NCBI GenBank assembly: GCA_034620365.1
Contig: JAQGEQ010000083.1
Span: 368,990 to 432,989, forward strand
DNA length: 64,000 bases
Direction of reading: 5' to 3'
Source: Pegea sp. RAD2-039
Lineage: Eukaryota; Chordata; Thaliacea; Salpida; Salpidae
How positions within the stretch are numbered: the first letter of the stretch is position 1; every line of letters starts with the position of its first letter. The translations under genes were made by a program, and so were the position numbers. Positions 1-64,000 of the stretch are shown one piece after another. The notes under the pieces are model-generated. The model made no database searches and was not told where the DNA came from. It worked only from the letters and a program-made list of their open reading frames with translations.

Positions 1-567
1 AAGCCTTATTTAAACATTATTTTTGGTATACCTGAACCTCCAATAAAAATGTTTGGTTTTAAATTTTGGCAATAACTTACTTTTTTAAATGCAAACATTT
101 ATCTACTAAAAAAATTGAATCGAACTTTAAGACAGTTTAAAAGGAGAAACTAATTTTTCAGCTTGAATAAATTGTTTGTAAAGTTTCTTTTTTAAGTATA
201 TTGTGTTAATTAAGTTGACTCAAACTAATGATTTTTAATTTAAAGTTAAAGCTCTGTAATTTTAATTATGATTAGAATTATAAAAAAAAAAAGATTTTTT
301 AAAAGTTAAATCTGTTTCTAGTCGAAATATTTTTAATAAATTAGATTTACTTCTAGAGTTAAAAATAATTAAAATTTGGAATTATTAAAAAATATTGTTC
401 CTTTGAACTTTTATTCAAAAGCATAAATCACATTTATTAGTAATAATCTCAAAAGCATATTTGTCATTTTAATATAGCTTAACTTGAATAAAATCACAAA
501 AGTTAATAAAAGAAAACTATTTGTAATAAAATTATTTCAAATGATTAAATACTTTTTTCTCTTACAG
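1..567 (+). other. Intron, 3' end of an intron whose 5' part is outside the window
   Basis: AT-rich sequence with no convincing coding. It ends in a pyrimidine-rich tract and acceptor TCTCTTACAG immediately before the TSP1 exon at 568, so an upstream exon carrying the WxxW half of that TSP1 repeat must lie outside the window. Confidence 0.75.
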
Positions 568-709
568 TGCAGCGTCACTTGTGGCAAAGGCTGGCAAAGA
601 CGTGTAGTCGCTTGCCGAAGCTCAGATATAACAAACAGCACACCTTGTAATAAATCTGAAATGCCACCAAATCTAAAGAAATGCTTCATTGAATGCAATC
701 AACATTTTG
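568..709 (+). CDS. ADAMTSL: ADAMTSL exon 1 of the window: C-terminal part of a TSP1 repeat
   Basis: Begins CSVTCGKGWQRRVVAC, the classic cysteine core of a TSP1 repeat. The preceding tryptophans must be on an upstream exon. Further cysteines at the end (KCFIEC) close the repeat. Acceptor CTTACAG, donor G|GTATGA. Phase 0 in (first codon TGC), phase 1 out. Confidence 0.85.
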
Positions 710-3700
710 GTATGATATTTATTTCAGAAAATATTTCGCATTAACCTAAACCACCAAGAACTTGCTAATGGTTCAACAAAATTTTAAATAGCTCCAAACA
801 ACAAGCAAAAAGCATTTCTTACTTTAAAACCTTGTCTGATTTTTGTTATTCTTATTCCACTTGGTCGAGCAGTAAAAAATTATTGACAGGGTTTTGGCAT
901 TTGAAAATACTTATTTACAAGTTATCAGAAAGTTTTTCATTAAAAAATAATAACATTTTGATAATTATTTTTTCAAGTATGGTATCCAAACTCTTCTATA
1001 GCTGAAAGAGAACTTAAAATGTAATAAAAAACTACTTGAAATTTTAAAAATAGAAACGAAGATCTTCTGGTGTTTAAATTATGAAGTTTTAAATAACATA
1101 AAAATTACTAAGTACCTTTTGTGATAACTTTCATTTATTACTTTTTCAGAGATCAGCACTCAAAGTATTGACACCAGCAGTGAGACTCCAAAGAAGAGAT
1201 TTGATATCGATTTGTCTCAAGCCTTCATTAAGCCAAGGTAAAATTAAAAATGATGCTGCAAATCCTGTCTTATTCGATATAAAAATAAATTTGAGCAAAT
1301 TACAAATTAAGAAACACAGCAATCAAATAGATAGTCAACCCATAAATCGTATTTTATAGATGAGACTGAATGTAGACGTATTCACCATAAACCACCCACA
1401 AAGACCCTGCTTTATAACTGGCATGTACCGTGTATGATCACTTTGATCGGGAAACGTTAAAAAATCCATTTTACTACTGAGATTAATCAGATTATCAATT
1501 GTTTTATCTTATCAACTCATTATACATCATCAAAATTTCTACTATAAAATAAAAACTCCTGTTTACTTGTCTACTTTGCGATATGAAATCTCTTAGTTTA
1601 ATAAATCTAAATCTTCAAAGCAACTTTGAAAACCAATCAAATTAGCTAGAAGTAATTTCCTGTTGACAAAAATCAGGTACAATTTAGATATACAACTGTC
1701 TGTTTCTTTCTAATTGAAGAAGAGGTTTCCGATTAGAAGTTGTTGAAGCAAGATTAAAAGATTTTACAAAGAGTTGTTCAAAGTTTCTAGGGATTTTACA
1801 GGAAATAGACTCGTAAGTTTTTGGCCTAGAGGATGTCAACATGATTTTGGAAGAAAATGAACATAAGTATAACCCTTGTGTAACGATTTTTAGTTAAGCT
1901 TAATGAGCCGACTACTGCACAAATCCCACTAAAAAACTCATTGAAAAAATCATACAAAGAATCTTTCTGCTATTAATTAAATATTTTATTTTAGATCTGA
2001 TAACAAGTTATTTCCTTTCTTTGTTTAATTAAGTCTAAAAGTTTAGTTATTTTAGAAATTTTTTTAAGCTACTGTTTCTACCAAAGTATACCTTAAAGAT
2101 TTAATGTTGAAGCAACTTTAATCACATAAGTTGAGAACATTAGATCTTTGAGAAATTGCTTCTTACAAATTTCATCTAAATGGCCACCTTTACGCTTGCT
2201 AAGCGTTCATTGATTACAAAGATAACATTATTTTAAATATTTATAAATGTTAAACTCATAAAGCGTTCCTTAACTATGAACAAGAGTATTATTTTTAATC
2301 AATCTTTTTTATTTAAAGAGCTATATATAGTATATAGTAAGTCTCAGATAGTTGATAAGTAATCGAATATTTTAACAAAAACTCAATCGCTGATCATCTA
2401 AATGGAAAAGATTACTCAAAAAGATAAACTTTTATAGACAGAGTAAGATTGATATATGTTTCTAGTGAACTATAAAAGTATACCTGAGAGAAATACTTGA
2501 GTTTCTGTTTGTAAAACTCTACGTAAGAGTTTCGCCAGAGATCAAACAGTATTTAAATACGACCAAACTTTGTAGAGTAAATAATACAGGCGTCTGAGAA
2601 AAGAAAACAAACTTAAGGTTACACGAGACCTGTTATTTTAACTTCCTCTTCATTTGCTGGTTGTAGCTATGTTAGGAACAAAACATAAAATAATAGTAGA
2701 TGTTTAAAGAGTTAAAACTATATAAATATATGTCTTTATAAATGCTGCGTTTCTACTTAAAAGTTGTTTGATTCAAGATGAAAGTGATTTAACTATAAAG
2801 TAAACTTTTAGAAACTTATTTGTCAAATAAACGTTTAAACTTTTTTTACCTTCAGAAAGAAAGATATAAAACTTTTAAAGGATAAAGTAGAGCTTTAGTT
2901 TTTGTTAACTTATCATAACATCTTTGTTTGATAGATGGCAAGTTGGAAAGTGGACACAATGTTCTAAGACATGTGGACTTAAAGGAAAACAAACACGAAT
3001 TGTAAGGTGTGTGTTAGACGCATCACCTTTGATGCCTTCTCAAAGTCATAAGTGCCGAGGGAAGAAACCTAAGCAGATAAAGGTAGGCGACATTTTAGGT
3101 TAAAAGTCAAACACTGTTACGTCATGAAATTAGTTTAATGTTTCACAAAAATTCATCAATCCTGTTTATAAACTTGTTTTTTAGAGCTGTTTTAACAAGC
3201 TTTGCAGCTTGTCTTTAAGTGAAAGTTTTGAAAATGAAAATAACCGAGCACTGGCTACAGCTACTAAAACCATTACTATCAAACTTGGTTCATCATTAGA
3301 AACATCTTTCATTGCTCCAAAGAAATATATCTGGAAATATGAAAATTGGAGACAGTGTTCAAAAACATGTGGCTTCGGTAAGACTTTTTAAGATCTCTCA
3401 TTGTTAGTTTTAGATAGCAAGATCTTTCAATACTAAAGATATATTTCATTTTTTACTAATAGAAAAATTATCATCACTTAATAACGTTTTCAATTTAGTA
3501 AAAATCCAAGCTTTTATAGCTTATGTGATTTAAACAACGATAAGTATTTGATTAGTTTTGATTCTACGATGCTTCCTATTAAAATAATATTACCTAAAGT
3601 TTTAGTAAAAAATAGTTTTTAATTGTTCATATAAGTTTTTTTTTTCAATTTTGTATACTTTAATACATTTATATTTTACTTATTTCTCTCCATTATTTGT

Positions 3701-6700
3701 TATACACAAATTCTCTTAAATTGTGATACTTGAGACCTTTTCAATACCTTTCCGTTTGTATTGTTTTGTTTTTATTCGCTATAAGAGCTGTTTAATCAGT
3801 TACTAGTAGCCATGTGTTTGATAAAATCGATGATTCCAATATTTTATAATAAGTTTATTTATAAATTTAATCTATATATGATATGTTTGCAACGAATGAA
3901 ACACGAAATTTAATTTCTATTAGCTTTTAATAACGAGAAAAGAAATTAGTTTCAAACAAAGTAATTTATTACTAAGTTGTTATTATAATTTCATAGATGT
4001 AATGTAGCAGTTAATCAACTTACCAATAATAAGATATATGCTTAGATTTTGCAAAAAAATATAGAAAAATTCAAATCTGAATTTTGAAAGATAATTGAAT
4101 AACGTGAAAACAAAAAATAAATGTCAGTATATAATTGGTTAGATAAACTAAAAGCAAGCTCTCATATTGGAACATAAATCTAATGTTAGTTCAACTTAAA
4201 AATTACATCAGAATAACAAAAGAAAAGAAAATGCGATAAAATTGAATTTACTTATTATTTTATATAAATAACTTCAAGCCTAATTTTAAGCAATTTTATA
4301 CATCAAAAGTTATATCAAAAATATTTGCAAAAATAATTGTGCTTACAATATAACAAAAGTTATAAGGTTACTTTGTTAAAAATTATAAAGCCACATGAAA
4401 CTTGTGTAATCAACAAATTAAAGGTAAATAGTGAATAAATTAGAATAAATAAGAAAGTTTTAAGTAGCTGCTTAGAAGCTATAATTTTACAAAAGTCATT
4501 TATAAATTACTATTGATAATTATTACTGATGTATCTATAAAATGTGTCTATGAAAAATCAACTTCATTATTTAAGAAATAAGTACATAATTAAATGTTTA
4601 TAAAAATAGCCATGTTATTAATTGTTTATAGTTTAAGTAATCTTTTGAATTTTATAAATGATAGTTACCTAAAAAACTACAATTTGATTAAAGCTATGGA
4701 AACAAAAACTTACAATATATTGATATTATACTTGCTTTTTATATCTTTATCGTATTTTAATTGTAAGATATACTTCTTGAGTTAATGAAACCATTTTCAA
4801 TGTATAATGTAAATGCAAGAAATTTACTTTTTCAAATTGTATTTATTTTATACCTATCTTTTGTCTCAAATACTCCTTGTGTCTAAGAACTGTTACAAAT
4901 TTTGCATTAAGCGATAAAATTTCTTTTGAATGTTAATTAACTCTTAAATACATTTTTGTAATATTTTTCACTAAAACTAAACAAAGATATTCATTGAGCT
5001 TATATTTTGAGCCTAAATTAGATGGTAAAGTTACTACACGTACTTTTTATTTATGTAACCTCAGAATAAATTTTTATAATGTAAACTATAAGGAAGCAAA
5101 ATTATACTAATTAGATAAATTATATTATAAAAAAGTTTTCCTTCAAATATTAATCTGCAATTGTTTTAGCAAAAACCGGTTTCCTGTTTATAAGAACCGA
5201 TTAGAAATAAAAAAAACTTGAGTTGTAATAGAGTTCTAAAAAATTTTTAATTTATATTTAGCTCTTATTTGTAATTTCTTACACGTGCGTAATCTTAGAT
5301 ATTAATTCCTTAATTGTAAACTTTATCTGAATTAATATAATTTTTTTAATTATTCAAATAATTTTTTAATTAAATTTTCTAAGATAATTAATTTTGACTA
5401 AATTTTATGAGATTGTGAAACAAAAATGTTTAAATACTTTTCAGGCTTTCAAATATCGATATCAAGATGTTTTCACTCGGATACAAACCATCTCTCTGCA
5501 GATGAACGTTGCAATCAGCATGAAGTCTTAAGACCACGCATCAAATCGTGCCAACTAGAAGAGTGCCCAGCAATTGTCAAGGGAGCTAATGGAAGCAGGT
5601 TAGTGTGAATCTAATTTAAAAAAAGTATACACTGAGCTAATCTGCTGTATCAAGATATGTAAATGCCAGATGATACCTTAAAGTAGTAAAAAATTCAGAT
5701 ATCATGTCAGTTTATTTTCAACTTTTGAATAAGTAATTTTAAAATTATTTGTCGCTGATACAGATCATTTTACCATTACCTTCATTATTTGCTACTTGAA
5801 GTATGCAAACAATTTTAATTTTTTGCATGAAAGCCCATATTATTTAGTGCTTCTACATGAGTAGCAAGAACCTTTATAACATGTCACTACTATCTTAATT
5901 TCTTTATTTTTATAAAAAGTTGTTTTTCTAAAGAAATTGTTTTTAATACTAAAATAAAGTTTACTTTTAACCAAACAAGTGAAGAAACGTTTTCGGCAGG
6001 AAAATTATGTTCTAAAAGCAACAAAACCTTAAATTAAAAAAAAAACAATTTATCTAATAGAAAAATAAGTAAGAATCTTACAAACTAGTTGAATGATTGA
6101 TTGATTGCAATAAAATTGTTTTGAAAAGCTTAAGTAAACGAAACGGATTTCTAATAAAACAACAATAATTTTTTTTACTTCAGAAATAGCTGCTGAAATA
6201 AATTGCATCAATATTAAGTTTCCATTTACGAGTTGCTTCGTTCAACTTTTCTGTATACCCTTACTACAATTTTTTAGTGAGCTCTCTGTTTAATTTGAGT
6301 TCATTTGAGTTAACGTTTGTACCATTTAGTATTTGATTACTAGAGTTTTATAAAATGCAATCCAAATTCTATCATGATTAATCTGTGTTTTAGCTTTTAT
6401 AATTAGTTTGTTATCTTGCACTTAGATTTTGAGAAAAAAAAAATGCTGTTTGGTTTGTAAATAGGAAAGCAGTGTTAACGGTTTATTAGACAAACAGTTA
6501 ATTATTGCTCAAATAGATAGTAAACTTCAAACAAATACTTTAAACTGCGTTCTAAGCTAGACCCGGTTATTTCACATTTTAGCTTTTTTTATTTGAGCTT
6601 ATTTATATGTGTAGAAATGTTAATCTTTATATAGCATGTGGTGTTTGAAGTTTTATACTACAGCTTTAATTCGGATTCATGAAAGATATAATAGCAGCTG

Positions 6701-9700
6701 ATAAATTAATTAAAGCCTTTATCTCATAAGATAAGCAGTCACAACACACAGCTGGAAGTTTCTTGCTTTAATTTAAATTTAAACATCAATTCATGCATGC
6801 AATTCGTCTATCAATTTTATCAAAGAAAAATTATATCGTTTGATGCTGCTTACTTAAAGTTCCAATATCAAAATTCAACATTAGATTGCTTTTATATTCC
6901 ATCACTTTAATTGTTTAGCGTAATTTAATATTTTATCTCATTTTATTATTTATAATTTAATCCTGAAAAAGACTTTGTACCAATATATTTATCGAATTTA
7001 AATTCTTAAGTAACTTTGATTTAACAAAACAAAATTACTTTTAAAGCAAAAAATCAATTTTTTAGAAGTTTTAAAAATAAATAATTCTAGTTAGAAGCTA
7101 GTTTTGGCATTTCTTACATAAAAAAATAAACGAATGCCTAAATAAAGTTTCAAAAAATTTTAATTATGTAACTTTCTCAAAGTAGATTACAACTTTCATT
7201 TTACTATCTAAAGTTGTCTAAACAACCGATTTGTTTCTAAATACACGGCTACTTATTCTTTACATCAATGGGATTCCACCACAAAAGTATGGGTTAATAA
7301 TAAATGAGCTGTAAGCTTCTGTGGAGAGTTTCATATTGCCTACGTCAGTTAGAATTTCTAACATAAGCCACAGTAGCTCAGTTTTAAAGTGAACTATGTT
7401 TAAATAACGAACAATGAAATAATACAGATGGTTTAGTATTAAAAGAAAAAGTGATCGAGTAATGACAGACTCTTTGTATGAAAATACATTTTGTTGACAA
7501 GTTCTATACCTACCTTAGTAACTTTACTCAATTGATTTCAACTACCAGTAGAGCAAAAATTAATAAAAGGTTCGCTCAACTGTAGAATTTTATTTGTAAT
7601 TTTGTTTAGAAATAGAGCTAAAGTATTACATTGAAATTAGAAACTAATATTGTTGCTTTTATTAAAGTTTATTCATGTACTGAGCACATTACTAGATTTA
7701 GTATTCCAGTTTTACAAGATACACCGTAAGTTTTTCCACTAATTTTTCTAACTTTGAATTACGAGTTTTATTTTCCATATGTGTTTCCTATGTTTAAATT
7801 ACTTAAAAGTAATTGTTTTGTACCTAAATTATTTCAATATTGATCTAATAAAGATTAGTTTGAAAAAAAATGCTTAATGACAAGTAAGTTTTCTTATAGA
7901 CAACAATTTAAATATAATTAGAAATAAAAATAAAATATCCAAAAATCGATTCAAATTGAATGCCTTGCTGCTGCATAAAACTTAAAGTATGTGAATGCAA
8001 GATAAGTACGTGAACTTTGTTATCAAATTGCTGTCTATGTAATGATTAATGACAGAAACATAAAGATCAGAGATCACTAGTAAGTTTGGAGTTTGTAGCT
8101 TATCTTGTGATTTTCGAAATTTTGCAGAAAATATTAAGTAAATTATTATTTATTATCATAATTATGCCAATTTTGGTTTGGCTTTACTAACTAATTCTGA
8201 TGTATTTTGTTGTATGAACAAAACAAAATGTTTGCAGACAGAAAAGTTTAAGCTTATTCATTTTCTTGTTATCATTGTTGAATCTTATTTTACATTTGTT
8301 AAAATCTTTTGTGTTTATTGTTTTCCAAAATTTAAAAGCATACAATTTGAAAAAAAAAATCATCTAAATTAAAATTTGCTCTTTAAAATTTACTATTTAG
8401 TTTGACTCTTATGTTTTATGATTAATTTATAAGACACAAAATTGATTTAAATAAAAACGTTAAAGACAATCACGAACTCATTACCACATTATATGAACTT
8501 TTTAATTTGTACCTATAAATATTATTACTTAGCAATGACCAACCCAATAAAAACTAGAGTCACTGATTGGACAATTATGGTCCAATAACACAAATTAGGA
8601 GAGTTGTGACAGTATAAAGCGGCCCTCAACCACAATGGCAGCTTCTCTATAAGCTAACTGTAGATCTAATACCTCACCCTTCCTTTTATTTAGTGCGTGC
8701 CTTTGACATAAATTAAAAGAATATTGTATGGCTGAGATTATAAGATGTTCAATGATAGAAATAGTAATCACAAATGAAAGCACGTAAGTAAACTTTTTCA
8801 TCGACAATATTCGTGTTTAATGAAATGATTGCTGACAAAACAAGTTACTTTTCTGGTTCAAACATGATTTCATGGACTAAAAACCTTAAAGATAGTGTTG
8901 TAATGACAAATTATACCATTTTCAACGACCAATTTTTATTGTGTAAAAATCTATAATGAATCCGACATTTTTATACATACATACTTAGAGTTATAAGTTA
9001 GATCACTTAATGTCTTTTTCTCTCTTTCTTAACGTCACATTTACTTTCATCAGAGCTTTAAACGCTTGCATGACTTTTGTGTTTGTTGATGAATGATATA
9101 TCGTTTTTGTTACTTTCTTTTTTTCTATAATTTTGATTGCCAGTTCTTTATATTTTCATTGAGGTTCTACACTATATAGTATCTGATGGGTTAAGGTTGC
9201 AGTTAGTTGACAATTAGACAAACATTGTGAGTAGAATTTTATACAACAGTAGGCCTTTTGAAGCTTAGTCATTATCTCTTTTAATTAAATATCAAAGAAG
9301 ATTATGCCGAAGTTGAGATTGTAAGAAAATGAACAATCTACCATTTAATATTTTTATTATGCTTATCATTTTTAAACTAAATTGTTAAAAGAAGTTTTAT
9401 TATTTTATTATTACTTTATATTTTGAGAATGTAGAACAACTTGTAAAGATTTCAGAGCATAGATATATGTTTTATTACTGCATGCTTATACTTTATTTCT
9501 CTTATTTGTATGGAAACTATATGGAATAAACTTGTGCTTAGTAGTTTGTAAATGAAAACAGCAGTTTTTGAACTATCTTTAGAAAGAAAACCCAAATAAA
9601 CATTCGAAACCAAAAGTAAATAAAAAAAGGCTTGTTGAGAAACTGTCATGGTTTTATGGCTCTATCAACAACTATCAGTAGTAGAACTCTAATTTTTTCA

Positions 9701-12700
9701 GATATGGGTGCGGTGATCTTCACTTCCAAATGCTTTTCTTTGCACAAAGATTCAGCTTGTTACAACAAAGTATAGTGTTTACCTAACTAGTGATAAACTG
9801 CATCTTTCATTCTAATAAAAAACGAAATTCGACAGCATTTAGTAATAAAATCAAAAGTCTGTAAACCTTAGCTTGAGACCGTGTATTAACTTCATCAATT
9901 TATCACTCACTTGATTGGTTTTTGATTGACGAGCTAAAAGCTCAATTTTCCGCGCCAGCAGCTGGTCATCACAGCGTGGCGAGCTACTCTTTTATACTTT
10001 ACTGACCAACAAGTTGGTGATTTTTAAATGAAAAAATGTAGCAATAGTTTTGGTGAAGGGTTGTTAAGCAAGCAAGAAACAACACAGTATGTTGTTTAAC
10101 AAGAGTCTGAGAAACTATTTGTTGCTCACTAGCGCTCATGAGTGAGAGAGAGCGAGAAAAGAGAGCGGAAAGGTGGGCTAGGACCAAGATTAAGTGAACT
10201 GCTGGTGATGCGGATCGAACGAACAAGAAGGCCCGGCACTACTTAACCCTGTCCGCGTATCAGCAAATAACCTGTTACAGTCACTGCTTTAGTTTAGTGC
10301 TGAGTGTTAGCAATGTGCAAACCCCATTCTCGTAATTTCGGAATATTACATCAGAAATATTTTGTTTTTTTCGTAACTGGTGTGTGGCGTACACACTTAT
10401 TTGTTCATTCACTTCACGATGTTACGTGCGACGTATTTTTGTTTGTATGAGGCTTTTTACGTCGGAGGCTATATACGGGTGCACTTTGAGAAAATCTGCT
10501 TAAGTTTGTAGTCTGAGCTCATTTAATTAACCTTAAAAGGAAAGAGTTTTTGCTAAACAAGTTAATGAAGAAAGAAAATTTGTCACAGCTTACAAAATTA
10601 TACAAATTAATAAAGAGAGTTATAACTTGTAGCAAAGTCATATTTAAGGCTGTTAAATTATTTGGCTGAGATGCTAAATAGTACGTAAAGTGCACTTTTT
10701 AAACAGATATTTATTTTTATTTTTATATTTATTTGAAAATGTGTTTATATTTTAGTTATATTCCAGAAAATTATGTTGGCCGTGCACGAATTGTTTAAAC
10801 ATTTTTATGTTAAATTTCATGCAATACCAAAAACTTTATCGGTTATACTTTTACATATATAAAATTTTTGCCAAGTTTTTGATGATTTAGTCTTATGGCT
10901 TCAATAATTATTTGTAGAATTCATTTTAGGCTAAGCTCTCAGAATAACATCAAATAAAAAAAACTAAGCATTCCTTTGAGTTGCTACCAAGTAAAACCAA
11001 AGTTATACCATCAAATTTTTAACAATAAGAGAAACGTCTACCAGTTATTTTTTGCTCCTTTACTGAGGGAAGAAAAAATGAATCTCAACAAAACATCTCC
11101 CTAAAAACAATCAAATACATTTACATGCTAAAGTACAAAAAATGGCGTCAAGCAAAGCTGTTTGAAGATAATTACAAAACTATTAAAATTTACTTTTAAA
11201 TTTATGCGGCGACAATTTTGTGTGATTATTTTTATATGAAATATATTTATGCCATAAAAATATTTGGAAGAAAAATAATTTTACAAGATATCGTAGTTTG
11301 TTTTAACATTGATTTGTAAACAAGAGATATAGTGTAAGACATATATTGAAAGCTTGTAAAGCTATTAATTATTGCGTTTTTGTAAAGTTCTAAATTACTG
11401 CAATTAAAGCTTTTTTGAGTGATTTGAAAACTCACCTTTTTTGTATTTGAAGTAATTTTTGAATCGAATAAAAACAGATTAGATTTGTTATTATTAATTT
11501 ATTTATTGGATTTTTCTATTAGAAGTTTGGTTTACATTTCAGTATTAACAGGGAAGTAATATGAGAAAGTTTTGCAAAACTCTTGAGAAATTGCAGTGAA
11601 TTTTGTTCAAATATTCTTTCCTTGTTTTGGTTACTTTGGATTATATTTTATTAAAATATAAAAATCGAAAAAAAACTGTCCTTCACAAAGTTAATTATAA
11701 ACTTATGAATTTTTTGAACCGCTTCGGTTATTCAATTTTAGATAAATATAAATAAACTTGACTTAACATCAAAGGATTATCAAGAACTTTTCAAGTGCAA
11801 AGTTAATTTCAATTTTTTAATAATTTTTTTACAAGAGAAATTTCATCTGAAAACAGCAACCTTCATTTGCTGAACATTTTGTAACCTTTAAAATAATCAT
11901 TAACATTTTCTTGTTATTTTAGTCAGTTACATTTCATCGGCTTTATGCAACAAACTTTGATTTAGTAGTAGTGTTAACGCTGTAGCAGTGAATATCAATT
12001 AACTCAAAACACTATTTCATTTGCAGATTTAAAATAAAGATAATGATTGTTAACTTAAGAGTTGATATAAAATTGTATGTACCCCTGACAGATGAACTCT
12101 TGTTTCTAATGTACTCATAATAGTACTAATAAATTTCTTGAAAATCAATGATAATAATTAGCGATGAAAACTATATTTTCAGCAGATTAATCATACATGA
12201 TTATCCAAAAATCAGTTTTTGAAAAGTTAAGTTTGCTAAATAATTTTTTAATAGTTGTTGAAAGATATCAGTCAACTTTGTGAAGCGAGCAAAACAAAGT
12301 AAAAGAATTAGAAGGAAGTTTTGATGCTTATCGCTTCCGATAGCTGAGATAAATAAGTCGGATTGATTGCTTACGCGTTAAAAAATCTGCAGACAATAGC
12401 TTTTTAACTTTAATATTGTTACAGTCCATTTTAGACACGCTTTTCACAGGTTTTCATTCAATTACGTTCTAATAATATTTGTCAGAAATAATCTCTTTAA
12501 ATTTTTCTCTTTTGCATGCAGTTATGTATAAAAAGCTGATAAGAAGAATAAAAGTGATATTAGAAAGTAGATTTGCGTTTTTATGCAAATCTGTTAATCA
12601 TACATCTTGTAGTAACAATTGACATGAATAAAATGCTAGCACTCATCTTGGTTTGGATTACTGTCCCAGCATGGGCTGTAAACGACTGCAGTTATTCAAG

Positions 12701-15700
12701 TTTTGAAAATTGTGTACAAACTTCTTCTGATGATGCAAGCAGCTCTTCAGAAGACACTAAAAGAGATACGACGAGAAAATCAGCGTTAAATATTCTTGCA
12801 AGGGAAGTGGAATCACGGTTTCAAACACAGTAAGTAAGCATCACGCAAAAGTTATTCTATAAAAAGTTTGACGAAACAAAATAAGCATACATTCTCTTAA
12901 AACACTTTTTTGCAAACATAAAGTTTTCTTAAAAATCTACTTATTTCAAAACCAAGTTTTGAGAATAAGAAAATTTCATAACTGCTCCACAAGACCACAG
13001 ATTTTGACTTACATTAACAAACTTGTAAACGTTTTATTGTAGTTTAGCCTGTTAGATTTAACCTGTTGTTATGTTAAGCAATTTGTCAATGGGCAATGGC
13101 TACTATAAAGCTTTTAGTGGCGTGAATTTCTGCACTAGTAGTTCAAGCAATCCAAGCCACCCGTTCTTTTATTGTGACGCGACACAACAATGCTCTTAAA
13201 GCGAATCTATTTTAATGCTGATTCAAACATATAGACAGTTTTTCTTAAAGAATTTGTCTACTTTATTAAGATAAAGTTGAAGCTAATTTTCATTAAAATG
13301 GTATTAATCGCTTGCAATTTATTTGATAAATTGAATTGAGTGTATAGTTCAAAAAGCAACCAGTATTTTTAAAGCGTATAAGCTGGTAAGAATATTAACA
13401 ATTATTGTAACTGAATGTTGTGAACTTTTTGTATTTGCAAGCTTTAATAAGAAGTAAATAAAGTTGATTCTTAAAGGTGCGTAAGATTTGGTTAGACATG
13501 ATTGTTGGTTTTAAATTTAGAATCATAAGGTTTTATTTTTCTAGCTGCTACTAATACCGAAAAAACTGCTCTAGTATAAAGAGTTTATCTAAAGTTTTGA
13601 GTATCTTAACAATTTTAAAAGTTAAGGATAATCTGAAGATTTTTGTTTACTACTTTTATTAAGCTAACTATAATAAAATATTCTTTCATCTTGCAAACTA
13701 AATACCAGTCTCTCATGTAAGTACATAGATATTGCTTGCTCTATTTTCGTATTAACTCTTTATTAGCCTAAACTTATATTTAATCTAGAACACAAAGAAA
13801 TGAAATTGCTGTTTCAAAGTCTCAATCTTATCAAGTGTTAATTAAAATTTAAAACAAAAAGGTCATAATATTCTGGGAAATAAGATAAGTTTCTAATAAT
13901 AATTTTGAGCCAACTGTAAAGCTACAATTCAAGTTTGTAGTATCCGTATATTTATTGCTTTTATGAAATTGCTGCTTTCAATATTAAAAAAATAATTTTT
14001 TAAATTGTAACAATACTTCATAATTTTAAAATCTCTTGCTTATTATAATCACATATAGGTATCAACCATAGGTGTTATTGCATCGCTGTATATTATGTTT
14101 TATCGATATGTTTTCTGATATTAACTTTTATATATGAACAATTTCTTTAATTCCTTAGATGTTTAGTTAATTTCATGAACCTAACTTTTATAATGCTACA
14201 GCTTTATGTAGTTCACGCTTTAAAAGAAATGAAGAAATAAAGAATTTGAATTATTATAAATCAAAAACAGAGACTGATATAACACTTAAGATTTAATTTT
14301 TGGAATTTTTAAAATATTAAAAACTATTAAGAAATCAGCTTGACTTTATGAAAATCTTAACATACTACTTGTGTTATCATCTCAAACATAATCAAACCTC
14401 ACTTCACTGAGGTAACTTTGTTATTGATCATTTTTATACACCATCTTACATCTTAAGAAACAATTATATCTAAATATCAAACAATAATCTTGAAATAAAA
14501 ATCATACCTCTTATAGAATATTGAACTGTTATATTATCATTCTATTATTTTTATGTCTATTGCAACATAAGAGCAAACCGAAAACTTTCTAAAACTCGTT
14601 GAGGTAATAACTACCCTCACTAAAGTTTTGTTTATATAAAATCTATTTTTAAGATGTAAATGCTATATAACTATTAAACGCTTTTTAACTATTAACGAAA
14701 TTACAATAAAGACATTACAACTTTTGATTTATACAGCTGAACATTTATTTTCTAAATTATTACCAGTTCAACCCTTGTTTCACTTTTAATTTGTCTAATT
14801 TAGTTAATTAATTTTTAACGCAAAGTAATTAGTTTTTGTTTTATGAAACAATATAACTACATAAAAATATAATTTATTAAAAGTTATCTAATTTCAATTA
14901 ATCAACTGTAAACAGCTAACTTAATAAGCTTAAGATGATTGATTCTCTAAAAAAATTGAAATATAAGTAATTAGGAGAATTTAGAAATACATCAAAGGCT
15001 CAGAGTAAACTTGATTAATTTACATTTTTAGGCAGCAAATTTTCAATTATTTATCTACTATTTTCTTATTTTTCAATAAATACTCAAGCAATTTTATAAA
15101 GTATAGAAATAAGAAAATGATAGATCAAACAATATTAATATAAATTTTATTGTAGTTTCTATATATAAGTCACATTTGATGAGCGATGTTTGATAGGCTG
15201 TCATATAATTGCTAAGAATTTAGCCCATTTATTCTTTCCAATATTTCCTTAACTGGGCTTATAGTCAAAATTATAAACATTCAATCACTTTTAGCATATT
15301 TATTGATAATATATTCTTAGTATTACCTAATAATTGTTGAGAAGTTGCTACCAAAAGAGTTCTTTTGATTATTAAACAGCTCTAAAAAATATCATAACAA
15401 GAAAGATTACTCAATTTTTAACTCTAAAATATATCCAGGAAAATTCTTATGATAGCATTAGATATCGTAAAAATAAAATTAGATTAAAAGAGTTTTGTTT
15501 TATTAACGTACTGGTGGATGATTTTTCTGAGCAATATGTTTTCATGAATTCCTTATAATTAAATAACTATATAACTATTTAGATAACTCATAGCAAATTT
15601 TCTTTCGATATCATAATTCTAATTCAATAAAATTGTCAAAAAATCATAAAAATTTACTTGAACTTTGTTGCTAGAAATATCATCTTTTATTTTCTATGCT

Positions 15701-18700
15701 TAAATAATAAACAAATTATTTTGAAGTATAACAGCATCATTTCAGAAATACTAAATTACAAGCTTATATTTCATTTTTTATAAAAAAGTATTAAAGTTAT
15801 TGATATGCTCGATTACCAAAGATTTCTGTATTCCTAGACGTTAGCACATCATTTCAAAATAATTGCATCTGATCTTAAATAGTAGTTTTAAAGCTTGGTT
15901 ATTGATATAAGCTGAGTTAGCACAGCCTTCTTAGGACATAAATTAATCTTGTTAGAGTTGAATTTCATTCGGTTTTCTAGTTTAAAGATCTCTTTATCTT
16001 GCTCTTATTCTAAAAATACTATTTTCAATTGTTAATAATATTTGATACTAAGATTATTTTTCATTGTGTTTTTCGTTTTTAAATATTTGCAATTTTATTG
16101 CAAAAGCTGAAACTATAATTAAATCATTTTTATATCACGTGCAGAGATTTAAAGACAAAAGAAAATATTGCGCAAGTATTATTGCTCTTAAAATTTAATC
16201 TCGCAAATATTTTTATTTGAATTTTTAACCCTATGAAATTATATCGCCGCCAAAGCCCCATTTAGAAAGTTAGTTAGAACGCAATTTTTTGAAAATGTTT
16301 TAAAAATAGATGGAAATATCAAGATAAAGTAATAAAATATAATAAGTGAAAATTGTTTAAGAATAGTCTATTAATAACGACAAAATCAATTGATCAAAGC
16401 AAGAAAATTTTTTTTAAATGAAATTTTTTATTTTTAAAAGTCATCTGAATAAACAACTAAAAGATTATAATTATAAAAACTTTCTTCGTTTTTAAGATAA
16501 AGATTTGTCACTTTGATTTGTTACTTTTTCAATTAATATATCAAAAGTCTATTGATTAAAACCATTTTTGAGATGTATACGAATGTCATTAGTATTATTG
16601 CATAATTTTGGTGTTTAGAATAAAATTGTCATCTAATCAAATAATTTAATAGTCTTTCAAATCCTCAATTTATTTTCAGTATTTTTTTAACTTTTTATTT
16701 GATTTAAATAGTAGAATTTACAAGATGGTTATTTGTACAGCAGTAAAGCTACTGCTACGTCATCTAACCATTAAAACGTTTTCGAATGATCAAATAAATA
16801 TTATATTGATAATTCTATAAATTAAATGAGTTTATAAAATATCTAATGTTTCTTACAACTTATTAAGTCTGCTATAAAAATTTTGAACAAACGTTGTAGG
16901 GGTAGTTTATAAAAGAAAAACTTATTTTTCATAACTTCAGAAAGTTTATACTTCGTATAAAAATTATAATACTAAATTTTTATACAAAATTAAAGTTATC
17001 ACCATCACCCAGACAACATCTTGGAATAAACCATCTATTAACAACAAAACGTTTACTTTTTAACTGTTTTTGTTTAATTTATAAGCTAACCGATCGTTAT
17101 TTAAATCTGTTTTACGAATAAAGGTAGATATTAATACACAAAAATTAATTGTGTTTAGCAATAATTATTCAAGTATTTAAAATACTTGTCGTAAGTAATT
17201 TTTTTATTGGTATAAATCGATAATTGCTTTAACAGAAAGCCTAAAACTTTCAACTGTATTTATGATGTACTCGGATTTTGAAAACAGTTTCTGTATCAGT
17301 AAGAAAGAAATTTTCCAAAATTTAATCTGCACAAAAATGATTTTTCCTGGACTTTAGTTTCTTACTGATAACTATTTAGAGAAGTATAATTTTGAGAAAA
17401 AATTATTGGATTTATAATTAAATGGAGCTGTACTCAATCTATCTTAATCATAGTTGGTCTACATCATGATGAAGTTTAAGAAAATTTACTTTTTTTTAAG
17501 CTTTACTTATCTAATTTTATATTTTAATTGAAATATTATATTTAAATTATAAATACTTACAGTGAAAGATTTATTATATTAAGCAGGATTTATCTTTTTA
17601 ATATCATAATCAAAAATCAATTTTAGTACTTGCTTCGTTAGCTTCAAAATTCGATTATTGAAATTATATTCTAATTACTATCATTTGAATAAATATAAAA
17701 AGTTAGTTGATTTATAGAATTTAAACTTCCTTGAGTTATTCTTTCCCTAAAAATCAATTCAGTGAAGAGCTTATACAGACTGATGCCAAGTAAAACGTTA
17801 TAATCTTACTAAAAATGTATTTCAAATTTTGTTGATTCGTTGTTAGATGTCTATTCTATTCATAAACTTTCTTTAGTGACTCACTTCAAGAAATTCATGG
17901 ATTTTAACAAGCCAGCATATAATGAAGTTTAGTCAAGTCTTTAGTCAACTTCTTACATAGGCTTTTTGTCGTTTGATTTGCTCTTTGCATGTGTTCTGTC
18001 ACTGGTGGTTACACATGGTTGCACTCGGCCACAGTAAAAATGAGTTTAAGCTAAAGCAAGCGCAAGCGACGCTTGGGAAAACGTAATGTCGGTTTACTTT
18101 CGGTTTACTTTGTTTTATTTTCTTATCTTTTATTTTTGCTCTCTTTTTTGGGGTTTAGTTTTGGCCAGATGATTGTAGAGTCGAAATCCGTCATGACATT
18201 TCGAAATACTTATTGTCGAACTTAAAGGTCCGTGACACTGTAGTTGGTAATCTGGAAGTTTTGGTTATAATTTTTGACTAAACTTGACTTTGTGATCTAA
18301 AGTCTTGATACTTTAATATAATCCTTATAAAGATTTACAGATACAAAATTAGATGTATTTTTTGGTGTTTTAATTTAGCTAGGAACATTTCATAGAACTG
18401 TGGAAATATTATTTGATTATAGTTGTGATTAATTTCAAAGATAATTGTCTTTGTTGTTAGATTTTATATTAGGTCAAACCCAATAACTTGTTTGGTATTA
18501 CTTTATCCATTTAAGGAATTTTTAGCTCAAACGTCAGTTGAAATATTGAAACGGAAACTACTTAAAGTTGTGATAGGTTAGTTGCAGAAAAGTCTTCATT
18601 TGAATAAGCTCTTCTACTATTCAAATGAGCATATACATCAAGAGATTTAAACAATAACTTTGTTTAATGTAGAATAATAGAATTATTAAATAGGTTAATT

Positions 18701-21700
18701 TGTGAGTTGATGTATTTAACCCAGATGAAAATAATATTAATTTTACTAAAGTTTATATAAAAATTAATAAGAATTAAAACTTGATAAAATTAAAAAAAAA
18801 ACTCCTATCACAGGCTAATTACTGCTACTACAGCTTCTAACTGTTCGATTGTATAAGCTGTTGTTGTTTTTCCAAAAGGAGATTTTGTAAGCGGAAAATA
18901 CTTTATAGTTGCAGATAGCAAGTTTTTGTTATTTGTTTAGCTGGTTGTGTATTAGTTGTTCCGTTTAGCGACTATAATTTATATATTACTGATATATTTC
19001 ACCTAATACAATTACTTTACATCTGCTTTAATTCTAACAAAAAGCTAAATATAGATTACAAGTAAATAAACAAATTATTAGATACAATATTATTCAAATA
19101 GTCTAGCTGTTGGAATGCATAAGGTAATTGTGTAAGATATATATAGATATCAAGCTGAAATAAAGTCTCATATAAAGTTCTTATGCAAATTAAAACGCGA
19201 TTTTTTAATGTAGGCTAACTCAATCAAAATTAAATTGATGATAATCATGAAAAAGGGAAAATTTAAATGTGAGAATTAAAAATCAGTATTTTTCGGTAAT
19301 CTTATTTCAATTATCTTAAATGTTATATAAGTTGTAAAAAATATTAAAAAGTAATTTAATACTTTGTCTAATATATTTTCTCATATTTTTTTAATATTTG
19401 AGCATGTTAGTCATGATACATTACATGGAAATTAATTAGCTTTTTTATCATACATACAAATCTTTCAGCCAATGGCATTTCTTACCAAGTAATATTTTAA
19501 AGGTTAATGTAAAATTGATTGAGATTTTTCACCACATGACTAGTCTTAGGAAAGTGTTTAAAGACTTGGATTAAAGATTAGTTGGTCTACAGGCTCTTAT
19601 CAACAAATTGTAAACTTGTACACAAATCATTTTTCTAAATAAATAAAGGTTTACGTACTTAACAACTAACCGCTTTGAAAGTTTAAAAAACTTTTTGTTG
19701 TAAATCAAATGAACAAATTTATACTTTAAAGAGTTTGCCTAGGTAGAAACAAATAAAAAGTCATCTAATTTTCATTTTATTGTAGAAATAATTAATCAAA
19801 GTCATTTTTGATTTACACAAATGGTTGAAACATAAACAAACACAAAAAAAAACAAATTCATTATGTTCGTTCTTTTATTTGAAAAAATATGAAATATATT
19901 GTTAGATAAATTTAAAAAACTTTTTTATTTTTGATATTTATCATCCAACAAAACAGTTTCTATTCTCATCAAACATTTTGTTGTTCAATGAATGAAACTA
20001 TTTTAATTTTACCTGAAACTTAGGAGTTCAATTTTTAGGTCTTATGTAAAAATAACTTCAGCATCTTCAATACGAGCTAGAGTAAACATTAAAAGAAATT
20101 TTTGATGTCAGCTTAAAAAAGTGGTTTGAAAATTATACTGAAGCAGCTCTTGATATTTGATTAATAAAATTATAATCTTTATTAGAGTACTTAGAAGTCA
20201 AAACCTGTTTTAGCAGTAAGCATTTATATTTAGTAAACAATATCTATAGTACTATAAGAAATCTGTACAACTGGTTTGTGTGTGCGATTTTTACTCTTGT
20301 ATTTATCAAACCAGAATTTTTTTTACAGAGATTCATGAACGAGCCAGTTCCAATTGATTTATGTAACAGACCATTTAACCTTTAAATTTTACGTTTTTAA
20401 CAAAAACAAAACCGTTCAACAACTAACTTTTTAGCTTTTTAAAAAATTAAGAACTTCTAATTAAGAGTTGGTCAAGGTTTCTTTTAAAGATTAACAAATT
20501 TGTTAAACTAGAAGTAACTCTGTTTACTTTTTAGTTTTTTTCAGCAATCAAACAGTACTTGAAAGCTTGGTTAGTATCTCCATAAAATCATCTTTTGAAA
20601 AGCTATGTTTGTTCAAAACATCAACAGTTCTCAAACTTTGTTTGAGTAATACTTTATATTTTATGAATTTACCAAAAGATACTTTCATAAGCTTACTAGT
20701 TATAGTTGTATCTTATGAGTAAATTTATATTACTTTAAAACGATCAGAATGATATTTCATTCATATAACCACTAAACACTTGAACATTTATCAGTTATAG
20801 TTAAGCGTAAGTCATTAAGTAAGTTGAATTTCAAAGACAAACCTCTTCTGATAAAATCAAATCGTGACTTGGTAACTATGAGTATAATACTGAGTGTTAT
20901 TTTTAACCAGATATTATTTACCAAAATCTTATTATATATTATCTTAGTTATCGTAAGTTTAAATTTCTAGAAAAAAGGACTTTTTTGTTAGTTTAAGAAT
21001 TGCTATTGTTTTCTTCTAACTGACTTTAAGGAAACCAAATAACTTTATAAAAACAAAATTAGGTAATCACTAAGCTGTAGGAAGTAATGAATTAGAACTT
21101 TTTGAATAAATTAATTTTATCACTACTCTTAAAAATAGAGTGAGACTAATTGCTTTTTACTATTACTGTTTTAACTTTTAATTACTTTATCGAAAACTAG
21201 ACGTGAAAATCGTAAAAGACTTGTTTGCTACATAAGCTTAGCAGTATATATATAACAAGTACTTAAAGCAGACTGAATAGTTTAACTCTAGCAAAGAAAA
21301 ATACTTTGAACAATTTAAGTTATCAAAATAATGTTTTAAGAGCTTGAAATATAGATAATTAGAGTTTTTCCAGCTGCTGAGTCCGGCTTGTTTTACTTGA
21401 AATAAAACATCACTGAGTTTATAAAACCTATTGTAAATCCAACATATTCAAAATTCAATTACAGTGACATGATGTTGTCATAACAATTCACTGCAACAAA
21501 AGCCATTAAAAATGTCCGTTTCAACTCGACATGGACGATAATCTGTGTCGTCAGTTGCTTTTGTCAATGTAGACTACATATAGCAAACTCAAATATAAAA
21601 CACACAAAGAATGCATATCTATACTAGATAGCTTATTCTCCAAACTTTAGGGCCGGAAAAGTTGGTAGAATGAACAATTTTCTCCTTTAAATTTTACATT

Positions 21701-24700
21701 CATACAAACATGCGATAGTAACAAGTGTCTTATTTGGTTTTAAAATGTTCAAGTAGAGGCTTTAAAGAGAACAGTGTTTGGTTGACTCCATCAAAAGGTC
21801 TTCAACAATGCAGCTATAACAAGATGAGTAAACAGTATAACTTAATGTTTATTTTACACCAGTAACTACAACAGGTGCACATAATTAGTACTGATCAAGC
21901 GATTTAACAAACTCTGTGTTATTTAATTTTTTAGACTTGTACGAAAAAGCAAAACAGAAAAAAAAACTTTTTGCAATCTTATAGAAATTCGTAGAATTTT
22001 ATCTTCTAGTATTAAATAATTTTCGTCTTGAAGCTATACTCAACCAAATAGGTTTGACTGTAAATCTTGCCCGAGCGCGTTAAAATCACATCAAGTGCTT
22101 GGTATTGGCGCCTTCTGAATTTTATAGTCCGTGTGAATAGTTTTATGCTGAACCAGCTTAGCATATTTGTGATTATTTCACAACATCGGCTTGAGAATCG
22201 TTTTTTTACTTTTATGATCAACTATTCAATTACTTTTTGCCCTTAAAACTTTCTTAGTTAGTTTATTGTTAGATTAGTATTTCATTCAGGTTTAGATATA
22301 GACAAAACAGTTTCTAATTTTTAAAGGCAAGCAATACTTCTAGTGGTAAAAAGTTAAGCTTAAATAAGAGTTTGTTTTTGCTAGGCAAATAAATTTCTTT
22401 TCATCAAATAGAAGAGAAAAGAAGTATGCTGATTTAGTAAAGGTTTTAGTTTGTGATTATTTTGGCTTTTGACTTTTTCATTCATATTTAAGTTAGCCAA
22501 ATAAGTTCAGAACGTAAATTACCGATTTAACATTTATGCTGCTTCACATACAATCTTTTGTAATCTATGCTCGAAAATAAAAAAACTCATAAAATAAAAA
22601 TTTATATAGCTTGGAGTAAAAATTCTTGTTCTTCAGTGGTAACAGTAGCTACAAAATATATTCATGAGTAAGACAGGTTTAAAAGTGGCTTTATTTAATT
22701 ACAATTTGTTTTTGTATGCTGTTATTTAGGCTAATTATGTCAAAAATAATAGAACATCTTTTTAAAACACCAATTTAGCCGATGTAAATCCACTAAAATA
22801 GGTAATTATTCTCTAATATAGGACAACTCTCTTGGGTCTATAAACCTTTTATAATTGAGTAAGTCTACAGAAGAGATTAATTTTTCTGTTGTCTATTTAG
22901 AAAGTTGTTTTATTATTTGTCTACAGTTTTGTGTAATTATATTTCGAAAAAATTATATCATTAAAATAGACTCGATGCACAAAACGGTGCTTTCGAATGA
23001 TAAATCAACATTTTTGAATTGAAGTAATTGCTTTTGAGTAAGCCAGACTAAAATTCTAAATGAAATTGAACAGGAAAATCGTTTGAAGTTTTTCAGAGAG
23101 CTTTCTAAATCAAGTGTAGGTGATGTTTTGTATTTCAATTTTGATATTTAAAAGTTTAAGAAAGATTTTAAAGTTTTCTTTTTCATTAAAAATAAATTTC
23201 CAGATTTATGAAAAACTATTTTGATAAATTTGACAAATTAATGGAATTATTAATGTTTGGTGCTAAAATGTGAAGTTTCAGCAGATTAACAATCAAAGAT
23301 ATTATTAGGTTAGGGCAACGATTTGCCTTAAACGTCTATTTGAATTACCAGAATCGATAGATTTGTGTTTCTCTTACAGACAGGTGCCTGGCTGAATTAG
23401 ACTATTTCTGTTAGAATCAAGTTGTTTCTGGGCCAAAAACTGATTTCTTTTCCGCTTAAATACTAGATTACAAAGAAAAATACCGAAAAGAATTTCTAAT
23501 GGCGATTCATCATTCCACTTATCGACTGAGCATAAATAGCCAGAATATTTGTAGATAACAAGGAGAACTCAACAATAATCAAATATTTACGATCGTGTGT
23601 GGTTCGTATAAGAACTCTGTGCTTAAGATAGACGCAGCAACTAAGTTATCGGAATACCACAAATTTTTTCTTATGTTAACTGACTGCGTTGAGTTAAGAT
23701 CCAGTCTTTTTTGTAGAATTTGTCGACTCATTTACTTTTTATTACTTATAAACTATCCGAAAATAATTTCAAATAGTGCCTGAGCACAAAAACCTTTAAT
23801 TTGCATTTTCACTACCGTAATTAAAATTTATGCATGTTTTATACAAAAGAAAAGCGTAGCATTATCCAAAATGTTAGCTACAGAGTTATAATTTGATTCT
23901 GTACATCTCAAAAATGCTTTCAACGTTTTGAAACACTTTTACCTGTGAACAGTAGTTCAAGGTTTTAAATTAGCTTAGTTATTGTTTAAATGATGTCAAT
24001 CAACTTTAAGGTCTTAAATATAATATCTGAGCTTTCATGTTGCATTATAATTACTTTCTTGAATTGTTTAACTTGGTAAATATTCTATGACATGTTGAAA
24101 TACTCTTTTAATTACTGTTCTAGCTTATTTGTACGATCTATTCAGACAGGTAAACAAATATTACAAATAAAACAGCAAAGTAATTATCAAAAATAGAATA
24201 AAACTCTACAAGTACAATTTATTGTTAACCATCATGACAAAGAGTTTATTTTATTCGAATGGTACTCAATTTGAAGTCTTTCTTGCTAAAATTAATTTGT
24301 TTATAGTGCTATAACAGCAAATGGAGCATCATTGACAAAAATTAATACGACTCATAACTAAGTAATTTTAAATTTTTCATATCAATAATAGAACTCAGCG
24401 AAATCATCTTATTTGTTCAACAAAAACATTTTTGACTGATAACTTATGTTGATGTCTTTATCTGTAGTCACAAACTATTTAAAAAGTTTCTCATTAAATC
24501 AACAAATTAAATATATTAGATTAAAATACAAACTGTTTCTAGCAACTTAACGCGTAAAATTGAAATTTTTATCTTGACATATAACGATAAGCAACCAAAC
24601 GATTTTTAGAAGATAATAGGTACATACACCTAATATTGAATACAGATAAAAATATTTATTGAATCTAGTCTTTTAAGTTTATTTTCATCAAAAACGTATA

Positions 24701-27700
24701 CAAATATTTAATGTGAGTTGTAAAAACAGGTTTTTCTTGGTAAAAAAAATTAATCAACTTGTCATAGCATCTTCTTAAACTCTACCAGCAAGAAAATATA
24801 TTTAATGAAACAAAGTATCCCTTAAAGAAACTTTAAATCAGATAACTTTTCCAGAAAAGAACTTAGTCAAAATTTTCTAAATCAGAATATTATAAGTAAT
24901 TAAACTTAGTTATGGATGGCTCGTTTGTACAATTGGTAAAGTATCTAGTAAACAAGTTGCTAGTAAAAGAAAGCTAATGCCTACAAAGATTAGATAAGTT
25001 TTAAACAAATGACTGAAATAGTAAAGATAGACATTTAAACAAAGTAAAAGTTTCCTACAACTGTATGTTTTTACTTGGTTTGTTATTAACTTATTATTTA
25101 ATATATCAAGAATTTATATTCGATTTATACTTGGTATTTTTAGCAAACCAAGCAAGAAGTACTAAGAAAAGAATTAAAAAGCATTTTTTAGATAAAATTA
25201 ATTTAATTTTAACTTTCAATAATAACTATCAACCAGAACACAAGGCTGATAAAAAAATAAAGTTATAATAGTTAATCAAAATACTTAAACGTTTAATACT
25301 AATAATATCGTTAAGACTATAACTAGCAAAAATATGTTTTTATTAAACATATAATTCAAAATTAATGAAAAAAGCTTTCAATGTGTTTGTTTTTTTATTA
25401 TCTTGTTTTTATTGCATTTACTGTTTATGTACAGAGTTAAGTATAATCAGTGTTCATATTACCATACTTAAATGCTTACCTTAACATAACAAGGGTAGAT
25501 AGATTTTCTAATATAAAGTTTTATACTATAAATTCTTTAAACTATAGCTCAATAAATCCTTAAATTTGCTTAACCTATATAAGTACGGAAAATTATTTAA
25601 CAATAATTATTAGTTAAATACAATATTATTAGTCTCATATCATTTAACATAGCTTGTTACTTTATGCCAAATTATGAATAGTTAAGAATTTTTAATGGTT
25701 TATTATCAACTCATTAAGAGCTTTCTTCACAAAGATTATAAGGTAATCCAGTATGCTTCAGTTCGTAAGAGCTTGAATTTTTATCATAAGAATTATTTTA
25801 AAACTATTATTATATTAATACCCACAAGACTTTTCAATATCAAATTTGCATCAATCATGTTAAATAAAACTATAATCTTTCTTTTGAAAATAATTCTAAG
25901 TTAACATAAAATGAAAAACAATAGGTTTTCTTGATGATTTGTTGAAGGTTTTTATTTTTAAGAATCAAAGTTCTTAAAAAAGTCTTTCATTTCAGCTTAA
26001 GTGATTTATCCAGTCATATAATAAGGATAAAACGATTACGACATTAAATATATAAACGTAAACTCTTTAAGACTTAAGGATTCAAGACTAAATAATTTGC
26101 ATACAAATATTTTGTGAAAATAATTTTCTATGCAACTTTTTGCTTGTGCTGGTGTCTTACTGGTTAACTTTTTCTATATACCACATATATCAAATAAATA
26201 TAAATGTATTTAGGTAAAAATCAAGCTAACAATTTTAGACACTTTCAAGAAGCATTTGTAGTAAATCGTGTTTATTGTTAGTCAGACAGTTATTGAAATC
26301 TATCAAAGTTGTTGAATGAGATAAAAAAGTTTTAAGTAAACTTAATAAAATAAATGAGCCTTATAATTAATCTACAAGTATTTTCATAAGAAAGGTTAAA
26401 GCTTTACAATCACATTCCCTCAAAAAAGCTTTAGAAAAACTTAATTTTTGTGAGTTTTAGTTTTAGCAATTTAGTAGTGGCAAACTTAGATATTAATGAT
26501 GCATAACATAAGCTATTTAAAAGAAATGATATAAGAAATTTTGTTTAGTTACAAACCTGTTTTAATAACATTTTATTTTAACTGAAGTGAAAATTAATTA
26601 TCTCTAAATTGAAAGTATTATTAAATTAGTCCAGCAATTAATAAATACAAAGAACTACCTTTAAAGTAAACTTGTTAACTTTGGTTATTCTGTATATTTA
26701 TTTGTTTATTGATTTAGAATATAATTTGTTTGATAAAATATAAATAGATAAATATAGTACGTATTAGTAAACCATTTCAATATCATTTAGAGTAAAGATT
26801 AGTGTTTAATTAATTAGATTTGGTCAATATAATTCTGTGAAGTAGTTTAAACGGTAAACTTGTCGTCAAAGTAATAAGAGATAATCATAACTAGTATATA
26901 AACATGCTACATCATTAGAAAACAAACACCAAGCATTTTATCAAGATCATTTTCAAAGATCTGTAATAGCCTTTTTATGAGAATATTTTCAAATATCTAA
27001 ACATAAACTTTTAAATTAAAAATCTATTTTCTGGTCATAAATTTGAGTAGAAAATCATTATTCTAAAATGTTTAGTAATCCAGCTATGTTCGTTGATTTA
27101 ATGTCGTTATTGTTTAAATATTTTATAACGATGAACATGAACAGAATATATTAGTTTGTATCTCAAGCAAGCATAAAATTTACACTTCGTATTTACTACT
27201 ACAATCAATTAGGTCTGCTTCTATATTTTGGGGCTAATGAATGATAATTTGAGCTCAAAAAATTCTAGCACAAGCTATTCACAACTAATCGACCATTGCA
27301 TGTATGGTTTCTATTCAAACTGTGAAAATAAGGTATAATATATGATAAATAGTGAAACACTTAAAAAAACACATTTACAAGTAATTTACAGTGGTTAGTT
27401 TGTCTAAAAGCTCATTTTAAATATTTGTCGTGCTTTCAAGAATACCATCTCGAATATTAGTAACATATGTAAACCATTATTGCGCGAATATTAACCACTT
27501 TTAAAACATTTTTAGCTTTCTACGCTTTTGTAGCAAAAACTAGTTCTCAAATTTTACATCTTATACTTTGAAGTTATTCCTACGATATTTGCCAAAACTT
27601 TTTGCGAATAAGATTTAATCTTGTTTTAAATATTTCAAACGAAATTTAAATGAATCTGACTTTTATACTAATAAATATTTTAAGTTAATTACAAGGTAGC

Positions 27701-30700
27701 ATATACAACCTTTAAAATTATAACACTAAGCTTTTTTTAATTATTTATTCAAATTTTTTCACTCATATACGCAATTATACTTCCAAAATTGGAATTTATA
27801 CATTAATTTTCACTTAAATTATATACTTGTAGCTTATGCTCTTTTTTCACTTTTAATTAGCTATGGTGTAAAAAAGTATATCACAGATTTTTACTCACAG
27901 GTTGTTAAAAAATACTAAACAAAAGTACAACCATCCTAAATATAAAACACTTTTCTAATGATTCTAAATATTTATGAAACTACATTACAAAGTCGTGTAG
28001 CTATTAAAATTCTTAATCAAAACGGTTATTATCTAAATTTCTAATTTAATGACAAAACAAAGTGTAGAGATGGAACATGTATGTGTGTAAACTTTTTCTA
28101 AATTGGTTTATTTTTACAGATAATAAAAAAAAGAACTATTAGTTTTTAAACTTAACTTTTTTATTTCTCATTTCTGTTGATAGTTTAATTGTGAGTAAAT
28201 ATGTTAACTACTCCATCACCTAAGATAAATTTAAGTTTGTTTTTGTTTAGCTTTAATAAGGACTTACTTTATCCCTGCCACATTCATGTAATTATCACGT
28301 AAAATATTCAACCAAAATTAAATTAAACTGTTTTTAACTACTAGTTGTATGTAGTTAAAGAAATGATGATTTTCTATTTTAGTTTAATTAAGTTATAAAA
28401 GATTACTTAATTAATTTAATAATTACTGAAAGATAAGTTTCCTTGTAAGCGAAAGGTTGTATTATAAGATTTAAGTAATCATTTTGCATTTATATTTATC
28501 AACAAATTTAAGAGCTTATGAAACGTAAACATAAAATTAGATTATTATTGAAAAATTTAAAACTAATTATTTTTTAATTCTATTTGTATAAACCTTTAAA
28601 ATTAGAAGCTTACACGAGAATATAAATAAGAAATTTTAATTTGCATTGTTTTCAACGATTCAACCATGAAAAGAAATTTATTAAAGATTTTATATGACTG
28701 CAAAATAACTAACCGCTAATATTTACTGCTGGCTAATTTACTATTTCTACAAATAATATTTGTGTTATACCATTTGTAATAATAATGTTTATAAGTTATT
28801 TGGTGAAGAAAATAGCAACAATAAGTTAAAAATAAGTTTATAAATACTCTAAATATAAAAAGAAGTTGCTAATAAAGCTTTTTCATTCGATCGTGCGCGT
28901 ATACTATCAATCATGACCTGCACACAACAAGCAAGACGAAAAAAAAAGAAAAAAGGACTGAGATTTTATTTGTGTACCTACCTTAAAGCTGGTCAGATAG
29001 TCACTGGCGACTTACTAGTCGCGACCAATTTCAGTTATACAAAATAGCGTCGAAGATAAATTAATTCGATTTTTAAATCAAATATTAATTTTCATTTTAA
29101 TGATATTTAGCTAGAGTATATTTAGGTGCAAACTTTGAAAGATTGTAAATGATTAGTATTTTATTTCTTTAGTTTCAATGTTTATTTGAGGCTAGTCATT
29201 CAGTTGTCTTAATTAAAAGGAATGTTTATTTTTTAGAAATTTATTTGTAAGCTTCAAAACTATGAAAAATTTTGAAAATCCTATTGGTATATTCTCACGC
29301 TCGTATTTGGAAAAGAACTTTAGAGTATCAAAAGACGAACAATCAGAAACACACGAAAAACTAGAAGCTGACTTTTTTAACTTTTCATACTTTAGTAGAC
29401 AGCATGTGAAAACAAGTTTAACTCACGAAGAGACTATTAAAAGCTGTAACCTGATAAGTGTTCCTCAGTTCTCTAATCAATATAAGTCATTGATGAGTGA
29501 GAAAATAAACAGTTTATACAAATATACATCAATTTGTAGAAAGCAACAACGATATGATAGCAGCGATTTTTATCTAGAAAGTTTGCCTTCCAAGCTAGTT
29601 AGAAATCAAAAGATGGGGATCAGTTTATACTCAGTTGAAACTTCTTCAGATGGAAATATATCTTCTTTATTTAATAAGAAATCTAACTCAATCAAAGATG
29701 AAATGTCATCGCTCAACCATAGCTCCATTAGAATTAGTGAAAGTAGTCTCCTTTGCAAGTGTATTCGAATTATCCATAACCTTTCTTGGAATTGCTTTCA
29801 TTTCTTTACCAGAGTTGCTTCAACAGCTTGCGTTTTTAACAGTTTAAGCTTCAGACTTTTTCTCTACATGCTGATTGTCATCATTATAGGCGTCGATCTT
29901 TCTATATGTATCCCTATCAGGTGAGTTTCCACAGAGCAAAAATACTTTACTTAAACATCATAAATCTTTTGTAAGCTGCTTAATTTTTAAAGTCAAGTTT
30001 AGTTTCTTTGATAATATAGTAAAAATGCCACTAGTGACATAGTTCCGACAATTACTTTAGATTTATACATTATCAGCTACTTTGAGATTTTTGCAGAAAT
30101 TTTTTCGTTAATCATCTCTGAAAATAAGGTATTGAGGTAAAAAAAATCGCTGCTTCAATTGTAAATATTAACCACTAAAACTACAAATGGTATAATAATA
30201 CAATTGTAACTTCAAAACTTTTCAAATTCATCTTACAAATGAAGTCATTAAATTGGCAAGAGTAGTAATAAAGTCGACAAAAATCTCAAATATTATCACA
30301 CGAGTATACTACAATTACAGTCATACACACTTTTCATACACTACTAGAAAATTAGTAATGATACTTATAAGTTAGTTCTATCGTAAAACTTTAGTATTGA
30401 TTTTGTTGAATAATATTTTATAGAATTTTATCATTTCTGTTTTTATATTCGTAAAAGTAGCCTAATGTGTGCGTTTCCTTCATTAGATTTCTATAAAAAG
30501 TGTAATATGCTTTATTTGACTGAACTTTTTAATGTTTCTTAATTTTTTTGTCTAGATTTCAGACAAGTTATCATTATTGGTAGATTCACAAGACATAAAT
30601 TTGTTATAAAGTGATAAATTTTCAATTATAAAAAATTTAGTTACCTTCTGGAGTTACAATGCTTTGAATTTAAATTACTTAAGCTGCAACTGTGATAAAT

Positions 30701-33700
30701 TTTGCTACCCTAATGCCTTTTGAAATATAAATCAAATCAAAACTTATCTCTAGTAGTTTGCTTTTAAACAAAATTGATGAAAATTTCAAAGAAGCTTTAG
30801 ATTAACAATATATCACAATTTAAACAACAAAATATAAAAGCTCTAATATCGAGCAACTTAACATGTAATATTCAAAATCTCTCATTCGTTTTTGTTTGTT
30901 TAGCTAATGGATTTGATCAACAAATACTACTTTACCAAAATAAATTGCAAAATGATATGTATAAACACGAAAGAAAAGATCAAACTTATCTTTGTGGGTT
31001 TAGCACGCTATTAACTGTCTCGTCATTAATCAAACTTGAACAAAATTTACAATCAGCCTTCATAATCTTAAATTTACAACAAATAAACGTTGCAGTAATT
31101 AGTTACAAGCTAATATAAGCATTGATATACAACTACTATATTCTACAAGTAAAATTAAACTACAATTTTTCTAATAAGATATGAAAGGAATACGTCAAGA
31201 TTTTAATCAAATACTTTAACAATCTAGTGAAAAAACCAGTGACAAACTGATTTAAATTTAGTTGAGAAAAATTTAGCATCAACAAATAAAGATTAATAGT
31301 TTTTTTATGATTTTTTTTTATCTGATCAACTCTATAGTTTAATTCAAAGGTTTGACTATATATCTTTAATTTAGATGGGATATCGGATTATATGGAGAAT
31401 GCTCACAGACATGTGGTCGAGGGTCACGTGAAAGGAAAGTGGTGTGCAAGTACATGCCAGAGAGTGATGAAGTTGACCCAAGCAGAAAAGAAGAAATACG
31501 ACATGAAATAATGTGTCCATCACCCAAGCCAACTCAAACAGAACCCTGTGGCTTATCAGCTTGTCAACCAGAATGGGTTCCTATGGATTGGGGCAAGGTA
31601 TTTGATATCATAAAACTTTAAATCATGAGACTTCAGATTCGGTTACTAACTTCTGCTTAAAATGTTATTGTTTAGTGTTCGACTTCATGTGGTCGTGGCT
31701 TTCAAGAAAGAAGACATGAATGTCAACAGCTCACTGGAATGGGTGAAGTTATCAGTGTGTCTCCTAGTTACTGCCCAAAAGATTATCCCAGGGAAAGGAA
31801 GAAATGTCAGCTAAAAGAATGTCCTGCTCGTTACATCCCTGGAAAATGGAGCCAGGTTAGTTTAAGACAATAAGTATTAAAATACTGTTTTCTTTACTCT
31901 AAATTTTCTTGGTATTTGAGTAGTGAGTATGATTACAATGGAACTTATATGAACCGTTGCGATTACACTCAAACAATAAAAGTGTAAAGATCAAAAAACT
32001 TGAATAAATTACGTAAGAGTTTGAGATCAAGAAGAGATCACAGATTGAACTTCTTGAAATTTAATTATCTTTTAACTATGACAAATTGCCAAAACTCTTT
32101 TTGCGCTATCTTTGAACCATAACAAAAAACCTTTCAATCTTAAACTTATATATTCAATTTTGAAATAAAGATTTTTTTTGTTTAAAAGTTGTGATACTGA
32201 AAAAATAAACTAAATAATTTATTAAGCTAGATTTTAATTAGTTCATCGAAACATATTATTTCTATAAAAATGAAGAATCAATCTTTTATGATTTATTTGA
32301 TAAAACAAAAGTTGAAAGATTTATGAAAAATTCTAATCAATTTTCATGTATCAATTATTACAAAATTCAATTTGAATAATTTTGTTTTGAAGTCTCGAAG
32401 TCAACATTTACCAAAAATTTGCATTTTATAACATGTTTGAATTATCATAAACTGTATTGAAATCTAGTTTTTAAGCATCATTTATTGAAATAAGCAAGCG
32501 CTTAAAATAAAGAAACATTAAATTAATATATTCATCATTCATGTTTAGTCTTTGAGCACACAGCTTTTAAAATTTGATTGTTATTTCTGTTGACATTATA
32601 TCAACTATCCAACCTCCAAAGCAATGTTCACAATCAGACACTAAGCAACTCAACCCTGTCAATTAATTCACTAATCTACATCATTGAATAAACTTTATAA
32701 TTCAAATACAGTGTAAGCCACCCTGTGTTGGGAACCAAGGTACTCAGCGACGAAAGGTGTTTTGTAAGCGGTTTATTCATCGATTCAAAGCAATAACATT
32801 GCCGTTAAAACACTGTAAGCATCTTCAAAAGCCACTAGCGCAGCAAAGATGCCCTCTTGGGCCAAACTGTCAATCTAGTAAGCTATTTCAACTTAATTTG
32901 TTTATTTTAATTTATAATAGTAAACAAAGTTAAAGTTTCAACATTTATACATAAGCAAAATATCACGTATATGCAAAATGTTAATAATACCATAAGCTTC
33001 AATTTATTCAGGCACTTCAAGTCTGTCTACCAAGAATAGTTTGCCTTTTCGTTCTAAATTGTTTGTACAAAAAAAAGCTAGGGCGCGTCCACTATACCTG
33101 AAACTGCCTCGAAGAGCATTTTTACTTCCCGGAACGACACTTTTCGCACAGTGCATATTTAAAGGGTAAGCGATATTATTAAAATAAATATAAAGAAATG
33201 AACGTGCCTAAGACCAAAGAACCTGGACAATATTATCACATTAATGATTAAAAACGTAACTTACATGACTAATTTAGCAAGAAAAAAGCACACTTCAAAA
33301 ACCTACCTCAAGTTTCGATGTTTGCTTGTGGCTTAGTGCAATGCTTTCAAACTAAATAAAACAAAGTTTAATAATATGAACAACATTAGAAAAACTTTTT
33401 TGAATTTAAACAGTGATTGTTTATCTTTTTCACAATTTAATGATTTTTAAAAACACTTTTCATATAAACTTTAATATTTTGCTAATGGTTTTAGGGTGCG
33501 TCCTAGAAAAGTGCAATGGTATCACAAAAAGAAGAAAATAACTTCAAAAAGAGATCGAGTTATGGTAACTCCTAGGGGAGTCTTGAGAATATTTAAAGTT
33601 CTGCCTGGTGATATTGGTTATTATAGATGTTCAAATGGCCGTGCGCAGTACAAGACCCTATTTTTGTCAATTAAAAGTAAGTAAAAGACTGATTACAAAT

Positions 33701-36700
33701 TAAATGATTGTTTCCAAGTTTATAAAATCATATTGACACACGTTATTAAATTAATTTTATGAAAAACTGCAGATTATTGACAAAAATAATTTCATTAGCA
33801 AGCAAATAAGTAAAATTGGTTTCATGAGATATTTTTAGATCGAGAACTTTTTATGTCAAACTTACCTAAGAAGATGCTAGCTTTCGAACAAATACAAATT
33901 TCATAAAAAAATTCTTTTAAAAAGCATTATAAAACTACTCTAGAAATGTATTTGGTTCGACCAGTCTAGATATGATTACATTGTTAAATCAAATGGAAAC
34001 AGGGATGTATTTGAGCGAACTGAATAATGACTCATAAAATATTTAGATTGTTTAATATGAAGATTTGTTTTGAGATGATACATAATTTTAGCAGTTTGTA
34101 TACCAGTGGTCTGAAATGATTATAAGAGTCAATTTAAAGAGTTGAGAAAAAATTATAAAATCTAATTTAGTTATGTTTATTGCTTTAAAAAAATTTCTTG
34201 AAATAAGTATGGAATTTTATATCAACTTAAATTACATGTTCAACAATTCAGTTTAGACTTTCTTAAAATTAAACAGCTTTATTAAAAGGAATTTCAATTT
34301 AGTATTTTATAAAAAAGAACTTTCAGTTTTGGAAGCATTTATTGAATGAGATTTTGTAGATATCTATAGAAAAATTGTCTACAAACAAAAGCTATTTTGT
34401 GAAATTTTGTTTTCTGTAGTCTGCTTCCTAGACTCAATTATCGTTTTTTTGTTTAATTTTTTTTATCAAAAATTGAAATCTGTGAATTTTTCTTAGAATA
34501 ACATCTCATTGTATCGTTAGATGCACGAAATATTTTTTAATATTTTAAAGGGCCTAAAAGACGCCCATTTCTACGCAACCGTTTGATGAAAATTGACGAT
34601 GACAATGATGCATACCCGCTACGGTATAATACTTTCAAGCAAAGCCTTACCTCATATGATGGAAGTACTCAGGTAGGATTGAAACGTGTGTCTTCTCTTC
34701 GAGTCTCATCTCTATTTTTGTTTATCATATGCTTCATGATTTTTTACAACTCCACAAATCTTCTTCATATCAATTTGTCAGTTTAGTCTTAGAGTTTTAA
34801 CCTTTTTTGCCTTTTTTATCACCTTTTATTTCTTATTGGTGTAATTTGTTATTTTTGACATAGAATAATCGCTTTTTGGTAATTGATCTAAACTATTATT
34901 ACAGTAATCCTGTTACGAGGTCACAACAAAGTAAACTTAAAGCATCAACTGCATCTGAAATAGTATTAACTTAGAACTAACTAAAACATAGTACTCTGTA
35001 GTAAATAATCAAGAACTATTGCTGGAAAGTTGATTTTAATTGTTAGTTACCGACTGGCTTGATATTGGTAAAGAAACCATTTCTTCGACGGAAGCCAAAA
35101 CTTTCTAGTAATTTACGCAAGATAAAAACCAAGCGAAGAAACCATTATACTCAAGTAAACGATTATGATGAAGGATACCCAGATATCATTTCAACAAGAA
35201 GTAACTTGCTAGGTATGGATTACTTGCATGGTTTGAAACCGTAGTGTCCATTCTAATGGCATGAAATCTTTCATATAAATCGTGAATTTTCTAAGATAAT
35301 TGAGCAAAACTGATTTAAGATGCTAGAATAAGTGTAGCATGAATTAGTATCGAATATGTTTTTTTAATTTTAATGGTAAATTTTAAAACTTATTCCAGGT
35401 TTTAAACTGTTTGTTTTCCAATTTGAATTTTATCTTATGATATTTTGTGTTTTTAATAAATTTATATTTGCATGTGTTGCCTATACTTTCAAATGGTAGA
35501 TTAGGCTATGTTTAGCTGCTTATATGCTTCTTTCTATCTCCGAATGTGAGTTTTAGTTTGATTCTTGTTGCTTTGTACAATAATATGGTAAAATATTTAT
35601 CTGAAGTGATTTTCAAACAAGCGTTTTTTATTAGTTATACTTTGCAAATTATACCTGATTTTATTAGCTAAAAAGCGTTTCTTAAAATATTCTTTAGTAG
35701 ATTAGTATGTTTATTTTTGAGAAAAATGTTTTATATTGAAATCAGGCATAAGTTAAATAATTAAAAAATCTAGATATTAGGGAAGACACATAAATATTAA
35801 ATTAAAAAGTCATTTAAACCAGTGTTTCTCAAAACTCAATTGCGTCAGGGTTGCTGCATATGATAAACATATTTATCTTTTTGAGTGTCGGTCGTGAAGG
35901 GGTCGTAAAAGTCTGAAAGCTTAAATTTTCTGAAAAATAGGGCTGTAGTAATCAAATTTGAGAGCCAGTGATCTTAGCATAGAAAATAATATTTATATAT
36001 AATAACATATTATAACAAATAATATTGAAGTCTTCTTCCTATAAACTACTTAAAGAAACTTATCGGAAGGTAGACAATTTCGGAATATTTGTCCATTTTA
36101 TCAACTGTTTGAAATACGAATATGTTGTAGTGATGACAAAGTTAGTTTCTTTGTTTAATAATTTTATTTTTTACTCGTCAACTACCATTAATAGAAAAAT
36201 TTGATTCTGATTATCATAAAAGCGTAAATCAAAAAAGAATATAAAAATATATTCGTGAATGGCACACAAAATTGAGAAACTTTTATCAGTAGCAATATTT
36301 TGAATCATATATTCTGCAAAATCAAAAGTCTTAAGAAAAATATAGAGCATATTTATTTACTTTAAACAACATAATATAGAGCTTATATATGCAGAAAATT
36401 TTTATCTGAAACGTAAGTATCATAAATCACATAATATGCAGTCAACTGTATATTTACAGCTGTTCATATAGTAGTAATAGCAGTAAAAAGAACTTTTTTG
36501 ATGTTGAGGGATTTTCCAGGGTGAAATGATGACCCAGTTGTATATCAAGTTACAAAAAATATGCAGGTGCTAACCTTTGAACTGAACTGTCACTAGAAAA
36601 ATAAAACTAGACGAACGAAATATAATCGGATTGTGAGCTTAAAAAGCTAAATTCAGATAATTGAAAGTTTCTTTTGAAAGCTTGAAAAAGAAAAGTTTAT

Positions 36701-39700
36701 TTTTTGATAATGCTTAAGAACAGAAATTAAAGCAGAAGATCAACAATCCATGAATTTTCTTTACTCATAGATAAGATTTAATCATTGTAATAATTAGTTA
36801 ATAATCTTTTTAACGTTTATAGGCTTAAGAAGCAAGCAATTGGTCGGAAAACATAGTGCATCAAGTATAAAAGAAGATGAAACTAATAGGGGTCTTGATG
36901 AAAGCAGATCTCCTTCGATTGATGTGCATCCAACAATAGATCCTCTTCAATCGTTAGAGGATGTAGTGACTCATGTTGGAGGAAGTCTTGTTGTAGTCGG
37001 ATCACAAAGAGTGACGATATTATGCGAAGCTTCTGGTCAAGAGCCTATCAAATATCAGTGGTTCAAGGATGAGGTTCAAATACAGGAAGATCAAAGGTTG
37101 ATTGAGTTCTTAAGTTATTGCAGAATATTTACCTAAAAATAAAGTAAATAAAATATTCAAATTTTTGAGAATATTCTTTCTAAAAATGCAATTTTCTATC
37201 TATTAAAAAACTGAAACATTAGATAAAAATTCAAATTCAAAACTTCCTAATCTCATAATTCACTTTAATATTCGTAAAATATTTATCACTGTCAAATTCG
37301 AAGCTAAATATATTTCAATACAATGATTACAGCTCATTAAATCAAAACAGATTATTCCTGCTGCAAGATGGATCTTTAAGACTCTTTCAACCTCAGTATA
37401 CTGATGCAGGCAGATATATGTGTATCGCATCAAATAGCTTTGGCAATGACAGCAGAACAACCGTTATCAGTGTAACTAATAAGCCAAAGATTATGTCAAC
37501 AGTGGATCAGCTTGAAGATTTTGTCTCAAGTGATTTAACTGTTACAATTGGTTCTCATATACGAGCTCGGCTTGGAGCTCGAATTGTCATTCAATGCCCG
37601 ACTGAAGGTAAGTAAGATTTAAATATCAAATTAGTATTATCACTTATCTTACAATTGCTTGGTCGACATTAAGTAGTTTATAGAGGAATTTTAAGCCCAA
37701 GTACGAAATAAATTAGATGTCAATTGTAATTTACAACACTTCTCCACTATCAGATGAGTGTATGCTCGAGCAACTCCATTTCTTTCTTCAATGTCTGATA
37801 ATCTCCCTTCTTCTTGGTTTCCGATAAAACAGTTTTCGAATCTTTGAGTTTATCAGAGATGCAATAAAAGGAAACCAAGATTCATTTATTTTAAAAGATC
37901 CTTAATTAATAAAAATAGGATATCAAATACTTGTTAGTTTGCTATATTATTAAATTATTTATACATATGCACACCAAATTAGAATTGATGTCTTGAAATA
38001 AAACAGCTTTTAAACATCAGCCAGCTTTAAAAGTACTTTTAATTGCAATTATTTTCATATTTTTTCCACTTAAGAACCATATAATAAATACTATATAAGC
38101 TAGTTATACATTTTATGCTTATAATATTTGTATAAAAGAATATTTTAAAAAATATTGTATGAAATTATGAAAATAAGTCTGATAATAAACTTCAAAACTT
38201 TTGTAATGATATTTTTTAGATATTTTCTTATTTTACACGTTTTAAACTTTTGGAAACTTGAATAAGATACAAACTACTAATGCTTGCTGGAAGTAAAAAT
38301 ATTTTTTAAAACTTTATTTTATGCTAAATGGAGCAAGCACAGAATTAGATGAGATCTTATCATATCCGATTTGTAATCCTGATAGAAAACTAAACTCTTG
38401 AACCACAAATCTTAACACATCTCTTAGCCATGATGATTTAAACACTCTTTAAGATTTTAATCTTGTAAATCAGCATAAAAAACAACAAATTTGAAACTAT
38501 CTTTCATCATTATTAACAATTTTTTTCATAATTCTTTTGAAGAGATTGATAAACAATCAATTAATTTTTGAAAACCATTTTAATGTAAAACATGTTATTT
38601 GTTTTATTTAAATCTTTAACCTCTTAATTCTTGTAAATATTATTAAAAACAATAAGACTACGCTATATGGCGCTGATTAGACTTACACGCGTTGAGAAAA
38701 ATAAACAAGTTTTGTCATATTGCTGAAACTTGAAACGTTTTACTATAAAAATACATAAACTTAGTAAACACAAGCTTTGAGTATGACAGCTTTTCTCTTA
38801 TGCAGACATAAACTCTCAAAATAGTAACAAACTTTACCAATAAAAAACTTTAATTTTAGTTTTCACTAACCTAAAATTGGTAACCTAATTATTATTTTAT
38901 AATTCTAACCCCAAAAAATATTATAAATATCACAAAGATTTTCGATCTAGGTTTTCCGGAACCGTACGTGGAATGGAGAAAAGACGGTCCGGGCTTGCAA
39001 CGTAATTCTCGCATACTATATGATAACTCTTTGGAAATAAATCCAACAAATAAAGCTGACCAAGGACAATTTAGTTGTGAAGCTACAAATCCATTTGGGA
39101 GTTCTTATCAGGCCTCATCACTTGTTCTAATAGGTTGATATATTAATTATTTATTTGATTTTAAGATTTTCTTCAATAGATTAATTAGGATATTTCTAAT
39201 AACATTCAGCTAGTTACAAAATGGTTTTAATCAATTATATGTTATTGATATCTTGAAATATTTCTAAAAGTAAAACTTATTCTCGTTTTTGTAAATAATG
39301 GAATTAATAATTGTCTTTTTTATTTGTCAAAAGTTTCATTTAAACTATTTCTTATTTAATGCCAATAAAATATGTTTTAGTTGTTTCTTGGATATCCGAT
39401 TATACTATTTTAAGAACTAATTTATGTCAAATTAAAACTAGGTTACGTGGTTAACTATTGATTTAAAGTATAAATAAATATTTAATCTGAAAATGCTAAA
39501 AGTGTTTTCACTTCCTAATTTTGTAACTTCTTAATTTAGACCTTTCTTTTTTAAGCATTATTTTATAATCAGTTTTAATTTTTAGATCCACCCCATATCT
39601 CTGCTGACAAAAAAGTAGCTCTTGACTCGAAAGACATGCAAGGTCTGCCAGAGCTATTAAATACTGATGACCATACTCCAGGGTACCGTGTGAAAGCCAA

Positions 39701-42700
39701 TAGCAGCGTAATTATGGGTAAATTAACTTGAATTTTTGCTTGAACTTAGTTTATTGCTAAATTCTAACTTTTGAACAGACTTTAAAGTAAATTTTTTTTA
39801 CACTTTTTACGATTGATTGGCTTTTTAATTATAGTAGCAGTTATTGCAAAATCATATATTATTTAGTTGTGGTACACATGATTGAATACCGAAATAAGAA
39901 CTGTAAGCAAAAATTGTTTACTTATTCATTGTAATTACTTAATGAAGCTATAAAAATAAACCTAAACATATTTTTTATAAGTTATATTTCTCTAGAATCA
40001 TATTTTTAGTTATTTTTAGTTTATTTCTAAAAATTTTATTGAGGAAGAAAAGATGATTGTAGTGATAATTGAAGCGCAACACAAAGCAGTATAGGATTTG
40101 TGAAGTAATTCCAGCTACAAAAAAAAACATTATTAACTAAGTTGCGTGTCATACCGCATTCACTACACATAAGATATTATTATGTCAATTACTGGTCATA
40201 ACAAATAATAGAGTGAACGCGTGAGGCTTCGGTAGTATCTTTAAATTTTGTTTATAAATCAATAAATGTTTAATTAAAGATATGCAAAATTTTAGAGTTT
40301 TGTTCAAGTATGTTTTGACAACAATTAAATATGTGACTTTATACAATATTTTTTTTAATTTTAAACAGCTGTAATTAATAATCTGATAAATATTTATGAA
40401 ATAAAAATCATGTCTTTTGTGTTTACTTAAAAAATTTACATGAAATAAAATAAGAATAAATCCTTTTTTGTATTGATAAGATTATATTTAAAATAAGATT
40501 TTTGATGATATAAAAAACAATTTTGAAGAAACGAATTTATAGTTAATAAAAATTTAATTTTTTAAATAGCTTAGAATTTTAGATAATTTAATTTAAATAT
40601 TAGAATCACTATATGTGATTTTTTTCTCTCTAAAGTAGGTCTACATCCTTTAGTAATTTTGGTAACATTTATCAGGATGCCCTTTGACTGGATTCCCTGA
40701 ACCAAAAATAGTTTGGTACTTTGAAGGAGAAAATATCAGTAATTTCAGTGAACAGCTGGACTTCCAATTAATGTACAACAACAAAGTCTTACAAATTTCA
40801 AGAGTCAACAACAACTTAACTGGGATCTATTCTTGCAAAGGTGTAAATGATGGGGGTGAACACAACGTTAGTCTTCAACTGAACATCACAGGTTTCAATA
40901 ATTTTCAAAACAAATCAAAACTAAATCGTAAATCAAACATCTTTTAATGTTGGTTACTTGCAGTGTACACATACATAGTAGAAGGATTGACAGAGTGTAA
41001 TGAAAGTTGTGGAGGTTCAGGAACTCAGCAAAAACGATTGTACTGTATTGAAGACAGCGTGAGAAAAGTTGAAGACTGGTATTGTACAGGAGTTACCAAA
41101 CCTAATCTACCTTCTATACCATGTAACAGAGTTGACTGCCCACCAAGGTATTTTGAAGTACACTAAAAATTTAGAAGCTAAAGATATTTTAACACTTCTC
41201 GCAACCTTTGAAAGGTCTTTCTACTTTTTATTTCGGTATTTCTTATTTTAATTCTTTAAATTGAGTCAATTTATGGTACTATTTTTGAAGCATAAATAAG
41301 CTAACTTAAAACTTTAACGTATTTTTAATACAAACAATATACTAGGTAGATTATAAACGTTACAAGAAATTTAAACCAGCTAAGTTGATTACAAAATAAG
41401 ACATATTGAGTGAAACTTTCGACAGCTTTGCTTACTGCCTTTTAAATGTTGCTATTATCATTGATTTATCTGAACACGTAGGTTTTCAAATATAGGCAAA
41501 GCAAGTTTGTATTATTAACTTTAAAACTGATTCATTTGTTTTAAAATGCTTGATGACAGATTAAGAACTTTTTAGAGTTTTTACTGATTTAAGTGATGCA
41601 AGGTTTGGTGAATAATCTACAAACTCTGAAACAGTTTTTTTGTGAAACAATTTTTACGTATATAAAAAGGCTTATTTTTGACTGCCATTAACGTTTTACG
41701 ATGGTGTTGAAGATTTTGATTAGCTTGTACGCAATATTTTGTGATATGACTAAACAGACGACAGTTTAATACTCGATAAACTATTTTAAAGCTAAATTTG
41801 CTTATATTTAAAAGCAATTATGCTAAAATACTTTTACCAAATATACCTGTAAAAATTTCCTACTATATAAGGCTTTAATTACAATAAAACGTTTTTAAAG
41901 AAAGGTTGCTACAGAAATATATATCATGAAGATTATGTTTTAAATTATAAGGATTTTTTATAGGTTTAACAAAAAACTTACTTTACAAACAACCAAATTT
42001 TATCAACCTTATTTTTTTATTTATTAGGTTAAAATATTTTCTTCATTCTTAGTGCTTATGAACTATCAAAATATTCCAGTTTAATTAAGTCAACATAAGT
42101 ACAAAAATATTCAACTTTTTTTTTACTGTAAGCTTATAAAAGCAGATTTAGAGTTATTTCTTAAGTGAAATTTAACATAAAAATGGAATCAGGTATAAGA
42201 TTTCTTCACAAGAAAAGTCTACTTATAAGATTGTTCAGATTTAAGGCTTTCGGTTATCAATCACGAAAATGTGCGAAGAAAGCTGTAACGGTAAACATAT
42301 CTGCAGTAACAGTCTTCTACAATCTACTGCAAACACCTGTCTTCACTGACGTTAATTTGATTTTTTTGTAAAATTCGTAAATGCTCGGCTTAAGTTAAAT
42401 GCGATGCATTACTAGTGCGATTATGTAGTATTAGTGTCAAATCTGTGAGTGACGTAGTAACCATATCATAGAAATTTACAACAGAAATAATATCTTTTAA
42501 ATCAGCTTATCATCAATTTAATTGATCGTAAATTCAGATTCTAACAAAAATTAACTTTTGGTTATTTTACTAAATCAAAAGTTAAGACTGTTGGTAAAGA
42601 TTAAGTCGTCAGAGTAAAAAATATCTTTCCTATGATCACTTGAAAACTTTGAGTAAATCAGCAAATTCATCAAAGTTAAGCTTGAAATAAGTCTAATCTT

Positions 42701-45700
42701 AACACCAAACATAGTAATAGCTTCAACTATTAACATTGAGTTTAAGAGTTTGTAAAGAGATTTATATCAGTTAGAAACTATGTCACATTTGCATTACTCA
42801 ACGAAAAAACTTTTCTGAAACGTTTATTGTTGATCAGTGAAATTTGAAACTTAAATTATTTTCAGAACTTTCCATGAAGTTATACGAAACTTTCAACCAA
42901 ACTAATTTCTTTTTAATAGCTTTTATGCTGCACCGTGGAGTAAATGCTCAGCAGATTGTGGAAGCGGTAATCGAACCAGACTCATCACTTGTGTTATTTT
43001 AATGGCTGATGGAAGTATGCGAGAGGTCTCAAACACACAATGCACCACGGAAATGCCGATGCCTGTACAAGTAGAAGCTTGCTATCAAGTTCCTTGTCCT
43101 AAATGGCAAGCAAGTGAATGGAGAAAGGTAAATTACTTATCTAACTTATAAGTTTGTTTATACGTTCAAAAATGGCTGCTCTAAATAAAGCTTAAGAGAT
43201 ATCTTCAAGTCATATTGTTAAATTAAAATAATATTTTGTTAACTTAGTTAGCAAATTAGCTTAATGAAACTCTAATTAAGATCGAAGATAAATTTATGAG
43301 GTAATCTATCTAGATAAATTCTTTTTGGAGTTGTACATCTAATAATTCTGAAAAACTAAGTTATAAGAAGATATTTTGCTGTAATTAGATATTAATCTAT
43401 TACAATTTATTTAACTAACTCAATATCTTTATCGGATTATTTATTTTTATGATTAATTAACTTGGTTTAATGTTCTTTAAAAACTTTCAAAGATAATTAA
43501 ATCTAATTTAGCTCTACCAATTTCTAGCATGTTCCTATTTAAAATTAGCTGTTAAACCTCTCTTTAAAGAGAAATCACTAATTTTAAAACTTGTTTCAAT
43601 TATGTTTGCAATATTCTTTTATTAACCTTTCAATTTCTGTTTTGAGCAGTGTAGCAAAAAGTGTTTAGGCAATGGAACCAGTTTACAATCTCGTACGGTT
43701 GATTGTGTGGCCCATAACGGTTCTTTAGTTCATAAATCATTTTGCAAATCACTAGAAAAGCCTTTAAAGCAAGTGTTTATACCGCAACCTGCTTCTTGCA
43801 TTACTAATACTTCAAAATTTTCCTAGAAAAAGAAATTGTTCAAACCCAAAATGTAAGCCAGTTTGGAAACCGGGCTCCTGGTCTGTGTGTTCGGCATCTT
43901 GTGGTAGAGGTGGATTCCAAACTAGGATTTTAGGGTGCTATTTTCAAGGTAGACCACATCAAAATGCAGGAAGATTATGCTCAGCGGATGATCGTCCAAA
44001 CGTATCAAAGCCATGTAATCGTAGACCTTGTAGAAGTAAGTCTGACTTTGTTCTTTTAGTTTCAAATATTTTAATTTAATCTGCTGTGAGATTAAATTTA
44101 AATGAAAAGTTTTTTGGTTTTTTCGTCTATTTTTTAGTCATTGATCACGAGAATAAATAACCTTGATTCGATTTACTCAGGAAGATTTTTCAAACATAAA
44201 AGTTTTGTAAGTTAAAAAGCAAACGAAATTTGATAAATTCGAAAATAGCAAATGTTTAGTGAATTAAACATTTTTTGAAAATCAGAATCTGACAAATAAA
44301 TTTCGAAATTTCACACGGCAATATAGTCTAACCTAATAAGGCAAGCAGATTACTTTCTGAAAATATGTTTGCTAAAGAGTCTTATTTAAAAGATTTCTGC
44401 TCTTTCATTTCCATTATTTTATCAGATGAAATCTTATAATAGTCCTTTTCAACATGATTCTTTGATTTGACTTATTTTTCAGAGATCATTTTTCAATTCA
44501 ATGATTAGTGTTATGTCTCAAAATATACAAACAGTTATCAATCATAACTAAAATAATCAATAAGTTGATAAAAATCGCTTTTTCAATTTCAACTATTTTT
44601 GTTTTTTTTATCTATAAGTTAACAAAAGATCTATTAACATATTAAGACTATTCATTTTGCCAACAAATTTTGCTTGCACAACAATGCGTTTACTCTTATA
44701 ATTATAGTTTTAAAATGCTTCTTTTAATTATATGCATTTTTGTTCTTATATTAATCATTAATATTTTAATAGTTTGTCTATAAATACACAAACTTTCATC
44801 TAACAACAAATGTAAAAACATAAATATCAAGCAACAAAAAGATTAATGTTACTTAAATTGTTCATAAATTGAATTTTTTAAGAAAAGGTTTCTTTTACGT
44901 TTACGATAAGATGCCTTTGAACTACCATAGGTATATTTTTATATAAACGACGAAAAACTTAAATATATATAACAGGAAATGTATGAAAGATAATTCTATT
45001 CTTATATAACCTCAATAATCAAACCTAAAGAAATGAGGCCAAAGAGTTGAGATAAAGAAAGAAGTCCAAATGATTCAATTTAATCCAAAATTAATTCAAA
45101 TCACTTAAATTTGTATTTCTTTAACCTATTCAAAATCTGCTGTTATTCAAAATACTCAGCATTAAAAAGATTTTCACTGAGTATAAGCAAACCAGAAGCT
45201 GATGATAATTATTATTAGATATAAGTATTACGAACATTATCAATATTTGTCAAGTTACGAATCATCAAACTTCTTGAAAGAAAACTTTTACTTTATAGTC
45301 ATATAAACTACAAGGTGTTTAAAGAACTAGTAAAAAAATCGTAATTAAAATTTAATGTCAAATTTATGACGCCACATCAAAATTGGGATTGTTTGCTACA
45401 AAGTTAACACAAAATACAACTTATATTATAACTGATAACTATAAATTCCTTGCAAAGTTGTTATCTATAAAAGCAATAAAGTTGGGACATTAAATCTTTA
45501 CTGCAGTGATAAAATAGAATCATTAAATTTGATGTGATTTCATAATTGTTTTAAGAAAACAATAAAACGTAGAACATCAAAGAACTCAGCCCACTGAATA
45601 AACTGTTGAAATCTCCTAAAATATCAACAACTAAAATAAATAAATGTTTTACTAATATCAAACTCAAATAGTAATTAAAGGGAGGAGTATTTACAAATTG

Positions 45701-45931
45701 TGAATAAAAACTAGTTTAAAAGTAAACTATTTCTGTAAATTAGTGGGTTTTCGTTTTTTGTAAACTCATTTTTAGTTATAGATGTGATTATTATATTTAG
45801 AGACTAACAAGTTTGCATGTTGTGTCTTAGTGAGATGTAGAGACCGTGCTCGCTTATGCAGACGTGCAGTTGTGAATCGTATTCAAATCTGTTACAACTA
45901 CAAACGAAAATGCTGCCGGACATGTAGTTGA
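568..45931 (+). CDS. ADAMTSL: ADAMTS-like (punctin/MADD-4 type) extracellular matrix protein, 5' end outside window
   Basis: Multi-exon gene: 22 exons join in frame into 3,825 nt (1,274 codons plus TGA). Seen in order: a TSP1 repeat (5' part missing), linker, five TSP1 repeats, an Ig domain, a basic linker, three Ig domains, four TSP1 repeats and a PLAC domain ending in CCRTCS. No metalloprotease domain is seen, and this order matches ADAMTSL1/ADAMTSL3 (punctins) and broadly C. elegans MADD-4 rather than ADAMTS enzymes. Family members are secreted, cysteine-rich matrix or synaptic-organising proteins without catalytic activity. The start and signal peptide of the long form lie before base 1. 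Exons 6-22 can also be joined to either of two alternative first exons inside the 25.8 kb intron. Papilin is the main alternative, but Kunitz domains are absent. The domain order makes the family call firm; the ADAMTSL1/3 versus MADD-4 label is an orthology guess. Confidence 0.9.
710..1149 (+). other. Intron, no other feature seen
   Basis: 440 bp AT-rich intron between the first TSP1 exon and the linker exon. Acceptor ACTTTTTCAG. No coding or repeat structure recognised. Confidence 0.7.
1150..1237 (+). CDS. ADAMTSL: ADAMTSL exon 2: linker between TSP1 repeats
   Basis: Encodes EISTQSIDTSSETPKKRFD and about ten further residues: a Ser/Thr-rich, cysteine-free spacer. Acceptor TTTTTCAG, donor AG|GTAAAA. 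Phase 1 in and phase 2 out, consistent with both neighbours. Supported mainly by splice sites and phase because the linker is not conserved. Confidence 0.7.
1238..2934 (+). other. Intron, no other feature seen
   Basis: 1.7 kb AT-rich intron with stop codons in all frames. No repeats or RNA genes recognised. Confidence 0.7.
2935..3082 (+). CDS. ADAMTSL: ADAMTSL exon 3: TSP1 repeat
   Basis: Encodes WQVGKWTQCSKTCGLKG followed by RxVRC, the N-terminal two thirds of a canonical TSP1 repeat with the WxxxxW and CSxTCG motifs. Acceptor TTTGATAG, donor AAG|GTAGGC. Phase 2 in, phase 0 out. The repeat finishes in the next exon. Confidence 0.9.
3185..3377 (+). CDS. ADAMTSL: ADAMTSL exon 4: end of one TSP1 repeat, linker, start of the next
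   Basis: Opens with SCFNKLC, the closing cysteines of the previous repeat. A linker of about 35 residues follows, then WKYENWRQCSKTCGFG begins a new TSP1 repeat. Acceptor TTTTTTAG, donor G|GTAAGA. Phase 0 in, phase 1 out. Confidence 0.88.
3378..5444 (+). other. Intron, no other feature seen
   Basis: 2.1 kb AT-rich intron. The short open frame near 4594-4785 is Lys/Asn/Leu-rich low-complexity translation and looks like chance. No repeats recognised. Confidence 0.7.
5445..5598 (+). CDS. ADAMTSL: ADAMTSL exon 5: second half of a TSP1 repeat; last exon specific to the long form
   Basis: Completes the TSP1 repeat begun in exon 4, with RC, ERC, KSCQLEEC cysteines. Acceptor CTTTTCAG, donor AG|GTTAGT. 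Phase 1 in, phase 2 out. The codon split AG|A gives Arg at the junction with exon 6 (RWDIG). Exons 1-5 are absent from the two predicted short isoforms. Confidence 0.88.
8544..8618 (+). promoter_or_regulatory. Candidate core promoter: three CCAAT boxes and a TATA box
   Basis: A CCAAT at 8544-8548, then an inverted pair (ATTGGAC at 8566-8572 and GTCCAAT at 8580-8586) with a 7 bp spacer, then TATAAA at 8613-8618 about 27 bp further on. This is the usual order and spacing of a plus-strand RNA polymerase II promoter, and it sits in a patch richer in GC than its surroundings. No protein-coding first exon was recognised directly downstream, so any transcript would start with a noncoding or unrecognised exon. 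Confidence 0.35.
9890..10480. promoter_or_regulatory. GC-richer patch with GAGA repeats, candidate regulatory element
   Basis: About 600 bp with many CpG dinucleotides in otherwise AT-rich intron. It includes a GAGAGAGAGCGAGAAAAGAG-like purine run at about 10143-10165. It lies 2.1-2.7 kb upstream of the signal-peptide first exon at 12624. A weak 75-codon open frame on the minus strand does not look like a known protein. A promoter or enhancer role is inferred from composition only. Confidence 0.3.
12527..12534 (+). promoter_or_regulatory. TATA box of the short secreted isoform
   Basis: TATAAAAA lies 97 bp upstream of the ATG at 12624 that begins a signal peptide. A start site about 25-30 bp downstream would give a 5' UTR of about 65-70 nt. 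That UTR would carry one four-codon upstream ORF (ATG at 12583). Motif and position are seen; promoter function is inferred. Confidence 0.5.
12624..12829 (+). CDS. ADAMTSL: Alternative first exon A: signal peptide plus acidic Ser-rich leader of a short ADAMTSL form
   Basis: ATG at 12624 starts a signal peptide (MNKMLALILVWITVPAWA, likely cut after AWA). A mature leader of about 50 residues follows with two Cys and a Ser/Asp stretch (SSDDASSSSED). A strong donor CA|GTAAGT ends the exon in phase 2. The next compatible exon is 31375, and the join makes Gln then WDIG, exactly at the start of a TSP1 repeat. With exons 6-22 the product would be about 1,101 aa, lacking the N-terminal TSP1 repeats. 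ATG was chosen because it is the first in frame and opens the hydrophobic segment. A separate nested gene is possible, but no other downstream exon was found in the intron. Confidence 0.6.
17990..18240. promoter_or_regulatory. GC-richer patch with palindrome and tandem repeat, candidate regulatory DNA
   Basis: Contains a perfect palindrome CAAGCG-A-CGCTTG (18063-18075) and two adjacent 11 bp units CGGTTTACTTT (18090-18111) in a CpG-containing stretch. No open reading frame explains the composition. A cis-regulatory role is inference from composition and symmetry. Confidence 0.25.
21440..21680. promoter_or_regulatory. Small GC-richer intronic patch
   Basis: Contains the inverted repeat TGACA(6)TGTCA at 21465-21480 and several CpGs within AT-rich intron. 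No coding potential seen. Listed only as a candidate regulatory block. Confidence 0.18.
28880..29060. promoter_or_regulatory. Candidate promoter patch just upstream of alternative first exon B
   Basis: GC-richer, CpG-containing 180 bp ending about 200 bp before the ATG at 29262. It includes a CGATCGTGCGCG segment and the inverted repeat GCGACT-TACT-AGTCGC (29007-29022). Its position suggests a promoter for the short isoform whose first exon follows. No clear TATA box was found. Confidence 0.35.
29262..29920 (+). CDS. ADAMTSL: Alternative first exon B: 219-residue leader with signal-anchor-like segment
   Basis: ATG at 29262 (in-frame stop at 29214) opens the longest uninterrupted reading frame in the window. 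Residues 1-198 are polar, Ser-rich and charged with no recognised domain. Residues about 199-217 (LFLYMLIVIIIGVDLSICI) are strongly hydrophobic and preceded by Arg198, as in type II signal anchors. The donor CAG|GTGAGT ends the exon in phase 2, and joining to 31375 gives Arg then WDIG, the start of a TSP1 repeat. With exons 6-22 the product is about 1,252 aa, with TSP1/Ig domains predicted outside the cell and the leader inside. A candidate acceptor at 29236 suggests a possible 5' UTR intron. A separate gene is less likely because the only in-phase acceptor seen downstream is the ADAMTSL exon. Confidence 0.6.
29921..31374 (+). other. Intron segment, no other feature seen
   Basis: AT-rich sequence from the donor of first exon B to the acceptor of the common exon (ATCTTTAATTTAG). 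No coding or repeat structure recognised. Confidence 0.65.
31375..31597 (+). CDS. ADAMTSL: ADAMTSL exon 6: complete TSP1 repeat plus start of the next; common to all forms
   Basis: Encodes WDIGLYGECSQTCGRGSRER, further Cys and CGLSAC, a whole TSP1 repeat, then PEWVPMDWGK which starts the next one. Phase 2 in, phase 0 out, donor AAG|GTATTT. Three upstream exons (5, A and B) are phase-compatible with its acceptor. Confidence 0.92.
31676..31855 (+). CDS. ADAMTSL: ADAMTSL exon 7: TSP1 repeat
   Basis: Begins CSTSCGRGFQERRHEC, the cysteine core of the repeat whose WxxW part is on exon 6. It ends with KCQLKECP and then RYIPGKWSQ, starting the next repeat. Exactly 180 nt, phase 0 on both sides; acceptor TGTTTAG, donor CAG|GTTAGT. 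Confidence 0.93.
31856..32711 (+). other. Intron, no other feature seen
   Basis: 856 bp AT-rich intron; no coding or repeat element recognised. Confidence 0.7.
32712..32877 (+). CDS. ADAMTSL: ADAMTSL exon 8: divergent TSP1 repeat
   Basis: Encodes CKPPCVGNQGTQRRKVFCKR and ends QRCPLGPNC. The CSxTCG motif is altered to CKPPCVG but the six-cysteine layout is kept. Acceptor AAATACAG, donor A|GTAAGC. Phase 0 in, phase 1 out. Confidence 0.88.
33012..33165 (+). CDS. ADAMTSL: ADAMTSL exon 9: basic linker and first half of Ig domain 1
   Basis: A Ser/Lys/Arg-rich linker leads to LLPGTTLFAQCIFKG, which contains the first Ig cysteine. Acceptor TTATTCAG, donor GG|GTAAGC. Phase 1 in, phase 2 out. Confidence 0.82.
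33495..33676 (+). CDS. ADAMTSL: ADAMTSL exon 10: second half of Ig domain 1
   Basis: Encodes RKVQWYHKKKKI (the core Ig tryptophan) and VLPGDIGYYRC (the DxGxYxC motif with the second cysteine). Together with exon 9 it makes one I-set-like Ig domain. Acceptor GGTTTTAG, donor A|GTAAGT. Phase 2 in, phase 1 out. Confidence 0.9.
33677..34550 (+). other. Intron, no other feature seen
   Basis: 874 bp AT-rich intron with no recognised element. Confidence 0.7.
34551..34672 (+). CDS. ADAMTSL: ADAMTSL exon 11: basic/acidic interdomain linker
   Basis: Encodes RPKRRPFLRNRLMKIDDDND and a Tyr/Ser-rich tail: cysteine-free and strongly charged. The RPKRRPFLRNR stretch could be a proprotein convertase or heparin-binding site (inference). 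Acceptor TTTTAAAG, donor CAG|GTAGGA. Phase 1 in, phase 0 out. Confidence 0.75.
34673..35046 (+). other. Intron, no other feature seen
   Basis: 374 bp AT-rich intron between two linker exons. Reading through from exon 11 gives a spurious hydrophobic extension that ends at a stop near 34786. Confidence 0.65.
35047..35212 (+). CDS. ADAMTSL: ADAMTSL exon 12: Lys/Arg-rich linker
   Basis: Begins LPTGLILVKKPFLRRKPK and continues with a second basic cluster KIKTKRRNHY, then an acidic Tyr/Asp segment. No cysteines. Acceptor AATTGTTAG, donor G|GTATGG. Phase 0 in, phase 1 out. The two basic clusters in exons 11-12 may bind glycosaminoglycans (inference). Confidence 0.72.
35213..36822 (+). other. Intron containing a hAT-like miniature transposon
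   Basis: 1.6 kb intron. Apart from the 151 bp inverted-repeat element listed separately it is AT-rich and featureless. Confidence 0.65.
35820..35970. mobile_element. Nonautonomous hAT-like MITE (151 bp)
   Basis: The left end CAGTGTTTCTCAAAACT and the reverse complement of the right end, CACTGGCTCTCAAATTT, match at 12 of 17 positions. CAGTG-type ends with TCTCAAA are common in hAT transposons. Flanking 8-mers ATTTAAAC and ATCTTAGC agree at 5 of 8 positions, consistent with a decayed 8 bp target duplication. The interior is GC-richer (GGGGTCG motifs) and non-coding. Confidence 0.5.
36823..37096 (+). CDS. ADAMTSL: ADAMTSL exon 13: linker and first half of Ig domain 2
   Basis: An acidic/Ser linker precedes VVVGSQRVTILCEASGQEP and YQWFKDEVQI, giving the first cysteine and core tryptophan of an Ig domain. 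Acceptor CGTTTATAG, donor AG|GTTGAT. Phase 1 in, phase 2 out. Confidence 0.88.
37333..37607 (+). CDS. ADAMTSL: ADAMTSL exon 14: end of Ig domain 2 and start of Ig domain 3
   Basis: Encodes LLQDGSLRLFQPQYTDAGRY followed by MCIASNSFG, the Ig DxGxYxC motif, then a spacer and RLGARIVIQCPTEG, the first cysteine of Ig 3. The start is uncertain: acceptors at 37332 and 37350 both keep frame and differ by six residues. The longer exon was chosen for its better GATTACAG acceptor. Donor G|GTAAGT, phase 1 out. Confidence 0.87.
37608..38950 (+). other. Intron, no other feature seen
   Basis: 1.3 kb AT-rich intron; no recognised coding or repeat element. Confidence 0.7.
38951..39133 (+). CDS. ADAMTSL: ADAMTSL exon 15: second half of Ig domain 3
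   Basis: Encodes FPEPYVEWRKDGPG with the core tryptophan and KADQGQFSCEATNPFGSS with the second cysteine. Acceptor TTCGATCTAG, donor G|GTTGAT. Phase 1 on both sides, typical for Ig exons. Confidence 0.92.
39134..39585 (+). other. Intron, no other feature seen
   Basis: 452 bp AT-rich intron. Confidence 0.7.
39586..39717 (+). CDS. ADAMTSL: ADAMTSL exon 16: linker and N-terminal strand of Ig domain 4
   Basis: Starts DPPHISADKKVALDSKDMQG and ends YRVKANSSVIMG, the strand just before the first Ig cysteine, which is on the next exon (GCPLTGFPEP). Acceptor AATTTTTAG, donor G|GTAAAT. Phase 1 on both sides. Confidence 0.82.
39718..40675 (+). other. Intron, no other feature seen
   Basis: 958 bp AT-rich intron. 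Confidence 0.7.
40676..40891 (+). CDS. ADAMTSL: ADAMTSL exon 17: Ig domain 4
   Basis: Encodes CPLTGFPEPKIVWYFEG (first cysteine and core tryptophan) and NLTGIYSCKGVNDGG (second cysteine), followed by a final strand. Several NxS/T sequons are visible. Acceptor TTATCAG, donor G|GTTTCA. Phase 1 on both sides. Confidence 0.9.
40964..41147 (+). CDS. ADAMTSL: ADAMTSL exon 18: divergent TSP1 repeat
   Basis: Encodes YIVEGLTECNESCGGSGTQQ, then C residues and IPCNRVDCPPR. The N-terminal tryptophans are replaced but the CxxSCGG core and paired C-terminal cysteines remain. Acceptor TACTTGCAG, donor AG|GTATTT. Phase 1 in, phase 2 out. Confidence 0.9.
41148..42919 (+). other. Intron with a weak TSP1-like patch
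   Basis: 1.8 kb intron. Only a GC-richer patch near 42247-42349 stands out; see the findings. No phase-compatible extra exon could be built from it. Confidence 0.6.
42920..43127 (+). CDS. ADAMTSL: ADAMTSL exon 19: TSP1 repeat and start of the next
   Basis: Encodes YAAPWSKCSADCGSGNRTR, cysteines through YQVPCP, then KWQASEWRK opening the following repeat. Acceptor TTTTAATAG, donor AAG|GTAAAT. Phase 2 in, phase 0 out. Confidence 0.92.
43128..43649 (+). other. Intron, no other feature seen
   Basis: 522 bp AT-rich intron. Confidence 0.7.
43650..43774 (+). CDS. ADAMTSL: ADAMTSL exon 20: TSP1 repeat core
   Basis: Encodes CSKKCLGNGTSLQSRTVDC and further cysteines of the repeat begun in exon 19. 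Reading on past 43774 reaches a stop at 43824-43826 (TAG), so an intron is required. The only donor keeping frame is the weak GT|GTTTAT at 43775, giving phase 2 out. Confidence 0.78.
43827..44035 (+). CDS. ADAMTSL: ADAMTSL exon 21: end of one TSP1 repeat and a complete final TSP1 repeat
   Basis: Begins KRNCSNPKCKPVWKPG, closing the previous repeat. Then SWSVCSASCGRGGFQTR, further Cys and CNRRPC form the last TSP1 repeat. Acceptor TTTTCCTAG, donor A|GTAAGT. Phase 2 in, phase 1 out. Confidence 0.92.
44036..45830 (+). other. Intron, no other feature seen
   Basis: 1.8 kb AT-rich intron before the PLAC exon, acceptor TTGTGTCTTAG. Confidence 0.7.
45831..45931 (+). CDS. ADAMTSL: ADAMTSL exon 22: C-terminal PLAC domain and stop
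   Basis: Encodes MRCRDRARLCRRAVVN, then C, a Tyr/Lys stretch and CCRTCS before TGA at 45929-45931. The six-cysteine C-x5/6-C...C...CC-x2-C layout is the PLAC (protease and lacunin) domain found at the C-terminus of ADAMTSL, papilin and related proteins. Phase 1 in. Confidence 0.92.
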
Positions 45932-46545
45932 CGAGTAAAAACAAAATGAAACATCAAAGTTTTCCAGCAAAGCAACAAGCACCACTACCAATATTTTGAT
46001 ATTGAGCATTTTGAGAGAAAAGACAGCACGAAATATTTCGTCGCTTCAATAAGTTTTCAATTTTTTTTTTACTTTTTTCTTATAACTTTATTGGTATGAG
46101 ATAAAGTCAAATTAGGGTTTGATTGTAGAATATTCCTAACTAGATTGCATCAGCTTTAGATATTACCTTTTTAACTTTTACTTTTCAAACTTCAAGAATT
46201 TAAACGCTACTCTTTACATTACAGAAAATGTTCTTCATTTCTAAATTATTGTCTCCAAGTAAACGCAGTCGTTTTTCATACTTATATAAGTTAAAGTGTT
46301 CTTAACATATTTAATTTTAGAACAAAAGCTTAGCCACATCAGCTTGTTGTAAATGTGTTTATGTTTACTACGTTAACGTTTGATTTTTACATTCCTTTTA
46401 TTTTCATATAACGTCAATTAAATCCATTAATTAAATGATGTAAGAAATCGCATGTTTATTTTGCTTTTTTATGTCTATTTAAAATAGAAATACGTATTTC
46501 TGCTTTTTCTTGCAATTTGCAAATAAAGTATTTCTTTATTTTTGT
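45932..46545 (+). other. Likely 3' UTR of the ADAMTSL gene
   Basis: Follows the PLAC stop codon. A canonical AATAAA at 46522-46527 followed by a T-rich stretch is the best polyadenylation signal seen. The exact cleavage site is unknown. Confidence 0.5.
46522..46527 (+). terminator. Poly(A) signal AATAAA
   Basis: Canonical hexamer about 590 bp after the ADAMTSL stop, followed by TTTCTTTATTTTTG. In an AT-rich genome such hexamers also occur by chance. Confidence 0.4.
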
Positions 46546-49500
46546 ATTTTTACGCAAACTACACCTGTTTAATTCGTTTTCCGTTTGTTCAGTATTACTG
46601 ACCCAGTGACACGTTCAACGTTTTGTTTCTTTTTTTCTTCCAAAACGGTTTCTTATGCCACTTATAAAAGCATCGACTAATCGTTTTCATGAAACTTCTT
46701 AATTTCTTAACCACCAGCTTTGCAACAAGCTGAAGTTTAATCTTGACAGCCATTTGGCCACACAAATAAAACAAACTGATTCAAAAAAGTCATTTTTTCA
46801 ATGAGAAGTTGCAAGAAGCTTTATATGCTGACCAAAATTTATCTTTAAAAATAATTATATTTTGAGAAAACTAATCAATTAGTCATTAGTTATTATAAGT
46901 AAAAACCTGATTATTCTTACTAATGAATTTTAATAAAACGAACTACTTAAAGTTTTTTCTAGCTAATTTAAGTTTTAATTATTCATCGTCAGCAATTTTT
47001 TTAATTAGTCCAAATGTTAAACTCATTTTCGATAATTTGCATTTTACAGTCTCAAAAATGAGTTTTGAAACTTATCATAATGAGTATTTTTGACTTTAAA
47101 TAAACTTTCAGTTAATTATCTAAATCATGGAACTCTAACCAAATACCTTTACAGATATTAATAATAACAATTTGTAAGTTAATGGTAATTGTGTAAAATA
47201 TATAGTGAAACTTGTAAGAAAAAATTATTGCAAGTGATCAGAAGCTTACAAATCTTTTTTACTAAAAATCATTAATATATTAAGTTAAAATAAATACATA
47301 AACTCTTCAAAGATTAATTTTGATAAATGTAAAATGATCAAAACTTTCAAACAGTTCTTCTATAGTAATAAATTAAGGAGATATGTTTTTTCTAAGTTTG
47401 TTTTATCAAAACAAGTAATAAGATAATATTTACGGAACACCAAGCAACAATTGTTATATTTTACTGTTTACTTTTTCCTTACGCTTTAAAACAAAACTTA
47501 TTATTTCTGTATTGTAATAATTCAGAATATACTCATTGTTAACATCTAATACATAATTAAAGCTATTTAGAGTACTATTATTCTATCAATTAAGATTATT
47601 CAAGCTTTGAGTAATCTTTAAATATTGTTGGTAACCATTTAATCTTATTTGAACACAAACTTTTAGAATGTTCCTAATAACTTATTAATCTAATTTAACC
47701 AATTAGGTAATTCAATAAACTGTATTTACTTAGACATTGAAGAAAGATACTTTAAACTGAAAGTTATTTCGGTATTCAGCTAAAATCTTACAGAATTTAA
47801 TAAATGTCGAGTCAACTTGAAATAATAATCTAAAATATTTTAGAAAAATGTCAAAAAATCATTCTCAAAAATAAAAATCCATTGATTGTTTGTTGTTCTA
47901 AAATAAAAGTGAAGCACACAACTTGATTCATAAAAATGCTGTTTACAATATACTCAATTGTATCTTTGTTGCATGAGAAGACATTTGTTAAAACACTAAT
48001 TCAGCCAATTTAAAAAATTTTAGATAATAATTTCTTCTAAGAAATTTTTCTGGATGTTTTCTATAATGTTATTATCTATTATACTTTAAAAGATTTATGA
48101 AATATTAAATATTTAGTTTTCAAAAATTAAAGTAAGTTTTAGTTGATCAATTGATTCGGAAAAAAAATTATGAAAAATGATAAATTTAAAAATATTTTTA
48201 TTTTTTATCAATGTTGTTCAAAGTAATTTATCAGTTTTCAATAATCTAAAAGTTTTTATCTAAATGTTTGGCAAGATTTTACTCAACCATCGATTGAATA
48301 TTGAGTTCTCGAACTAAAAGTTATAAATCATATTAAAACTGAACAAAAGCAATTAAATTTAAAACTTATTCAAAGTTTTAACAGCATATTGTTATTGATA
48401 TCTTTCAAATACAGATAATTTTAGTAGTTTGTAAATAATTTATTTTCTTAGCTCGTATGTGAGGTTTGTTTTCACTTAGTTGTAAACTCTTAAACTTTCT
48501 AGGATAAATCTTGTTATTTATCTTGTAATTATCGAATATATGATTCAAAAAAAACTTTTTTAATTGGTAGTGTAATCAAGTTGAAATTAATCTTATAGAA
48601 AATCTTTAAAAATTAAAATTTTTTGTTTTCAAGTACGCATGATTAAGAAAACAGATTTAAACGTAATTTCTTTAAAACTGAACTTATTTTTTACAATTTT
48701 CATATTATCGTAATTAACTCACCAGTTCAATTTGCACTCTTGTAGTTTATAGTATTTAGTGTGCGTTTAATCAGAACCTAATCTTTTTTTAAACACCTGT
48801 GAAAACAATATGCTGTTCACTGCGGGTAGATACTTCAAGTAATTACACATGTTGTAAAATAAATTAATATGTGAGATATCTAACACCTCAAAATCTTAAT
48901 AATTTCCTGATTGGTGTTAGAATGATATCCTTATCAAACTCGTGAGTAATTCTATTATCTATCCTATCAGTTTATCACTACCTCTTATTTTCAAATTTTG
49001 TGGTGATATGAAAACAACAACAGTGTTTTTTTTGTGTCAATTTTTTATCTTATGCAAACTTCATATAATCTTAGAACTTAGTATCCTTAATTATCTGATA
49101 AATTTGACACTTATTGTTAAGTTACACTTATCTTGTTAATAATTAGCTGTTAAAAAATAATAACCTTATTAGATAAGCGTTAAAAAAATTCATTTAAATG
49201 AAGTTTATTTTCAGTTTTAAAGCACATCAATTTAATGAAGATAAGTTTGACTTTTTTTTTTGTCTAGTTGATTCGCCTATATTAATAGAAATCGAGTTAG
49301 GAAAGACCGGATATCCTGCAGCATCTTATGTCAACTACCACTACAGCTTTGAAAACTGTTATTTTCTGTTTGTTTAATGTAATTTTGACACTTTAAGCAA
49401 TTAGTCGCCGATTATCATTCTGATTTAAAACTTTCAAAATAGCACATTGAATATCTCGTGTAGCCAGCCGCTGTAGTGCTAGAACTTTTAATTTTTAATT

Positions 49501-52500
49501 ACCTAAAACTAAATAATCAAACTTTACGAATTCTATTTTTAAATTTCGAAGATGTAACAAACATTTGTATCTTTAATAAGCATATTTCAACATTTTACAT
49601 TCATCAAAATTCATATAAATATAGATAAATTTTAAATTTTTTCAAATAATGCTCCAAAAATTACATCTCTTAGCAATTATGATCTACAGAATCCTGCTAA
49701 CTTCTATTCCGAACTGATTTATGATATTTGAATGAAATTAATGCACCGTTAAATTATAATCTTACCAGTGTATCAAAACTTTATATTTATAATAAAATGA
49801 TAATTTTTTCAAGCAACAATTACAGTTGAAGAGAAACTGGGAGATTAAATATTTATCGTAGCTGTCTAGTCAGACTAGCTGAAGAATTAAAGGTAGAAAA
49901 TTAAACCCAAATTCAAACTCCACTTTTCATTTGCTGTTGTTAAATTAAAATGTAAAGATAGTGATTAGAAATAAGCTGATAATGGCTTTGACCTTGTAGA
50001 GAAGGCTTGATAGACACATTTAAACAGAGACTTGAGTATATTAAATAAATTGTGCTTTATTGCAGATTTCAAATTTTAGTCAACTTTTTTCTATGTTAGC
50101 AGAATTCATTATTTGTAGAGAATAAATACTTTTTAAATGAAAATTGTTCATCAAAAACGGAAACCAAGTTTTATACTTTAATTTAAACAAAAGGTATAAG
50201 TTTAAAAATATTCAGTATTTAACTTAATTATATTTTATTTTCATCAATATTTTTGGTTAAAAACATTTTATTTAAATGCGGTTAGACCTAAATTCAATAA
50301 CAATTAATTGTCATTTTGACAGATCTAGCTTTTAAAGGTTAACAAAAAAACGTTAACAGTCTTTTTCTTCAAAACCACAATTGCTACATTTGTAGTTTCC
50401 ATAAAAATCAATTAGAAAAAATAAACAGAATATCTGACATTTGACTTTTTAATGTTTCTAAATTTGAATTAAAATACTAATTTTTTTCAGCTTATGTCTA
50501 GAAAAATTACAAAATTTCAGTAATGTTTTATAATCAAACAGTTAATGTAGTAAAATTTATTACTTTATAAACAAACTTTCAAAGAATGTGTAAAATATTC
50601 CATACTTTTTTCATATAACTAATAAAAATGTTTTATAAAAAAAATCTTAAAACTTATTGTCAAAAGGTCTATCAAAACCCTTAATTACATATTATAAATA
50701 AAGTAAATAAATGTTTTATGAAGCAAAGGACGTTTTTTCAAGCTTTTATAGTTTATTGAAATAGGCTTACAATCGGAAAGTACGAAATTTTGTTTAAACG
50801 TCTAGCTATTATTCATCAAATATTTTGAAAATTATCATCTCTATTTCTAAACCTAATTCAAAGCAGTTACTTAATTTGCATGAATTATTAGTTAACAATC
50901 TGCTGAATAGTATTTATAGATAAAAAAATGTCTTCAGAAATAATTGAAATATTAAAGGTCTATTATAATTATTTGTTACTACACAGTGATACTAAAAGTT
51001 ATTTGACTTCATGTAAAATAAATGATTAAAAACTAATTTGAAATTTTTTTAAATATTCAAATTTTAAAAGCTTACAAATAAAGAAACTCAAATACAAAAA
51101 TCTTTTAGAATTTTTTGAGAGAGATGATTTATTAATTGGTACTGCAAGTAGAGTACCTAATAGATCTCTGTTTAAAAAAAAACACATTCTCTTAATTTAA
51201 CCAGTCAAATTAATTTCCTTTTTTTAATGAGTTTTCACAAAGCTTTTTAGATATTTCAAATGAAAATAGTTTAAAATCTCAACAGACAAAACAACCTTTT
51301 AAATTATTCAACTTTCACAAAAGTTTTTGTTTTCCAACTAAACTGGTTTTAATTTTTGTAATTGACTTAATCATAAATTTTTGTATCTAGTTTGAAGAAT
51401 TTGTTAACCATGTATTGATTTATTGTTTACAGTTGTAATCGTTAAATATTAAAGATATTTATTTTTATAATTCATCAATTTTCAATATATGTTAAAAGAT
51501 AGTTATAAGCTCTATTTAAATAGTAATTTGTTCTAAAATACATTTCTATAGATTCTTATGAATAAGTGTTTATCTATAAAAATAAAGAAAATCTTCACTA
51601 GGAACTTGTTTTAAATTGCAATGACTAAACTTGATAATTTAATAGCAACTTTTTATGAAATTAAGTTAATACACCTAGATTTCAAGGAAATTGCCAAATA
51701 GCAGACATTGTTAACATTTAGAAAAAAATTGACCTCATTTTAAGGAATAATGAACTTTTTTACTATACAAAGTCGAGGTTTATTTCTGATAAATTTTGTT
51801 TAAAATTTTTTTATTAAACTTAACTAATATCTAATATTAGGCAGAAGTTGTTTTTGGAAAAACTTTTCTGTTATCTTTTCTCACTTAAAGTATCGCTAGC
51901 AAATAAACGATGAATTTTAACTTATAATCAATGAAATAAACTCACAATTTTTCATGCTTGCACCTGCTAAAAAAATTGAATTTTGGTCTAAACTTTCTTA
52001 GTACAATCATCTAAATTTATAATTTTTTAAATAACAGTAATTTTAGCATCGGATTTACATAAATATCTGAAATTTATTTTATTTGAAGATATCTATATAT
52101 CTATATATAAAATTATTGATTATTAAGAATTAAGTTGAATGAGATTTTTATAGTTCAAATTTGTGCTCATTTTTATGCTTAAAATGTACTTAAAGATCTA
52201 TAAAAGCATTCTCATATTTTCTTTGAAAAAAGAAAGTTTACATCAGAAGATATTTTTCAGCAAATCACCGTTTTAAACAAAGAATTTTTTGAATTTAAGA
52301 AATGACTTTAATAATAGATTTGACAAAAGGACAACATTTTTACCTATTTTTTCTGACAATTAAATAAATCTATATAAAAATTTCTATATCTATAAATTTT
52401 AAAGTTTACGCAAAAAAATAAATCTGAAATATTTGCAAACTTTTGATGAATCAATACAAAAGTCATCCAACAGCTTTTAGAGAATGTAATACGTTTTACT

Positions 52501-52913
52501 TAGTAAAAATATTCTACCTAATTTTATAAATTTTGGTTAAAAAGGTTAAAAGTTTAAGCATTTTATGATCCAATATTACTTTGCATCACTTTTACTTTTA
52601 TCTAATTTTTGTTTTATTACTTACTTAAGATACTATTTAGAGTCTTCAAATATATTCTATGATATAACTTATTAGTTAATCTATGATAAGATTTTAACTA
52701 TATAAACTATATCATTTTATGTCAAGGTTTAAAACTTCTATTTTGTAGTTTTTTATGTTAGGTAAAAACTAAACTATTATTCAATGTTTTAAAAATAAAT
52801 AAATTAATTGTTTTTAATAAAATAAAACTTTTTACCAAGATATCTACCACTTTTTTACTAATTTGTTATAATTTCTTAAATAGCAAGGAAGCTACTAATA
52901 AATAAGAAGTAAA

Positions 52914-53003
52914 TTACTGTACCCATTATAGCCAAAACTTAAGCACCTTTTACCACTTTTATTTGGGGCATTTGTGGGTTAAAGGCGCTATAATGAACAG
53001 TAA
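52914..53003. repeat. Imperfect inverted repeat / hairpin of about 90 nt
   Basis: The outer arms TTACTGT and ACAGTAA pair. Next CATTATAG pairs with CTATAATG. Further in, CCTTTTACCAC pairs imperfectly with GTGGGTTAAAGG. Bulges of 2-14 nt separate the helices. It could be a MITE remnant or a structured RNA; the sequence alone does not decide. Confidence 0.35.
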
Positions 53004-56000
53004 TTGTTGAAAGCACTTTTTTTAACTGATTTGATCTTCTTGTAAGTCTTTCAAAGGGCAATTTTTTAATTATTAGAAGCTGGAGAAATTGTGGATGAAA
53101 GTAGTAATAAGCTCAACAGTCAACAAATTACCTTTCCTTTATGTCAAAGGTGTTTTCCTGTGCATCTCAATTTGTAGACATCTTCAGTACGTTTAAACTA
53201 TCTTTGCATGTATTTATTTGGAGCTAAATACTTTGAGTTTCAACATGATTTCACTGAAACAGAAAAAAGACAAATATTTCAAATCATGGTAAGTTGTACG
53301 CCGACAACCTTTCAAACTTATTTAATTAGCTATTTTGCTTAAATACATTGATTGTATTAAGAAGTCGGTTGTATATATTAAAAAATTAATCACTAATGAT
53401 TTAATAAAGTTTTCTACTTTTCTTTATCATGTTGTTCTTTTAGGCAATAAAAGCTTACAGGTATTTACATAAATAACAGATTTCAAGGAAAGTGTTGTTT
53501 AAACAAAGAACAAAAGAATTGATCAAAATGATCGATTATTCAAATGATCACTTTTAGCTTTTCTGAAGCTGTTTCAAATTTAACTAAAAGTCGTTTTTTT
53601 GAACTAAATACGGTTCGAAGTGAAATTGAAAACTGTTCAATGTTGTAATTTTTTATGGAAAGTTGCTTACATACTGTCAATATAAGTAAATAATTTGATA
53701 TTAGAATAATTATTATAAAATTGACAAAACTCTCTTAGAAATAACTTTATTTTGTTCTCCGGTCAAAGCTTTATATATTTTTTATAGCTAAACAAGACTC
53801 TTATTTATACTATGACAACTATTAGATTTAAAATTGATTTATTTGAGTTGATACCTTAAATAAAATAACTGAGCAGTACAGTTTAGAAAACTATTTGTTT
53901 GCTAATGAATTTATTTAAGTTGAAGCATTACATCAGATATACAGCTAAATAGTTTATTAAGCAAAAATCTACTCTGCCAAAAGTTTATGTGTAATAGTTG
54001 CTATATATAAACCATTTATATAATTTCGGCTCTAATTGAAAAAATGTAAACCATTTGTGTTGAAAAAATATATATTAAGTTTTCAAATTGTTAGTGATTA
54101 TACCTTTTTGTATAGAAAACTTATTCATGTGTTTAACTGAGTAAAATATAAAACTTTTAAATTAGAAGTTTCAGTTTAAGTTTATTTTATTAACCAATTA
54201 AAGTTTTTAATATTAGTTTTAATTATTAAACTTTTTTTGAATAATTTTTTAAGATTGATATGTTTGGTTAATATTCAAAAATTATATAATTGGATCATTT
54301 TTGGTTTAAGTATTTAAACACTTCATCTTAATTCACAACATAAACATTGAATGAAGGTTTTATTTGATCTAGAAATTTTAGATAACTTCTCTGCCAAGCA
54401 TTGCATTAACTTTCTAAATAAGAATTTAAATATTAAAATGTAATATTTTGTAATGCTGATGTAACTAAAGTCATTAGAAACAAGTTACAAATTTCTTACA
54501 TATTGTAAGTGTTCTAAAAGCTATCATTTACAAAATTTACAAGCTTATTAGAAAAATGATAAATTCTTTTAGCATTACAGAACCAACAATTTTTTCATTT
54601 GTTTGTAAAGTTGTAAAAGATTAGACAAAATGAACTGAAATTGCTTTCAGTTGATTTGTAAAATTAGCTAACAAAAACGATGAAGTCAAACTTTTCGCTC
54701 AATTACGATATTTTCAAGTTTTTTTCACTTATCTTGTTCTGTAATGATTATGAGACTCACCAAGTTTTTCAATCTAAAAAATAGATAAAAAGGTTTGAGA
54801 TTTCAAATGGCAAAAAATAAAGTCTGACTTTAAAAATGAACTTATAATTATTAATGTCAGTGTAGCAAGTCTTTGATTTAATCATCTAATTTATTGTAAT
54901 TCTTAAAAACTCTTTTATTTTTCTGCTAAGCATTAGAAATTAAAAACAATTTGTTAAAGTTCACAAATTTAAAGAGTCAATTTAGTTTATTTGAATTGAT
55001 ATTTTTTGTGATAACTTTTTAAGTTTATGAGTTTCTTAAAAATGTATTTAAATTCTAAACAAGTATTTGGTCTGACATATAAATGAAAAACTCTTTTCGG
55101 TAAAATTATTAAAACAAAAAAAATAGTTTTCTCAGCTGATCAATATCTTAGACAAAAAAATGAAATATTTTGCTTGACTTTTACGTAATTGCCATCAGTA
55201 AATTTATTCGTCAAATTTACAGTAAAACGACCTCCTGTACAATTTTGGGACATAATTTGTGGAAGCATTTGGTTATTAGTTATATAACTCTTAAACACAG
55301 ATCTGTTTGTGAGCTCTTAACGAGTGTTTCAACTTCTATAGCTCACAGATAAGTTTATTAAGAGATAAGAAAAATAAAATATAGAATGTTTTAATTTCAG
55401 TAAATTGATGAATAGTAAAAAGAAAGAAGATTCATTGATAAAAATTGCATTCTTCATTTAATAAAGAATTAAATTAGAACAATTTATTAATAGTAATTTT
55501 TAGTTTTAAACCTAAAATTGAACTTGTTTAGATGAAGCAGTCTACCTCTACTATTTACTTAAATATCATTAAGGAAAAGCTTTCAAACCTAAAAGTAACT
55601 CCTATTTTTTATAGTGTTTCGATTTTTTAACTGCTAAGATGCTTAACTAGAGTTTAAAGTTTAGTTTTTGAAAGAATAACAAATTTTTTAAATTATAATC
55701 TCAGTTTGAATCATTATATTAATTTGTGACTTGTAACATATTTTATTGACTAGCAATGAAAAATGAATAATCAATTTTTTACTTCTTAATGCTATAAATA
55801 TTATTTTGTATATATAAAAGTATATACCTATCAATAAAAATTAAAAGTATAATGAATCTGTTGATAATGTACATAAATATTTGATTTTAATATTATGTCA
55901 GTAACATTAATTACTGTTAGCGTTATATTTAAACTATAGCTTAAATGAAATAATTCAAAATAGCTTCATTGAAACTCAAAATACTTTTTTATTTAATAAA

Positions 56001-57698
56001 TAATTAAATCTATTTTTATCAGTGTTTTTCTTCCAGCATTAAAATAAATTCACAATATAATTTAAATCTATGTTGACAAAAGTTTAAGAAGCTAAGATAA
56101 ATAAAAATTTACTCTTCAGGGAAAATTAAATATTATTTATGTTTAAATTCATCAAATGTTATCTCAAATATTTTCATTTTAGCTTTTATAATTTTTTCAT
56201 ATCCAACTTTTCAACCTTTAAAATGTTTTTCATTTTCTAAATCCATTTACAAGAATACTTGCTTTTAATGAAAGGTTTCAATTTTCAAACTTTATCTAAA
56301 TAATCTAAGAAGCTTTTCTTTCGTGTTTTGTCAACAAACAATTTTTGTTTTTAATAAAGATCTTTTAGAAGAAATTAATCAAAAAATCTTTTGTTGCTAG
56401 TGTTTAGCGTTCTACTAAATAATTCTATTTTTTATGAATTAGTAAATTCTTTGCATCTTTGATCTCTTCAGGCAACTGTTTTCAAAACATTTACTGGATA
56501 ATGAAAAAATCCTATGAAACTAAAAGTTTAGAAGCATTCTTCAAGTTATCAGAAAAAATATTCATAAATTTATGTATAATATTAGATTGATAAAAGCCCG
56601 TTGACCAACCATGTGTTGGGATAACTAATTTTGGGGTTAAATCTTGCTTACTTTTTTGTATATTCATGTAACTTTAGAAATATGATTTAATTTTTTTTTA
56701 AGATTAGTTTTATAGCTATCTCTGTGAGAATCTCTAATTTTCATTGAAAGCTAAAGATTAAAGTTTTCATTCGTGGTCAATCTTTTAAGCACTCTAGACA
56801 GTTCTTATAAACTAATTTTTTGATCGTTTGAAGGCTTTGGACTGAAGTTTAAAAATTTCAATTTTCATTAAGCAAAAATTACTATTTACCCATTTTAAAC
56901 GCAAAATTAAAAAAAGTCTTTTACAAATCAGTAAAAAGTTTGAGTTTTCGAAGTAAACATTCTCCTAAAAAAGTAGTTTCTGTTTAAACAAACAATAAAT
57001 AAAAACTGGAAAAAAGTAGAGAAGGGTAAATTAAAAACTTTGATCAAATCATTACTAATCATTACGTCGAAACTGAGTTGAATTTTCAAACTCAATGTTG
57101 ACAATATGATTTCACAGTAGGTTCTCTATAGTGTGTTCGGTTTACATTCTTATCCCTGGTCTACATCGTACCATTCCATCATTCCATTTTATCATTCTTC
57201 ACTTTTAACTTTTTTGAGTCCATTATAAGGAAGAAGTACTTGTAATATTGTTAAGATAAATGTCATCGGAAATTAGTTTGATTGGTTGAACGATGTCTTT
57301 CTTGAGTTCTTTAAATTCTTAAATTTATTTTTCTTTAATAATTTATTTCTGATTTATTTATCAGAAACTTTATCAGAAAAATTACAGAACTATCTTAAGT
57401 AATTCCCATCACTAAACATTCATCATTTGTTTAAGGCTGAAGTTTTAGCATAGATGTAAAAGGTTATAAGTCAAGCTTAGATTTATTTCTTCCTAGAAAA
57501 TAACCTATAAGACAAATTTTTATCGCTCTACTTTTACATTTTACATTTGTTTAAAATCATTCGACTATGTTCAGCTTTAAATCATTTGTAAATCACTTAA
57601 AGAGTTGTATTCAATGATAACATTGTCAAAATACACCAATTTATTTTCTAAATTCATATTTTCTATTTCCATCATAATCCTAAGATATAAGTTTGCAG

Positions 57699-57813
57699 CC
57701 TCAAATGGAACTCCACAAAACTCCTGCAGTTCACAAAAAAGGCCTCGAAAGCTGCCAGCTTCATGTCTCTGTCCAGCATGCTGATGATTGGTAGTTGACC
57801 CGTTTAATTCAAA
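57699..57813 (+). other. GC-rich exon-like block, possible alternative last exon or noncoding exon
   Basis: Stands out in AT-rich DNA and is bounded by acceptor AGTTTGCAG (ending 57698) and strong donor AAA|GTAAGTATT (57814). All three frames close inside it. In phase 1 it reads SNGTPQNSCSSQKRPRKLP and then CLCPAC before TGA at 57783, which is phase-compatible with exon 21. It could therefore be an alternative C-terminus, a 5' UTR exon of the fucosidase gene, or a noncoding RNA exon. The minus strand is also open across it. Confidence 0.3.
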
Positions 57814-59299
57814 GTAAGTATTAACTTTTTAAAAGAAGTTGTTTGGTTGCATCACCACATTTTGTTTGAAATAAAGTAAACTGAAAAATCAAAGCTTATT
57901 GTTCTATCAAATAATGATAATTACCTTTCTTTAATAATTAACATCTTAATTGCATCCGCTTTTTTAATTAACTATATAAGCATCTACAGTAAATTACTTG
58001 AATACTAATCTTAACAATTTATTATTTTAAACTTATTATCATTTTAAGAACCAAATTTTCTTATTATCAGACTCTGCATTCGTGATAAGAAATATTCTGA
58101 ATTTCTGCAGTTTATCAGCGATAGAGTTTAATGATCTAACTTATATGACCTTTAGCCAATTACTCAACGTAATTTATACTTACGAAATTAAAATGTACCA
58201 AGCATCAAAATAAAAGCTAACACAAGTTTAAACAAAAGATGCCATAAAAGTGTTCGATTTATTCCTAAAAGCTACATTGAAGAAGCTTAAAATCAGTAAT
58301 TATATAAAAAAGTAAATCATATAAAAAGTAGTCATATAAAAAAACAGCTTCTCACTTTAAAAACAATACTACTTTGAAGCAATAAATACAACCCATAATA
58401 AATTACTATGCTCTGTGTTTTATTTATTGGTTTAAATATATACATCAGTCATTTAATTTAAAAACTATAATTACTAATATGGCTTCTGTAATACTAATGG
58501 CCATGGCATTTTCAAAAAAGTTGATTTTCTAGAATTTTGTTTACATATTTTATCAGTACTTTTATTACTTGAAGATAAATTTTATATTTTCCTCTCTACT
58601 TTTGTTTTACTTAGAATTATTATGTAAACCTTGAATATTTTGTAATATTGTTCTGTTATTTTAATAGCTTCACAACTAATTGTACCTTTACTGAATTATA
58701 AGCTTCTTAAAAATCATTGTCATCAATATTTCTGCATTTAAAGTCTCCTAAAGGCTTGAGGCGTTCTTTAAATGTTGTACTTTAAAAATTATTCTTTTTA
58801 CAAAATTGTATCTTCTACTTTATTATATTTATATTGATTTTCTATTTTAATATCATTTAATTTTTTTATTTATCATTAATAATTAAAATATTTCAAAAAA
58901 GTATCTCTTATAATAAATCTAATAATTTATGATTTTAGGTTTAAATAATATTTGATTTAATTACAAACTTGAAATCTGTATGCCATTTTTTATGAATATA
59001 CTTTGGGTTATTAAATTATTATAATAAGTTTATATTTTTATAAAATTTATTTGTTTTATAACATAAATAATCCATTAGATCTGAAAGTTTTGAAGAAAAC
59101 TGAAATTTAAAAGTATAGTATTAATACTCTAACAAGAATAGTATTAAGATTTAATAGATGTATTTACAAAAATATTTTTAATCAACATCTCTTTAATAAA
59201 ACCAAAATATATTGTGATCTTTGAATTTAATTTATCAATCTGATATTGTGTGTAAAGTTTTATAGGTTCTATAAAGGGCTAAAATACTTATTTAATAAT

Positions 59300-59617
59300 A
59301 TGTATTGGCCGACAATCTTATGTTTAGTTCTGACTGTATCAATGAAAGCCCAATCAGTAACAATCTTCACAAAAGATGAAAAAAACTCCTTAAAGTTATT
59401 TGATGAAGTGTTTGATGTTGAAGAAAATAAACAAAATAATTTCATTGAAAGTGTTCAAGTAAACAATAATCAAGAACCTTATCAACCAACTTGGGAATCT
59501 CTTGATAAAAGACCTCTTCCTTCTTGGTATGATGAAGCTAAATTTGGAATCTTTCTTCATTGGGGGGTTTTCTCAGTTCCAAGTTTTGTTAGTGAATGGT
59601 TCTGGTGGTACTGGAAG
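59300..59617 (+). CDS. FUCA: Fucosidase gene 1, exon 1
   Basis: Signal peptide, leader with little similarity to the other copies, then [20 protein letters not shown] and the HWGVFSVP active-site segment. Donor AAG|GTGGGT, phase 0. A candidate acceptor TTTTATAG at 59265, 34 nt upstream of the ATG, hints at a spliced 5' leader. Confidence 0.92.
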
Positions 59618-61404
59618 GTGGGTTTGTACTAGAAACTTTATTGTAAATCTCTTATTAGAATTGAAAAAGTCTTTAACTTATTAAGATAATTATTTGTGGA
59701 TTAATAACATCTTTTTACTTTATAGGGAATAAAAAGACCTGATGTGGTTGATTTTATGAACAAAAATTACCCTCCTCAATTTACTTATGCTGATTTTGCA
59801 AAAGAGTTTACTGCTGAATTTTTTAATGCTGATCAATGGGCTGATTTGTTTAAAGGTCAAATAATTTTAATCAAAATTAGTATTATCAAAATTAGGAAGC
59901 AAAAAAGTCTTTTGTTTCTAAATGTTTTTCAATATTTCGATGATGTTTTTCAACAAATTAATTTCAGACTCTGGTGCTCAATACATCGTTTTGACCAGCA
60001 AACATCATGAGGGCTTCACTAATTGGCCCTCTGAAGTATCTTGGAACTGGAACTCAATGGATGTTGGACCTCATCGTGATCTTGTTGGTGAACTTGAAAA
60101 ATCCATCAGGGAAAGGACATCTTTACATTTTGGACTTTATCATTCGTTGTTTGAATGGTTTAATCCAATTTATAATTCGTAAGATTGTTTAAATACTTTT
60201 TATTGTAATTAACAGAAAAACTTGATAATTGAACAACTTTAAATTTCAAATCTGAAATAATTGAAGCTAACTAATAATTCAATTTAAATTATTCTAGAGA
60301 CAAAAAGAATAATTTCAGCACAACAAATTTTGTTACATCAAAGACAATGCCTGAACTTTATGAGATTGTTAATAAATATCGACCAGAAATAATTTGGTCA
60401 GATGGTGGTGTTGGTCCAGTTGAATATTGGAATTCAACTGGATTTTTAGCTTGGCTTTATAATGATAGTCCAGTGAAGGTATTTAAAAATTAAACATTGA
60501 AAATAAGTTTTAAGATAACAGTAAAAAAAGAAAAGAAATTTATAAAAATCTTTGGTAGGATACTGTTGTTACAAACGATCGTTGGGGTACAGGAACAGCT
60601 TGTAAACATGGAGGTTATTATACTTGTGCTGATAGGTACAGATTAGATTCATTAATTATTAATCTTTTGTGTGATGACTCGTAAAAATTGATTTCAAATT
60701 TTAGATACAATCCAGGCAAATTAGTAAATCATAAATGGGAAAACTGTATGACTATTGATAAGAAGTCTTGGGGTTATAGACGTAATGCAAACATTGAAGA
60801 CTATTTAAGTGTTGAAGAAATTATTCAAGTAACTCAAAATTATTTGTTTTTATTAAATATTTAACTAAATAAAGATGCAGAAAATAACATTTATCAATCA
60901 TTCAAACAAACTTTATTAAATTGTACAAAGTAACTTTTGTAAATTTCAACATTTTATTTGTGGATCTTGTAGACCCTGGCCTCGACAATCAGCTGCGGAG
61001 GAAACCTGCTGATGAATGTCGGTCCAACTAAAGAAGGAACTATTTCACCTATTTTTCAGCAAAGACTTCAGCAAATAGGTGCTTGGCTGAAAATAAATGG
61101 TGAAGCTGTTTATTCAAGTAAACCTTGGAGGTCTCAAAGTGATACTTTTAATAAAAATGTTTGGTATACTACTAAAAATAACTCTGTGTATGCATTTGTT
61201 CTACAATGGCCCAAAAATAACTTACTAGTGCTTAGTGATCCTGTTGGTAATGATACATCATCAGTAATTACAATGTTGGGATATGATGATTCAAATAAAC
61301 TAAGTTGGAAGTCAGTTAATGATGAAATAAATGTAATATTACCTGATGTAAATCCACAACAATTGAAATGGGCTTGGGTGCTGAAATTAAATAACTTTCA
61401 ATAA
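59300..61404 (+). CDS. FUCA: Alpha-L-fucosidase (GH29), complete seven-exon gene
   Basis: Hydrolyses terminal alpha-L-fucose from glycoproteins and glycolipids, in the lysosome or secreted. Exons: 59300-59617, 59726-59855, 59968-60178, 60298-60478, 60559-60635, 60705-60828, 60973-61404; phases are consistent and sum to 490 aa, close to the usual 450-480 plus a longer leader. Seen: signal peptide [17 protein letters not shown], an acidic leader of about 40 residues, [35 protein letters not shown], the WSDGG motif with the expected catalytic nucleophile Asp, the family signature [12 protein letters not shown], and [12 protein letters not shown] near the C-terminal sandwich domain. All introns are short (69-144 bp), unlike the kilobase introns of the neighbouring gene. 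ATG at 59300 was chosen as the first in frame and the start of the signal peptide. It is the first member of a tandem cluster. Confidence 0.95.
59726..59855 (+). CDS. FUCA: Fucosidase gene 1, exon 2
   Basis: Encodes [20 protein letters not shown] and WADLFK, the conserved segment between the first strand and the SGA(K/Q)Y region. Phase 0 in, phase 1 out; donor G|GTCAAA. Confidence 0.92.
59968..60178 (+). CDS. FUCA: Fucosidase gene 1, exon 3
   Basis: Encodes [39 protein letters not shown] and [14 protein letters not shown], the most conserved part of GH29 with fucose-binding His residues. Acceptor AATTTCAG, donor TC|GTAAGA. Phase 1 in, phase 2 out. Confidence 0.95.
60298..60478 (+). CDS. FUCA: Fucosidase gene 1, exon 4 (catalytic nucleophile)
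   Basis: Encodes [20 protein letters not shown]; the Asp of WSDG is the GH29 nucleophile by family knowledge. Acceptor ATTCTAG, donor AAG|GTATTT. Phase 2 in, phase 0 out. Confidence 0.95.
60559..60635 (+). CDS. FUCA: Fucosidase gene 1, exon 5
   Basis: Encodes [20 protein letters not shown], matching the family VxxNDRWG segment. Acceptor TTTGGTAG, donor AG|GTACAG. Phase 0 in, phase 2 out. Confidence 0.93.
60705..60828 (+). CDS. FUCA: Fucosidase gene 1, exon 6
   Basis: Carries the family signature P-x2-L-x3-K-W-E-x-C as [12 protein letters not shown], then [15 protein letters not shown]. Acceptor AATTTTAG, donor CAA|GTAACT. Phase 2 in, phase 0 out. Confidence 0.94.
60973..61404 (+). CDS. FUCA: Fucosidase gene 1, exon 7 and stop
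   Basis: Encodes [17 protein letters not shown], which ends the catalytic barrel, then [18 protein letters not shown] and a C-terminal beta-sandwich of about 95 residues. TAA at 61402-61404. Acceptor TCTTGTAG, phase 0 in. Confidence 0.95.
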
Positions 61405-61984
61405 TTGTATTTGATTAATTTCACTTTTCTTCACTTTAATCTTCAAATAAATTTGATTGATTTCATAAATCTTTCATTTTGTGATGAAATTGTTATCTGA
61501 AGTATCTTAAGAAAGAATTGCTTTGAATGCTTATTAATTTTACAAACTATTTCCGATTATATACAAACTCTAATTATTTTCTTTTATTTGTTTTCAGTAA
61601 ATTATTTGGTTTGTTTGCAGTAAAATAACATTTTAGAATTTTGTTTTATTGTGTGAGTTTATCGTTGATAATATTTGATATGAATTTGACATTATACTTG
61701 TATCTTTATTGTTTCTGATGAAGCTTTTTTTCTAAATTTTTTTTGATTTTCTAAAATATAAAACTCATTTTTTATAACAAGTTTCTATTATACAAGATAC
61801 TTAAAATATTAATGCAGAAGAAAATCTGTTTTCAATTTACTTAATCACCTTGAATAGAAACAACAGTTTTCTTATATATACTTCTTATAGTATAAATTGT
61901 GAGGAACTTTCGAGTAATTTTGTAATTAAACTTTTCATTTGTTATATACTTCACTTGTGTATTTTCAGATTAGTTAAGTTTCAA
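61405..61984 (+). other. Spacer between fucosidase copies 1 and 2
   Basis: AT-rich; holds the 3' UTR of gene 1 and, at its end, an acceptor-like ATTTTCAG (61961-61968) 16 bp before the ATG of the partial copy. Confidence 0.6.
61446..61451 (+). terminator. Poly(A) signal of fucosidase gene 1
   Basis: AATAAA 42 bp after the stop codon, a short 3' UTR consistent with a compact gene. Confidence 0.55.
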
Positions 61985-62221
61985 ATGAATATTTGTAATA
62001 TCTTGGTTTGTTGCTTTATCTTGGAGCTGTCTTCAAGTCTTCTAGACGCTCAAAAGATTCATTTCAAAAGTGACGTTAAACCTTACCAACCAACTTGGGA
62101 ATCTCTTGATAAAAGACCTCTTCTTTCTTGGGATGATGAAGCTAAATTTGGAATCTCTCTTCATTGGGGAGTTTTCTCAGTCCCAAGTTATATTAGTGAA
62201 TGGTTCTTGTGGTACTGGAAG
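61985..62221 (+). pseudogene. Partial fucosidase copy 2: exon 1 only
   Basis: Encodes a signal peptide ([22 protein letters not shown]) and a degenerate version of fucosidase exon 1. Substitutions at conserved sites include PSWYDE to LSWDDE, FGIF to FGIS, and WFWW to WFLW. The donor AAG|GTGGGT is intact and the first 90 bp of the following intron closely match those of gene 1. After about 62314 similarity stops, and no exon 2-7 counterpart is found before gene 3. Either a truncated duplicate or an alternative first exon spliced to 63419, since both are phase 0. Confidence 0.7.
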
Positions 62222-63088
62222 GTGGGTTTGTACTGAAAACTTAATTGTAAATCTCTTATTAGAATTGAAAAAGTCTTTAACTTATTAAGATGATTATTTG
62301 TGGATCATTAACATCTTAACTATAAAATGTAATTTTGAATTATAAAGGTTCATTCGTTGATTCCTAAATAGTCTCAGGAATATTTGGACGGTATAGTTTA
62401 AATAAAAACTCATAAGTTACAATTTTTAAATTTTAGTAATTTTTAAAATTAATAATATTTATATTTCAAAAGTATAAATATAACAACTTTTTATAGGAAA
62501 GGGGGAAAAACAGGAAGTGAGACTACAGCGAGTCCCAATTTGATTTAGTAAGCAATAAAACTTGAAAACAAACTTGTTTACATTCTGAAAAGCAACAAAG
62601 CTAGAAGCAGTAAATTTGGAATAATTTTATTAAAAATATAAATAAATTATTTTAAATAAGATCTTTTATCAAATATTTGATTCTATGATATTTTCATTTT
62701 GTATTTATCTGATTAAGTAAGGTTATAATTAATTACAAATCTAGTATTTAAATATTCACATATTTTTAGAAATATTCAATTTTTCTCAAATAATTTTGCA
62801 TTTATTTATATTTTGTATAAGTTATGAACTTTTTAGAAATACATTTAACTTTAATCTTAATTCGTTTTAATTCTGAAATTCGTCTGAAAAAGATATTTTA
62901 AATTAGATTAAAATAGATTAGTAAATTTATTTAACTAAGAAATATTTCATTTGAGATATTGTTGTTATTATAAGTGAAAGTTGTTATCATTTTAAACTTA
63001 TATAATTTGAAGTTACTTAATTTATATAATGTGAGTGAATTCAACTTCCAAAATTGAATCTATGACTTTTTAAACAGAAAACTAGATA
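62222..63088 (+). other. Spacer after partial copy 2: intron remnant then unrelated AT-rich DNA
   Basis: Bases 62222-62313 are nearly identical to intron 1 of fucosidase gene 1. The rest is AT-rich and shows no exon. An acceptor-like TTTTTAAACAG ends at 63077, 11 bp before the ATG of gene 3. Confidence 0.65.
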
Positions 63089-63370
63089 ATGAAGTCTGTT
63101 TTCATTTTGCTTTTAATAATTATTTCTTATTCTGCTGGTCACATTACAACTTTTGAAAAGGAAGAAAGAAATGAGTTGAAAAAAGAAGGAGATATAATTA
63201 ATAGAAATTCTGTTGATAAAAAAGAAGAACCTTATCAACCAACTTGGGAATCTCTTGATAAAAGACCTCTTCCTTCTTGGTATGATGAAGCTAAATTTGG
63301 AATCTTTATTCATTGGGGGGTTTTCTCAGTTCCAAGTATTATGAGTGAGTGGTTCTGGTGGCAATGGAAG
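63089..63370 (+). CDS. FUCA: Fucosidase gene 3, exon 1
   Basis: Signal peptide and a Lys/Glu-rich leader unlike gene 1, followed by a block of about 110 nt almost identical to gene 1 (one difference seen, Leu to Ile before HWGVFS). Donor AAG|GTTTGT, phase 0. Confidence 0.92.
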
Positions 63371-64000
63371 GTTTGTGGTTGTTTTAAGTGGATTAAACTT
63401 TTAAAAATTTAATTGTAGGGTGTTGGAAATCCAAAAGCAGTTTATTTTATGCAAGATAATTATCCTCCAGGCTTTTCTTATGCTGATTTTGCGCCTCAAT
63501 TTACAGCTGAATTTTATGATGCAAAAAAATGGGCGAAACTCTTTGAAGGTTTGTTTCTATTTGATGACTTTGTGAAGACTCCTACTAATAAGAATCTTTA
63601 TTAACTTCTACAGATTCTGGTGCTCAATACATAGTTTTGACCAGCAAACATCACGAGGGCTTCACTAATTGGCCCTCTGAAGTATCTTGGAACTGGAACT
63701 CAATAGATGTTGGACCTCATCGTGATCTTGTTGGTGAACTTGCAGATGCAATTAAGAATCATACATCTTTACATTTTGGACTTTATCATTCGTTGTATGA
63801 ATGGTTCCATCCATTGTATTTAAAGTAATTAGAGTTTTTTTATATTTGAAAATTTGTCTAGATGTTGTGGTTGATGTTTTGATGCTAGCTTTTTTTATTG
63901 GTTTTTTTAAGAACGAATAGAATAAATTGTTTTGTAAATGCTGAGGTTGTTTGACAAGTTTTATTTTAATCACATTTTTTTATTCCTTCATCTCTTACAG
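63089..64000 (+). CDS. FUCA: Alpha-L-fucosidase (GH29) gene 3, first three exons; continues past the window
   Basis: Same enzyme family and role as gene 1. Exons 63089-63370, 63419-63548 and 63614-63824 match exons 1-3 of gene 1 in phase, and exons 2 and 3 have identical lengths (130 and 211 nt). Seen: signal peptide [17 protein letters not shown], charged leader, [47 protein letters not shown] and [14 protein letters not shown]. Catalytic Asp and C-terminal domain would be outside the window. The window ends at an acceptor CATCTCTTACAG (63989-64000), so exon 4 should begin at the next base. Introns are very short (48, 65 and 176 bp). Confidence 0.93.
63419..63548 (+). CDS. FUCA: Fucosidase gene 3, exon 2
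   Basis: Encodes [17 protein letters not shown] and WAKLFE; clearly diverged from the same exon in gene 1 despite near-identity on both sides. It follows a 48 bp intron with acceptor AATTGTAG. Phase 0 in, phase 1 out. Confidence 0.92.
63614..63824 (+). CDS. FUCA: Fucosidase gene 3, exon 3
   Basis: Nearly identical in nucleotides to exon 3 of gene 1 over its first 125 nt or so ([16 protein letters not shown] through VGEL), then diverges (ADAIKNHTS in place of EKSIRERTS). Acceptor CTTCTACAG, donor AA|GTAATT. Phase 1 in, phase 2 out. Confidence 0.94.

What the first reader, a model, noticed from the sequence alone, without database searches (positions are those of the whole stretch)
5599..31374. 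One giant intron carries two independent, phase-matched alternative first exons of the ADAMTSL gene
Long-form exon 5, first exon A (12624-12829) and first exon B (29262-29920) all end in phase 2 and all join in frame to exon 6 at 31375, producing R, Q or R just before WDIG, the start of a TSP1 repeat. Each of A and B opens with an ATG, contains an ER-targeting hydrophobic segment and ends in a strong donor. The gene would make three proteins sharing the TSP1-Ig-TSP1-PLAC core but with different N-termini and different routes to the cell surface.
Basis: partly seen in the sequence, partly recalled or inferred. Interest (0 to 1): 0.85.

Follow-up and report, generated by a model that had tools for sequence, protein, structure and literature searches.

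The report
Alternative starts of a punctin-like gene
A giant intron in an animal's punctin (ADAMTSL1/3-type) gene appears to hold a second start exon that would make a short secreted protein, as roundworms are known to do, and a second exon that could instead tether the protein to the membrane, but no RNA data were available to prove either.

Summary
The anatomy holds up. Exon A (12624-12829) and exon B (29262-29920) end in phase 2 like the long-form exon 5445-5598, all three join in frame to 31375, and every form stays open to one shared stop. The shared core has 7 TSP1 and 4 Ig domains plus a sub-threshold PLAC; the long form adds 6 TSP1 and an ADAMTS cysteine-rich domain: an ADAMTSL1/3 (punctin/MADD-4) layout.

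A is convincing: the only signal-peptide start with a GTRAGT donor in the intron, against 2 in 596 kb of strand elsewhere, neither in phase 2.

B is probably coding (235 open codons, donor ranked 1 of 1279), though its codon usage is at background. Its hydrophobic segment favours a type II membrane start exon.

Precedents are the alternative promoters of C. elegans madd-4 and agrin's secreted versus type II forms. A is a known kind of arrangement; B, if real, would be a membrane-tethered punctin. No transcript or related genome was available.

The parts
568..5598 (+). Five long-form coding exons (568-709, 1150-1237, 2935-3082, 3185-3377, 5445-5598) encoding the last TSP1 repeats before the giant intron; the last ends in phase 2
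   Evidence: Frame-continuous splice model; TSP1 hits. At least 9 further candidate exons upstream on the contig.
5599..31374 (+). Giant intron, 25,776 nt, holding A and B
   Evidence: The other 20 of 21 introns in the window model are 58-2,067 nt. No N in the window. No Rfam match at gathering score in the window; one row, E 0.46, in the intron at relaxed threshold.
9940..10480 (.). Non-coding GC/CpG island with a GAGAGAGAGCGAG run: candidate internal promoter and possible 5' non-coding exon for A (inference)
   Evidence: 10121-10320 is about 49% GC, the most GC-rich 200-nt peak without a through-running frame in the 324 kb examined; CpG o/e about 1.0 over the island. One match in the genome, itself. 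Two donor-like sites in the intron's top 10 of 1279 (10172, 10379), neither GTRAGT.
12522..12623 (+). Possible 5' leader of exon A: moderate acceptor-like AG at 12520-12521 and TATAAAAAG at 12527
   Evidence: Acceptor rank 75 of 1402; TATAAAAAG occurs 6 times in the intron, so weak evidence.
12624..12829 (+). Exon A: alternative first coding exon; signal peptide MNKMLALILVWITVPAWA (cleavage after A16 by my crude score, after A18 by eye) plus about 50 aa; donor GTAAGT, phase 2
   Evidence: Only signal-peptide-plus-GTRAGT-donor start in the intron; 2 such starts in 596,448 strand-bp elsewhere. GC 39% against an intron mean of 26%. One match in the genome, itself.
29237..29920 (+). Exon B: 684-nt open exon (ATG at 29262), Ser-rich 219 aa ending in a hydrophobic segment (LFLYMLIVIIIGVDLSICI); acceptor TTTATTTTTTAG, donor GTGAGT, phase 2-2; first exon or cassette
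   Evidence: 235 codons open; donor rank 1 of 1279, acceptor 15 of 1402; KD19 2.73. No second copy, Pfam or PDB relative found. Codon score at background, and the full exon scores only 3.5 in the exon scan.
31375..31597 (+). Shared acceptor exon: TSP1 repeat WDIGLYGECSQTCGRG..., the junction for all three forms
   Evidence: Pfam TSP1_ADAMTS; one DNA match in the genome, itself
31676..45931 (+). Remaining 16 shared core exons: TSP1 x2, Ig x4, TSP1 x4, PLAC-like end, stop; GC-AG intron at 43769-43826
   Evidence: Open in all forms; Pfam

Best explanation
This is an ADAMTSL1/3-type (punctin/MADD-4) gene with internal alternative starts inside one giant intron. Transcription from an internal promoter, possibly the GC island at about 10.1-10.4 kb, makes an mRNA whose coding part begins with exon A and splices to 31375. 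Its product is a short secreted punctin lacking the cysteine-rich and spacer region and the first six TSP1 repeats. Exon B is a real coding exon spliced to the same acceptor, most likely a second start giving a type II (N-in, C-out) membrane-anchored form of the same core. Shown here: open frames, phases, splice-site strengths, signal-peptide-like and hydrophobic segments, domain content. Inferred: transcription, promoter position, membrane topology, function. By analogy with nematode MADD-4 and vertebrate agrin, the N-terminus would decide where a synapse/matrix organiser is presented, and the dropped N-terminal domains would change what it binds. The part about A alone I put at about 0.75; the figure below is for A and B together.
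For: All forms are open to one stop. A-type starts are rare: 1 in the intron against 2 in 596,448 strand-bp elsewhere, neither phase 2. B has 235 open codons, with 5e-6 to 5e-5 expected in the intron at the stop frequency of the flanks or of the B region, and 0 of 20,000 Markov simulations of B's composition open; it has the best donor of 1279. Its hydrophobic segment lies just before the junction: 0.25% of random open frames have one as strong in the last 34 aa, 2.2% anywhere (judged after the fact). In the exon scan the two top rows in the intron are pieces of B and A, 19.8 each. The core has 7 TSP1 and 4 Ig, the long form 6 more TSP1 and a cysteine-rich domain. Nematode madd-4 makes long and short forms from alternative promoters; in B. 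xylophilus each form has its own signal peptide. Agrin makes secreted and type II forms from alternative first exons.
Against: No transcript; conservation untested, as no relatives were found. B's codon score is at background, its amino-acid composition is unlike the training genes, full-length B scores 3.5 in the exon scan, below one other place at 7.2, and no homologue was found. With B's own lower stop frequency (0.062) the expectation rises to about 9e-4 (my arithmetic). Some open frames of 140-151 aa elsewhere look antisense or low-complexity. B has a good acceptor, so may be internal. The charge bias favouring N-in is slight: net +3 in the 40 residues before the segment, +2 in the 22 after. 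A's donor is moderate (49 of 1279). COE-type and TAATCC motifs are not enriched.
Confidence: 0.5

Rival explanations
1. A is a genuine alternative first exon, but B is an internal cassette exon (29237-29920, 684 nt, phase 2-2) included after the long-form exon or after A.
For: Acceptor rank 15 of 1402 and donor rank 1 of 1279; A+B+core and long+B+core are both open to the stop; length is a multiple of 3.
Against: After a cleaved signal peptide the hydrophobic segment (KD19 2.73) would be expected to act as a stop-transfer and leave the disulphide-rich TSP1/Ig core in the cytosol. An ATG with A at -3 lies 25 nt into the exon.
Confidence: 0.2
2. Only A is real. B is a long but non-functional open frame, decayed or newly arisen, that is not spliced into the gene.
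For: Codon score at background and amino-acid composition unlike the training genes; full exon scores only 3.5 in the exon scan; no homologue found.
Against: 235 open codons are unlikely by chance here. Of 25 frames of 140 aa or more in 648,000 strand-bp, B is the 5th longest, and the other 8 of at least 187 aa look like protein-coding exons by eye. It ends at the intron's best donor, in the right phase. Two other exons of this gene score as low (3185-3377, 33012-33165).
Confidence: 0.25
3. A and/or B are exons of a separate gene nested in the intron.
For: Their donors could in principle join other acceptors in the rest of the intron.
Against: Outside A and B the exon scan gave 4 rows at 3 places on the + strand (total scores 7.2, 3.3, 2.9, -5.5) and 1 row on the - strand (-2.6). 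Its sensitivity was limited: 10 of 17 core exons found, two of the 17 lacking a GT donor. Both phases fit 31375.
Confidence: 0.07
4. Neither is used: chance coincidences in a long AT-rich intron.
For: No expression data; some features were tested after the fact.
Against: as above.
Confidence: 0.1

Closest known systems
C. elegans madd-4 / Ce-punctin (MADD-4L and MADD-4B/S), and Bursaphelenchus xylophilus madd-4A/B
   Same: Same family by architecture; in C. elegans long and short forms come from alternative promoters, and the short form is the C-terminal part with 7 TSP1, Ig and PLAC, without the cysteine-rich and spacer modules (PMC9083331, passages). In B. xylophilus both isoforms have a signal peptide, cleaved at A18 and A17 (PMC9427778, passages), as A appears to have here.
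   Different: Here 13 TSP1 and 4 Ig stretches (MADD-4L: 10 and 1), and the start drops 6 TSP1 (C. elegans drops 3; for B. xylophilus the paper says isoform B lacks one N-terminal TSP1). Whether the branch points are homologous could not be tested. No transmembrane helix was predicted in the B. xylophilus proteins (PMC9427778). Nematode SL1 was not found in this genome with up to 1 mismatch.
Vertebrate agrin (secreted NtA form versus type II transmembrane form)
   Same: Alternative first exons give a secreted or a type II membrane version of one synaptic organiser (PMC2874008, passages). This is the working model for A versus B.
   Different: Unrelated protein family; agrin's intracellular part is described as short, B's would be about 200 aa. 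Reported there, only predicted here.
Vertebrate ADAMTSL1/ADAMTSL3 (punctin-1/-2)
   Same: Orthologues of madd-4 (PMC11385328, passages); the layout TSP1, cysteine-rich, spacer, TSP1s, Igs, TSP1s, PLAC matches (vertebrate layout recalled).
   Different: Punctin (ADAMTSL1) is described as a short splice variant of a longer predicted form (PMC10850197, passages; that paper also lists alpha and beta isoforms of ADAMTSL6). No membrane form stood out in the rows listed.
Neuregulin-1 types I-III (recalled, not looked up)
   Same: Multiple first exons give different N-termini, including a hydrophobic N-terminal segment.
   Different: Unrelated gene family; analogy only.

Membership tests
ADAMTSL1/3 (punctin/MADD-4) | TSP1 + ADAMTS cysteine-rich domain at the N-terminal end, no protease domain | tested here: met
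   TSP1 then ADAMTS_CR_3 (23.7 bits, cut-off 21) in the joined long-form exons; no protease domain among the hits. The first exon was not found, so a protease domain further upstream is not formally excluded.
ADAMTSL1/3 (punctin/MADD-4) | Long array of TSP1 repeats interrupted by Ig domains | tested here: met
   6 + 7 TSP1_ADAMTS stretches, 4 I-set stretches
ADAMTSL1/3 (punctin/MADD-4) | C-terminal PLAC domain | tested here: inconclusive
   Aligned over the whole PLAC profile (1-31 of 31) but 16.5 bits against a cut-off of 26.4, E 0.014; no PLAC row when the whole A form was scanned at E up to 0.5
ADAMTSL1/3 (punctin/MADD-4) | Orthology by tree | not tested
   No animal sequence collection was available; filed by architecture
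madd-4-type alternative promoter system | Internal first exon with its own ATG and signal peptide joined in frame to the C-terminal core | tested here: met
   Exon A, at sequence level only
madd-4-type alternative promoter system | Transcription from an internal promoter | not testable with these tools
   No RNA; candidate island 9940-10480
madd-4-type alternative promoter system | UNC-3/COE and UNC-30/PITX sites near the start (COE motif recalled; TAATCC from PMC11385328) | tested here: not met
   COE pattern: 3 one-mismatch hits in the window, expected 1.2, none in the intron; TAATCC 19 against 25 expected, three of them within 1 kb upstream of or inside A. Not a necessary feature outside nematodes.
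Agrin-type secreted/type II switch | Alternative first exon with an N-terminal signal anchor | tested here: inconclusive
   B has a strong hydrophobic segment, but its first-exon status is not settled (acceptor at 29237)

The most novel reading that the evidence does not exclude
A punctin gene makes a membrane-tethered type II isoform with a roughly 200-residue cytoplasmic tail (exon B), beside a secreted short form (A) and a secreted long form. The agrin-like secreted/tethered switch would then have arisen independently in the punctin family of synapse organisers, at a single splice acceptor.
Probability: 0.3. Interest if true: 0.65.

Novelty: new variant of a known kind. Interest (0 to 1): 0.45.

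Why it matters
Punctin/MADD-4 isoforms decide which receptors gather at a synapse in C. elegans, and the choice is made by alternative promoters. If a similar start exists in an animal that is apparently not a nematode, isoform choice by internal promoter may be older or more recurrent in this family than worm work shows. A membrane-bound punctin would be a new mode of presentation, and both claims can be settled by looking for two splice junctions in ordinary RNA-seq.

Tried and rejected
Spliced-leader explanation for the acceptor-like sites upstream of A and B: a bdelloid SL (recalled, up to 2 mismatches) and nematode SL1 (recalled, up to 1 mismatch) gave no match in the genome; other leaders were not tested. 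Repeat origin of A, B or two GC-rich patches: each matched only itself in the genome, where the tool's counts are lower bounds; repeats inside the intron are short and imperfect. Known RNA: no Rfam match at gathering score, one row at E 0.46. Internal-exon reading of A: acceptors 12522 and 12670 do not keep the frame from the long-form exon through A into 31375 (worked out by hand). Species: size and GC resemble monogonont rotifers (B. plicatilis 106.9 Mb, 26.75% GC, PMC11954553, passages), but mean introns of Brachionus genes are 118-392 nt (PMC6555955, passages), shorter than most introns here, and no SL was found in B. plicatilis ESTs (PMC1925144, passages); not established. COX1 gave no match and an assembly-statistics paper search found nothing. 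Paralogues: outside this locus the core gave 5 weak matches (E 2.5e-7 to 7.8e-4, 32-37% identity). Relatives in viral contigs and genome contigs: none.

My first signal-peptide scan had a truncation bug and missed A; one search is the corrected one. That scan was designed after seeing A, and it did not find the long form's own first exon, so its sensitivity is limited. The codon model has little power: accepted exons of this gene score from -0.02 to 0.60. I dropped 7 of 34 training frames by eye (27 kept). One doubtful long-form segment (367994-368042, no GT donor where I cut it) was left out of the splice-site models but included in the Pfam concatenation; some exon of that kind is needed for phase between 367936 and 368158.

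Full report
WHAT IS THERE. The window is G000:C16:368990-432989 of an unnamed 105.7-Mb assembly; the window is 26% GC and its genes are animal-like. It holds most of one gene on the + strand. I rebuilt 22 coding exons in the window, from 568 to the stop at 45931, and list at least nine candidate coding exons upstream on the same contig. Pfam finds six TSP1_ADAMTS stretches and an ADAMTS cysteine-rich domain in the joined long-form part before the giant intron, and seven TSP1_ADAMTS and four I-set stretches in the part after it. The last 31 residues align over the whole PLAC profile, but below its cut-off (16.5 against 26.4 bits). By architecture this is an ADAMTSL1/3 (punctin/MADD-4) gene; orthology by tree was not tested. 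The frame near the end required a GC-AG intron (43769-43826): the nearby GT broke it, the GC donor restores it. The first exon of the long form was not found.

THE OBSERVATION. The intron 5599-31374 is 25,776 nt; the other 20 introns in the window model are 58-2,067 nt, and the median of all 21 is 522. The long-form exon 5445-5598, A (12624-12829) and B (29262-29920) all leave two bases, and the first base of exon 31375 completes R, Q and R before WDIG. A+core, B+core, A+B+core, long+core and long+B+core are each open to a single terminal stop.

IS A MORE THAN CHANCE? I scanned for an ATG followed by a signal-peptide-like N-terminus (a crude hydropathy and small-residue score of my own), at least 40 codons, and a GTRAGT donor inside the frame. 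The intron, both strands, gave one place: A (two nested ATGs). Elsewhere, 596,448 strand-bp gave two, both in phase 1; one, at about 63.09 kb, opens a fucosidase-like gene. That is about 0.09 expected for the intron's + strand before the phase condition. The scan was built with A in view, so the figure is indicative. A is 39% GC (intron mean 26%), its frame ranks second in codon score of the 63 open frames of at least 50 aa in the intron, its three-base periodicity is borderline (p 0.058), and it matches only itself in the genome. Its donor is moderate (rank 49 of 1279). The acceptor-like sites I examined (12522, 12670) do not keep the frame from the long-form exon through A, so A reads best as a first coding exon.

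IS B MORE THAN CHANCE? B lies in a 235-codon open frame. At the stop frequency of its flanks, or at the 0.0746 close to that of the B region, 5e-6 to 5e-5 such frames are expected in the intron; none of 20,000 Markov simulations of B's composition stayed open. With B's own stop frequency (0.062) I work out about 9e-4. Across 648,000 strand-bp, 25 frames reach 140 aa. B is the fifth longest, and the eight others of at least 187 aa look, by eye, like ordinary protein-coding exons; several of 140-151 aa look antisense or low-complexity. Its donor is the best of 1279 GT sites in the intron. Against this, its codon score is at background, its amino-acid composition is unlike the training genes, and the full exon 29237-29920 scores 3.5 in my exon scan, below one other place (7.2). 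Two accepted exons of the same gene score as low in codon usage, so the model has little power. No Pfam hit above cut-off, PDB relative or second copy was found.

Directly upstream of B's ATG is a good acceptor, TTTATTTTTTAG (rank 15 of 1402), and the frame is open through it. Exon 29237-29920 is 684 nt (228 codons) and enters and leaves in phase 2. B is thus a complete, symmetric exon that could be spliced in between 5598 and 31375, or between A and 31375, without breaking the frame. What argues for a start exon is topology. The segment LFLYMLIVIIIGVDLSICI (mean hydropathy 2.73 over 19 residues) sits just before the TSP1 core. After a cleaved signal peptide it would be expected to stop transfer and strand the disulphide-rich core in the cytosol. 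As the first membrane segment it could act as a signal anchor with the core outside. The charge bias for that orientation is slight: 4 basic and 1 acidic in the 40 residues before it, 5 basic and 3 acidic in the 22 after. A segment that hydrophobic falls within the last 34 residues of 0.25% of random open frames, and anywhere in 2.2%. This remains inference.

THE INTRON OTHERWISE. An exon scan (acceptor, open frame, donor) gave 8 rows on the + strand and 1 on the - strand. Four of the 8 are pieces of A or B, including the two top rows (19.8 each); the other four lie at three places and score 7.2 or less. The same settings found 10 of 17 core exons, so a missed small exon is possible. The GC island at 9940-10480 matches only itself, is non-coding and CpG-rich, carries a GAGA run, and contains the most GC-rich 200-nt peak without a through frame in the 324 kb examined. 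It is my candidate for the promoter of the A form, with a non-coding exon spliced to about 12522. This is inference. COE and PITX-type motifs, linked to nematode madd-4, are not enriched.

HOW IT PROBABLY WORKS. The long form is a matrix protein with the cysteine-rich region and 13 TSP1 repeats. The A form is a secreted short punctin keeping 7 TSP1, 4 Ig and the PLAC-like end. The B form, if a start, is a membrane-anchored version of the same short core.

COMPARISON WITH WHAT IS KNOWN. In C. elegans, madd-4 makes long and short forms by alternative promoters: MADD-4L has 10 TSP1, cysteine-rich, spacer, Ig and PLAC; the short form has 7 TSP1, Ig and PLAC. They cluster different receptors (PMC11385328, PMC7260190, PMC6920096, PMC9083331; passages). 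In B. xylophilus both isoforms have a signal peptide and no predicted transmembrane helix (PMC9427778, passages). So A is a new example of a known arrangement. Nematode SL1 was not found in the genome and the protein has four Ig domains, so the animal is probably not a nematode. Its size and base composition resemble monogonont rotifers (PMC11954553, passages), which I could not confirm. Both short forms retain seven TSP1 repeats, but the numbers dropped differ (6 here, 3 in C. elegans), and I could not test whether the branch points are homologous. A secreted/type II switch by alternative first exon is known for agrin (PMC2874008, passages). My searches for membrane-bound or alternatively started ADAMTSL proteins outside nematodes showed none in the rows listed (15 of 407 papers, 15 of 24; titles and abstract starts only, open-licence papers only).

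LIMITS. There was no RNA, no relative in the collections searched, and no animal protein database. Transcription, promoter position, topology and function are therefore all unproven.

Noticed in passing
window 9940-10480: Non-coding GC/CpG-rich island with a GAGAGAGAGCGAG run in an otherwise 26% GC intron, matching only itself in the genome.
   Followed up: partly
window 43769-43826: A 58-nt intron with a GC-AG (GCAAGT) donor is needed to keep the core frame; the nearby GT would break it.
   Followed up: yes
window about 59.2-63.4 kb: At least three tandem gene starts resembling alpha-L-fucosidase (name recalled; repeated [31 protein letters not shown]), near the contig end.
   Followed up: no
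window 28850-29080: CpG-dense patch (o/e 1.66) about 200-400 nt upstream of exon B's ATG; a possible promoter of B, untested.
   Followed up: no
window 17850-18150: Second GC-rich patch in the intron (about 40% GC in 200 nt), matching only itself in the genome.
   Followed up: partly
L009 and L010 (contig C16 upstream): Two neighbouring genes with closely similar KH-type segments (GK.G...RELR..TNTYI and alike), resembling MEX3 (recalled): perhaps a tandem pair.
   Followed up: no
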